Positions 1 through 64,000 of a stretch of 64,000 nucleotides of DNA are shown here, in pieces. Numbering within the stretch: position 1 is the first letter of the stretch; each line of letters opens with the position of its first letter. The notes under the pieces are model-generated. The model was not told where the DNA came from. It made no database searches and saw nothing but the letters and a program-made list of their open reading frames with translations. The stretch spans positions 62,735,558 to 62,799,557 of the forward strand of contig NC_134825.1 in NCBI RefSeq assembly GCF_004210375.1, written 5' to 3'. This DNA is from Tachypleus tridentatus (taxonomy: Eukaryota > Arthropoda > Merostomata > Xiphosura > Limulidae). The position numbers and the translations under genes are program-made.

Positions 1-327
1 ATTCGATTAGTCTTTATTATTATAAAGTTTGTTTAGTAGGGCCTTTGTATTCAGTGCAAGTTTTTCTCCAAATTTTATTATATATTTTTATGAGTTTTTT
101 ATACATTCTTATAAACTGCTTCCTTCAGGTTTCTGTGTGTGGAATAATTCGTATGTTTTATTTCTTTTATTATTTTCATTTTTTTGTATATCTGGTTCTA
201 TTTTGTTGTGATTTGTGACTTCTAGAAAACTACTTCAGGTTTTAAAACAAGTTAAAATAATTAATTTCGTCTTCTGTTTCTGTACGTGAACGCACACAGA
301 AAGCCGTTGATGTACTTGCCTTTTTAA

Positions 328-509
328 CACTCCTACGAAAAGTGGGGCCTAATAGGCCCCAGAGCAACTTGAAAGGTTATTAATATTAGGCTAATTATTT
401 TGTATTTAAATGAAATTGCCATTTAAATCCATTAATGAATGGATTAACGAGATTCCTACTGTTCCTATCTACTATCTAGCGAAACCACAAACGTCTTTTC
501 GTAGGAGTG
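328..509. mobile_element. piggyBac-type MITE (182 bp)
   Basis: The element has perfect 15-bp terminal inverted repeats, CACTCCTACGAAAAG at the left end and its exact complement at 495-509. Each is flanked outward by TTAA (324-327 and 510-513), the target-site duplication typical of piggyBac elements. A near-perfect GC-rich palindrome sits just inside the left end at 344-360. There is no coding capacity, so it would have depended on a transposase supplied in trans. TIRs and TTAA are seen directly; the family assignment is inference. Confidence 0.8.
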
Positions 510-513
510 TTAA

Positions 514-2971
514 TGTCCTTGTTTTTTTTATTGGCGTCTTTTTTTTTTTTTTGCTGTTTGACAGCTAATATATGTCCGTTTTGTGTTTTCTATTCCGTGT
601 GTTTTGAGGTCACGTGATATTTAAATTTGGGAAGTTTAATGTTGCTTCTTTTTCTTCCTTTAGTTGTTAAAATTATGTTGGGATGAATGGAGTTCAAGTA
701 TTTAATGAAATAGTTTTGTTCAAATAATGTTAAAATTACATTAATACATAATTAACGTATCCATGTTCATGAAAGGTATTTGACTGTTTGTATTGCTTTT
801 CTTTCTGTAGCAATAATAAGTTTACTAAAGCTTGTGACGAGAGCTTCCGGAGTCCATTTGTTTTTTAATGTGAAATTTTTCCAAGAATTGAAATTATTTG
901 TCTTCTGCAAAATCAAGTGAAGTTTTTAACCACTGGATAAAAATTGTTAAAGTCGTACTTTACGGTCGCCGCGGAAATGTAAAAATGTATTCTAACAAAT
1001 AAGTTTTTAAAAGTTGCATACCGCTAAATGAAAACGGATTTAATACGAGATTTTCCCTTTTAAACAAGCGTTATCGAGTTCGTTTGTTGCTTAAATAATA
1101 TCTAACAGTTACTAATATATCCATATATATACTTTTTATTTATGTAATTCCTTAATTATGTGTAAGGCTGAAGAAGATAATAACTGATAGCCTAATCAGT
1201 TACTATTGATTTCTGTTCATTGTAGGCTTGTGTTTTAACGATTATTTAGGTTTGAAAAATTACAAGAAATGTACTGATGGTCAAGTTTTGTATTCAAAAA
1301 TAATTAACTGGATATTTCAAACGTCGTCATACGTGAAAATTGTCTTAGGCCATTATCTTTGTAATTTCCTAAATATTACAAGTAGTTTTATATGGTGTGA
1401 AGCGTAATATCAAGTGAAGTAACATACTATGACACTTTGAAAGAAGATGATCGAATACATTACGTTAAATAAAACTAGGATTTACACGCTGTCTTAATTA
1501 AATAAACAATAAAATATATCTGTGGAGACGAAACTATGTCACAACACCAAACAGTGAAAATCAAATTATGTATCCTCTCTCTCACTTTGTAGAGAAAATT
1601 TTTCCCACCATTAACTATAGACAAACCACCACGCACTCCAGACCAAACAATAGATATAACCACACAAAGGAAACGGAAATGTGCGTGCTACTATATATTA
1701 GAGACAAAATTTATATATCACTTCTCACAAGACAGGGCTACGTAACATCTTAGGACGGGTATGAAACCGTTGTATTAATACACGGTATAGGCAAAACTAT
1801 TCTAGATGCACGTACCCCAATAAAGTGTTCTTTTTCAAGAATAAATAAATCCAAAACTAATAGTAACAAATACTTTTGTTTATTGCTTTTGAAGTTCCTA
1901 TGATGTGTTGTACCTCACAAAAGTGCATAACAGTTCTCATGATTCCTGGTATGCGCAAGTTTTACTGACGTCACGACAGTACAAAGTTACAAAGTTAGGC
2001 ATTCATTGTGCTTTATAATTTTAGTGTAGTGTTACTGGTTGACAGACAACATACTATTACAAACCTGGTTAAAGCAGGCCGCCGTCGGTCTCTTTATGAA
2101 AAGTAATAATACTGTCAGAAAGTGAAGACAAAAATATACATATATACCCGCCAGATTATGCAAACCAAACTATATTCATATATTGTCACATGGGAAATAT
2201 ATGTGTACCAAAAATACATTTACGAGATAAACTACACAATGTTCTATTAAAACACTGATGATATAATTTTGTTAAAACAACTTTCTCTGTATATCAACGT
2301 GTTTTTATTTTTCTATATCGCTCTGCTGTTAAACAACGTTTCGTTATTCTGGAGTTATTAAATGAAAATTAGTAGTATGACTCGATATATTGTGTAATAG
2401 CGCAACGATAATTTCAACAAGTTTAAACATTTCTGTTGCGATATTAATGATAGAATACACAGCAGTTGAAAATATTAGGGATTGTTTTTATTAAGTTAAA
2501 AAGTAGATGTAGGTTGATTTTAGGTCAGACGAAGCTGTCGTCCTTATTTTGTAATTGCGGATATTCAAAGGCCAGATAGAAGAAAAAAAAACTATTAACC
2601 TGTTATTATTTTTACAATATTTTACTCTATTTGCTGCAACATAACAGCATTAAAAATTACGAAATAGTTAATTCGTTTTTATTTCATGCTCAGACCAATT
2701 TAGTTTGTCATTTTTCCGAAACGGTTCTTTTGAAAACGACAAAAACATTAAATTTTCTTAAACCTAACACGAGGAAAATTAGTTCTCGAACGTGGAAAGC
2801 GTTTAAATATTTCTAATGCTCAAGACTGCAGCATTGAAATATTACGAAAATACTGTTAAGTATCTTCGGTACCAGAATATATGTGTGCGTTTGTGGTGCA
2901 CAAGTTCACATATGCTGTTGTAACATCTTCATGGCCAGTAAAACACACTATTTTGTTTCCATTGTCATTGA
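514..2971. other. AT-rich sequence without recognisable gene
   Basis: Only ORFs of about 60 codons occur here, in AT-rich sequence, with no recognisable domain, splice pattern or repeat. CpG is frequent. The first 327 bases are similar. I see nothing else to annotate. Confidence 0.6.
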
Positions 2972-3246
2972 GGCTCGGCATGGCCAGGTGTTTAAGACAC
3001 TCAACTCATAATCTGATGGTCGCGGGTTTGTATCCCCGTCACATCAAATGTGCTTGCTCTTTCAGCCGTGGGGGCGTTATAATGTGATTAGTCAATTCCA
3101 CTATTCGTTAGTAGAAGAATAGCCCAAAGGTTGGCGGTGGTTGGTGATGACTAGTTACCTTCCCTCTAGTCTTACACTGCTAAATTAGGGATGGCTAGCG
3201 CAGATAACCCTCGTGCTACTTTGCGCGAAATTCAAAACAAACAATC
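2972..3246 (+). mobile_element. SINE-A (tRNA-Thr-like head), full length
   Basis: The head resembles a tRNA: an A-box region GGCATGGCCAGG, a CTCATAA anticodon-like loop (CTCGTAA, CGU, in better copies) and a B-box region before CCCCGTCACATCA. A conserved body follows (TTTCAGCCGTGGGGGCG, then GGCGGTGG..GGTGATGACTAG, then CTAAATTAGGGATGGCTAGC), and the tail is GCGCGAAATTCAAAACAAAC. More than fifteen related copies lie in this window, which defines the family internally. Confidence 0.9.
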
Positions 3247-3275
3247 ATTGGTATTTGGAAAAGTGACTTATGTGT

Positions 3276-3405
3276 GTCGCCCCCCAGTGGCTCAGCGGTA
3301 TGTCTGTGGACTTACAACGCTAAAAACCGGGTTTGGATACCCGTGGTGGGCAGAGCACATATAGCCCATTGTGAAGCTTTGTGCTTAATTCAAAACAACA
3401 ACAAC
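3276..3405 (+). mobile_element. SINE-B (tRNA-Val-like head) with 11-bp TSD
   Basis: The head starts CGCCCCCCAGTGGCTCAGCG, has a CTTACAA loop that would carry a UAC anticodon, and a B-box region GGGTTTGGATACCC. The tail ends in a CAAAACAACAACAAC run. The insertion is flanked by the exact duplication GACTTATGTGT at 3265-3275 and 3406-3416, marking a target-primed retrotransposition. Confidence 0.92.
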
Positions 3406-3612
3406 GACTTATGTGTTTTATTCTATGTTATAAAAAAACGAATGTTGTCAGATACCTTATCAGAAATGTTTCTGGCTAAACAAACCACATTTCGTCTTAA
3501 CCCTAGAGTTATCAGTATAATAGAGTTCATATAATGTAATATTTAGATCCTGCCATTCTACTAAATGGTATATGAAAAAGTTGTTTTTGATGATTTAACA
3601 CATCTGGCTTTG

Positions 3613-3702
3613 TCCCTGGTGGCTGGTCCGGGAACTTATAATGCTAAAAAAGCTGTTTTCTTATCTGCGGTGGGCAGAGCACATATAATCCAAATATATA
3701 TA
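3613..3702 (+). mobile_element. SINE-B, diverged and 3'-truncated
   Basis: The stretch CCCTGGTGGCTGGTCCGGGA followed by ACTTATAATGCTAAAAA and GTGGGCAGAGCACATATA aligns with the SINE-B head and start of tail. It has many substitutions and runs into AT repeats. Confidence 0.65.
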
Positions 3703-5664
3703 TAAATATAAAAATAAAAATATATGTGAAACAATGATGACAAATATATAACTATTCTGGGATTGTTTGTAATATGTCGTTAACGTGAGTGTTTGAAAAA
3801 TATCTGTTATTGACCTTTTCAGTACAATTTCTTGTGGGTTTTACTAAACACAAAGCAACTTAAATGGAATGTGCAAATACTGATATACGTACATATAATT
3901 ATTTATCTACTAATCGGTGGTGATAATTACATGCATAAAAATTTAAGCTAATACGCATACTAAGATTTGACTAATCCTTGCTTTAAATAACAGATTGTAT
4001 CATATGTGTTTTGCAATATTTATACGTTTAAAATTGTAAGAATGCGAACAAATATAACATAGTGCATTAGGTGTCTACAACACAAATGTGCAATTTAGTA
4101 TTAACAAACCACATTGAATAGGAATATTCTTATGTTTTAGTCAACATAGAATTCATATGATGTCTGAATTGTACAATATAACGATTTTTTTTAAATATTT
4201 CTATACACATAAACAGTGTGTACGTATATATGTTATATAGTTGAAAAACTCATGAAAACGAATTCTGTTACGTTTGTAGACAGTAGTGTGTAGAGCTGAT
4301 AATCAGAACAGTGAACCACGACCTCCACTTTGTTCGTGTGAACGTTGGAGACTCACTGGAACCAATATAACACAGAGCGGAGGGGTAGTTCAACAAGTTT
4401 TGAATTTATATTTGTAACTAAATGTACTTACGTGTTTAATTACAATACATACATAAGAACTTATCAACTGGTATACAGTTATCGCCAGTGACTACGAAAT
4501 CTAGTAATTCCGTGTCGAATATTTATGAAAAGATCAGAGACCTAATTAAAACTGTTTACTAAGCGTTTCAAAACTTTTTTTGAGGGTAAGTATAATTAAA
4601 AACAATTGTACATTTAGACTGAATGATCGATTCACGTTGATTACAGTTTATTATGTAATTTATGAAAAGAATTAGAAAATCGCCCTTTGTGAGTTTGGTT
4701 TATTACTTATGGCAATTCACCGTTGATGTGTCTTTCTTTTGCTGCGTCTGATTATTAATAAAAGTTATATACATTCAAGTATTTGAGAATTATTTTGATC
4801 TTTAGCGAATCCAAATAAATAAATAAAAGAGCTGAGTAAAAGGAATTTTCAAATGTCAACTTTTCACATGGAATTGATAGATGTACGTTCACTGTTATTA
4901 AAACGAAAAGTCTCACGTGTGGAAGAACTTCACATATTATGGCAATGAAGTTAAAAGGTTAATAATATACAAACCACCTTCACTATATTCATGTTATCAC
5001 AATTCATCGTTTCTTCTTTACGACCTCATAGTGCGATAATGGGATCGAAAGGAACTTTCAAATTCACAGTGAGAACGTGCTAATCTTCGAACCACCTCTA
5101 GAGAGGGTTTCGACTGAAATTACGCCGAAATTGTGGACTGTTTAGGACAGATTCACGACATTAATTGTCTTAGGCTAGTGTGTCACTTAATATTTGGATA
5201 GATGGTATCATACATAGAATGAAATTATTGAAAACGTTTTCGTTAATAATTTAAGAGATTCATGAAATTTATTTTTAAAATGCGTCGATATGTTACGAAG
5301 ATTGAAAATATGCCTGTAAATACATCAGTGTGTTTTATGTCGTGTGTTTGTTGTTGTTGTTTTCCCTTGTGAAAACCACTCAACTGTCTAGTGTGTTCGA
5401 TTCTGAAAATTTTTACACTTTTTAGATAGATTTTAAAATATCCACGTACGTGTTTGTCTTACTCCTGTACTGTGTACCCCCGTTGTAACAAATGAAAACC
5501 AAGTAGACCACGTGTGAATTAATGTTACTTAATTTTTAATGTATCATCGACGTCGTATGTGTCAGGTCATCCCATAAGTAGTGTGCGAAAATTTAATACA
5601 GAAACTGCATCGTCATTTCTGTCTTTGTAGAAGGCTTTAATGACTAAACTGTGTCGTAGGGCGT
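3703..5664. other. AT-rich sequence without recognisable gene
   Basis: No ORF above about 60 codons and no copy of the window's known repeats is seen. CpG is common. No splice or domain evidence. Confidence 0.6.
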
Positions 5665-5925
5665 GTTTTTTGTTTTTTTAATTTCGCACAAAGCTACTCG
5701 AGGGCTATCTGTGCTAGCCGTCCCTACTTTAGCAATGTAAGAATAGAGGGAAAGCAGCTAGTCATCACCACCCACCGCCAAATCTTGGGCTACTCTTTTA
5801 CCAACGAATAGTGGGATTGAATGTCATATTATAACGCCCCCACGGCTGAAAGGACGAGCATGTTTGGTACGACGGGGAGTCCAACCCGCGACTCTCAGAT
5901 TACGAGTCTTTAACCCACCTGGCCA
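5665..5925 (-). mobile_element. SINE-A, nearly full length
   Basis: Read on the minus strand it has the tRNA-like head (GGCCAGGTGG, ACTCGTAATCTGAGAGTCGC), the CAGCCGTGGGGGCG block, the GGTGATGACTAG block and the TTTGTGCGAAATT tail ending in A/C-rich sequence. The duplication is not obvious. Confidence 0.88.
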
Positions 5926-7231
5926 ACTTATGTGAACATCAGATTATATATATGTATATACACGCAACCATTAGTTTTAAATGAGACAACAGCTATGTCT
6001 ACAACAGTGCCAATCATTCCACATTTACTTTTTCAGAAATACCAGTTGATGCTAATACTTTTTTTTTTTTTTATGTGAGATCTTGCAATGCTTCGTTACT
6101 CCAGATGTTTAGTATCATGGACTGTATTCACATTGTTGTAAGCTATACTATTAATATTGTAATTAGTATGTTATCAAAATGGCATATGATGTTAAGACAG
6201 ACTTAGTTCAAAATTAGTTATTTCTCGTAATTCGAAACAAAATTATGAATATACGGTATTTGTTTCAATTATAGAGTGGGTTGAAAGGGAGTCGTCGATA
6301 TAGTTAAGATAAATATAATTATCTCATAATAAAGAGTTCAATCAGTTAGTCTATTTTCGTGAAATATTTAGATCTGTGTTAGTTATCGCGCTTGTAAATT
6401 AGTTTGTGTAAGTTGATTTTACTTTAAGCTTAATATTGTTATAGGGTTTTGAATGTCATTTGTAGCGTAGACTTAAACAATTTACGAAAGTGTACAAGTA
6501 TAAAGGCTTACAGACGTTAAAGGAGGAAATATACCAATTTGTGATAGAGCTTTCTCTATGTTGGTATTTGGGTAATTATGTGGAATAACCTGGAGGGTCA
6601 GGTGCACTAGACCTCTTCTTCCATCCCGTTCTTTGATGGCGTCTATACTTAGGATGTGGTATTTGGTATAACTTTGGGCTAGAGTATAACACCGTACTCA
6701 GGCCCGTTTCAGGGCAGTGTCCATGTATAGTCATGAAAAAGTGGTTTTTTTATTTCTTCCATTATCTTTCTTTTTCATTTTTTCCATTTCTTCCTTTTTT
6801 TCTTTTTTCTTTTATTTTTTTTCCTTTTCTTTCTTTCCTTTTTTTCTGTCTTTATCTATATATGTATGAAATACTACTAATAATGATAAAATAAAACTAG
6901 TTTTAAGCGTCTAGTGCATGGTGGCCAGCTTGATTTATATTTCTTAAATATATATTTATAGAAGAGAGGTACTTAGGACTATGTTCATCATGTACGTAGT
7001 ATCTGTCGAGATCACATAATCAATCATTTTTATGACAATTCTTATTAAAATACTTTAGTGTATTATGCAATAGTCTTACAGATATTGTTTCTATGTTTGT
7101 ATACTTGTGTATGAATGTAGATGAAGTGCTACATGGTATTTTATAGGCTGAAGTTAAAACTGAAATTTGTGATAAAAACGTAGATCAGAGGTTGAATTCT
7201 AAAAAACCCGCCAGTGAACGAACAATGCTAC
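5926..7231. other. AT-rich sequence with a polypyrimidine tract
   Basis: There is no recognisable gene. At about 6742-6855 is a T-rich, C-containing tract of more than 100 bases with almost no purines, a low-complexity sequence. The rest is unremarkable. Confidence 0.6.
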
Positions 7232-7244
7232 ATCAATACATATA

Positions 7245-7369
7245 CTCCCCCCAGTGGCTCAACGGTATATCTGTGGACTTACAACCCTAAAAACGGGTTT
7301 CGATACCCGTGATGGGCAGAGCACAGATAGCCCATTGTGTAGCTTTGTGCTTATTTCGAAACAACAAAA
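7245..7369 (+). mobile_element. SINE-B with 13-bp TSD
   Basis: A full SINE-B copy runs from CCCCCCAGTGGCTCAACGG through GGGTTTCGATACCCGTGATG to TAGCTTTGTGCTTATTTCG and an A/C-rich end. ATCAATACATATA is repeated exactly at 7232-7244 and 7370-7382, a clean target-site duplication. Confidence 0.93.
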
Positions 7370-7560
7370 ATCAATACATATATAGACTTTATGATACATA
7401 TTCATTTAAATGTTCCATAACTGTACTTAAGGTCAAATAAAAAGTGAATTAACATGTTCCATGGCTTGCTTTCCGGTAGGTCAGGGTGGCCTGGATGAGT
7501 GGCTTTGCTCTAAAAACAAAACTCAAACCCATAATTTGTAATCTGGGACATAACACGCTA

Positions 7561-7811
7561 GTATGGCCAGGTGGTTAGGGCGCTCGGCTTGTAATCTTAG
7601 GGTAGCAGGTACGAATTCCCTTCACACCAACTATGCTCGCCTTTTCAGTCGTGAGGTCGTTATGATGTGTTGGTAAAAGGGGGTAGCCTAAGAGTTGACA
7701 GTGAGTGGTTATGGCTAACTGCCTTCCCTCTTGTCTTATACTGCTAAATTAGGGACGGCTGGTGCAGATAGCTCTTGTGTAGCTTTATTCGAATTTCAAA
7801 AACAAACAAAC
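7561..7811 (+). mobile_element. SINE-A with internal deletion
   Basis: Head, body and tail match SINE-A. A short deletion after GTTATGATGTG removes the GTCAATCCCACTATTCG block. The tail is TTCAAAAACAAACAAAC. Confidence 0.85.
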
Positions 7812-9063
7812 TTATAAATAATACAACAGTTCGTGAATCCTACAACACAAAATTTAGCAACACAAGGAAGAAAATAACACCCGTACAATAAACACATCAA
7901 AAACCAGATTATATCACATGGACATGGCGATGAAAAAGTGATAGATAATAAATAAGCTAACAGTATTAAAACATATAATAAAAAGAGCCCGCATATTAAA
8001 TCAGTAAGAAAAAATTTAGTACAATATGAAAAGAAAACGTTACTTCTAACCTGACCCTTCAAGGTCTTCAAAACCTAAATCCCTGCATTAAAACAGAATA
8101 AGAAATCTGGGAAATATTTTGAATTCCTGTTTCTGAATGATATTTATTAGTTCTCTATTCAAGTGAAGCTACTGTTTAAAAACTGTGTTTTGATATAAAC
8201 TTTTTCCTCTTTCTCTCATTTCGGAAAAGAGTAATCATGACTAAATCCATGAGATTCATTCTCTCGGAAAGTGATATTTTACGTGCACTATTTATTGCAG
8301 TCTATGTGGTAAATCTAGGCTCAAGGAAGTGGTGTTGCAATAAATTGTCAGCGTTTTACATATAAAGATCAAATAACCATGAACAAGTGTATAAGACCAG
8401 ATATCATAAAACACTTAACGAAAAACACTGAAGTTTGTTTAACGTTCAAAATGCCTAAGTAATATACATGGCCTTAGTTAGTTATGAGGTCACCAAGGTC
8501 CGAATCTCGGTTAAAATTGGAAATAAAATGTAACGTACTTTTTAATTTCACACTTGCATGAAAAAAGTATACAATATGTAATTCTGACTTGCATACTTAT
8601 TGGTATTTGGACCTTGGGTAAGTTTCGTTCTAGCAATAGTCATGTTAATGTATTTGTTAAGAAAAACGTAATATTCTACATATTTGTTGGTAAAATACAA
8701 ATAGAAAAAAATACATGTTAGATTAAATATTAAAAGAAAATTACCTTATAAGTTTACTGTTTAAAACCAAACCATTTGCTTCTTGTTAAAGTGTAATGGA
8801 AGACGTGTTTTTTTTTCAGCCCACAATAACACCCAATCTCAATTATTTAATTGTGGCGATAACATTCTGGGCCTATTATTTCGATACATTAATTAATAAG
8901 AAAAGCTGGTAATTTGTTTTTCTTACTTTGAAGCTTAAATTTTCGCATTCACATACATTTGTCTTTACTGATTAAAAAAGTGACAATTTAATTTTTAGTT
9001 TCTCTTATTAGAAATTGTTTATTGTGATATACCTTTAATTCGATGAAAAATTTGATCGTCAAG
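7812..9063. other. AT-rich sequence without recognisable gene
   Basis: A 91-codon hydrophobic minus-strand frame begins at a TTG and abuts a SINE tail, so I do not regard it as a gene. Nothing else is supported. Confidence 0.55.
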
Positions 9064-9318
9064 CCCCGGCATTGCCAGGTGGTTAGGGCGCTCTCTGAGA
9101 GTCGCGGGTTCAAATCTCCGTCAGACCAAACATGCACGAATTTTCAGCCGTGGATGCGTTGTGATATATGGTCAATCCCACTATTCGTTGGTAATAGAGT
9201 TGGCGGTGAGCGATAATGACTAGCTGCCTTCCCTCTCGCCTTGTATTGCTAAATTAGGGACGGCTAGCGCAGATAGCCCTCATGTAGCTTTGCGCGAAGT
9301 TCAAATCAAGCAATCAAG
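9064..9318 (+). mobile_element. SINE-A, head partly deleted
   Basis: The copy begins CCCCGGCATTGCCAGGTGG and lacks about 15 bases of the anticodon arm (GCGCTCTCTGAGAGTCGC). It continues through the body with a second small deletion to TTTGCGCGAAGTTCAAATCAAG. Confidence 0.85.
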
Positions 9319-10267
9319 TCAATCAACAGCATGAGACACAGACGATGTCAGTAAGGTGTAAATTATTTTGAGCTTGGTAAAAAGTCCTCTCGCCAATAGC
9401 CACTGGAACTTTACCTAGCACTCTGAAAACAATACATTGGACTACACTGCTGTCGATATTGTTTTTAAATAAAGCGCTATGTTCCAAGAGCTATTGGTGC
9501 TACATATTTCTACAGCCTAATCCGTGCATGTTTTTACTAGTTCGTTAAGTTACTTATTTTGAACTGCTGTAACATCTCACAAGAGTCCAAAAACTAGCAT
9601 ATAATCATGAAGGAACTGAACCTTATCATCACGTTTTACTGAGCCGTAGCTCACTATAACTTAAAAACAAACTTGATTGGTTGTTGTGCTGCAATGATTG
9701 ACTGATCCTCAAATTAATAAGTAGCAAGTTCTTTTATTTGCCTGACACAAACTCCAAGTGATTCTGGAACAATCAATAATTCTTATTCCACTCATTTAGC
9801 ACGTGTCATGGCACCTTCGAAATCAGTTTTTCGTATTAAAGAAATGTTTGCCGTATGTCACTGACTAAATTACAAGTGATATGAATTCTCATAGTTGAGC
9901 TCTGCATTATTTTGTTGACAAGATTTATTTGTGTAAGTACACCATGCCAAACTATTAAAGAAATTAGAAATTTAAATTTATGCGTTTGTTGCCAGCTCGT
10001 TTGCTAATTGTCCAGTTTTAGATCAGTCTGAACTTCCCGTTATAATTTAATTAATATTCCAATATACCTTTCGTTTAGTATATTTGGTACCATCATGAAA
10101 CACTCTCACTTAGACCGAAGGTGACCCACTGATTAATGTGTCAAACAATGGATCTGTGGATACAGCCTTCTTACACGGTTAGCGAAAAAAAAAAATCATT
10201 GTGCAATAGCTTTGGGCCCCTGGTTACATAATAAGGATATCATCAGATTTCACTGTTTGTTCACACA

Positions 10268-10402
10268 AGGTAGTCAAAGAGTTGTCAGTGGTTGTTGTTG
10301 ACTAGTTTATACCCTTCAAACGTACCATTTCAAAACTACAGATTGTTAGTGCAAATATCCTTTGAATATCATTACGTAAATGCCCAAAAAACAAACAAAC
10401 TC
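10268..10402 (+). mobile_element. SINE-A, old 3' fragment
   Basis: The run TAGTCAAAGAGTTGTCAGTGG, then TTGTTGTTGACTAG and a terminal AAAAAACAAACAAAC align with the second half of SINE-A. It is heavily diverged, so probably an old insertion. Confidence 0.5.
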
Positions 10403-10732
10403 CCATTTAGTGTCGGATCGAGGCCCAAGAGTGATATTGACAAAGGACTTCAAATTAATTCATCTACTAGTTAATGACGCAAAAATAGTATACAATTTTT
10501 GAAACGCGAGTATAAAACAGTTTTAGACCAGTTGCAAGAACTTGCAGAACTACACAGCACAAGATTTCAAGTGTGAAAGATACAAGAAAATAAAATGCCC
10601 TTTTCTCTTATTGTAACAACCTGTATTGGCCTTTCATATCTGGAGTATTATCACACCAACATTGACACTCTTAAAATTGTCTCATGTTTTATAATCTCTT
10701 CATTGATGACTTGTGATAGCTGTTTGTTTGTT

Positions 10733-10945
10733 GTAAAGCTACTAAGGCTGTTTGCCGAAGTCCCTAATTTTGAGCCACCAAGCACAGGAAGGATAACGGT
10801 CCGAGAACAACCACTGACATCTCTTGGACAACTCTTTACCAACAATTAGTGGGATTGACCATCATCTTATAACATCCCCGCTCCTACTTGTGATACAGTC
10901 GTCCGCAAATCGCAGCTCGAATGCCCTAACTACCAGGCCGTTCCA
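10733..10945 (-). mobile_element. SINE-A, diverged
   Basis: On the minus strand the head (GGCCTGGTAGTTAGGGCATT), the GGTCAATCCCACTAATTG block and the CCAAGAGATGTCAGTGGTTG block are recognisable. The tail is strongly altered. Confidence 0.7.
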
Positions 10946-11463
10946 AACCAGTTTTGGATAGAGTTGATGCGTTAGTATTCTCAATTTTAATGGCAGTGAA
11001 ATTTTCTTCAATATTTGATCTTAGTTTCTTGGATATTCATTATTTTAAACCTACTAATAATTGTTCTCGACAGCTTTTGTTATGAGTACAGTCCACCATT
11101 GTAGAATAGTATTTCATATGTTTAATAATTAGAGCAATTCCATTAATTGTTAGTTTGAAAATGTCTGTATTAGATCGTCTAGGACTGTAGGGCTCAAACA
11201 GTAGGACTTGTTTCATTGTTTACGAACCTACGAATGTGTTAATTCATTATTAATTCATACTTTGCCATAAATTCCACTTGAGTTTTTAAAAAATCCTGTT
11301 TTTGAAGTGAGTTAACTTCAATTCCACAAATGACCTTGATTGATCTCTGGCAAATATATGATTATTGCGCTTGTCTTTGTAAACATACCTTTCAAATGCT
11401 GCCATTCAATTTCGATATAATATTATGTTGTACTATCTAATATAAAACTCATTTAAAAGTCAT

Positions 11464-12236
11464 TAAAAATTAGAACTCAATTTCTTGCTTGTAAGTTGCA
11501 TCAAGCTGTAAGAGCACAGATGAACTTGTGTTTACGACCTGTAGAAAATTGTTAGCTTTTTCTTTGCTGTCTTGGTGATACTGTTTCAATTCATGTGCCT
11601 TAAAGTCTTCAACAGCCTTCTTCCAGTTTGTGTATGAAAATTTCACTAGTTGTCCCAATTTCTGGCTTCCAACACCAGCACCATCAGGAGCAAAAAGACA
11701 GCAGTACTTGCTGAAATCACCCTTTGCATGTTGACTGTAGAGTTGCCATCTCCACTGTGAAAGCCAACGATGCTGAAAACGCAGCTTTCTTGGACCACAC
11801 TGGGGGAAAACATAATCACTCCCTGGCTTCCAGGCATTCTCAAGGAGGCATTTTTTGGTTTCAGCGTTTATCTAAAAGAGACAGAAAGACATAGTTCTAA
11901 TTAAGTTATTTTGCACATAGAAAAGTTTGTTATGACAGTACAATAACCTTGAAGAGAAAGGCTTAGAGCTGTACTTCACAGAGCAGGCCTAACATCCTGT
12001 GGCTGTAGGCCTACAATCACTAGCAGCAATGAATATTCAGTCTAAAACTCATCAGAGTGTTTGCATGATTTTTAATACAAAATTAATATAATGAGGAGTT
12101 GACTTACCTGTTTACCAATGCTGACATCATCAGAAATGTAATTTCCAATGTCCCAGACTGGACCTGAGGTGGGTAGTGGCAGCACTGGTAGAAGGCCACA
12201 GTGATGTCTCTGACAATTCAGTCTTACACTGCTAAA
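11464..12236 (-). pseudogene. hAT transposase relic with TTF-type zinc finger (ZMYM1-like), with an intron
   Basis: Two blocks on the minus strand join in frame. The upstream block (about 12236 to 12108) contains GPVWDIGNYISDDVSIGKQ and ends at CAG|GTAAGT. The downstream block starts at 11871 after CTCTTTTAG and reads INAETKKCLLENAWKPGSDY, then PRKLRFQHRW, DFSKYCCLFAPDGAGVG, LGQLVKFSYTNWKKAVEDF and HELKQYHQDS. This is the TTF-type zinc finger found before hAT transposase domains in ZMYM1-like proteins. The frame stops at 11470-11472 soon after NNFLQVV, so the DDE and dimerisation parts are absent. A 3' SINE-A fragment abuts its 5' end. It could be a fragment of a domesticated gene, but the early stop and missing catalytic core favour a relic. 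Confidence 0.75.
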
Positions 12237-12298
12237 TTAGGGATGGCTAGCGCAGATAGCCCTCGTGTAGCTTTGCGCGAAATTCAAAAACAAAACAA
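12214..12298 (+). mobile_element. SINE-A, 5'-truncated (3' 85 bp)
   Basis: AGTCTTACACTGCTAAATTA through GATAGCCCTCGTGTAGC to AATTCAAAAACAAAAC is the 3' third of SINE-A. It joins directly to the hAT relic. It shows that a 5'-truncated copy contains the tail, as in LINE-style target-primed insertion. Confidence 0.85.
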
Positions 12299-13026
12299 TT
12301 CTTAAGTTAGTATGTATCGTAAATAGATTTAAAGAGTATTTATGTGTCAACCTTGTGTAACTGTATTGCCCTATATTTCATTTATAATTTAAATGTAATG
12401 AAAATAATATGCTAGTTCTAATGACGTCATCATTAGAAGAATGTCTCATAAACTATTAGAATCCACTATCTTATTACTTTATCAGCCTACGTTACGTAGA
12501 TTATACGTCAACAGCGGTTAACCAGTTGGTATACTGAAGGTCACCTGTTCGAGGTTTTTACATAAATATGACGTGAAATGAATAATCAATTAACTATTTT
12601 CAAATACTGAATGTAATAAAAAGTTGTTGTCGGAGTAGAACTGTAATAGTTTCCTTCTTTTTTCCTTGAAAATATCCTCGTTTTTTTTTTTTTTAATTCG
12701 CTGCAGTTATATCCAGAGTTGAAATTCTGCGACAACTTGGTACCTTTTTTTTTAGAGGTGGTTGAGAAATTCCAAGTGGAGCACTGCTTCTTCTTTTTAT
12801 TTGTATTTCCTGGCAGTTCAGTTTGAAGAGTGCGTGGAAGAAAAACAAAAGACTTGCAAAAAAGTTGATACTTCTTAGATGCGAGGCCAGATTCTTCTAT
12901 AATGAAAGTTTCGCTACTGAGATATATATTTTCAATAAATAAATTGAACGCCGATAACCAATATCTCCATAATTAAAGAAAGGTCAGGTTACTGTATGTA
13001 TCCAAATAGTTATTTCTTAAACGTAT

Positions 13027-13310
13027 GGCCCGGAATGGCCAAGCGTGTTAAGGCGAGCGACTCGTAATCTGAGGGTCGCGGGTTCGCATCCCCGTTGTAC
13101 CAAACATGCTCGCCCTTTCAGCCGTGGGGGCGTTATAATGTTACGGTCAATCCCATTATTCATTGGTAAAAGAATAGCCTAAGAGTTGGCGGTGGGTGGC
13201 GATGACTAGTTGCCTTCCCTCTAGTCTTACACTGCTAAATTAGGGACGGCTAGCACAGATAACCCTCGAGTAGCTTTGTGCGAAATTCAAAAATAAACAA
13301 ACAAAACAAA
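13027..13310 (+). mobile_element. SINE-A, full length with 11-bp TSD
   Basis: This is the clearest full copy, 284 bp from GGCCCGGAATGGCC to a CAAACAAAACAAA tail. The exact duplication CTTAAACGTAT flanks it at 13016-13026 and 13311-13321. The anticodon-like loop is CTCGTAA, so the tRNA head resembles tRNA-Thr(CGU). Confidence 0.95.
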
Positions 13311-14033
13311 CTTAAACGTATAAGATAAAGTGTAACGCTGGCTAAATGACATTATTACACTTGGTAGAGTTACTGTTTTCACTAAGGGTAACATTATAAA
13401 ATTAAAATTCACAATAGTACTTAAAACTAGCAAATATTGTTTGTGTGTTCCGTAAGAGAGGTTTTATTCTGTGTTACTGGTTTAAAGGTTACGTTCATTA
13501 ACAGTGTTGGTTGGATTGTTTAATATATATATAGTTTATTATTTTTTATTACTCTACTTTTTTAAAGCGATTCTTTCGCATTGTATGTTTAGTGTATGAT
13601 AGTGTATAAGATGTTAACAGTGAGGATATCCAAATGATGAAACAATGTCTTCTAATCATTATAAAAATAATCAAAAATGGGTTTACTTAATTAGCTATAT
13701 TGGTTACTAGTATAGTATGATCTTTTGCTTCGATCTAATTAGGTGATTTACTCTGATAGGAAAATAATGTTAATTACTTAATCTGTCTGAACATAGCATC
13801 TATAGCAACATAAAGTGGTGCCCACTTGAAAAAAAAATAATGTCTTTTACTGATCATTTTTTGGAAGGAGATAATTTTGTGAGGTTATTAACCCGAAAGA
13901 TACATAGGGGGTCAAAACTGTTGCTAAATGCTTTTTGCCAGAATATTATTGGTTCAACTTTTATTTTTGAAATTGGTTCTGGTGCTGAATGTGACGATAG
14001 AGCCTGGGAGTAGTTCGTGGTAAGTTCAATTAA

Positions 14034-14304
14034 AGTGGCGTAGCCAGATTTTCCACTTAGTAGGATGGGGTGGGCAGAAAATTTTTAGGGGTTAATAAAC
14101 TAAAAAAATAAAATTCCTTTAAATTTTTAATAAAATGGCCATTAAAACATCAAATTAAATGTAATAGTTTACAGAAGTATTATTATTTTTTATTAAATGA
14201 TACAAGATAAGTTTATTATACATAAAAGCTGAAAATGATATGTGATCAATATACCTAGATTTTTCAGGGGCCAAGCCCCCTTGGGATCGTTGACTACACT
14301 TGTG
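14034..14304. mobile_element. Possible non-autonomous DNA transposon
   Basis: The left end AGTGGCGTAGCCAG has an imperfect inverted counterpart (TTGACTACACTTG) near 14290-14302, and GGGGCCAAGCCCCCTT lies just inside it. Such arrangements occur in short hAT-related elements. It has no coding capacity, and the ends match poorly, so the call is tentative. Confidence 0.4.
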
Positions 14305-14756
14305 TTCAATCATGTTCGGAAATTTAAAATTAATTCCAACTATAGTTCTCTTCATTAGTAGTGATTTTTGTTCAGTTTTCTCTCTTATTTATTTATATCA
14401 AATTTTCTTTAGGTTTCTTTACTCTAAATATTAATAAAGGTTGCTTTTATTCTTCTGTACATTTTCTGTTTTATTTCTTCATTTGAAACTATCAGAGAAA
14501 TCTTTCGAACTTCCTGAACATGTATCTTTGTCCTAACAATCATCAGTCATGACTATACAGAGGGTTAATTTATCTTTATTTGAATATGTCTGTACAGTAA
14601 TGTAGTTGTGTTTCGCTGCAGTATTTTGTATTTATGAGAAAGAAGCTAATGTCTTTTACCACCTACAATTCACGCAAAGTGCAATTCTGAAATCCAGACT
14701 TCTGACGCAGGGCCAGCAGATGATCGTGTCGCTACAGGTGTGAGCCGTGGCGCTAT

Positions 14757-14978
14757 GTGCGCTAGCCGTCCCTAATTTAGCAGTGTAAGACTAGAAGGAA
14801 AGCAGCGAGTTATCATCACCCATCACCAACTCTTGGACTACTCTTTTACCAACGAATAGTGGGACTGACTGAACATTATGACGCCCCCACGGCTGAAAGA
14901 AGTGAGCATATTTGGTGCGACGGGGATTCGAACTTGCGACCCTCAGATTACGAGTCCCTAACCAACCATGCCGGGCCA
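14757..14978 (-). mobile_element. SINE-A, tail-truncated
   Basis: The minus strand reads GGCCCGGCATGG, CTCGTAATCTGAGGGTCGC, then the CAGCCGTGGGGGCG and GGTGATGATAAC blocks, ending at CTAAATTAGGGACGGCTAGC. A TG run follows the head on its outer side (14995-15011). Confidence 0.87.
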
Positions 14979-15834
14979 TTCCCATTGGAATTATATGTGT
15001 GTGTGTGTGTGCAAGACATGTTGTCCAAATCACATGAATGTACTGCAGCTCTATCCCCCATGTTACAATGTGTCAGGCCGTTGCATACGAAATGTCGGAT
15101 TTTTAAAGGAAAATGTGGAATAAGTACATCCTTTTGTTGTTTAATTTATTTAATCAAAATTAGCTCGTTTGAACTCAATACATTTCTGTCAACGAGTTAT
15201 GAGTTTATAAATGCCATCTTTAAAGAATTAGACGTCCAATGATGCAATGAAGTTTTCAAAAGCACTTTCAGTTGACCTTTGGTTTGGAAACTTTTTTCTT
15301 TAGAAAACGTCCAAATGTTTAAAAAGTGACACCGCATTTTACGTTTTGTAAGACGCGACATCGTGGAAGACGTAGTCTAATTTTGGAAGGACAATTCTAA
15401 GAAAAAGTACTTTGACTCAGCAACCAACACCTTGATGCAGTCTTGACTTTTTTCAACGTACTGAGTAAATACAGTTAAATACATCATATTCTTCACAATA
15501 TATCGACAGTATTAGTTAAATTGAATGTTTTATGCTATTGAAAATAATTGTAATTAGTAAGTAATGAGATTACGATCTGTATGAGAGGCCGTTTTGAGCA
15601 AATGCTAAGCTAATCTTCTGCCTTAACCCATCACCTTTGTCTTGAAAAACGCATAGGGATTTTTCAAAGTATTTTAAAGAAAATAAAATGCGTACAAGGC
15701 ATAGGATAGGTAATCTGTAGGGAAAATATTTTGTGAGTATGGCGAATGAGGTAAAGTTTCATGCTGAAATTATTTTAGCTTTCGGACAATTAACACATGA
15801 GGTCAAGTATTGTCATGAAGCAGTATGGATCCAC

Positions 15835-16515
15835 TGAGACTGACTGTTGTTGGATGTTTTGACAACTTTTGATACATAGTTTTAAATTCACAACAATATT
15901 TATCTGCTGTGATTGTTTCTTCTGAGTTTAAAAATGAATAATGGATCACTCATGTTGACTACAACCAAACTCTGATCATAAGATTCTTAGCGTGAATAAC
16001 TAGGTTTGGTGGTTTTCATAGTCAAGCCACTGTCCGGTTCATCGTCGACCGTGGTAAAGAATCCATTTGTCATCACAGGTGACAATTCTTTAGAAAAACG
16101 GGTCGTTTTTGTTGCGAATAAGGAGTGAAAAACAAATTCCATCCCATCTTGGTTAATGGTTTTCAGTAAATTCGTGAGGTACCCGTTTACTGTGATTTTT
16201 AACCTTACAAATTGCTTCCAGATGTCGGAAAATTGTTGAATAATGAACATTATTTGTCGGCAAGTTCTCTCATGGTTTGGTTGCTATCTAATTCAACTAA
16301 GTTTTTCAATTCTTCCTCACTAATGGTTGTCTGAAGGCAGTCCCCAGGCTCATTTTCAATTTTTGTGTCACCAGAGTAAAATCTCCTAAACCAACGCTGC
16401 GCTGTGCGCTCATTAAGTGTGCCACCACGAAATGCATGATTGATATTACGCGCTGTTGTCGCCGTATTGTGACCAAGTTTGAACATGTACAAGAAACTTA
16501 TCACTTTTATCCATG
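15835..16515 (-). pseudogene. mariner transposase relic
   Basis: The minus-strand frame gives FKLGHNTATTARNIN, LNERTAQRWFRRFYSGD and SNQTMRELADK, the helix-turn-helix region of mariner transposases close to the Hsmar1/SETMAR type. A +1 frameshift follows LADK near 16247; the next frame gives NVHYSTIFRHL, RVPHEFTENH, RNKNDPF, IVTCDDKWILY with the first catalytic Asp, and WLDYEN, with several in-frame stops. Downstream, after another shift, EETITADKYC and KLSKHPTT remain, and the similarity then stops. The second catalytic HDN region and the 3' end are gone. No terminal inverted repeat was found. It is an inactive copy. Confidence 0.88.
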
Positions 16516-16732
16516 ATGACAAAAATCAATACAAATGTAATGTAGTTTCTGAAATAAGAAAAATAAACTGACCATGAAATAAACCAGACAATATACTATA
16601 TTATTTTCACAATTTTCCGATAGTACTTCTCTTTCAGCCATTAAAATCGAGTTCCAAATTTGCACATGAAAATCCCACATTTGATATGCAACAGCCTGAT
16701 TTGATATGCAACAACTAGGAAATGGCTCTGTA

Positions 16733-17910
16733 TTCGCTTAATTTTTTATGAGTATCTCTATATGCATTAAACCTATAGAAAATATCTTTCAATTCGTTAG
16801 ACTTGTAAGATGTATCTATATATTAGATAAATTTATAAATATTATCTTTAAGGTTATTAAGTTATTACTAAATATCTCAACGTTCACTAAATTTATCAGA
16901 AATAACTTTATATGAATTCAATTCTTAAAAATTATTTCCATATTAAAAACATTACGACCTGATGTTTTTAAATTAAATAAGTTCCTAGTTAATGTCCACA
17001 TATTCATCAAAGTTTTTGGAAGAAAATCTATACATTTATTATGATTACTATTTCTACATTCATAAGTTTCTATGAAATACACCTAAATTAAATAAATTCG
17101 ATAAAAATACATGCATATTTATTTTATCTAGAATATTATGTTTACTGTTATTAAATCCTTAAAATTTATATTAGATTCATTAAATTTCTAAGAAATACCT
17201 TTACATCTATTAAATATTCAGACAGTATTTGTGTATTCATTAAATGTATATAAAAAACGTTTCTTTGGATTAAATTCTTAGATAGTCTCTCTAGATTTGT
17301 TAAATTCTATAAAATATGTTTGCATGAATCAAATCTCTATATTCTTTAAATGTGTAACAAATATGTTCCCCTGTATTAAATACTTAAAAGGTATCTCTAG
17401 ATTACTTAAATCCCAAAAGATATATTTAACAAAAATTAAATATTTAGATTCATTAAATGTCTAGAAAATATATTTGCATGAATCAAATATCTAGGTAGTA
17501 TCCCTGTATATGTTAAATGTATAGGAAATATATTTCCATAGATTAAATCCTTAGATAATATGTCGACATTTGTTAAATTCTAGATGTCCTTACACAGAGA
17601 TTCTTTAAATATACATATATTACATGCTTGAAAAAATATCAGTCCATTCTTTAAAAATGAGGACTTTCGCATATTCTTTAATTACACAGACAATATTTTA
17701 AATATTTATCTATAAACAATAGCTTTACACCCATTAAGTCACAGATAAGTTCTGTTACGACTAACAAGTGTCTGGATAATATTCATCTATATATATGTAT
17801 ATATTAATCAAACTTTAGTTAATATCTTTATAGTCGTTAAATTCTTAAAGAATACCTCTACCTTCGCTCAGTTCACGGATAATATTTATGGATTCATTAA
17901 ATCTACAAGG
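16733..17910. repeat. Degenerate 30-bp tandem array, about 39 units
   Basis: A loose motif ATTAAAT..(T)TAGA.AATAT.T(T/C)T...ATT(C/T) recurs about every 30 bases throughout this stretch. Successive anchors fall at 29-31 bp spacing, for example from ATTAAATTTCTAAGAAATAC through ATTAAATATTCAGACAGTAT to ATTAAATGTATATAAAAAAC. In the best-preserved middle (about 17280-17580) two types alternate, one with TAGAAAATATATTTGCAT and one with TTAGATAGTATCTCTAGATT, implying a 60-bp higher-order unit. No ORF or known repeat covers it. Confidence 0.85.
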
Positions 17911-19860
17911 TGTGAAAAACTAAAATTATAGGTTTTTCTATACATTATAAAATTGTACTCAAAAGTAAACAATGTTTGCTTTTATATTATCAGTATTCTT
18001 TACTCTAAATTATATATTTACTCTTATGCATCTACCTTAAATTAGTTTTCTAACTGGTTTATTTCTCGCACAACCAAGAGTGGGTCAGTAAAAAGAAAAA
18101 AACGAAACTAGCACACTTTACAGCTTTACGATGAGACAACACCACACAACCAATTAACAGAAGTTAATTACGTATTTTGTATAACAGTTTTGTTGGTTGA
18201 AAATCGGAAAGTTTTCTCCACCATAATTTGAAAAAAAAAAAAAATCATCTCGTGCTTACGCTAATAATAATACATATTTGAGTGTAACTGAGGTGGATAT
18301 GAGATAATCCCTATTAAGCTGTGTAAGCATATACTATATTAGTAACTGCAACACTTTTTTGATATTCAGTGGTGTGACTTTCTAGAACCAATCATAATTA
18401 ACTGTATTGTTGCGTCATAGTGAATATATACGAGCTCTTTGACGCCTAAGTGTGGAAATGATTATGATTTCCGCTTATTTTCATATTCATTTTCAACAAT
18501 AAAACTGTTCACAAAGTAACGGTTGAAGTATATTAGGATAATAAGTTGCTCAAAAATTAACGTGTTATATAATAACAGGAAAAGCCAAGGCCGAATATTT
18601 ATAAACAGAGACAAATACAATACACATTAAAGCAAAGACGATAATTGTTCTCATAAAATAGAAGAATGTGTGTGCGTAAGGAAAAAAATCTAAAATCGTT
18701 TAAGGAAAGTATGCGTTGATACTTCCAACTGTTCATCTTGAACTATGTGTGCCAAGTTTGTTTAATTATAAGACGTTTTTAAGTTCTAGAGGACCAGGAA
18801 AGTTCTAGGCTTATTTTGCAAATAACTAAGAATATAAAAAACAAAAGAGAACATGTTCGATAGTCTTCAGGAATCCTCGGAAATTAAAAACAACAAAAAA
18901 ACATAAATGTTTATTGTTATAACGTTGTTCTTTCATTGGCGAGTTCTTTGATATTATCTGTCGAAAATAATTGAGCTTTCGGTCCACGTGGCAAGAAAAA
19001 AATGTTTTATTTTCTCCTTGAACGTTTCTATGTGCTGAAACACTTGAACATTGTCATGAAATGTTTCAGTCCTACGCTTCATGAAACGTCGTATTTATAA
19101 ACTACACTTGTTCCAGATATTTATCGAATTTTCTAAATCTTAATATCATGTGCCTTCTATCTAATATCTGTATAACTTAAAACATTAGAAATACAGCGTA
19201 TAACAACATCAACTTTGTATGTTGTCTAATTTCATAAGTAGGGTATGAGGCTTTGATAATTTAGGTATTACGTTTTTACTAATGTTTTAGAGAAGAGAGA
19301 ACTGCTTTATTCAACCAAATATGTGTGTGTGTATGTTAGAAGTGATGTATTTATTTAGGTGTGCAAACTATTAAGATTTCTATTTAGATATATTGAAGAC
19401 TCTAAATTCACTCAAGTGAAACAGGACACAATTTAAAGGAGAACACTAAGTTTGTTAAACTAGGAGATCCCAAATACTTTCAGCACTAGCTCTCTCCCTC
19501 TAGAACACTCTGCCAACTGACTGAGTCCCCACACACCTAAAGACTCTATAAATATTGGGCAATTTACTTTCAATGCAAACGACATATTTAACAAAGATGA
19601 ATCGAAAATTAATTTTAAAAGTGACAGCATTGTGGATTTTGTGTATTCACTATGGCCCAAATGAAATTCACCTGTAGCCCCCAGTTTAGGTATCTCAGTG
19701 TAAGACCATTTAATAATATCACTTCATGCAAATGGTAATAAAACAAAACAAAATCCTATGGTTATTTTCAGGTCCTCTTAAATTCACGGGATATTCCAAT
19801 AAACATTCTCTTTGAGGAAACCCAACAGTTAAAAATGAGTTGATTCATAGCTCAGGTATC
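17911..19860. other. AT-rich sequence without recognisable gene
   Basis: No domain, SINE or transposase similarity is seen. There are A-runs near 18229-18243 and a short TG run near 19322. Minus-strand frames of 60-66 codons around 19.5 kb have no recognisable content. Confidence 0.55.
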
Positions 19861-19867
19861 TCATCTA

Positions 19868-20105
19868 CCATTTCCACCTAAGCGAGATACGCCTCTTCAT
19901 TATATGTTGTTAGAAACCTTTTAGTCAGATGATGGGTATGAGGGATCGTCCTCTCTTTCTTCCAAGTAATCTTCTCAATGTCCCGATCTTCCAGGTGTGG
20001 AAAAAAGTGGTCTTCCAACACTTTCTCATAACGGATACCATTTACTAAAGCAACGTGGGTATAGTGAGTTTTACTAACAATTTCAAAACAATGACAGATT
20101 ATTTG
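19868..20105 (-). pseudogene. Possible DDE transposase relic (mariner/IS630-like)
   Basis: A minus-strand frame reads HVALVNGIRYEKVLEDHFFP, HLEDRDIEKITW, ERTIPHTHHLTKRFL and then a stop. The pattern VNG-x-x-Y-x-x-x-L-x-x-x-x-x-P-x-L followed by a degraded QQDGAPPH-like motif is what the second catalytic Asp region of IS630/mariner transposases looks like, with the Asp itself no longer recognisable. The flanks are too decayed to confirm. Similarity rests on a stretch of about 60 residues only. Confidence 0.45.
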
Positions 20106-20652
20106 GTGAAGCTACATCATAAAGTGACTTAAGGGTCAAGGATCATGAGTTAGATTCTAGCACGTTGCTTGTGGGACTTCACGGGCATTGATAACTGCAT
20201 TTTTTAAGCCGATATATTCACAAAGAGAAAGGTAAGCCATGTCTGCCTAAAGGATATTTTTAGCGAGTTTCACCAATTATCGACCTGGCCAACAACCAGC
20301 AAGAAAAGCACAGTTGCAAAGACGAATCACTATCCTCAGTGGTATGCAGATACTTTGATAAAGTGACAAACTTTGAGATTCAGTGCTTTTTTTATTATCG
20401 TTTTACACTATTCGCGCCCTGGTAGTTTTATGCCCTATTAAGATATTCTTTTTCTATCATTTTCACGCAAACAATTTAAGATGCGCTTCCTTGCAGGTGT
20501 TATGTGTTAGATTAAAAAAAATCTTGATTTATTTGGAAAAAATATCAGCTAGACAAAAAAAAAAAAAACTCGCACAGAAGGAACATTATTTGATAAAACT
20601 ACACATTAAGTAAACAATAAAGAATAGTAATGGTACTTACTATAGTGTATAG

Positions 20653-22800
20653 CAGTGGCTCTCAACTTTTTCTGACTTCCGGCACACAACGACAATCTGA
20701 AAATTTTCGCGGCACACCTGGAAAGCCTTAACGATTGTTTTAGGTACATGTTATACGGCAAGCGTTAAAAGCCTTATAACGAAAATCACGGCCAAAGCAA
20801 GCGATAATAATGTCATTGTGCATCACGTAACACAGAAGAGTTAACTTAAAAAAAGCCTTAGAATGAAAATCACGATCAAAGCAAGCAATATTAATGTCAT
20901 CTGCACATTGGCAATACTACCGCTTGCTTTGTCCGTGAGTGCCGTTCTAAGGCTTTTTAACGATTTTGTGGTATAGCAGAAAAATTAAATAAAATATGTT
21001 TTCAATGTGACGCTTGTGCCTGCTTCCGAGAGTAAATCAAACTGAAGCGAGACTCTAACGTAGACAAACAAGCTCGCATTTCATCATCGACTGTAAGAAG
21101 CCTCTCTCTCTTTCTGGCTTTAATTTCAGTCAACGCTGAAAATCCAATTTCGCAAAACCTCGAAGATGCAAATGAAAGCAGAACTTCAACTACTTTTGAA
21201 CTGATTGTAGGATATGAGTTTTTAATGGAGATCAAAAACTCATTCAAGCTCTTTTTGGGAAACATTGTCCGATAAAATCTGTCGTTTCGTAAATCAATGA
21301 GATGTTCTTCCTCCTCAGTTGTAAGATTTGATGTCTATTCCGAATGGATAGATCACCCACATTCGGCGACAGCAAGTGACGGAAGTAATGTTTTAGTGCG
21401 GATTGTAGGTCGCTTAATGTGTTCAAAATTTGAGGGACAATTTTCTTCTTTGACGGATATTCGTTAACAGAAGGAAAATAATCAAAGACTTTTTTCGAGA
21501 TCTTATTCTTCCACAGCGTCAACTTTTTATCGAAGGCCTTCAGTTTGGACGTTGCAGTAATAATGTTTTTAGATGGTCTTTGGAGACTTAAGTTCAGAGA
21601 ATTTAATTTGTCAAACAAGTCGGAGAGAAATTGAACCTTCAGCCACCAGATCTCATCATGAAAAGAAAATTAAAAACCTGCTTCCTCAACCTCCAAGAAA
21701 GAAATAACTTCAGTTTTTAGTTGGACAAGACGCTTTAACACCTTTCATTTCGAAAGCCATCGAACTTCAGTATGATACAATAGCTTTTTGTAGTCTGAAT
21801 CCATCGCATCACAGAGAAGAGAGAAAAGTCGAGACTGAAATGGCCGGGACTTGATGAAATTCATCACTTGAATAACTTGATTCATAACAGACTGCAAATC
21901 ATTCGGCAAAGATTTGGAGGTGAGCGCCTCTCTGTGAATCATGCAGTGAACAATCCTAATGTTTGGATTTAATTGGTGCACCAGAGTGACAAATCCATTC
22001 TTTTTCCTTGCATTGAAGGACAGCCATCGGTGCAAACGCTGACACAGTTATTCCAATGTAATTTGAAGAGCAAAATGTTTTCATTCACCAACTCGAAAAT
22101 GTCCTGGCCTTTAGCTGTACTTTTAAATGTCTTGGCCTTTAGCTGTACTTTTTAAATCTTTGCAAAATAAATATTTGTTTACGATTTTTCCATCTTTTAT
22201 GAATCGAACAAAAGCCAGAATTTGAGCTTTTCCACGAACGTCAGTAGATTTATCAACTTGAAGAGACCATAACAGAGACAATTCATCTTCAGGCGCTTCG
22301 AAGTGTTCGCAAAATTGATCCTTCAAATCCGACGACAAGACTACAGTTCTGCGCAAAATTGTGTCATTGGACAGTGAAACTTGTTTAACCTTTTTGGCGG
22401 CATCCGTTCCAAGCATAGTTTCAAGGATGATCGCTAACGCTGGCGCAATGACTGATTCGTCCTCACAATCAATCCTTTTTCGGGCAGCTTCATGTATTCA
22501 CAAGCTTCCTTGATTGTTCCTGTTGTTGAGCCGTGAGATTCTCGAGGTATTCTTTTGGTTTATCCTTCACAGCTGAATGTTTTGTTTCCAAGTGTCTTTT
22601 CAGTTTGCTAGGAACAAGTGCCTCGTTCGATAAGGCTGCATTGCAAAGTAAGCAGGATGGTAATTGAGAATGTTCCGATTCCAAAGCAATAAAACCGTAT
22701 TCGATGTATTCGTTTTTGTACTTTCGTTTGATTCCTTGCTTTTGATTCAACACATTCTCCTTTGCAGCACCAGACATACTTAAATATTTCTCCATGGATA
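20653..22800 (-). mobile_element. hAT element (ZBED5/Buster-like), 5' end lost
   Basis: The end downstream of the transposase begins CAGTGGCTCTCAACTTTT, a terminal sequence typical of hAT elements. Inside it are two direct copies of an approximately 50-bp block (20767-20816 and 20851-20900) and an inverted partial copy (20920-20962), plausibly subterminal transposase-binding repeats. The transposase relic fills the rest. The matching opposite end was not found within the next several hundred bases, and a SINE-A lies about 150 bp beyond the transposase start. The element therefore appears truncated on that side. Confidence 0.75.
21002..22795 (-). pseudogene. hAT transposase relic, ZBED5-like (zf-BED to hATC)
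   Basis: The ATG at 22793-22795 opens a frame with KRKYKNEYIEYGFIALES, a BED-type zinc finger (CLLCNAALSNEALVPSKLKRH..H) and then a frameshift. Next come SNDTILRRTV, LSLLWSLQVDKSTDVRGKAQ, NPNIRIVHCMIHREALTSK and YHTEVRWLSKG, the RNase H-like catalytic core. FDKLNSLNLSLQRPSKNI and a C-terminal hATC dimerisation segment (SFASSRFCEIGFSALTEIKA, ending at QASH) follow. At least four frame breaks separate the blocks. A direct duplication of about 29 bp (TTGGCCTTTAGCTGTACTTT, twice, at 22103-22157) interrupts the frame. All domains of a full-length protein (about 600 residues) are present in order but none can be read through. Confidence 0.9.
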
Positions 22801-22951
22801 AATGATAAAGCTAATTCATACACGATAAGCACGAAATTCTGCAATTGATATAAAATTCCTACCTACATTGTAGTAGCTGTAGCTTACCGCAGAATGAGAA
22901 CGTGTTCCAGAAAGCAGTTTGATTGTTTGATGTATTATTTATGACGTGCGA

Positions 22952-23227
22952 TTGTTTGTTTGTTTTGTAATTTCGCACAAAGCTACTCGAGGGCTATCTG
23001 TGCTAGCCGTCCCTAATTTAGCAGTGTAAGACTAGAGGGAAGGCAGCTAGTCATCACCACCCACCGCCAACTCTTGGGCTACTCTTTTACCAACGAATAG
23101 TGGAATTGACCTTCAAATTATACGCCCCCACGGCTGGGAGGGCGAGCATGTTTAGCGCGACGCGGGCGCGAACCCGCGACCCTCGGATTACGAGTCGCAC
23201 GCCTTACGCGCTTGGCCATGCCAGGCC
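22952..23227 (-). mobile_element. SINE-A, full length with 12-bp TSD
   Basis: A complete minus-strand copy runs from GGCCTGGCATGGCC to GCGAAATTACAAAACAAAC. It is flanked by TATGACGTGCGA (22940-22951) and TATGACGTACGA (23228-23239), a duplication with one mismatch. It inserted close to the lost end of the hAT element. Confidence 0.92.
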
Positions 23228-23239
23228 TATGACGTACGA

Positions 23240-24099
23240 AGCACTTGTCACGGTACAGTTAAACTAACAGTCGAACTGTTGTAGTCGATAATGAAATTTA
23301 AGTATGAACTTCACAGTGCTCGAGTTCAATGAAAACCATCGAATGTTTTGGAAGGTTTCCGAGTGTCTCTATGGTAGCTTTTATTAACTGATGTGTTCGA
23401 CTTGCTTGTAAAATCCCAAGAAAGTTGAATGTGTTTCAAAAACACCGCAGCACTGGCGTATTGTGTACGAAACAGTTATGAACGTTTAGTGTATAACACG
23501 GTGTTACGAGTTGAAACAAATAAGCTCATAAAAGTGAATAATACAACCCGTAGTAAAAGAAATCGTAGCCAAAAGATATTTATAGCAGTCTACAAAATAA
23601 ACAGAAGCTAAGTTGTGGCATAGTAAAGTAAATGAAAAGTTGTCATGAAGGCAAGTTTAGCCGAGCTTGCAGAGACATCTGAATGAGTGTTCACAAAGTG
23701 ATAAACATTAATCGAGAAAGTCCATAGAAACTGTAATTAGGTCAATGCTCTTTTTAAAGAAATTACATGAGAATTAAGTGCTATTTGTGTCAAATGCTTT
23801 TCAAAAAAAAACAAAACAAACACACTTAAGGTGAAATCTAAGCCAGTCGAATCTAATCTTCGTGTGATGATAACGACGTTGTCTTAACGTGTGTAATACG
23901 TGTATTGAAAAGTTTGACTAAGCAAAATAAAAAGTAAGGTGATTGTAAATTGAGAAGCCAATTCGGACTTCTCTTGTTAACGATATCCAACGTGTTATCG
24001 AAATTTTTTGAGAGAAAAGTTCCGGAGAGACAAACACAAGAATAATATTTGTATAGATCCGTATTTTATTCATATATAAGTTTTCGAGCAGCGTGTCTT
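23240..24099. other. Sequence without recognisable gene
   Basis: Only short ORFs. No repeat family from this window is recognised. Confidence 0.55.
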
Positions 24100-24362
24100 T
24101 TATGTTTTTTTAATTTCACACAAAGCTATACGAGAGCTATCTGCGCTAGCCGTCCCAAATTTAGACTCAAGGAAAGGAAGTTAGTCATCACCGAGAACCG
24201 CCAACTCTTGGGTTACTCTTTTACCAAGGAATAATGGGATTGATTGTAACGTTATAACGACCCCACGGCTGAAAAGGCGAGTATGTTCGGGGTTATGGAG
24301 ATTCGAACCCGCGACCTTGAGATTGGAGGTCGAGCGGCCTAACCACCTGGCCATGCTGAGCC
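24100..24362 (-). mobile_element. SINE-A, nearly full length
   Basis: The minus strand reads GGCTCAGCATGGCCAGGTGG, a shortened anticodon arm, the CAGCCGTGGGG block, AACCCAAGAGTTGGCGGTTC and a TTTGTGTGAAATTAAAAAAA tail. Confidence 0.87.
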
Positions 24363-25590
24363 ATTAATGTTAGTACCAATGATGTCTATACGGTTTTGAT
24401 GGTATGATGTGGTACGTCAGATTCATAACAATAATGTATTGATATGTTATAAGTAAATGTATGTTAAATTCTCAGCTATCGACTGAAGAAAATCAAAGCA
24501 AGGATGAGTTAAAAGTCGGGTCCTTCTGTAAAACCCGAATCCAAATTTTACACGTTCTGCAGCAAGATTGTACGTATAAGAAAGAGGTTAAAGGTTAACA
24601 GTTTTTATTTTTTAAATAGTACTAATCAAAGTTTATAAAGAGAATTCGTCTAAAAGTTTGTGAGTCTTAATATTTTAAGTGGTGTCAACGGAAGTTTCCT
24701 ATATTTATAAAAGAATATAACAATTTAATTTTAGGTTTACTCATATAGCGATTATTATTACTTTGTAATGAACTTAAAGTTCATAAATCAGACATTTATT
24801 GAACATGAACCTATTACACGCATAAACAAGTTTCACGTGATATGAAGTGCACACTTGTTGAAAGATAAAGTTTCATGAAAAACACAAAAAATCACATAAT
24901 ATAATAAGGATGGATTTATAACACAAATAATATTCCATTCAACGGTTTAATTACAACCTGCCTTAGTTAGGTATTTTCAGAAGTTATCATTTTGAAAACA
25001 TCGACTGTGTCAAGGATTGATCCAAATTACTTCCGCCATAGCGACGACAGACCCTAAGAAGGCACGTGCATAACACGGGAAGTGATAGTGTAGAAATATC
25101 TCTTAACAGACTCGCTTTGTCAAGGTCAAACGCGCACTTGGAGTAGTCTGTAATACTTTTCGATCAAGTTCAAGGTTATAATTGATTTAAAAAAATTGCG
25201 AAGGAACGCATTGAACTAAGTTAGACATTGCACGTGAGCTCTTGTCAGTTTAGAAATGACAACTAAGGGAAGTTGCTTTCATTTACATTTACGTTAGAAA
25301 AGTATGCCACAACAACTGCTTACAGGAGTTATTTTAAGAGCTGCACAAACTATAGGTTAAATTTTTTACTGCATCGTAGCGTTCCCTTACGAGAAGACGA
25401 TAAGCATTACCTAAAAAAAAATATTTTTGTCGATTTTTTTTGGGTGTGTGGAAAATTCGATCTTTACTCATAATGACAATATCAGTAAGACGATAAGTAT
25501 TTTGTTGTATTAGATGTTTATAAAACATTTACTAAATTTGATGTAACTGTAATAATATCTACATCATATTGTAGCATCCATTACTATATG
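24363..25590. other. Sequence without recognisable gene
   Basis: ORFs of 60-66 codons overlap on both strands near 25.3-25.5 kb without recognisable content. Nothing is supported. Confidence 0.55.
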
Positions 25591-25702
25591 CCCCCCAGTG
25601 GTACAGTGGTGTGTCTGCAGACTTATACTGCTAGAAACCGGGTCTCGATACCTGTGATGGACAGAGTACAGATAGCACTTTGTGCATAAAAACAAAACAA
25701 AT
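25591..25702 (+). mobile_element. SINE-B, slightly shortened
   Basis: CCCCCCAGTGGTACAGTGGT, CTTATACTGCTAGAAACCGG, GTCTCGATACCTGTGATGG and CAGATAGCACTTTGTGCAT match SINE-B. The copy ends in AAAACAAAACAAA. Part of the tail (GTGTAGC) is deleted. Confidence 0.85.
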
Positions 25703-26299
25703 AAGCTATTACTTTATGTATATGCACATTTTTAGCGTAAAGTGTGTAGTTCTGCATCTCTTTGGTATCTACATTAAATTGCACAAATTAAATTTTCAAG
25801 TGAGCAAAGATATTTTAGTACCACGTACAAATGAAATAATATTCTCTCGTTTGCTGCTCAATATTCAGATAGTTAGACAGATAATATTCCATCTACCCGT
25901 GTGAAAACTAACAAAGAAATGCTATAAAATATTCTCAAGGCGAACCGGTATGCATGATACTTTCCAAGCAGCCAATATTTGTCATTTCACTCTTAGTACA
26001 ACCAAACCTGATTTTCACGTTTGGTGCTGAAGAGAAACTGTAGTTTCTGATCACCCCTGTTTATTTCTGAAGCCCCAAGGCCCATGAAAATTCTTGACAA
26101 ACTAACAAAAATATCAGCTGTTTATCTTTTCATAATGTAAAAAACAAGCAATTCACGTTCTTGAGTTGACTGTGAAATAGGCAGCAACTGCGTATTAGAG
26201 AAACATTTGGAGAGAAATATTGCGGAGTATACAATATATTCGTGCATCTCAAATATAGAGCCTCTAATATATTTCTACAAATGTTTTGCCAATTGACAG

Positions 26300-26581
26300 A
26301 GGTCCAGTATGAGGTGGTTAAGGCGCTCTACTCGTAATCCGAGGATCGCGGGTTCGAATCCCTGTCACATCAAATATGTTTGCCTTGTCAGCCGTGGGAG
26401 CGTTATAATGTGACGGTCAATCCCATTATTCGTTGGTAAAAAAGTTGTCCAAGAGTTGGTGGTGAGTGGTGATGACTAGCTGCCTTCCCTTTAGTCTTAC
26501 ACTACTAAATTAGGGATGGGTAGCGCAGATAGCCCTCGTGTAGCTTTGCACGAAATTAAAAAAAACAACAAAACAAACAGA
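26300..26581 (+). mobile_element. SINE-A, full length with 11-bp TSD
   Basis: A full copy with head AGGTCCAGTATGAGGTGG and a CTCGTAA loop, ending GCACGAAATTAAAAAAAAC. The exact duplication CCAATTGACAG lies at 26289-26299 and 26582-26592. Confidence 0.93.
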
Positions 26582-26853
26582 CCAATTGACAGTTCTACCC
26601 ATTTCAGAGTCAACTTAATATGGATACTCTTCCTAAAGTAGCTGTCAGATAACTGACATTCTTGTTTAGATATGTTCATAGATTCCATGCATTACTGAAA
26701 TTGGTGTTTGAAAGAATATTGAAGGCCAATAGCACTTTAACTAATAAAAACTGTATTCCAGATTCTATGAATACCTTGAAAGTAGTTCTTTTATGGTTGT
26801 TTACACGCAGTTAACACGAAAAGATTTCACACAGTTGTCCAACAGTTTAACTT

Positions 26854-27045
26854 TCAGTATAATAAGCTTCTGTAATCGTTGGCTACTTGTCTTGGCAGTT
26901 TTTCCATACATCTTCCACTGTACGTGGATGGAAGTTGATTTTCAAAGCCACGTTTAAACTTATCAAAATCACAAAACTCCACGAGAGCATCACTGGGAGA
27001 CTTAAAAGACGTATAGCTAATTGTAAGTTCAGTTTCATCAGCCAT
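26854..27045 (-). CDS. Hypothetical 63-residue ORF, unrecognised
   Basis: An ATG in a good initiation context (AAGATGG, purine at -3 and G at +4) opens 63 codons beginning MADETELTISYTSF and ending DYRSLLY. The composition looks more protein-like than nearby random frames, with mixed acidic, polar and aromatic residues. I do not recognise the family. It could be a genuine small protein, the last exon of a gene, or chance. A 151-codon plus-strand frame overlaps it and has no better claim. Confidence 0.22.
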   Translation of the reverse strand: MADETELTISYTSFKSPSDALVEFCDFDKFKRGFENQLPSTYSGRCMEKLPRQVANDYRSLLY

Positions 27046-27049
27046 CTTT

Positions 27050-28655
27050 ATTATGAAAACAACTACCAATTTCGAGGTGTATCTGAAAAATGGAAACTTC
27101 AGGCTTGTGGCCGTCATGATATTGAAATCAATGTCTATATTTTTATTAATATTATCACGAGTTCACTACAGTTTCTTAATAATGGTCTGTTTGTTAGGAC
27201 TAAAGTTTCGTTACACAACCATAACTTTCTATTTGCGGATGTTTCATGTTTGGATGTGGTTTTGAAACTCCTATTTCCTTTAAACGCTTTACTACGCATG
27301 TTTTCTCATTGGATGGAGAACACTGAAGGATCCATTCTATGACATATTGGAATGTTTGGCTCTAAGTCGTAACAGTATTGTTGTATAAATATCTATATGT
27401 GAAAAGAGTGGTTTATTATCCTTCAACCTATAGGTTTACCTTCCTACTTCTGGAATTCGTCATTAGCGAAACACCTAAATGCAAAGATGATAAACATTCA
27501 ACGGCCAGTAGCTGAACTTGCACACAATTGTATATCTATATCATTTTTATGAATGCGTACAATAAATCATTTGTATTACTTTTAATATAACGAAGCACAA
27601 AATGTTTGTTATATGTTGATTCATATTCTATATATTTGAAATACTTATTATTATTTCCTTGACTTTAGTGTTTAATAGTACTTTGCTTACTTGCATGTTA
27701 TTTTTTCTTATTATTTGATGTCCGTTTTTAGAATCTTGTTTCATGGCTATCTGTTTTGTTGAAAATCTGATCATATCTTATATATGTATTAAATTTTAGG
27801 CTAAAGAGTAGTTAAATAACTGTTCCAAAAGGAAATATGGAAGTAAAGCAAAATCTTTAGTGAATGCTTACTTTTCCAATAAAAACAATGTAAATAATAC
27901 CTGTTCGATTATTACCAAAATAAATTCCACGTCCAGGAGGAATACTCCTCCAAGGCCCAAGAACTTTCTCAGGAAACTGTTTCTATTCAGGAACTAACTT
28001 TCTCTCTCCTGGTCATGAGTATTTCTACTTGCAGAAAATCTCATTATTTAAGCCAGAAGTATTTATTTATTACATTATTTTATTTTTTTGGGGATGCAAA
28101 AATCAGTTTCTGCGCATGATGAGAATGTTAGTACCACCATACATGTTCTGTTATATTAGATTAAAATTTGATGTAACGATGATATTATTCACATCACATT
28201 GTATTTCTATTTGCAAAACATGCCATTCTTTAAGCCAAAGGTATTTCTTCAGACTTAATTACACAAGTGCTCAAGTTAAATGCAAACATTCGTCAGTAGA
28301 AAATAGAAATTCCATAATAACATCCTGCGGTTGCGGCAGCAAAAGTTTCTTATTCCTATTTACCCTGTGGAATTTTCAAGTAAAACTGATTGCCCCAAAA
28401 TTGCATAAGATTAGTTCAAACAGTGAAACATAAGAAATAATTCTGAAGTGTTTTGAAAATAACTGAGTTTAAATAACACAAAAAGAGTGAGAATGGACAC
28501 GAGTGTAAACATGAAGAGAAACAAGTATTTATTTAACACAAAAACACAGTGTACGTATCGCTTTAAGCGCATAGGACGTTAATCTATACTGAAGAACTGT
28601 TTTAGATGAAAATCTTCTAAGTTTGTGAATTTTCCGAAATCTGCAATTCTGTCTC
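27050..28655. other. Sequence without recognisable gene; partial duplications
   Basis: AT-rich. A block at about 28019-28070 is repeated in diverged form at about 28200-28250 (TATTTCTACTTGCAGAAAAT against TATTTCTATTTGCAAAACAT). No gene is supported. Confidence 0.5.
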
Positions 28656-28660
28656 AATCT

Positions 28661-28923
28661 GGCCCGTCATTGCCAGGGTGGTTAAGGCACTCGACTCATA
28701 ATCTGAGGGTCGTAGGTTCGAATCCCCGTCACATCAAACATGCTTGCCCTTTCAGCCGTGGGGGTGTTATAATGTGCCGGTCAATCCCATTGTTCGTTGA
28801 TAAAAAGAGTAGCCCAAGAGTTGGCGGTGGGTGGTGATGACTAGCTACCTTTCCTCTAGTCTTACACTACTAAAATAGGGACGTGTAGCTTTGCGCGAAA
28901 TTCAACAAAATAAAACAAACAAA
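28661..28923 (+). mobile_element. SINE-A with tail deletion
   Basis: Head GGCCCGTCATTGCCAGG with a CTCATAA loop, complete body, then a deletion that removes CTAGCGCAGATAGCCCTC, and a tail GCGCGAAATTCAACAAAAT. Confidence 0.88.
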
Positions 28924-29028
28924 ATTCATCACTCCATATATATATATATATGCATAACATCTATATAATAACCAAATAACTGCTCATTCCCAGTTGAAGC
29001 TAATAGAAGTTGTAAACTCCTGACTTAC

Positions 29029-29175
29029 TATTGGAGGAGACTGCTGTCTATCAACCTCCATACACCACGTTTCCCACAAGCAGATGAAGCAGAGGAGAAT
29101 TACAGAAAACAATAGGTACTTAAAATAAAATAAGTTAAAGATTTTCTCGACCACATGTGTAAAGCTGCAGCACAT
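29029..29175 (-). CDS. Possible first coding exon with N-terminal membrane anchor
   Basis: From the ATG at 29173-29175, 49 codons run to a consensus splice donor ATA|GTAAGT at 29029/29028, ending a codon exactly. The peptide has a basic/polar start, a hydrophobic segment of about 19 residues (YLLFSVILLCFICLW) and a polar luminal-type stretch DRQQSPPI. This resembles a signal-anchor exon of a type II membrane or secretory protein. Without splicing the frame stops after 63 codons. No downstream exon was found to join it, so it may be chance. Confidence 0.25.
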
Positions 29176-29385
29176 ATCTAGATTAACAAAAGTTTTGGAA
29201 AAACAATTTTGAAATTATTTAAGTTTCCTATAAATTATTTTCATAAAAATTATGCTGTTGAGAAAATTTGATTGTAATATAAAAATATCTCAACGATTGT
29301 TATGATGTTCCAGACTCAGCTTTAGAGTTTGAATAGTATAAACTTTTGAACAATAATTTTTTTTTTTTTTCGTTTCTCAATCAAA

Positions 29386-29505
29386 AGTCCCTCAGTGAGA
29401 GCGGTAAGTAAATGGACGTTCAACAGTAGAATGCAGGGTTCGATCTCCCGTGATGGAAACAGCAGATAACGTAATGTGAGTTTGCTATAAAACAAAGAGA
29501 CACAC
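29386..29505 (+). mobile_element. tRNA-headed SINE, variant tail
   Basis: TCCCTCAGTGAGAGCGGTAA, GCAGGGTTCGATCTCCCGTG and AGCAGATAACGTAATGTGAG followed by TTTGCTATAAAACAAAG form a tRNA-like head with a tail related to SINE-B but ending TTTGCTATAA. The same variant tail occurs in the copy at 45904-45998. Confidence 0.65.
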
Positions 29506-29544
29506 ACATACTCACATTTAACACGTATACACTTACATACCCCA

Positions 29545-29676
29545 CCCCTTCCCGGTGGCACAGCGATATGTTTCTGAATTTACAATCTGGGAAATGGGTT
29601 TCGATAACCGTGGTGGGCAGAAAACAGATAGCCCATTGTGTTGCTTTGTGTTTAACTTCAAACAAACAAACAAAAC
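29545..29676 (+). mobile_element. SINE-B, probable 9-bp TSD
   Basis: CCCCTTCCCGGTGGCACAGC, GGGTTTCGATAACCGTGGTG and GCCCATTGTGTTGCTTTGTG identify SINE-B, ending in a CAAACAAACAAAC run. ACACTTACA occurs at 29529-29537 and 29677-29685, though a few extra bases separate the first from the head. Confidence 0.85.
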
Positions 29677-29892
29677 ACACTTACAATTACGACTTATAAT
29701 CACAATCTGTGGCGAACAAAATGGATGAAAAGCCTGAATAATATAAATCCTAAACAACTTTTATTATTGATTTTAAGTCGATAGAAATTTCATTTTTCAA
29801 TACAAACAGTGTATTGTATGATACATGGAATAAACAGATGGGCATAGTATTTCTCAGGATATAGACATATCTTGCACTAAAAATCAATAACT

Positions 29893-29972
29893 CAAAGAAT
29901 AGTGGGATTGACCACTATTTATAACACCCCACCGCTGAATGCCTTAACCACCTGGTCAGGCCGGGCCGACTA
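29893..29972 (-). mobile_element. SINE-A fragment with deletion
   Basis: The minus strand reads CCCGGCCTGACCAGGTGGTT, then jumps to CAGCGGTGGGGTG and GGTCAATCCCACTATTC. The middle of the tRNA head is deleted. Confidence 0.75.
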
Positions 29973-30727
29973 CCTAAAAGTTCAAAGTCTTTTGGAATAT
30001 ATTTTTTCTTCTATTTTGAGAATTATAAAGCAGCTAAAAAAGAAACAGTTGATAACCGCATGTTCGACACACAAATATCTTTTATGACTTCCCTCAAGAA
30101 AACATACATGTTAAACAAATTATCTTGTAAACACATTGTGTAATTCGTACTTTTATTTTAAACAGAAACATTAATTTTTTTTTCAAGAATCGTTTAGAAA
30201 TATCTTCAAATTGTTGTTTTAATTAATTATATTTACTAACATGTGAGACTTTAATTTTCTATGCTTTATTTAAACATAATTCCATAAAATGTAATGGATT
30301 ATTATAAAAAAAGTGTCATTAAACTCGAAAAAGAAATATGTTTTCGAAATTTCACAGATAATATTTGGAATTAAATTTATTTAAAGCATAATATTAATGA
30401 CTTAATCATTGGAATTAAATATTAATATAATTAAAAACTGAATTTATACACTTATCTAAACATACTGAATTGTATACAATTTTTAGTTTCTCTTTTTCAG
30501 TTATTCAATTTTGTTAATTAAAAGACAAACTTCTGTCTTATTCAGTTAAATATGGGTTTTAAAAATACTTCAAACAACTAATTAACTGATGACAAAGAAA
30601 ATGTAACAGAGTTTTAATTGACGCTTCTAAATTTTTTTAAAGTCAACTTTCTGATTTGAAAATTGTACATTGACTTCTCAGCAGTCATGAAATTAAACTG
30701 AATATGTCAATAAACACGCACAATGTT
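29973..30727. other. AT-rich 3' flank of the MID1IP1-family gene
   Basis: Very AT-rich sequence with no ORF of note. A minus-strand AATAAA near 30378 could serve the gene's 3' end, giving a 3' UTR of about 350 bases; this is inference. Confidence 0.5.
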
Positions 30728-31363
30728 TTAGAGCGCTGGTGCATCTACTTCCTCCTGATATCTTGAAGACAGATAATCTGCAAAATCGGCGAGCTGATGT
30801 AAAATTGTATGAAGACCCTGTAGATGATAACGGTAGGCATTTGCAAGGTGTGTTGTCTGTGCGTCTCTTTTTGTTGATTCAGGATCGTTTGTGATACTGT
30901 CCATGTCGCTGTCTCCCTGGCTGTCGGAGTCCGAAATAGAGCTTCCGCTTTGAAGCTCGCTAGTTCCTTTGGAAGTAGGCAGTGTATGTTTTAAGGTTTC
31001 CTCTTCCGATCCTGAAGATGACGAAGTAGTAACACCAGCGGAGGGTCCCCATAGCAGTTCGTTGTTGATGTCATGTAGCGTTGAGTACAAGTTAAATAAA
31101 TCACTCTTGGAAGCAAAAGGTGGGGGTTGTTTTTTAATGTTCTCTCCTTCAGTTTCCATGTCTCGTAACCGAGATGGAATTAAAACCGTAGAGTCCATCC
31201 TGCTAACAGAATTCACGAACCGATTCATTGCGCTGAGAATAGACTGCTGCGAACAGGTAAACGCGTCATCGCCAGCTTGACGTCTCTTATGCTGATCTTG
31301 TCTTCTCGACTCGCTACGTTGTGGGGCCACAGAAGGTCTAACGCTCATTATATTATGTAACAT
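30728..31363 (-). CDS. MID1IP1: MID1-interacting protein 1 / Spot14 family protein
   Basis: Single uninterrupted frame of 211 codons from the ATG at 31361-31363, which has an A at -3. A second ATG five codons on (31346-31348) would give 206 residues. The N-terminal family block reads QSILSAMNRFVNSVSRMDST with VLIPSRLRDME. A middle block reads SDLFNLYSTLHDINNELLWG, and the C-terminal block YRYHLQGLHTILHQLADFA then YLSSRYQEE. Between the last two lies a Ser/Asp/Glu-rich linker (STSELQ..SISDSDSQGDSDM). In vertebrates this family (about 150-180 residues) promotes polymerisation and activity of acetyl-CoA carboxylase, raising fatty-acid synthesis, and MID1IP1 also binds the MID1 E3 ligase on microtubules. 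The extra length here is an N-terminal basic extension and the linker. The gene appears intronless and has abundant CpG. Vertebrates have two paralogues, THRSP and MID1IP1; the symbol reflects the closer match only. Confidence 0.93.
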   Translation of the reverse strand: MLHNIMSVRPSVAPQRSESRRQDQHKRRQAGDDAFTCSQQSILSAMNRFVNSVSRMDSTVLIPSRLRDMETEGENIKKQPPPFASKSDLFNLYSTLHDINNELLWGPSAGVTTSSSSGSEEETLKHTLPTSKGTSELQSGSSISDSDSQGDSDMDSITNDPESTKRDAQTTHLANAYRYHLQGLHTILHQLADFADYLSSRYQEEVDAPAL

Positions 31364-31468
31364 TTTCCACCTAATGTATAGGAATAACCCGCGACTTGAA
31401 AGCCTGAACAATCGTTCACACAACTTATATTCAACACACAGATATGTTGACGCAACACAATATCACAT

Positions 31469-31477
31469 CTTATATAG
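31469..31477 (-). promoter_or_regulatory. TATA box of the MID1IP1-family gene
   Basis: The minus strand reads CTATATAAG, a strong TATA box. About 25-28 bases downstream is TCAACAT (31444-31450), a plausible initiator. This would give a 5' UTR of about 85 bases before the first ATG. Transcription start is inference from spacing. Confidence 0.6.
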
Positions 31478-32327
31478 TCTGTGGATTTTTGATAAGAACC
31501 AGTTTCTCCTTCCAAGCAACAATACTTTCATCATCATAAGGGACCTACCATTACTTACTGGATTTCGAAATATCATTTCATTATAGTCAGAAAAGCAATG
31601 AAACAAAAATCAGTCATGAACAGAAGCTTTAGTGATATGTATCATAACAAATAACATACGTTAGGTGACGTTGCCCTAGTTTAAACATTAATGACTTATT
31701 TGATTTGTAGACATCCCTATTTTAGAAAGTGGTGGAAACCACTTATGTTTTTATGCCTGTTGATAATAATACGAGTATTCTGATTGGAGAATTTATCACT
31801 CTGGGTGTGGTCTGATGAAAAGGAAAAACCATGAATGTAAAGTACTGGTATGAATATAAAACAATTGTTTTAATAGACAATGAAGATTATTATAAGTGAA
31901 CTAAACAAATATAACAAAAATATTTTACTGATATTACATGTGAATTATGTTAAAGTTTAACTGGGCAGAGCAATCCATCAAAGCAACGTTTTAACTTAAG
32001 TCGGATAATTTATGAGAAGTTTCATTAAGAGTTAATTAGAAATATTCTTTTGTATCAAGTACAATCTTCATTGATAAATAATCCACCTAACAGTTTCAAC
32101 AGTTAAAACATATCAATAGAAGTGATTTAACAGCATCACATTTCACTGAACATACAACAACGCCCTCTTAAAAAAAACTGTATTTTGTAAACACTATACT
32201 TCAATTTCATGTTATTTCGTGCCTGTTACAACAAAGGGTAAACAACAAATTAAGTGCATAGATTTAATTAATGATAATAGTTTTGTTTTCTTTTAGTGCA
32301 AAACGGTACTTAGATGCGCTGTATTCG
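31478..32327. other. Upstream flank without recognisable gene
   Basis: AT-rich sequence upstream of the TATA box. Nothing else is recognised. Confidence 0.5.
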
Positions 32328-32388
32328 CCACAGGAATCGAATTATGGATTCTGGAGTTATAAGCTATCTAGGATACTGCTGAGTCGGT
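32328..32388 (-). mobile_element. tRNA-like SINE head fragment
   Basis: On the minus strand CCGACTCAGCAGTATCCTAG, then CTTATAACTCCAGAATCC and ATAATTCGATTCCTGTGG look like a tRNA-derived head related to SINE-B. The expected tail is not recognisable. Confidence 0.45.
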
Positions 32389-32500
32389 TTTATAAATGCT
32401 GGAAGCAAACTCGGCTTACATTATAAAAAATATTTCTGTTATTTTACTTCTGGGTAAAATAAACACGCCAGTCTATTTCCTTTGGTCACATAATTAAATA

Positions 32501-32531
32501 GGGCCGGCATGGCCAGATGGATAAGGAAGTT
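32501..32531 (+). mobile_element. SINE-A, 5' 30 bp only
   Basis: GGGCCGGCATGGCCAGATGG followed by ATAAGGAAGT matches the first 30 bases of SINE-A, and the similarity then ends abruptly. Confidence 0.6.
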
Positions 32532-32593
32532 TGGATTTGCTGTTTTTAACATAATTCTTCTTAACTCTATCACTGCTAATATTACTTTAAATA

Positions 32594-32597
32594 TATG

Positions 32598-32635
<38 letters not shown>

Positions 32636-32643
32636 AAAGAGAA
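32594..32643. repeat. TA then GA simple repeat
   Basis: An uninterrupted TA run passes directly into a GA run of about nine units. Confidence 0.95.
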
Positions 32644-33521
32644 ATTATCGAAATATTACGCTGCTAGGCATTCTTTTTCCGATAAAATATTACATTATGC
32701 TGGTAATGCTTAAATGTAACGTGTGTGAATTTATGTCTTCCCGTAAGTTGTCTAAAGTATTTTCTGGAAAGAATAATCTGCCCTATGAGGAAATAAACAA
32801 AATTTCTGTTGCATTTTCTTATGATGTGCTGCACTTTTTTTTTAACATTGTGAATCTTGCAAGTTTCAAGGAAACTTTGTATTACTAAATGCAATGTTCG
32901 CAGTCAAGGAAAACATTTGTATGCATATATTTTATTCTTATTTTTTTCTCCAAAAGTTAAAACTTTTCCTTGTTAAAGAAAAGTGTGAAGAAAACTTTTA
33001 ACTAACCAAATGCCGAAAAACAAATAATATACATATATATATATTGATATACGCTGACTTTTCATTATTACTAAAGGATGGCTTTGATATTACAGGCTGA
33101 CAGCATATACGCACACATCAGTAACATGTTTATTCAAATTTTTCAGACAACTAAGACAAAAACGTCACATACAAAAGACAACGAAATAAATCTGGGAACA
33201 AACTGCATTGTGGGAAGGATAAAATAGACCTTCGCAAGTAGATCAAATAGAGTGGCAAGAATACGTAGGCTAATATATTTAAAGTTGAGTATAATACTGT
33301 AAATGGTCATATACGACCCAGCGATTAACGTGTTGGTTCGGGAATTGAGAAGATCAAGGTTCAGGAGTGATATTTAGTCTTATTTACTATTAATTTAGAA
33401 GTAGCCTCGCAGGCGGCGCTTCTTGCTGACAGTTGCTTTTCTTTTTGTCAGCACTTCTGTATTAGAAATGACTGTAACTGAACAATGGAGTTTTTTTCGC
33501 TTGGGTGTCGAAAATAGCTAG

Positions 33522-33601
33522 CTCCCCAGTGCGGACTTAACAACGCTAGACACTATGTTTCGATACCCTTGGTGGGAAAAGCTTAACTACAAACAAATAA
33601 A
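33522..33601 (+). mobile_element. SINE-B fragment
   Basis: CTCCCCAGTGCGGACTTAAC, AACGCTAGACACTATGTTTC and GATACCCTTGGTGGGAAAAG match SINE-B with an internal deletion in the head. The tail is shortened to ACTACAAACAAATAAAG. Confidence 0.75.
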
Positions 33602-34376
33602 GAAATATTAAAAATAACTTTATTTATGTTTAGCTTGAATAAAAACAGGACGATTTTCTTGAGCATTACAGGCCTAAGTTCTCATATGAATTCAATTCAA
33701 TCGCACATTAAATACAACATTGACTGGTTGTTTCTAATAAACGTACTTTCACAACTGAGAAGGTATTCTTGAAGTGTATTAAGAAATCCACAACATGATT
33801 GGTTTTTTCGAGGCTATTTAAGCTGTTTAATCTGTGTTGGAAATAATTTTTCTTTCATCATCTTGTTAATTTAGCTTCAATAGATTTTTCCAGAATAATT
33901 CTTTATTGTTTGTCTCATTGTTTTCCTAGGTACCATGTAATAAATTTAGAAAAATGAAGTTTTACGTCTTAATGAAATATAATAGAAACATACTTTCAGG
34001 GGTTTTAAAGATAAATTATAGATATGTAATATTAGGAACTAGCTTCTAATTATAAGGTGGCTAAAAAATGGAACAGTATGGTTTCTTCACATTACAAGGC
34101 AACTCTCAAGTTATCTGTGTTACTGGCGCAAAACAGTATATAAGAATTCTGTCTGAAAGGCAAAAAGAAAAAAGAAAATAACAAAACAGCCATTTAATCG
34201 TAGAACCTACATCATCTATCTAATATCACAAAAAAAGAGCACCACTAGAATAAATAATTAATCCTTTGCTCAACTCAGCGATTTCATAGTACAAAACATA
34301 GCACATCTAGAATGAAACATTACAATTAACAGTGTCATAGGATTAAGTCAGCTAATGACTAATGCTTTATTCTATA

Positions 34377-35470
34377 CAGTGGTACTTCGGTTCTCGAGCT
34401 TAATCCGTTCCAGAAGGCTGTTCGAAAACCGAATCAATTTTTCTCATAAGAAATACTGTAAATTAAATTAATCCGTTAAAATCACGCATTATGAAACATT
34501 TTAAGTAAAAATATTGCTTATTTATACCTGTATAATAATACTAACATTCATAAAGTCAATCACAAAATCTATAAACACAATAAAAAAACAATAAATGAAA
34601 ATTTAACTGCACTTTACCTGTGCTGAGGAACGTGGAGAGTAGGAGGGTTATTATTGTTTGGAAGGGGAGTCACCTTCCATAAAAACGTCAGGTAACTCTC
34701 CTTCTGAGTGTTCTTTCTCTTTTCTGTCTCTTTGCACCGCTACAACCTGCTTGAGACTCACTGGGCCTATTTCTCACTAAAAACTTGTCTATCAGCACTC
34801 GTTCCAGGGATGTTTTTCAGTAGGTCAGCATGCAACTGCTTTGCTTTCTCACAAATGATGGTTTCAGAAATGCTATCACCAGCTAACTGTTTTTCGTTTA
34901 TCCAAATCAACACAGTTTTTCTACCTCTTCTATTGTTTGTGATCTTTGTTTCATAAGCACTGTCACTCCTTTTGCAACATCAGCTCCTTTGATGACCTCT
35001 TTATTTTTTAGTATGGTGCAGACTGTAGACTTCGCCATAACAAACTGTGTAGCAAGGTCAGACACGCGAACACCACTCTCATACTTCGCTATGAGGTCTT
35101 TTTCACCTGTATTGTGGCTCTGACAACTTTTCTTTTTGGTTTGCTGCTTTCATTATCCTTCTTTGACCCCATGGTGGCTTATTTAATCAGAATATTTAGA
35201 AAAAAACACACAAAAAGAAAAACGAGAACGTTCACACTAGATTTTAGCGGGGGTGTGGACAGAGCGACAGGTGCGGGTAAGATGTTTTGGGCAAGTTTGG
35301 CGTAAGCCGAAAATGGTCGAAGGGTCGTTCGGGTCATCAGTCGGGTTATTTCGGGGGTTCGGGCCACAACAGCTTGGTTGGGGAACCGAGTTTATGTTCG
35401 AAAACCGAGACATTTTTTTCTCAAACAATATGTTCGAGAAGGGAGTCGTTCGAGAATCGAGGTTCCACTG
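34377..35470 (-). mobile_element. pogo/Tigger element, internally deleted
   Basis: The ends are inverted copies: CAGTGGTACTTCGGTTCTCG at the left and, on the complement of the right end, CAGTGGAACCTCGATTCTCG. A TA duplication lies at 34375-34376 and 35471-35472. Subterminal sequence is also related (TTCGAAAACCGA at 34422 and at 35398). The element is 1094 bp, well under the 2-2.5 kb of a full Tigger, because the middle of its transposase gene is missing. Confidence 0.93.
34651..35172 (-). pseudogene. Tigger transposase relic lacking the DDE core
   Basis: From the ATG at 35170-35172 the frame gives MGSKKDNESSKPKRKVVRAT, a psq-type helix-turn-helix (LIAKYESGVRVSDLATQF, VMAKSTVCTILKNK) and KGADVAKGVTVLMKQRSQTI, then a frameshift at EEVEKL. 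The CENP-B-type second DNA-binding half follows in another frame (WINEKQLAGDSISETIIC, AKQLHADLLKN). The sequence then jumps to the protein's C-terminal end (LPDVFMEGDSPSKQ and stop at 34651). The whole DDE catalytic domain is absent. Confidence 0.9.
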
Positions 35471-35472
35471 TA

Positions 35473-37296
35473 TTTGCTTTGTTGTGTGATAAGAGATAGC
35501 TGAATTGAACATAGGACTAAGGTTTATTCTAGGTAGATTAATTTAGTTTTTCTTTAAAAAATACATCAAAGTAACGTATGTGATTATAAGCGAATAAATG
35601 GTAGTGACTAGTTTTAGTTGTCATTTCATGTAGGTACACCTTTAAAGTTTTGTGATAAGACAACAATTATTAATATATTTTTTGAATAGCTAAATAAGAT
35701 ATAATTTTGTCTGGCCAATGGTAACTAGAAATTACAAATTAATAGTTTTTCGACTTCATGCGTCAGAATTGAACTTTATTTTAATATGGACTTGTGTGAT
35801 AATACTCAACTCGTTATTTGCAGGTCACTTTGTGCGAAATTTCAAACATTTCAAACATCGGAGAGTATTCACGAATCTCAAATACCACTACTGTGAAAGC
35901 TAGATATGCTATCTATTGAAGGAAAAAATTATCACGAGTTAGGATTGCTTTTTATTTTTTATGAACTTCACCAAAATCATCAAAGAGTTAGAAGTTAAGA
36001 ATTTTAGAATCACAGTTTCGAACGTATTTATTTTTTATATTACAAAAACTCTCTCTATCTAATGGGACTCAAACAACCGATTTCATATTTTCGTGTCATC
36101 GTAATCTCACAAACATCTAATTTCATTTGGGATTCAACGAAAAGCTTGAGGGCTTTATACGCTAAAATTCGAGCATCATTCCAATTTCATAAATTTACCC
36201 TTAAAATACAAACACTACTACCTCAACTATAAAACAAACTGAAAATCTTACAACAAGCTTTTAAAAGCAACAATTTATATTTAAACTATTATTTGACAAA
36301 ATCTTTATGCATGTACTTGGTTATAACTTGCAAGCGCTGGACCGATTGTCATAAAACATGACATCTATTTCTGGAGATATATCCTCAGCGTTGGGGTCTT
36401 TCCAATGTTTGCTTTGCTTTGTTTCAAACTAAAACTGGCGAACATTGCACCAGCTGTCATCAAGCTTGGATTGTAACCTTAGTCCTCCAACGGTAGTGAC
36501 ATAGGAGGAAATCATTACGGATTTCACCACACTTTGTCACTCCACATGGCTACTGTGTTTCTCTGAACGGGTGCGTAAGCCATTAGTTAATAAGACAGAG
36601 AAGACTTATTTTTTGAGTTAAATTTGTAAAACGTACGGGGTAAGAATATAAAGACATAAAAAACTTTGTCAAAAACAAAAAGTATCTCTGGATTTATTGT
36701 AAAAGAAAATGTCAAAAAGGTCTTTCCCATGTCATTTAAGTTTTACAGAACATTAAGAATATCTATGAAACTTTGAAGTGATTTTTCTATAAATTATATA
36801 AAAGCTAAGTGATGTGATACTGAATTTAATGTATTAACGTTTTTGCCGAAAGTTGTTAACTGTCGAGGAGACCAAGGTGAGAACATCTATGTTTGATCTA
36901 TGATACAGTTAAAGAAGTTATATAACAACAGTGTAATAAATATTTATGTTCTCAGTCAGTGAAAATAATGAGTTAAATAGATAACGTTACTAATAACAAA
37001 TTAGGATCAGAGATGTGAAATGTGATGTTCCTGAAAACGCTGTGGTTTTTAAGTGTGGAAGTATTGTGAAAAGGACAGTTTTTCTTATTCAGTATCAGAT
37101 AAAACCTTTATGGCGGTGGATTATATCCGCTGGTTGACTTCCTTCTGGGCAAATAGTTCAAAATTAGGAAAGATTGTACCTAAATATAAATCAAGAGCCT
37201 CTTGAGCTGGCCATTCAGCTCACGTGGGCTTAAGGTAACTTTCTAAATACTATTTCCAAGTGGTTGATTAAGTGAATGTTGATTTCCTACATATGA
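35473..37296. other. Sequence without recognisable gene
   Basis: No gene is recognised. The stretch from about 36320 to 36560 (TGGACCGATTGTCATAAAAC and following) has higher GC than its surroundings and resembles an old dispersed repeat, but no second copy occurs in the window. Confidence 0.45.
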
Positions 37297-37538
37297 GGGG
37301 CCGGCATGGCCAGGTGGTTAAGACGTCCGACTCGTAATGGCGGGTTCGAATCCCCGTCACACCATACACGCTCGCCCTTTCAGCCGTGGGGGTGTTATAA
37401 TGTGACAGCCAATTTCAGTATTCATTGGTAAAAGAGTAGCCCAAGAGTTAGCGGTGACTACCTGGTCCTACACTGCTAAATTATTAACAGGTAGCGCAGA
37501 TAGTTCTCGTGTAGCTTTGCGCGAAATCCAAAAAATAA
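37297..37538 (+). mobile_element. SINE-A with small deletions
   Basis: GGCCGGCATGGCCAGGTGG and a CTCGTAA loop with a shortened arm, then GGTTCGAATCCCCGTCACAC, full CAGCCGTGGGGGTG block, a deletion within GGCGGTGACTACC, and tail TTTGCGCGAAATCC. Confidence 0.88.
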
Positions 37539-38049
37539 CTTAAAGTTTTATTTTAATTCACATTGGATCCAAGATTGTAACTAAAAATAACACATTTTAC
37601 CAGTTTCATGCTCCTATGGTTACAATAGGGAGGTTAACATTTCTTTTTCACTAAATTTTCAAAATACTTGTATTTAATACCCGTTTATGCATTTGTTATA
37701 CATATACAAGCATACTGATCTTTGATTTTTGGAACACAGTGTAGTTAGTTTCAACCTACTCACACATTGACTAATGTCATTTCTCTTCGTTTCAGAACTT
37801 TTTTACGGTAGATAAAGCTGTTCTCTAGCAATTTCCTTTGTGTACATGCTTAGAAATTCTAAAAGGCATCATCTTCTCTACTTGTATCAATGGTATGATT
37901 CAGTGACGTCAGTCACTAAATGTACCCTGTGAGAGTTAACCCTCTTTTTGTGAACTCTCACATTCCTGTATAGATGTCCTTTTGTATAAGATATTTATTT
38001 ATTGAGTTTTCGTGTGTACATTTTAAATGAATTGTCTTTATTTCTACTA

Positions 38050-38262
38050 CTGATTCCCAGATTCCCTAATTTAACAGTATAAGACTAGAGTGAAGGCAAC
38101 TAGTCATCACCACCCACCGCCAACTCTTTTACCACCAAAGTGTGAGATTGACCGTCACATTATAACGCCCTCACGGCTGAAAGGGCGAGCATGTTTGGTG
38201 CGGCAGGGATTCGAACCCGTGTCCATCAGATTACGAGTGGAACGCATTAACCCACCTGGCCA
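38050..38262 (-). mobile_element. SINE-A, tail-truncated; last large copy before the IWS1 region
   Basis: The minus strand has the head GGCCAGGTGGGTTAATGCG, loop CTCGTAA, CCGTGAGGGCG block and GGCGGTGGGTGGTGATGAC, ending at TAAATTAGGGAAT. Confidence 0.85.
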
Positions 38263-38675
38263 GTTTAAGAACAAGTTTATAATGTCCTTATTTGTGTGTG
38301 GTACATGTTTTCAAGTTTCTGATATTAAAGAACCTTGTTGTAAGAAAATCCATTATTTCAGGAAGTTAATATATAAATCACAAAGGATTGCATTTTCTGT
38401 TAACAGCTAAAATTCTCTATCTTGTTCAAATAAATATATGATCATGTGCATTTCTTCCAACAAATATATGGTTATTGAAGCTTGCTAAAAATATAACAAT
38501 AAACACAATATTTTTCTTACTGAATATGGCAGTGTTTAAAAATGATCAAAGAAGATAAAACAAAAACAAACAACTGGAAGGGGTATTAAACTATTTATTT
38601 AACATAAAGATGGAGGTTTGTGAAGTTTTAAATCACAAACATTTGCTGCGAGTGTTGAAGTATTTTCCATTTAGT

Positions 38676-38790
38676 TTGTGGTTTGTTTGTAGTTAAGCAC
38701 AAAGCAACATAGTAGGTTATCTGTGCTCTTTTTCACCACAGGAACTGAAACCCGGGCTACAGCGTTGTAAGTCTGCAAATTTGCTGTCAA
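38676..38790 (-). mobile_element. SINE-B
   Basis: The plus strand reads TTTGTAGTTAAGCACAAAGC, TATCTGTGCTC, GAACTGAAACCCGGGCTACA and GCGTTGTAAGTCTGCAAAT, the complement of SINE-B, with the first bases of the head missing. Confidence 0.85.
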
Positions 38791-39014
38791 GTTGAATATG
38801 GGCCTGACCAACACTGTTATTGGTTCCTTCTCTATATTTTGGAATGATTCATCTGTGGATATTTTTCTGCTGCTGGTTATTTTGAATGTTCATAAGCGAC
38901 TATATTAAGCAAACTTTTGTCTACATTAAATTGTTGATACAAAAACATCTGAAACTAAAATCGAAGCTGAACTGCATTTTAAAGAAATCATTCTGCATTT
39001 TATTACCAATATTG

Positions 39015-39480
39015 TATTTTTTCTTTTACATATTACTAATACACACTGCAAGATGGGAAGACCACGTGAAGAGATTTAGAGAGCTGTTCTAGCAAGTGAG
39101 GACAGCAGACTTCATCATTAGACCATCCAAGTGCTATACTGAATATTCTATGCTGGAATTTGTTGGACATAAAGTGTAAAACCAACATATACCCATAACC
39201 ATGGAAAACATTACCTGCATACAAGATACACCAGCCTGAACAATCAAGCAAGAAGTCAAATCCTTCATGAGGATAGTGGGATACTACAGGAAATTCATTC
39301 CATATTTTGCTGAAATTATGCACCTATCAATGATCTCACCAAGGAGAGCTTTTGCAGCAATGTGAAGTAGAAACAAACCCACCAGGTGGCATTTCAGAAA
39401 TTAAAGAACATGTTGGGAAATTCATTGAATTTCAGATTTCAAAAAGCTATTCATTATCCAGCCTGTTGCTGAATTTTAAT
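39015..39480 (+). pseudogene. Ty3/gypsy reverse-transcriptase relic
   Basis: Plus-strand frames give WEDHVKRFRELF, then IIRPSKCYTEYSMLEFVGHK, then QEVKSFMRIVGYYRKFIPYF and finally DFKKLFIIQ. These are the fingerprint blocks after the catalytic YxDD of a Ty3/gypsy reverse transcriptase, leading into RNase H. The YxDD itself is not recognisable (FYILLIHT in its place). Several stops and shifts interrupt it. No long terminal repeats were seen. Confidence 0.85.
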
Positions 39481-39489
39481 TAAAAACTT

Positions 39490-42400
39490 AAATACTGTTA
39501 AAAAGCCCAATGGCCCTTAAAAAAATAAAAACATTTGTAAGGTGGACAGTGTCACCATTGCTAATGTCCAGCATCAGGGATAAATTTGAGGACACAAGGT
39601 GTCTAAAATGGTGCCGTCGTTGAGAGTTGTAATGATGGCATGACAATAAAATGTGGATTATTGTGACTCGAGTGCACACAGACCACACATTAGTGCATCA
39701 GACCCAGATAAATGAAAGTGCCAAGTTAGAAAACCGTGCATAGTCTAGTCAGGACATTGTAAGATAGCAAATAAGTTTTGGGATAAATTTATAAAAAGTT
39801 GTAAAGTAATTGAGGAAATTCATTATCTATAAATTTTATTAGTTTTAAATCACAATTTCTATTAAATACTCTGATGTTGTATATGGCTGTACAGTGTTTT
39901 CCAATAGAGAATTTTCTACTAATGACAAATTTTCTGTTGTATTTTCAACAAACCAACACCCAATAGTAAGAAAAAAATAAAACCCTGTGTTGATAATATG
40001 TGTACAAACTCGGGTTTTTACACCTTTCAACCTTATGTGTAGTTTTTCAAAACTTAAATTTAAGTTTTCTTTATCCAAGAAAAAGTAATTTTTTCAAAAA
40101 ATGTTTTGATGAGAAAATTGTGATACTTCAATGTAGAATGTATTTTCACAAAAACCAGTGGATGACTATTTTATAAGTTTTTCATGATAAATATAATTAC
40201 ATATGCAATTGTAGTACAGTTACAGTTGAATTTAAAGATATTTCAAAGCATCAAAGTTTAAGGATCCAATAAAATAAATGACCTATATCTACTATTCAAT
40301 GTTGTTACTATTTCATCTATATTATTACTTAACTTACAATAACTCATCTGAGCACGTGTACAAGTGGACTAGTAATCTACTATTTCAAGGATTACATTCA
40401 CTCCCATGTTTTCATAAGCTCATTCAGATCTGGCACAAGTAATGTATGTATGCTGGTATTTTAGTGATAAAATTAATATTATTTCACCTAACTGCACAAA
40501 ACTGGCATACAAAAGAAAAAAAAAGATTTGCTTTGAGAACTGGTATAATTTCTTTACAAAGTGTCAGAAATTTTCCAGTGAAATGTTGTTTTCTGGAAAC
40601 AATAATATATTTTTCCATCATAAGGTTTCTGTTTTTATATTTACTGAACTCTATACATGCATCCAAGAAATGTTATTTTTTTCAACATTAAAACTACAAT
40701 ATTTCAGCATAATCTTGTTTAAATATTAACATGCAATTATTTTGTTTTTTAATTCTTTCAATGATGCACTAGTAGCTAAAACATGAATGGGTTATCTGTG
40801 CTTTGCTAAACACAAGTATTAAAACACAGTTTTTAAGAGTCTTACACACCACTGGGGAACAACTTGAAAGATAAACAGAAACAGCACTACAATTTCATAT
40901 TTGAGTATTACAGTTTCAGTGAAATAAACATTTACAGCTAATGGTAACATAAGTAAATAACAATGCCTTTTATCAATGAAAATTCACACAATGAAGGCAA
41001 ATATCTAATGAAACAGATTGAGGCAAATCTCTCTTCTTCAAACAGAAATTGTTAGCAGCTTGAGAATGAAATAAAAATCCAGGTGTGGACGTGCCATTCA
41101 ACAATAGTTTTTATTAATCAAAATACACATTACGTACCCTAGTTTTATGTAGATAGTTCTTGAGATTACATTTATTTATTAATGTCTTTGTCAAATACAT
41201 AATGCTTATGATTTTTGTTACTGATATCAATCGAAGTCTGTTATATGTACTTTTAAATTCCACGATAGCTTGTTTTCAGATCAAATGGTGTATGAATGTA
41301 TGAACCAACCTATTAAACTGTTATGAGACCCAGGCACATTGTTTACACACACCTATGTACAACTTGTTATATTGCACTGTGAAAAACAAAATACTAGATG
41401 AAATATTTTCAAACTCAAGAACTTATTTTTTAGCAGATTATGTATATTTTATAAACGGTGCATCTTATTTCCATATCCAATATTTGTATGAATTTTTAGG
41501 TTCCAAATTTCAAAAACAGTTAACTGTAGTATGTTTTTGTTAATACACAATTAACCTCTATTGGGGATTTTTATTACCGATTTCTGTTTTTTTTTTATAT
41601 TCTCTCAGAACTATCCTAAAAAAATTCATATTTTATAAACCTGTAAATTTTATCATTGTTTGATTTCAAAAAGCACTGTATGTATTCTCACTGCATTTGG
41701 AATCATTGGAATACAGTATTAATAAATATTTTCTGATACCAAAATAACGAACCAGTTATTCTTAAAATTGTAAATGACATTTCATTATATATATATATAT
41801 ATATATATAAAATAACGTTTGAACCAATTTTAAATTCATTTATATATTTCTTTTTACACAATGAAGCCAATATTTATGTTGATAAGGCCTAATACAAGAT
41901 TTGTCAGTGATATGAAACTTGATGCAGTTGACTATAAAATGATCTAACTAAGCCTATATTATTTTGTACTAAAACATCATAATCATAATTCAAATGAACT
42001 ACCAAATAACAAAACAAGTTTAAATTTTGCAATTCCTAAATCTATTTATGATAAAAGTAAATAAATACATAATGCATAAATTTCAACTCTCAAGATTTTT
42101 ATATATATAAAAAACATCTAAAAGTCAATTTTCTATAAGTATTTTACTTCAATAGCCAAGTTTGACCTCAAGGGAGAAAAAAATCCATCTGGGACATGAT
42201 AGATAAACCCAACTACAAGTTCTTGTGTCAAGTAGCAGGTGATTACGATGATGTTTATAAATAATTTTTTTGCAATAAAAGTACTTACTGATTACTCATA
42301 TTAGTGGTGTCTTACAAGTTTGGTCAAAGATAACCTAAGCCTTTTTGAAAATGTTGGGATACAGGTATACATTTACATATTTTAATAATATGTGATACAT

Positions 42401-43288
42401 GATATAGACATACCATGCTTTGCTGGAATAGTTTTGATATAAAACCCACTTGGAGTAAAAACATCTTCTAAAGATAACTTGGAAAAAAAAAGGAGAGAAA
42501 GAGCTGATTGTAAATGAGTTTTAATTTTCTGTAAAAAGCCATATACAATTACTTAAATATGATAAAAATATTCAAATCTTAAACATATAAATGCATTTCT
42601 TAAAATAATGTCCAATGTGTGACATTGTTCTCAACAATGATACAAAATTCTACAAAATGAAAATATGCTACAGTGATAATGCACACAACTAAAACTGTAG
42701 AGCAGTGTTATGTGCACTTGATTTCGATACTGTACTCTTGAAACAGTTCTTTACTCAGAAAAAAATTACAGGTGCTCATAAATGAAGAATGCTAACAAAA
42801 ACTCAATCTTGACAAGTAAAAAATAGTTTATTCTTGGTTTCCACATAATTTTTTACATTTAACATGCACAATTTTTAGCTGTACAAGTATACTTTAATAA
42901 CTGTCTGCAAGAGATATTCTAACAAAAAAATTGGGGAGATAGTTCTTATTGTTTGAAACATAAATTAGTCTATTGTCTTAAGTATATCCATTTATCTTTG
43001 TTTTTTGAAGAATGAAGTACATGATGGCTGTAAGTTTGTTTAGGCTAAATCTCAAGAATCTCACAAAAAAGAACACAGGGCCAAACAATAGTATGCTATG
43101 AAAGGAAACTGAACTACATTGTAAGGTTTGTCTTCTATTTCTTGTACTGAAGAAAAATATTCAACAAATAAGAACTTTGTCAAGAAGTCTTCTCTCCTCA
43201 TCTTCCAAAATTGCAAACTTCCTACAAATTTGTCAAATAGCCATCCTTCCTCAATTTCTACTAATACTAATTGTCCATTAGACTTTTA
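39490..43288. other. 3' flank of IWS1
   Basis: AT-rich, with scarce CpG compared with sequence left of 38 kb. It holds a SINE-B relic (40783-40858), an AT repeat (41785-41809) and no gene I can recognise. A minus-strand AATAAA at 42827-42832, about 460 bases after the IWS1 stop, is a candidate polyadenylation signal; another overlaps the stop codon itself. Confidence 0.5.
40783..40858 (-). mobile_element. SINE-B, diverged
   Basis: GGGTTATCTGTGCTTTGC, AGTATTAAAACACAG and AGTCTTACACACCACTGGGG match the complement of SINE-B with deletions. Confidence 0.6.
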
Positions 43289-43411
43289 TTAAAGAGCCAT
43301 TTTTCTACCCTCTATGCTAATGCTAATTGCTCTTTGCACTTTACTCAGTCTCTTCTTATCTTTAAACATTCTTAAATGTTTGTCTAACTTCGTTCTTGGT
43401 TTCTTTGTGTT
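43289..43411 (-). CDS. IWS1: IWS1, last coding exon
   Basis: After the acceptor TTTCCAG at 43412, 40 codons end at TAA (43289-43291). The peptide contains KPRTKLDKHLRMFKDKKR and RAISISIEGRKMAL, which corresponds to the conserved C-terminus of IWS1 (basic helix, then an ISIEG..M..L ending). The frame continues in phase 0 from the preceding exon. An AATAAA overlaps the stop codon but a more distal signal is likelier. Confidence 0.93.
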   Translation of the reverse strand, partial: NTKKPRTKLDKHLRMFKDKKRLSKVQRAISISIEGRKMAL

Positions 43412-45602
43412 CTGGAAATGTAAAATAAATGAAAATTATGCTTTTGGGAACTGGTATTTACATTAAATTAAAAACTATAATATCAAATTATCCTACAACT
43501 ATACAATGCATAGATGTATTGAGAGGAGATATTATTCATTTGACCTGTTTCTCCAACACATGTATTACATTAGCTAGTTAGAGAACTTTATTCAAAAATT
43601 AGTTACCATTTTGACTTGACTTTACTAATATTTTAGCTTCATCTCTTTAGGTCTATCTTTCACAATGTAAAAGTTAACTATATTCTGTTCTTACACTAAA
43701 TAATATAAATATAATCCCTATCACACTTAATCTTTACTGTTAAATTACACAGTATTTAACTGACTATGTAATATCATGGCATTCCAAAAAATATTCCACT
43801 ACTACTTCCTGAAACCTTTTAAAGGATCCAGTGAAATGAATAGAAAATTTATTTTTATAAACTAAGCTATGACTGATGTGGTGTTCCCCTACTTTTTTGA
43901 TATTAAAGAAATGCTACAATAAACTAGAATTCAAGATCCTTGTATACTAGTGAGCTTTTCAAAATTAAAGTAAGCTTACTGATTGACAAATAATTACATG
44001 AAATAATATTCAGGTTTTCAAATTACTGGATGAATTTAGTAGCGCTTTAAAATTAAGTTATAAAAGGGCTTAAAAGAATAGCTACAAATATTAAGAGTGA
44101 CACATCTAGTTTACCACTAATAGAATGAATCAAGAGAGAAAGTAACACTCAAGAATGTAGACAGGTTATATAAAATAATGAAGGGTAATTCCAAATTATG
44201 GTTGTATATAGGTAATAATGAACTATGTCTAAAAATGAACAGTGGCTAAATTTAAGAAATCAAAAGAATGCCACAATACCATTGTTTTAAACTGTTTAAA
44301 ATTTCATTTTATTACTAATTAAAATCAGGATTAGATTCCTAGGTGATAAATGTGGAAGAAACATTTTGTTAACAATATTCACTGTGTTCGAGAAACAGTA
44401 TTACTTTACAATTATGAAACATATTTGAATTATTACTTGAAATCCTTCTGTTTACCAATTATATTAACAATCTAAAATTTCAAACTTCATTAAATTCCAT
44501 TATCCACTTTGTCAAATGTACCAAATAGTGGAATGATAAAAACTCAATGATGCTTTCATTTTTTTTACCTTAGAAAACAGATTTAAATATGGGTTAACAT
44601 AAAAAAGTACACATTTATTAATGATAGAGATGTTTTCTTAAGGGCTTCTTCCTTCAAAAGTGGAAGAAACAAGTGTCAAACAGAAGTAAATGTGTATGGA
44701 CACAAAAACTTAGAATTACCAAAATGTACATTTATATTTGTTATAACACATTAGTATTAGGCCTATTATGTTTGTAAACACTGCATTCTTAATCTCTCAG
44801 AGATTTTCAAAATTTAGAAGAGTGTAGAACAACAGTATTCTCATGACATTATATTTCTCATATCTAAATGTATTTATTAAAATATTTCATAAACAATTTC
44901 AAACTAAATAGCTAAATTCAGAATTTATTTTAAAATTTTCATAGTTTAAAATAGAAAGTAGTGAATATTTCCAGTGGTCAGTGAGATAATATTTTATGAT
45001 CAGCATATTGCTTAGTTGTGTTAATGTGTATGTACACTTTTCAGACAGGTCTAAAAACACAACTTACAAATATCATGGTGGCACACAACTCTTGCATCAT
45101 ACTGTATTTAAAATTATCTACACTAAATTTTATCTGTAAAGTTAAAATGTCCTTGTTTTTAGATATAATAAACACTTAGAAGTTTTAACACAAAAAAATT
45201 CTATAAAATAACAGCTGACTAACCATATTATTTTCAGAGAACTAAAGAATAATGAGCTGTTTCATTTAAGTTTTTTAATACAAGTGATTCTAACACCAAG
45301 TGCCAAGACAGGTTTAGTTTTTGCTTCCTTTTCTCAAATACTCATTGTGAAATAGTCAAACCATTATTTTCACTGCTGGAAAAACTTTCATTACATAAAA
45401 TGTTTAATTTGCTATGGCTTGAGACAGGCAGAATGTAAACGTAGCATTGATAAATGACTACACAGAGCTTATCAAGACAGAGGAGGAAAAATTAATAATG
45501 GAAAAAAATAGTAGTTTTCAAAAAGAAATAAATACAATATTTATAGCAACACTCAATGATAGTTATTAATTATGTAAAAAAACAAAACAAAACTGTACTT
45601 AC

Positions 45603-45714
45603 TCTACTTATTTCTGTTTCAACATTCCATTTTGGTCTCACTACATAGTCTTTGTTAGAGGGCATTGGTACTCTAGCTCTAGAAATCCATCCCTTCTCTC
45701 CTGGTCGTAGGGAC
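45603..45714 (-). CDS. IWS1: IWS1 exon, C-terminal conserved segment
   Basis: Acceptor TTACTAG at 45715; donor AGA|GTAAGT at 45602. The peptide [18 protein letters not shown] and [18 protein letters not shown] matches the most conserved stretch of IWS1 just before its C-terminal tail. One base completes the preceding codon, then 37 whole codons follow. Confidence 0.95.
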
Positions 45715-45903
45715 CTAGTAACAGTAACTGGGTGGTTATTTATACATTCAACATTATTTCAGAAATTTTAGTCTACATGCAGTATCTCTTTTTGGTGCAA
45801 AATGGAAAATAAACAGATATTAATTGACAATCATACAGAATAAACTTGACAATTATAGTCAAATGGGTGTTTGAAATAAATCAGACTATATGCATGTTTG
45901 TGT

Positions 45904-45998
45904 GTGTTTTTCTTATAGCAAAGCCATATCGGGCTATCTGCTGAGCCCACCATGGGGAATCAAACCCCTGGTTTTAGCATTGTAAATCTGGAGACTTA
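45904..45998 (-). mobile_element. SINE-B head with variant tail, 14-bp TSD
   Basis: The minus strand gives a SINE-B head (CTCCAGATTTACAATGCTAA, GGGGTTTGATTCCCCATGG) joined to AGCAGATAGCCCGATATGGC and TTTGCTATAAGAAAAACAC. ATGCATGTTTGTGT is repeated exactly at 45890-45903 and 45999-46012. It sits in an IWS1 intron. Confidence 0.88.
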
Positions 45999-46673
45999 AT
46001 GCATGTTTGTGTTGAAACATTATCTTTAACTGTTTCTGTTAAAATAGCTTTTATACACTTAATCTTTAATAATACAGTTGTCCTACATTGACATACTTAG
46101 CAGAATATGAAATAATTGTTTTCTATTAGTAGCACACACACGAAAAAAGTCCAGATACAGTATCAGAAAGTTTTCAGTTGCCATACCAAATATCAAGGTA
46201 ATCAAGCCAGCCAGCTGATGGATGCTGAAACACACATAATGGATCATCTTTATAGTAAAGTGGTGTGAAAGGAAAGTTGAATGTTTATGTTTTAAAAGAA
46301 AAACAATTTTCATTTGGGGTTGAAAGAGATAGCTAACTGAAGAAAAAAGTAAAAGCTTATGGAATTTAAAAACATTAAAAATAAGTAAAATAATTTCTGA
46401 CTTCATGAACAAATGGAGTAAATTCTAATTCAAAATCTATTTTCTCACTATGCGTATTTACATAACTGACATGTGTCTACATAACTCAAATATGAATTAT
46501 ATTGTACATTATATGTAAAATATGGAAAACAATTTTCACCTAGAGGGCTAAATTTACAAAACATCAAGAAATTAACAGATTTCTGATAATACTATTAACA
46601 CAAAACTGTTACTAACACTACGTACCATAATGGAACATACTTACAACTTTAACATGAAACTATAGATACTTAC

Positions 46674-46736
46674 TTTTCTTCTCCACTGAGAGCTCTGTCA
46701 ATATCTTTTCCTTGTAACTGATCTCCAGTCTCAAGC
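46674..46736 (-). CDS. IWS1: IWS1 exon (63 bp)
   Basis: Acceptor TTCAAG at 46737; donor AAA|GTAAGT at 46673. It encodes LETGDQLQGKDIDRALSGEE, matching the short variable linker and the LxGEEK motif that precede the LRPG segment. The incoming codon is split after two bases (AG|G, Arg) and the outgoing after two (AA|G, Lys). Confidence 0.92.
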
Positions 46737-47623
46737 CTTGAACAAGTAATATTTGTGAAGGTAAATGAAGGAATCAGGTATAAGATAAATTATATTATTC
46801 AAGGTAATACTTAAAATGAATGAATGAATGAATAATGCACAGTATGAATCACCTTGATTACATAACTTTGATTCCGAAACTTTCCATTGCCAATTATTAG
46901 TTAAATGTTGTGTTTGGAAGATGCTAGTTTTTACTTCTGTAAACATTAAAAATAGTTCTTAAAAACATGCAATGGTATAAAATTTCATGTGGTATAAAAC
47001 ACATCTAGATTAATGAACTCTAAGTGAAACAAAAATGATAAAATGAAAGTGCCACTTTTTGCAAGAGTACACCAAGAGTAAATTACATTTATCTGATGAA
47101 GGATACTAAGTTTATGGTTATTTATGTAACTGCCCAAATCATATCAACTGCAAAACTCTGTGTTGAAAATTAAGAAACTCGTTTACAAAACAATTCTTTA
47201 GTCTTTTTTAAATAGTACTTTTTTAGGTCTTCAAGGAATAATTATTTTGATACAGACAGTAATTACTAAGAATCTATCAATAAGAATATAAAGAAACAAA
47301 ACAAACACTTGACAAACTTTTAGATAAACAAAATTGTACAGTTCTTTTAATAGAAATAAAATGCATCACAATCTTGATTCTAACTTATTTTGGTAAATGA
47401 TCTTGTTTTTTTTTTGTTTTTTTAATAGACCACAGTGTTCAACTTTTAAGACAGACTTTCCACAGGTTATTAAAATAATTGTTTTCCAAAATACTTTCCA
47501 AACTAATGAAGACACTAACTCAAACCACACCAGTGTCTAATTATGTGAAAGAACTAATGAATTTTCACCACCTGTTCTCAGAAGCATAGGTAAAACCTGA
47601 GTTATATGGCAGATGAATGCATA

Positions 47624-47648
47624 CACACACACACACACACACACACAC
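47624..47648. repeat. AC dinucleotide repeat
   Basis: About twelve AC units in an IWS1 intron. Confidence 0.95.
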
Positions 47649-48876
47649 TTTGAATTAATAACTTTACAAGAAAATATACAGCTACGTAATATATCAATTT
47701 TTTTAACTCTGATTTTCATCCTTCATGTATTATGAAGATTTCATGATAATGACTCATGCCAAAAAGTTTTACAGTAACAAGTAAAGAAAATCATACATTA
47801 TAGTTAAAAGTAGCAAATTAATTTATAGAATACTCCATTAAAATATTTAAGGAACTATGATGAGTAATCAACACAATATTATACAACTATCTTTCAGTTA
47901 TAAGATCTGTTTGAGACCCTTCTGTCAGTCAGATCTTTTTCACCTATTAGTACAACGAGATTTATCTAATTACTGTGGAATGATACTTGTTTGTTTTTAT
48001 GACACCATTTTTACTCAAAGTCTAGAAAGCTTGTTTAAACAAAATATTTTAAATTTATTAATTCCAATTTCAGAATAAAACCATTTTTCTTCTCTATTCT
48101 TCTTCAAGACTCTTAAAAATGTAAATAATACAGCTACACTGTCTAGACTAAAGGATTATGTGACATATACATTTCTTGTATTAAATTTGCCTTATCCAAT
48201 TGCTTTTACCTGAAATGTACCAAAGGAATAAACTTGATAAGCTATCCTGATACGTAGATAAGAGATACTTCAATTAGCTTTAATATTACTACACTATACT
48301 TCCATTTAAGAACTTCGATTATACAGGCATGTGATGGTTTTACTGTCTTGAAATTTTTACATTTTACAGAAATTCCTGTACTTTTGGATAAGTGAATTAT
48401 TTTAATTGAAATCAGGCCACATTTTGTCAGGCTAAAATACTGATAACTACTGACTATAGATTTTTTTTGAACAATTGTAATGAGAAATACACTGTTGGTA
48501 TACAAATGGTTGACAGGCCACGTGATATACCATTTCTGGATAATATTTGTCTGTGCATGCATTTGATATTATTTTATTCTTTTCAAGAGGTTACATAAAT
48601 GACCCAAATGTATTTTGTTATATTTGTGATAAATTTGATCTAAGTAAGAATTATTTTCTCTCAATTTGTGATAGAAAAAAAATTAATATTATTTTCAAAA
48701 TCTGCAAGCTGAATAATAAAAATCCATCACTAAAACTCAAACAACTTTTATGAAATTTACATTCTCAGGTCTGTTATTTGCTGAGTTAATACAATTAAAG
48801 CTCACTAAACATTTTATACTATGTATAATGTGAAAGTAGTTAAGTAGGATGTGATAAAAACTTAACACTCATTAAC

Positions 48877-49103
48877 CTCATTTTCCTTTTCTTTGGCATA
48901 TGTTCGAAATCTCTTTGTTCTCTCTCTTCTTTAGACATAGAACGAAAATTGGCATTGACATTGAAGATAGGTCTTGCCCATTCACTAATCAAACGACCTG
49001 CTCTTTCTCTGTTTTCTTTAGTTTCTTTTGGATGTTTGTAAACAAACATGACAGACCGACCTATTCCACTAAATTTCAAAGAGGATGGATCAATAGGTGG
49101 AAA
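48877..49103 (-). CDS. IWS1: IWS1 exon, end of TFIIS N-terminal-like domain
   Basis: Acceptor TTTCCAG at 49104; donor GAG|GTTAAT at 48876. The 75 codons include [35 protein letters not shown] and [17 protein letters not shown]. In IWS1 this closes the helical TND domain that binds short linear motifs in elongation factors and SPT6. [11 protein letters not shown] takes the place of the linker region in the human protein. The frame is open throughout. Confidence 0.95.
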
Positions 49104-50249
49104 CTGGAAAATGAAGAAAAGAGAAAGTACAATTACAAAATAAAGTATTCTTTTATTTTCTGTATTAAACTTTATTTTTATGAACTAAAAATACCACTAC
49201 AGTGGGACAAAATGTATTATAATTAATCTCACACTGTAAATAACACCTCATTTTGCCCTTTTAAACCTTCATTCTGTAACAGATTTAGTTATAAATATAT
49301 TTGTAAGAAAAAGAAATTCTTTCCATGTATGACAGTGACCAGCTCTCAACTCTGGAAACTGTGTTTATGCAATTATGTCACTTCAAAAGCTTTAATACAT
49401 GGAACACTGATAACTACACATAAAGCAAAGACTGTAACAAGCATAAATGGGAATTTTGAATACAAGGAGAATTTTATATGCACAATTGCTAAATAGTCAA
49501 GTCAGAGAACCTACAGCTTTATGTATAGCCATACCTTTATTTAGAACTAGTACAGTCACAGCTGAAAGTGCAAAACATAAAAGTCAGTATTTTATATTAA
49601 TCTAGACAAACTGAGGGTAATTTTTTGGTTTACAATAACATTTCAGGACATTTGTGTATTCTTTCCTGAAACATCATTCTAACATGATATTCAAGGCAAG
49701 TTGCCTGAAACTAAACGAGAGTAAGACCATTCCAGATTAAGCCCTTTTGACAATCATGTCTTTTAAACCATCTGAAAAATTTTTTATGGATAAACATTAA
49801 TCAAGGTAGACCTGTAAAGAGGGACTTGCAGGTGCCACAAACATTACCATAACATAATATCATGACAAGATGTCTGACAGATTTATTTTTCCTTTGAAGC
49901 AGGTTTTAATTATAAAATTCAGCATTCCAATAGGATACTTACTTCCTCTCAAAGATTAATTGTTTCCTTTCAGTGCTGCCTTCTATATGCAAATTTTTCT
50001 TTACATGCACTATAATTCTTCTGCTCACCCTATTGGAATTGCAAGGTTCCAGTATGTCTCTCAAGCAAATCATCATGTGTCACATCCTACCCAAGAGAAG
50101 CATGAAACACTCATGTGACACATGAGACCCTCCCTCTGCACTCATCAACCAAACTATCACTTTGAAGTATGGTAGCTGTTAGCACTTGAGAAATTGAGAA
50201 AGGTGGAAAGTGTGAGTGGAAGGAAGTATATATCAGAAACACATTTTTA

Positions 50250-53200
50250 GTATAGGAAAATTATTACTTCTGATATGGTACTTGCCTTTCTTCTCAAAAT
50301 TAGCTAGAGTCTCATATTGAAGAGAAGGAGGGACCAGAGCAAAGAAAACACAAAAATACCCCAAAAAACAATGAAATAATACCCCTAAAAATGAGAAATT
50401 CAGATCCAAAGATCAAAAGAGGGAAACTGCACTACTTCTGAGCCAGGTATACTCACTGCCCATATGTGGAACATATAAGATATAAGGGCAGAAAAAGAGA
50501 GAAGCACATCTGAATGGGAGAGAATGAGGCAAGAAAGTAATCCTAACAAGAGAAAGATATTGTAAATCAATCCCACAATGAAAAAGGTGGGTAAACAAGG
50601 ATGCATCATTGGGTGTAGAGTGGCTAGGGTGCAGTAGACCATACTTGGCAAGTTAACTACATCATAAACCTCCTTGCAGGATAATGACATCTAGGTGAGG
50701 GTAGTATGAGGATCATTCTGCCCTCACCTCAAACCCAAGAATCAAGATTATAAACCACTCCAATTCATGGGTACAAAACAAGGATTAGCTCTGAGCTATT
50801 GACTCAGGAAACTGAACCAGTATGAAAAAAATGCCTATCACACGTAATAAACCCTGGAACTATGACATAAGCCAGGACCACTTAAATGGCAAAAAACAAT
50901 CCCCATAAGAAGAGAACAAAAGATAGTCAAGGACAAAACTGTAACATTCCCACATACCACTGTTATGACCCACAACAGGAAATCAAGGGAGGAAGATAGA
51001 CAACCCAAGCCATGTAAGGATAGGATAAGGGCTCCCAATTGAAGGGGTGAAGTGTGTTTTGATGTCTCACTGTACTGGTTATTGCAAATAAGAGCATATT
51101 ACATCATCTACATCCACAGAAAACCACTACCATACTCTGCAAATGAATAGTTATTGTGTGAAACACACTCAGCAGGGTGCTTCCATGGTCAACTACCCCA
51201 GCAGCTTGTAAATGAAAATGTGATGAGGACTCCTATTCTCCACTTGAAAGAAAAGAGGGTGACAAGGTGGTGGAGAGTCCAGAAGAACATCACCATTGCA
51301 GACAATGCAATGGGTGATGGCAAAACATTATTTTGAAAAAAGAACATACCAAGTTATTCACTCCAGCCATGGCAGGGATGGGCACCATGGGTGGTACAAT
51401 TATGCTTGTGAAGCAAAATACTGTGAGGTTATTTATCGTCAAGCTATATTGTGGAACACCACATCTCCTCAGTGAGCATGTAAAGCTATGGAAGGTGCCA
51501 CAGAGTGAGATCAATGTGATAAAAAGTAGATAAAGGCCCCTGATTGAAAGAAACTATGAATGAAACTAACCAGTCAGAGTTATAATGAAGTCTGAAGAAT
51601 GGCCATAGTTGGTAGACTAAATCTCAACAAAGAGGAAACCACAGTCTGGTGGGGTATGAATGTACTAGGAGTTACTCACATGCTAGATTGCAGAATCTCC
51701 TCCACTGAACAACAAAGATGAGAAGTAAGGATAAAAGAGAGGTGTTGGATCTGATGAGAGGAGATATGAAACAAAGTATAGGAGGAATAGGCCAACTGAA
51801 TCAAAAGGTAGATTCAAGCATCAAGGGTAGAAGGTGAAAAATCATGAAGGGAGGAGGATTTCCAGGGGATAAATAGTTGAAAACATGTACCAAGGAAGGT
51901 AGCAGTAAGGGCTATATAACAATAAAAAGCCTTGATTGGACACAGAAGCCTATTCAGTCAAGGGTAAAGATGAAAAATAGAAGAAAGGGAAATATGAAAA
52001 AAAGAACCAACCTTTTGAGCTGTTAAGTTTTTAGGAGAAAGAAACAATCCAGATAAAGGAGAAGATAGTTAGGGTAATAAAGGGTAGGTGAAACATCAAT
52101 TGCAAACATATCCAACCTTCTATGCTCACAGACTCAAAGAAGAAATAAATATGTTGTCAGGGAAAGACAAAACATGGAACAGAAAACTGGCACATGATAT
52201 GCAATAACTTGAATGTGATGTGCTTGGGTCCAGTGTAATAGATCTAACATTTGAAAACACACATCTCTGGAATGGTGGTTTATATGTGACATCCCCACAG
52301 TAAATGAACTATCACCAGACAATGTAGGGAGAAAAGGAGGAGGTAATGCAATGCTTGATGTACAGCTAAAAGTTCAAGGAAATTGATACACAAAAGGTTT
52401 TTATCTGTAGATGAACAGTCTAAAGCTTCCTGGTGATTAACTCATGTCTCACATCTTTAAAGATATGGAGATCAAGATCCAAGGTGGGGTAGAGAAAGCA
52501 GCCTGCCTGCTGATGTATTGGCTTTGCCCAGCTACTAATGCAGATCATCTTGCAGAGAAGAAAGAATGAAAATGTATATGGAAAGAGGATCCCAAGCAAG
52601 GTTCCACAATTTTTGAAGTGCTCACTGTATGGATCTCATATGGGCACAACTGAAAGAAACCACTGATGTTACAGAAGATGACATCTCAAAAGTGATAGAA
52701 CCTTGCCAGCAGTAAGCGACTGAGGCAAGAGGGCATGGTGAACTAAGAGCAACATTGAGCATGGTCATAAAGGAAAAGGAAGTGCTAACCTGCATTTGTA
52801 TAGAAAAAGACCCCGAAATGGACAAGGTATTGAGTGGGTTTGACAAAGAACTTCTCCGACTTGATCAATCAACCCATGTGAGCTGCTACATAAAGTAGCT
52901 GCCAAGTATGATTGGCTGATTCCTGTTCAGAGTGAGCCAGAAGAAGCCAGTCATCGAGGTAATGATGAACTTGCAACCCCAGAACATGGAGATGATGTGC
53001 AAAAGCATGAACTATTCTAAAAGACATATAAGGTTCCAAGACAAACTTGAAGTGAATGGCCCCAAGATGGAAAAACTGAAGATAAGGAAGGTGATATCAT
53101 TGTATTGGAAACATTCATTTTTTTCATCCACAACCCTAGAGGTAATGTCTATCTCAGAGTGAAAAAAACCTCCATGGAGAACTTGAGTATAATATGAAAT

Positions 53201-54000
53201 GTTTGAGGGGAAAGAAATTGATTACCAGGAGCCAATCCCTGGTTTTCTTGGGGATAACAAAAAGGCTGGAATAAAACCCCTGGAAGGATGTGAAGCAGGT
53301 TTGATTGTCTGCTGCAAGACCAATTCTCAAACTGCTTCTGACAGATGCTAGCTGATTGTTGTGGAATGGATACCAGCAATAAAGAAACTCTCACCAGACC
53401 CAAACCCACTTGTACTTACCCCAAGTAGAAGAAACTGGTAAGAGCTTGAAAGGTGAATGATGAGAAATTGGAGTTGAAGGCATTGGCTTAGACAAACAGA
53501 CTACAATAATTGTAAGGATGGATTATTGTTCATCTGAGGTTCGACAGCTTTGAGGACCATATCAAAAACATAATGCTTCAGAAATGGAGCCATATGTAAA
53601 TCTCTGAGATATGTTAAAAGTAAATGGACTTGAACCAATATAGCATCATAACCTGTAAGTCCTAACAACCAAGAAATCACATATGTAATGCAAGAGCCAA
53701 AGATGACATGGAGGCTAAAGTGGAAGAGAGAAGAGCAAGAGTATCTGCACAAAAAGCCCCAGGATTTCTGTGTAAAGCCTTAGACAGAAGGTGTATGGAA
53801 GAAAGATACTGCAAGAGGTTGGTAAGGATAAGACATAGGCAAGAATATTTAGCATGGGTAAGACTGACACTTAATTTAGAAGTTGTTCCCCAAATCAATA
53901 ACAAGCAACCTAACAACTACTGATATAAAAATAGATAGTTTGAATGATGGTAGGAAAGAGCAAAGTCATCAGTAGTCTTTGAAGAGGGCATGTCATGCTA
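50250..54000 (-). mobile_element. DIRS-like retrotransposon relic
   Basis: Minus-strand fragments occur in the order expected for DIRS reverse transcriptase and RNase H. At 53149-53280 GLAPGNQFLSPQTF and LKFSMEVFFTL correspond to a WRPVIDLSPLN..KF.ME block. At about 52900-52990 HLHVLGLQVHHYLDDWLLLA contains the active-site YLDDW (52947-52961), typical of DIRS. At 52190-52310 INHHSRDVCFQMLDLLHWTQ then AHHIQVIAYHVP correspond to the RNase H ..HQGGT..WAQ..HIPG region. Frames shift often. The sequence between about 50.25 and 52 kb and above 53.4 kb has similar composition and is presumed to be the rest of the element; no tyrosine recombinase or terminal repeats could be shown. It lies in an IWS1 intron in the gene's orientation. 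Confidence 0.82.
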
Positions 54001-56787
54001 ATCCCCTCACTTACTTGCAAGTTTCATATTTTATAAAATCTAAATAAATCTTAGTTACTGAGCTTAATAAATTGGAGTGGAATTCTATGGTATCAGTATA
54101 GTTATTTATAATTTTTGGTCATTCAACTGTGTACATAGATAAAAAATTTAAAAAAAGATTTGTTTCATATCCTCCACATGAAAAATTTTAAAAGGCATAG
54201 TAACCTATGTCCAGCAACAATTGAGTTCAAAGGTCATAGCAAGAAGAGATAATTATTTGCTTTACTTCTTGATTTGTTGTTCTATATTTTAAGAAAAATA
54301 AGTTTAATAATTTGCTTCTAAGCAGTAATAATCTATATACATACTGTTTAACAACTGAAATATGACTGTATATTATAAAACACTAGTCAACTAAAATACA
54401 GCCAAGACAGAGAACACTAATGATCAGTTTTATATCACTGGATAGGTGACCTAAGTGCATGTGCATCTATTCCAATGCAAGTTATGTTATGTTAGGTAGG
54501 CATGACTGGAAGGTCAATATAATAAAAAATAATAAATATATGTGTTCATATATAGTGTTATGAGACTTACTCTACTTAGACTAAACATTTGTATTTTCGT
54601 GTTATAGTACGTAGTGATCCTAGCATGAAAAAAGCATAACTTATATTTATTTTCTAATTATTTTATGATGGCTACAAGGTTAAGTGACAGACCCCATATA
54701 GAGTACAGAAAATAACATAATATAAAGTCTTGCTGAACACAAAATTTTAAAATGTATTTGAGAGTTTTAAGACATAGTTTTTTATTGTAACATGAAATTA
54801 CTTTGTACTCAGATTAGTAAAGAAACACTATTTTCACAAACAAATCTTGTAATCTTTATTAAAAGTTAACCAAATTTTGTAAAGATATTCGTGCTGTATC
54901 AAAAGTTATAATACAAATACTTAATGTGTGCAAGTGTGTAGATAAACTTGTGTATATTATACTGAGTCTGTTGTAAAAGAGTTCAGTCAAAAATAATCAC
55001 TTTATCAAGAAAATAAAGTCAAACAAGAAGCATTAAGCACACAAATGAGCACATTCAAATTTATATACTACCAAATGAAAAGCAATAGTTTGGTAGAAGA
55101 GTGTAGAGAGAGTCAAAAGCATGACATGAGCATGTCCTATTGTTTAAGATATGACACATGATAACTTACATGAGAAATATACTGGAATCCTGCAATTCCA
55201 ACAGAGGGGTGTGGAAGACTTGTGGTAGGCATAAAGAAAAGGTTCACATATAAAGGGTAGCAGTTAATGGGAAGGGCTAATCTTGTGAAATGAGGTAAGT
55301 GAAATGTCGAATTTTAGTTGAATGCAACAATTAAAAATATTTTTCATGATCAAAACCTTTTTTTACGTGTAACTTGATTAATGTTGATCCATAACAACTT
55401 CTTACATGTTTAAAAGACATAACTGGCAAGAGGGATTAACTAACAGTTTTACTTTCAAGACACCTTACCTTGCATATTATGTCAGGGTGACATTTTAGGA
55501 AGGATCTCACAAGTGTCCTGATATGTTATCATAACACAATATTCAAAAAACGATATCCTACAGTAAAAACCTACCAGATTATGTCCTTTTGTTAACAAAA
55601 GAAATATCATATACAATTTTTGTCTTTAGATGACCTAAGTAGGTATTAATGATTAATACATTTGATCTGTATTTTATTGTTAGGCCATTTGCAAATTATT
55701 TTAAACATTTTGAGTTAGTTGTTTTATCTCAGTGGATGTAAAAATTCAAATGCAAGATACTTGAGTGACTACATTAAATTCCTACCCATGTTACTTATTA
55801 AAACAGAGAACCATTTTTGGCTAACATACAAGCATGTTACAAATCACACAGTTTTTGCAATATCAGTAACCTTTCTAGTAATATCATTTCAGAAAAAACT
55901 GACAAAAGTTATAGGTAATTCTCAGACAGTTACAAATGTTAATGTTTGTAAAATAATGGGTTTAGTCCCTTTTATGTATGTGTTCAGGTTAAAGAGGAAT
56001 GAAAATGCATTGATTTATTTCTGCTAATAGGTAAAAACAAATATGGAATTTCATACAATTTTTTGTGTTGAAACTTTAACTTGAAAATAATGAAAAAATT
56101 CGCAGGAAAACAAACCTTCAAGGGGTGTAAGGAGTATACTTCCCTGACAGGTTTAAACTTTTGCTTTGACTTAACAGTATCATCTTGCTTTAATAAAATA
56201 CAAAAGATGAGTATAGTTACTTCATAGAGCAGGAATACTATTACATTGTGATTTTTTTTTCCAAACCTGAAATTCAAAGCCTTGATCTTGTATGTTTCAT
56301 CTTAATTTTTAAGTTTGAACTTGAAGCGAAAAATAGTGATTGCACACATGATGGACTGGTGAACACAACTTGAATATAATTTACAATACCTTTTGGATAG
56401 CAAACATATTGTACGTAACAAATTAAGAAGACTCCAGACTGCCATACAAGGTTCTAACTTGGATTATTTAAAACCTTGGCATTGAAAAATAATGTGAATG
56501 ATGATGAAAAAAAATCCACTGATAGCTATACATTTTCCCTGTGATAAGTGGTGGCAAATTGCCAGGTACCAGCTTTAATGACATTACTGAAACTAGGTGA
56601 AACATTTAACAATTGTGACTTCAAAATCTCAAAATTAGCCTAATACTAAAGAATGATTTATATAAGCATACAAACAGAAACATATAGAACTGTCTTCAAG
56701 ACAAAAGGACATTAAGTGATGTTTGTATTATATGTGCATACTTCATATCAAATTTAGCAAGTCCAAAAGCTTTCAAGTGAAACATAC
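54001..56787. other. Intron sequence without recognisable feature
   Basis: AT-rich, poor in CpG. A 102-codon plus-strand ORF at 55719-56027 begins at TTG and has no recognisable content. Nothing else is supported. Confidence 0.5.
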
Positions 56788-57000
56788 CTCTGAAAGCAGC
56801 TTGAGGAAGTTGTCCCTAATTTGAAGATGAGGCATACTCTTATCTGGAAGTGGTGCTAGCCACTCGGCCATAGCATTCAGGACACCTTGGTCCAGGAAAG
56901 AGGATTTTAAATCTTGTTTCTTCAACTGGGAAACCACTACTGGAAGAAGCTTCAGCTTTTTAGTAGCAGCCATATGGTTCTTGTTTAGATTCCTGTCTTC
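56788..57000 (-). CDS. IWS1: IWS1 exon, core of TFIIS N-terminal-like domain
   Basis: Acceptor CATTTAG at 57001; donor GAG|GTATGT at 56787. Exactly 71 codons begin EDRNLNKNHMAATKKLKLLP, then VVSQLKKQDLKSSFLDQGV and MAEWLAPLPDKSMPHLQIR. The last is the IKEWLSPLPD..LP.L.IR signature of IWS1. Confidence 0.96.
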
Positions 57001-57982
57001 CTAAATGTATAAAAACAAAATATCCCACTTTTAATGTGTTTCTCATGTTAAACTAATAAATAATTTAATAATAAAACTTAATGAAGCAAAATTACAATAG
57101 TCTACTTCTAAACGTCCTATTTCTTAAGATTTAAAACAATTTCTTTATGTCACAAAGAAAAACAACTATCATTTTTATCCCTTTAATAGCGTTAAAAGAA
57201 TGTATATTATAGCAATGAGTTCAGAATAAGTTGCAAAGCAAAGAAATTAATTGAAACATCAGTAATGGACATAGGATAAATGTATAATAAAACCACAACA
57301 GAAAACTTGCTTTAAAAAAAAAGAAAGAAAAAGAGGGTACATTCAAAAGTTTCTCTTGATTGAAAATATTTTCTGTTATACATGTCTACATATGAATTAT
57401 TATACATTTATTTTAACCCACAGAAGTAAACCCTTTTAAGGATGAAGTCTAGATATCATTGCCTTAACCAGAGTAATTTGATGAAGCTTTTAAGTTAAAC
57501 AGGTTAACAAAATAGTCAACTTTTGGGAGAATAACGTGTATGCAAGATCTTAATTTCAAAATGAAACCTTTACGTACCATAAAACACAGTAAATAAAGTA
57601 ACATAAATTTTATAAACAAATTAAGCAGAAAACACAAAACATCATTTTGAAAAAAAACTTCAAAAAATACAATGCTTTTTTATATATATCATTAAACTAC
57701 AGACAAAATTATAAATCATGTATAGTTTTTGCTCTAAGAAATGTATGTCAGTAAAATAATAAAAATTACAGAGCTGGTCATCCTAATCTTGAGCTTCTCA
57801 TTTTTAAGAAGTTTATTTCCTGAAAGACTGAAAATTTTGCAACTGTGTTACTCATTGGCTGATACTAGAAAATTACTATCTTTAGAACAAATTAGTTACA
57901 TAAATGAAAAGTTGATGTTTATTGAATTATTAAAAACAACAGTCATTTAACTTCAATAAAATTTAGAAGATTCACTACATAC

Positions 57983-58127
57983 TTCAGCAGCTGTCTTCAT
58001 GTGATTAATAAGTTCTGCTATTAGGTCATCATTATCATTGATGATGTCGGTATCCTTCCTCTTTCGTCTACGTTGATTCTCTTTTTTCTTCTGCATCATT
58101 AATTCAAAGTCAGATACAAAATCTTCC
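57983..58127 (-). CDS. IWS1: IWS1 exon, start of structured domain
   Basis: Acceptor ATATCTAG at 58128; donor GAA|GTATGT at 57982. It encodes EDFVSDFELMMQKKKE, a basic run RRRKRK and DIINDNDDLIAELINHMKTA, matching the beginning of the conserved C-terminal half of IWS1. One base closes the previous codon. Confidence 0.96.
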
Positions 58128-59072
58128 CTAGATATGAACAAAACTACACTATCAAACAAGTATGAATTTGCATACTTATAACAGCAAAGATCAGAGAAAA
58201 TACTACCATTAAGTAAACCTAAATGTCAATCCACATTTTGTTTTGAAATCTGCTTGACTAAAATATTCTATGAGACATTAATCAAAGTCTAAGACCACAG
58301 TAAATCAGGAGTTAGTTAAAAAGGCAAAAACCTGTATATGAAAGAGGGTTGATTGAGAGAATTAAATCAAACAATAAGGAATTCTTTTGTTATGTGATTG
58401 GTAAGCAAAATGTTAGGATGGGGATTGAGCCTCTTAAAAATGATAGTGAGAAGGTAATCTCAGAAGATTATGAGATGGTAAGTTTATTAAATTATATACT
58501 CTCTTCAGATTTTATGAAAAGTGTTATGCCTCAACAAGAGTGCTTAATGTATGAGGAAAATATTGGTGTAAAAGTTCTGAAGTTGTAAGAGAAAAGTTGG
58601 AAAACCTAAAAATTGGTAAATTATATGCACCAGATAACTTTTATCCTAAAATTTTAAAGGAACTTAAAGACTTTAATTGTGAACTGCTAGCTAATATTTT
58701 TAATAGGTCACTGTGTAGAGGAAAAGTATTATAAGATTGAAACTTGGCTACTGGTAGTCCAATATTTAAAAAAGGTAATAAACATTGTCCAGAAAATTAT
58801 AGGCCATTTAGTTTTACAATAGTAGTTGAAAAGTGTTGATACAGTGTTAAAAAGCCATCATGGTTTCATTAAAAGAAATACTTGTTTAATAAATCTAACA
58901 TTCTTTGAGGATATTACTGTAAGAATTGATGAAGGAAATAATGTGGATTTGGTTTACCTTGATTTTCAGAAAGTAACTAATAAGATGCCTCACATATGAC
59001 TTGTTACAAGTATTAAATCTGTGGGTATGGGTAAAATGTTATTCAGTTGGATAGAAAATTGACTGGAGATCA

Positions 59073-59198
59073 ATTGTTGTTTTGAATTAAGCACAAAGCT
59101 ACGCAATGGGCTATCTGTGCTCTGCCCACCATGGGTATCAAAACCTGGATTGTAGCGTTGTAAGTCCGCAGACATACTGCTGAGCCACTGGGGGGCGA
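59073..59198 (-). mobile_element. SINE-B inserted in the LINE, 12-bp TSD
   Basis: The plus strand reads ATTGTTGTTTTGAATTAAGC, CACCATGGGTATCAAAACC, GCGTTGTAAGTCCGCAGAC and GAGCCACTGGGGGGC, a complete reverse SINE-B. It is bounded by GACTGGAGATCA (59061-59072) and GACTGAAGATCA (59199-59210). It interrupts the LINE's coding frame, so it is younger than the LINE. Confidence 0.93.
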
Positions 59199-59849
59199 CT
59201 GAAGATCAGAAGAGGAGAGAAGAAATAAATGGAACTAGATCTGATTGGATCACAGTTACAAGTGGTGTGCCTCAAGGCTCTGTGTGCTGGGTCCTTTGCT
59301 GTTTGTGATTTAAATTAATGATCTTGACTGTAGAATAATTAATAAAATTTTAGTTTGCATATGAAATTAAGACTTTTTCTAAGTATGCAATATCTTTGAT
59401 ACAGTTGGCAACTTTAAGAGATTTAGATCATTTGATGCATTGGGCTATTACATAGCAGATAATGTTTAACTGTCCAAAATGTAATGTGATGCATGTAGGT
59501 TTTCACAATTCAAATGGGAATACATTAATTACTTTAGTTGAAAAAAAAGATCTTAGTGTTGAGATTGAAAAATCACTTAATACACCTAAACAGTGTATTG
59601 TAACAAGCAACAGAACTAATAGGGTTTTGGTTATCATTTTCAGAAATACTGAACACAATACAAGGGATATTATTGTTTCACTATAAGACTTCATTTTGAG
59701 TACTGTGCACAGTGTTGAGCTTCCCTCCTCAGAAGACACTGAATTGTTGGAGAAGGTTCAGAGAAGAGGCACTAAAATGATACCTGGGATGGTGGGATTG
59801 TCTTATGAGAAGAGTTTGGTTAGGTTTGATTTCATGCAAAGATACACAG

Positions 59850-59932
59850 GAACTTTCTGCACTAGCCATCCCTAATATAACAATGAAAGACTAGAGCAAA
59901 AGCAGTCAGTTATCATCATCCACCATCAATAA
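59850..59932 (-). mobile_element. Short SINE-A relic
   Basis: CTGCACTAGCCATCCCTAAT, AACAATGAAAGACTAGAGC and CAGTTATCATCATCCACCAT match the complement of the SINE-A 3' body. It is the only SINE-A similarity right of 38.3 kb. Confidence 0.55.
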
Positions 59933-61125
59933 GAAGAGATTAAAATCTCTAAACTTGTTTTCTTTGGAGAGTAGAGTAGAAGAGTCAGAGAGGATTTCAT
60001 TGAGATGTTTAAGATTATTAAAGGCATTGATAATATAGATTCATCAAAACAATAGAACTAGGGGGCATAAATTCAAATTTTGGCAATGTAGGAGTCAACT
60101 GCAGTTTAGACAGTATTACTTTTCAAACAAGGCTGTTGGCTTTTGAAATGTGCTGCCTTGAAAGTTGGTGGAGGTAGCAACTTTAACCAAGTTCATGAAA
60201 TCTCACTTTAAGATATTACAAATTTATAAAATATCTATATAAAAAATATAAAAAAATTAGGAAGACCTCTGATGAGATAAATGATGTCATTTAATGTTCA
60301 TTAATCATTCTAGAACTTGATTTAAAGTTTACAGTTAAGAACAGAGGAAGAGATTATTACTTTTATAAACTATAGGAATGGATTTCATTTACACACAATA
60401 TTTACCTTAAAAATATATTTGTTTGAGCATTTTACTATCAGAAAATCATTAAATATTATGAAAAGGATGCTGGCAATTACAGTTTTAATTAGAATTCTAA
60501 ACATTACCTTTAATTATTTTACACCTGTTAGACAATTTTCTCATGAAAGTCTGAGTACCACCTGTCTCAACACAGAAAACCAGTTTTATCAAACCCAAGC
60601 AACATCATAAAACAAAACAATAAAATTTTAGATTCAGACTACATGTGAGTTAAGAAGTTCAAATACTATTGTACCAACTTCTTTCCATGACCAATACATT
60701 TGAAAATTATTTTGAAGAGACAAGAAGTGAATTAGAGACATGTTCAAGTCATTAACGAATAAGCAAAAGAGAAAAAGAAAGAATTATTCAGGAAATTTAG
60801 TAACTTAACCAATAGTTTTGATCAACAGCAGCAATTAATTATAGTACATCCTGATGCCATTAACTGTAATTTTGTTTTAAGATCTAGATAATGCTAGAAC
60901 ATTGTCCCGAGGTAAAAGTATATACTGTTCACAAATTTGCTGTCATTATAACCAATAAACTTCTTGGCAAAAACATTCCGATAATAACTTTCAGTACTTA
61001 CTTAATGACACTGGTCAAGCAGAAAAATAACTAGTGGCTCTACTAAACTTGATGTTTATCTAAGACATCTCAGAAATGTTTGCAACTGTTTATGTTCCCT
61101 AAATTATAAAACAACTAATCCAGAC

Positions 61126-61294
61126 CTCAAGTGTTTTCTGTTTACATCATCTTCATCACTGTCTGAACTATCATGTACACTTTTCTCTTTTTTTTTTTGT
61201 ACTTCTTCAAGGACTAGTTTTTCATCATCATTTTTCTCAGACTTGTCTCTCTGGTCATCTTTTTCTTCCCTTTCTGATTCACTACCAGAAGCAA
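61126..61294 (-). CDS. IWS1: IWS1 exon, acidic Ser/Asp-rich segment
   Basis: Acceptor TTCCTCAG at 61295; donor TTGAG|GTCTGG at 61125, a weaker site chosen because it keeps phase. Residues include ASGSESEREEKDDQRDK, EEVQKKKEKS and DSSDSDEDDVNRKHL, resembling the acidic stretch just before the FxSDFE motif of IWS1. An alternative donor at GAT|GTAAAC inside the exon would break the frame. The 11-base A run is in frame as sequenced. Confidence 0.85.
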
Positions 61295-62089
61295 CTGAGG
61301 AACAACAAATAATTCAACCTGAATTATGTATGAAATTGCTGAAATATTGTAATTAATGATAAATTTTAAAATCTTCACAGCTGTGTTTGGTAGTTGTTCA
61401 GTATAATATCTAAAAACTATCAGTAGATTCACTCCTTTCAATTTACTGGGGCATTGGCTTTAGCCCAAGGTGTAATCATTTTAAAATACACACTATTAAC
61501 ACAAGTGAAACAAAAAAAAAGTATAATTTTAATATAATAATTTTACAGTAACTGTATTTATAAATAAAATATATTTTGCAATAGTACTTCTAGCAGTGAG
61601 GTGATAAAGTAATGTAAAACTATTCATGTATTGTAAATGTGTGCTCATTTTGTGGGAATTAGCTTAAAATATACTATATACAACTGAAACAAGTAACGTA
61701 AAAACATTAGAAAGTTCATACAAGGTTTTATTTTTTATTGTTTGGATATTTTCAACCAAGAGTAACTACCTAAGAAGAAAGTGTCTTGAAGCTCTTATAT
61801 TGTCACCTGAAATAAAATTAAAACATCTAACTTCTAACTACAAGTTAAAAAAATTTGTTTAAAAAACAATTCTAAGCTCACAAATATGTATACATATATG
61901 TTTATAATGGCATTCAAGCAAATGCAACTTGTCTAAGAGTAAGTCTGTTTGCTTTTGGAATGAGAAAAACAAAATGTAGCTTTAAATACTGTCAAAAGGG
62001 AAGTTACTTAAATAATATTTTGTATAGTAAACCTCTAGATTTATTAATTGTAAAAACATAATTAAAAAAATTGGTATTTCCTTTAATGT

Positions 62090-62205
62090 TTGTTCATTGT
62101 TAAGCACTAAGATACATGATCAGTGCAGTGCTAGGAAGGGGTATTGAACCCTGATTTTCAGCATTAAAGCCTACAAACATAAACCTGTACCATGGGTTGG
62201 TGGGT
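62090..62205 (-). mobile_element. SINE-B, strongly diverged
   Basis: TTGTTAAGCACTAAGATACA, GGGGTATTGAACCCTGATTT and AGCATTAAAGCCTACAAAC align with the complement of SINE-B. CpG sites have been lost. Confidence 0.6.
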
Positions 62206-62594
62206 AGCTATGCCACGAACTAATAATTTCAGTGTATGATGTGCAACCACTGAACAATGTTACCATGAATGCTATCCAAACAAACTTGTGGAGTGCCTTT
62301 AAAAACAGCATAGTTTGTTTTAATAAGAGTAAAATATATATTATCACAACATGTTTTAAGAGGCAGTTATGTTTTCAATATGGCATTCCTTGAATTTGAT
62401 TTTAGAAAAAATACAAAGTTGTTTCCCAAGGCCAGTGTTTAAATTTATGTATTTGTTACTTCATTCACACACAGTAGTTCAGAGATGGTGTTTTGAACTA
62501 CACATGCTTAATGAAAAGGTACCTTATAAATAGTTTAAAATGATATTCTCCCAACTATCACATGTGGATGAAGTTTACTACACTCTATAAATAC

Positions 62595-62655
62595 CTTTCT
62601 TCTTTTTATTTTCTTTCTTTTCCTTTGCTGCTTGGACATCTTCTTCACCAAATCC
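62595..62655 (-). CDS. IWS1: IWS1 exon (61 bp), lysine-rich
   Basis: Acceptor TTATTACAG at 62656; donor AAAG|GTATTT at 62594. It encodes GFGEEDVQAAKEKKENKKKK, matching the GFNQEDLEEEK-type linker of IWS1. Twenty codons plus one base, which joins the two bases of the next exon as Val. Confidence 0.88.
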
Positions 62656-62946
62656 CTGTAATAAAATAGCAAAGCAGATGATATATGTTTGTTCATTTTG
62701 TTAGGTTCAATATTTCTAAGTTAGTTTTTGCATGATAATTATAGATTAATCCTTCTTTCTTTAAACTGAGAACACAGATTCATAAATCCAAAATTAGACC
62801 ATTTTCTTTGCAGGTTTAATGAAGTTTTAGTGTCAATATTATATCTTTATTTGCAAAGTCATTCACAAAAAATCAACACAAATTTTTAAAATGTTACAAC
62901 AATATAAATTTCTAGTATTTATAAAACATCATCATTGTTAACTTAC

Positions 62947-63010
62947 TTCAAATTCTTCATCTTCATCACTTTCACCAAAAATATCAGCAATCAGTTCTCC
63001 CACATTTGAC
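62947..63010 (-). CDS. IWS1: IWS1 exon, first one inside the window
   Basis: Acceptor TTTTTAG at 63011; donor GAA|GTAAGT at 62946. It encodes SNVGELIADIFGESDEDEEF, with the LIADIFGES motif diagnostic of IWS1 and related elongation factors (a TND-interacting-type motif followed by acids). One base completes a codon from an exon further right, outside the window, so the long acidic N-terminal region and the start codon are not here. Confidence 0.93.
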
Positions 63011-63058
63011 CTAAAAATACATTTTTGCCATTCAGTTACAATTATCTTTACTGAAAGT

Positions 63059-63780
63059 TTAACATAAATGGTTACAAATACCATCCACTTTGCCAGTGTA
63101 ATTATCAGGGCCTACAAAGTGCATTATTTCTGGTGTTATGCATTCCAAACCACCAGAATCATGATGAGAAAGTAAGCAAAACCAATGGAGACAAAACTTC
63201 TCCATTTGAAGAAGTTCAAAAGGCAACAGCCCAGGCTGGGATGACAAGATCATGTATACTGTGCTCAACTAAAGGAACAGAACTCATCCACTATGGAAGA
63301 ACCTGTGTTCAACCAAGGACCTAGGATGGGACCACTTCACATTTGAAATTATGAAGAGATAGTGGATCTCTTTTCATGAACAATATACAAAACCAACATT
63401 GATCAATGAGAACATACAGCTTTGTGTCAAATCTTAACCAGAAGTATGAGTAGGTTCATGCAGAGGCTGGGAAAAAAGTCTAGAGACCCAAATATGAAGG
63501 TCTCCAAATTTGCCCTCTTCTCCAAAAGTAGAGGTGCACACTCAAACACTCTGGAGGAAAACCCTCTGTTCCAGCAAGTGCAAACTATGGGTGATAAGGA
63601 CTCCCAAGGTCTACTAGAGTCTGGGGGGTAATATGCATTGACGAATCCTGAGGAACAGTCCTCTGAAAAATGTTCAATTGGTGAACCAAGTTCCATACCT
63701 TTTTCAAAGCAAACCAACTCCAATGTATTTAATTCAATGATCAGCATGGATGGTCCATAATAATATAGTAATACCACATG
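63059..63780 (-). other. Possible DIRS-like gag fragment in IWS1 intron
   Basis: A minus-strand frame contains FCLHWFCLLSHHDSGG and later HFVGPDNYTGKVDGICNHLC, a spaced Cys/His arrangement like the zinc-binding motifs in DIRS gag proteins. The neighbouring 116-codon minus-strand frame (63427-63777) is unusually long for this composition but is unrecognised. The stretch is richer in GC than the adjoining intron. It begins about 50 bases from the splice acceptor of the 62947-63010 exon. Identity as gag is inference. Confidence 0.35.
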
Positions 63781-64000
63781 GCAAGTGCCTAAATGGTGTT
63801 ATGGAACATCTCATTTCTAAAGAGCCTGTTGCAGCTAGTAGTAAGAATAATCAAATCATTTACTTGTGTGTAATTGGAATGACAGAAGCACACATGTCTG
63901 GGCATCACTTGCAACAAAGTGGGATCCACTGAAAGCAATATGTAAGGGATCCTAGAATATAAAGTCAAGATTATGACAAAATTACTTCTCCTCCTTATAA

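Follow-up and report, generated by a model that had tools for sequence, protein, structure and literature searches.

Where the DNA of an active invertebrate gene has long been methylated, the usual scar is a loss of CpG, and H3K36me3 is a mark thought to guide gene-body methylation. In chelicerates the pattern has been described from bisulfite data in Stegodyphus dumicola and from the CpG observed/expected ratio (o/e) in Limulus (PMC6409797). According to that study, exons and introns of Stegodyphus are methylated to a similar degree and transposable elements take the status of their gene; in chelicerates intergenic transposable elements are hypomethylated, and CpG o/e separates a low from a high group of genes. 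A survey of arthropods reported that methylated genes are enriched for housekeeping genes and that in most of the species surveyed exons are more methylated than introns (PMC7343188). In the Colorado potato beetle, methylation is reported to drop slowly downstream of genes and H3K36me3 to extend beyond the transcription end by more than 3 kb; this beetle, with its downstream spread, has lost DNMT3 (PMC12576374). In Nematostella, H3K79me2/3 is reported as a better predictor of remethylation than H3K36me3.

We analysed a 64,000-nucleotide stretch of Tachypleus tridentatus DNA (the window) and found a locus that resembles the chelicerate pattern (PMC6409797), in that exons, introns and intragenic repeats share one status, here a severe loss of CpG. 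An initial annotation had placed a step in CpG content near 38.3 kb, and this step is real: CpG o/e was 0.84 (947 CpG) at 1-38,250 and 0.12 (77 CpG) at 38,251-64,000. In a profile of 64 one-kb bins over the whole window the step again fell near 38 kb. CpG o/e was at least 0.49 in 37 of the 38 bins in 1-38,000 (the exception, 11,001-12,000, had 0.33) and 0.03-0.30 in all but one of the 25 bins that start at 39,001 or later; the bin between them, 38,001-39,000, was transitional (0.54). Without masking, segmentation of the window returned a single cut, at 38,250. The step persisted after masking of the 21 main SINE copies, and its log-likelihood gain, 211, was far above the maximum of 19 in 1,000 block shuffles. 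At a slightly lower threshold the masked run gave further cuts at 5,670 and 49,060. Depletion all the way to the right edge had also been claimed, and this holds in outline, but the loss is uneven: o/e was 0.18 at 38,011-49,060 and 0.08 past 49,060, with 0.05 over the introns and repeats at 49,060-54,000 and a bin of 0.47 at 41,001-42,000.

The left edge had been described as sharp. A CpG-rich SINE copy ends at position 38,262, which makes the knife-sharpness of the edge partly accidental, and with SINEs masked the support widens (Table). We found that SINE-free host DNA near the edge had a CpG o/e of 0.64 at 36,500-37,297 and 0.40 at 37,539-38,062, the latter differing from the rate of the left side with a p of only 0.04.

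Judged by its predicted protein, the gene in the domain is IWS1, a conserved gene for a general transcription factor, on the minus strand with its stop codon ending at 43,289. The match in PDB had an E value of 2.6e-89, and the translation holds both a TFIIS N-terminal-like domain and C-terminal IWS1 motifs. The motif LIADIFGE of the first exon seen also occurs, by eye, near residue 475 of the matched 819-residue IWS1 chain; more exons on the 5' side are expected outside it. The domain overlaps IWS1, as had been proposed. Its 5' end falls outside the window, since it continues past the right edge, and the IWS1 promoter lies beyond 64,000. On the other side, the edge is 5.0 kb downstream of the stop codon, in agreement with the distance first given. 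The T-A skew of the coding strand was clear over the IWS1 body (0.078 +/- 0.008).

Table. Features of the window discussed in the text (strand "." for features that have no strand).
Feature	Coordinates	Strand	Remarks
Spot14/MID1IP1 gene, CpG-normal, outside domain	30728..31462 (ORF stop to stop)	-	PF07084 E 1.7e-25
Left-edge support interval, SINEs masked	37040..38400	.	Main cut 38,010; interval = 3 log-likelihood units
SINE A copy, edge zone	37298..37538	+	13/19 family CpG sites kept
SINE A copy, its end making the apparent sharp edge	38063..38262	-	10/13 family CpG sites kept
CpG-depleted domain	38251..64000	.	o/e 0.12, 77 CpG; right end beyond window
3' overhang, depleted DNA downstream of IWS1 stop	38263..43288	.	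22 CpG, 107 expected, o/e 0.20
Old SINE B copy just inside domain	38681..38777	-	2/4 family CpG sites kept
IWS1 last coding exon with TAA	43289..43411	-	PDB match; AATAAA overlapping stop codon
IWS1 exon	45603..45714	-	PDB match
IWS1 exon, TFIIS N-terminal-like domain part 2	48877..49103	-	PF08711 E 1.1e-10; PDB match
IWS1 exon, TFIIS N-terminal-like domain part 1	56788..57000	-	PDB match; alone without Pfam match
IWS1 exon	57983..58127	-	Translation and PDB match
Young SINE B copy within domain	59074..59199	-	2/6 CpG sites kept; 4/4 losses TG or CA
Old partial SINE A copy within domain	59808..59929	-	0/6 CpG sites kept, all TG/CA
IWS1 acidic exon, probable	61126..61294	-	AG/GT borders by eye; phase compatible with neighbours
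IWS1 exon, probable	62595..62655	-	AG/GT borders by eye; phase compatible with neighbours
IWS1 exon, LIADIFGES motif	62947..63010	-	First seen; absent from PDB-search query

The loss is specific to CpG. Among the 16 dinucleotides CpG alone collapsed, with a right/left ratio of 0.14, while the other 15 lay at 0.91-1.22 and GpC was nearly constant (0.94 vs 1.01). TpG and CpA are frequent in the domain, as had been noted, with a joint o/e of 1.29 compared with 1.13 on the left. Relative to left-side rates the domain is short of about 440 CpG and has gained 383 TpG+CpA; AG/CT (+276) and CC/GG (+201) are also higher. TpG/CpA is not a pure signal of CpG decay, because the left side has an excess of it as well (545), and there the excess is larger than the CpG deficit (147).

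The CpG deficit and the TpG/CpA gain run across the gene body, in both exons and introns. Pooled, the approximate IWS1 coding exons held 10 CpG where 41 were expected (o/e 0.24), and codon constraint would explain why they are less depleted than introns and repeats. Most species of the arthropod survey have the more methylated exons (PMC7343188), whereas in IWS1 the introns are the more CpG-depleted, which codon selection can likewise explain. Codon usage gave a weak contrast: arginine CGN codons made up 6 of 28 in IWS1 and 8 of 17 in Spot14 (p 0.10), and the NCG:NCA codon ratio was 1:25 in IWS1 and 10:23 in Spot14, the Spot14 count covering the whole ORF from stop to stop. The statement that Spot14/MID1IP1, outside the domain, keeps its CpGs was borne out (37 CpG at 30,600-31,500, o/e 0.96).

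Because a deficit of CpG only, with a nearly matching gain of TpG/CpA, crosses exons, introns and repeats, we consider gene-body methylation with CpG decay the best reading, one that also agrees with published methylomes of spiders and insects. The domain very probably records, as a mutational footprint, CpG methylation that has long been present in the germline over a constitutively expressed IWS1. Methylated CpG would deaminate to TpG/CpA in exons, introns and any repeat landing there, and the flanking DNA with Spot14 would have retained its CpGs by remaining unmethylated. Methylation was measured in Stegodyphus dumicola (PMC6409797), whereas at IWS1 we infer it from CpG loss, together with germline expression and a link to transcription marks. 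The footprint, which ends at some point between about 37 and 39 kb, would pass the stop codon because the mark accompanies elongating Pol II and its chromatin marks, H3K36me3 and perhaps methylated H3K79, as far as the termination zone. A role for H3K36me3 in this is uncertain, since the beetle with downstream spread lost DNMT3 and H3K79me2/3 predicts better in Nematostella. Mouse IWS1 itself has been reported to recruit SETD2 for H3K36me3 (PMC6405902).

The initial annotation favoured methylation, which remains the best fit, but found the edge further out than the transcript should reach. An overhang past the stop is unsurprising, because published methylation and H3K36me3 decay slowly downstream of genes. 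The reach into the 3' flank is like that of the Colorado potato beetle; there, however, a current mark is described (PMC12576374), whereas the IWS1 overhang of about 5 kb is seen as an evolutionary scar. Alternatively, the mark could extend over a long 3' UTR. For the overhang only, a possible though doubtful account is that a long IWS1 3' UTR or a second, unrecognised transcribed unit fills it and that the methylated domain is exactly transcript-bounded. Twenty AATAAA/ATTAAA words on the minus strand at 36.0-43.3 kb permit distal poly(A) sites, as a raw count in AT-rich DNA. Against this account, 10 of the 35 ORFs of at least 45 codons lying wholly in 38,263-43,288 were compared with Pfam and none reached the cut-off, nor did two further overhang pieces match a family at cut-off; the 12 pieces gave sub-threshold matches or none. 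Across the whole window no tRNA gene was detected, and no Rfam family matched at its gathering score. The T-A skew in the overhang was weak (0.028 +/- 0.017, with relics there confounding it) and does not support transcription there. An unlikely further reading is that the domain is not transcript-bounded and that its edge, 5-6 kb past the stop, marks either a chromatin border near the SINE-rich, CpG-normal neighbour or the place where Pol II termination ends in the germline. If it is true, CpG scars could provide an evolutionary map of where transcription terminates in species that lack such data.

A difference in age, with young CpG-rich transposon DNA on the left and old DNA on the right, would also give a contrast. 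SINE A profile matches (E < 1e-10) numbered 15 at or left of the edge and 1 to its right, and the SINE A copies on the left had a CpG o/e of 0.92. We rejected this as very unlikely, because with the main SINE copies masked, and other repeat families left unmasked, o/e remained 0.82 on the left (756 CpG over 34.5 kb) and 0.12 on the right; Spot14, a gene, is also CpG-normal. Two SINEs inside the domain kept 2 of 12 family CpG sites; for the 18 copies that lie at the edge or to its left, the figure was 161 of 241. Matched for age the figures were 2/6 and 33/46 (Fisher p 0.08), which is only suggestive of faster CpG loss inside. The losses were TG/CA in 10 of 10 cases inside the domain; TG/CA also accounted for 65 of the 80 sites lost from the other 18 copies, so the type of change does not tell the two sets apart. 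Depletion had been claimed across a DIRS and a LINE relic, and introns and repeats are indeed depleted, but these labels lack significant Pfam support: of eight pieces of the "DIRS relic" seven gave no match and one matched RVT_1 weakly, short of the cut-off (E 0.017), and five pieces of the "LINE relic" had no reverse-transcriptase match. The stretch at about 39.09-39.36 kb (+) may be a Ty3-like reverse-transcriptase relic, from its resemblance to such proteins, although Pfam did not confirm it.

Regional base composition or a mutation bias apart from methylation might be suggested by the G+C content (31% in the domain, 34% on the left) and by the AG/CT difference, but we rejected it as extremely improbable because CpG alone collapses with GpC almost unchanged and the TpG+CpA gain near-balanced. 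We also rejected a join of two genomes, by chimera or contamination, as next to impossible: composition does shift at a repeat end, but each side carries members of both SINE families, and the copies at 59,074 and 3,276 are 92% identical.

Germline methylation of the IWS1 body would make this locus an ordinary, if clear, instance of a known pattern, in which intragenic repeats decay along with their host gene. This suggests that raw sequence by itself can flag genes that are methylated in an invertebrate germline, and that the CpG scar may also indicate the distance over which the mark extended beyond the gene.

The initial annotation had described a CpG step near 38 kb, and this step is present. 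We found that the left 38,250 bases contain 947 CpGs, an observed/expected ratio (o/e) of 0.84, while the right 25,750 bases, the domain, contain 77 (o/e 0.12). Likelihood segmentation placed a single cut at 38,250, and one-kb bins agreed. When 21 copies from the two SINE families, SINE A and SINE B, were masked and weaker SINE matches left unmasked, the block statistic was 211; shuffling 200-base blocks 1,000 times never gave more than 19. One kilobase of the otherwise CpG-normal left side, 11,001-12,000, is CpG-poor (o/e 0.33).

CpG was the only one of the 16 dinucleotides to collapse, with a right/left ratio of 0.14; the other 15 range from 0.91 to 1.22, with CA at 1.12 and TG at 1.14. Compared to left-side rates, the domain is missing approximately 440 CpGs and has gained 383 TpG plus CpA. 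These observations are consistent with the earlier proposal that the body of IWS1, a minus-strand gene within the domain, was methylated. However, the TpG/CpA signal is impure: the left side's own TpG/CpA excess (545) is larger than its CpG deficit (147), and AG/CT (+276) and CC/GG (+201) are likewise raised on the right, which weakens a simple CpG-decay reading. Methylation is what we infer from CpG loss.

SINE copies served as clocks. The domain copies at 59,074 and 59,808 retain 2 of 12 family CpG sites, compared to 161 of 241 in 18 copies that abut the edge or lie to its left (Fisher p 0.0007; counts omit the 38,681 copy and weaker profile matches). All ten losses inside were to TG or CA, but so were 65 of the 80 losses in the 18 other copies, thus the type of change does not discriminate. 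The 59,808 copy is old, 27% diverged and without an age-matched counterpart. The young 59,074 copy (3.5% diverged) retains 2/6 sites versus 33/46 in four left copies (at most 7.5% diverged), p 0.08 on few sites. Family CpG sites were derived from all copies jointly, so the clock comparison hinges on few sites.

Eight minus-strand exons of IWS1 were delineated in the window, the last with a terminal TAA. Acceptor AG and donor GT borders were picked by eye; lengths and open frames give a continuous reading phase across the eight in order, with additional exons in between possible. Five joined exons (58,127 to 43,289) match PDB entries named 'Protein IWS1 homolog' (E 2.6e-89), and one exon matches Pfam PF08711. 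The most 5' exon in the window corresponds, by eye, to about residue 475 of an 819-residue PDB chain, thus the 5' half and promoter of IWS1 should lie outside the window. The approximate coding exons, when pooled, contain 10 CpGs versus 41 expected (o/e 0.24), and introns are lower, for example 0.05 at 49,060-54,000.

Probable IWS1 exons placed by borders, phase and composition
Feature	Position	Strand	Basis
IWS1 exon	62,595-62,655	-	borders, phase and composition only
IWS1 exon	61,126-61,294	-	borders, phase and composition only

The edge of the domain had been placed about 5 kb beyond the IWS1 stop codon, and we measured 5.0 kb. This 3' overhang has 22 CpGs versus 107 expected, and its o/e of 0.20 is close to the 0.17 of the last 6 kb of IWS1. 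Its coding-strand T-A skew (0.028 +/- 0.017) is below that of the gene body (0.078 +/- 0.008). Of the 35 ORFs with at least 45 codons lying wholly in the overhang, 10 were compared with Pfam, as were two more pieces, and no family scored above cut-off; the strongest match was DUF2053 (E 0.008, 16.8 bits, cut-off 27.3). Rfam gave no match anywhere in the window. Fragments at 39093-39362 (+), which we took to resemble a Ty3/gypsy reverse-transcriptase relic, found no Pfam confirmation of that resemblance. A CpG bump at 41-42 kb (41000-42000; 8 CpGs, o/e 0.47, uncorrected p 0.005) may be a younger insertion, a once-unmethylated element, or chance.

The step at the left edge is real, but its sharpness, as initially described, is partly produced by a SINE. 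A SINE A copy at 38,063-38,262 terminates at the step, and with SINEs masked the main cut fell at 38,010 with support from 37,040 to 38,400; at a slightly lower threshold this run gave further cuts at 5,670 and 49,060. Host o/e falls across the edge, from 0.64 (36,500-37,297) to 0.40 (37,539-38,062; only p 0.04 versus the left rate) and 0.29 (38,263-39,000, including a SINE B copy; p 0.005). Since the two edge SINE A copies retain 13/19 and 10/13 CpGs, as outside copies do, the mark has probably stopped right of 38,262 ever since they inserted. An old copy of SINE B (38,681-38,777) retains 2 of 4 sites.

SINE A is approximately 270 bases long, and we presume it to resemble sequence of horseshoe crab genomes; looking for SINE sequence in published papers and in viral contigs gave no match. 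Its head is presumably tRNA-like; ARAGORN called no tRNA gene in the window. At E < 1e-10, 15 profile matches end no further right than 38,262, and a single match, to an old and partial copy, falls inside the domain (59,814-59,929). At E < 1e-15, 14 of 15 lie on the left (binomial p 0.007, assuming independent insertions), as if SINE A insertions avoid, or are purged from, IWS1 or its methylated DNA. Alignments and profile cross-matches show that the 3' tails of the two SINE families, approximately 40 bases with a CAAA-rich end, are alike (for example in the copies at 2964-3247 and 3276-3404), as if one LINE had mobilised both families.

Excerpts of published methylomes bear on the domain. Stegodyphus dumicola methylates exons and introns alike, and its TEs share the state of their gene (PMC6409797). 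In the arthropod survey of Lewis et al. (PMC7343188), methylated genes are enriched for housekeeping genes, and in most species methylation is higher in exons than in introns. The Colorado potato beetle has lost DNMT3; its methylation declines slowly downstream of the transcription end, and H3K36me3 reaches more than 3 kb past it (PMC12576374). H3K79me2/3 and H3K36me3 are both gene-body marks in Nematostella, where H3K79me2/3 better predicts the return of methylation (PMC13345969). The excerpted annelid methylome holds nothing decisive for the IWS1 domain (PMC11292947). Taken together, these excerpts make both a CpG-poor domain and its overhang expected. The domain is very probably a well-formed, ordinary scar of gene-body methylation with a 3' overhang.
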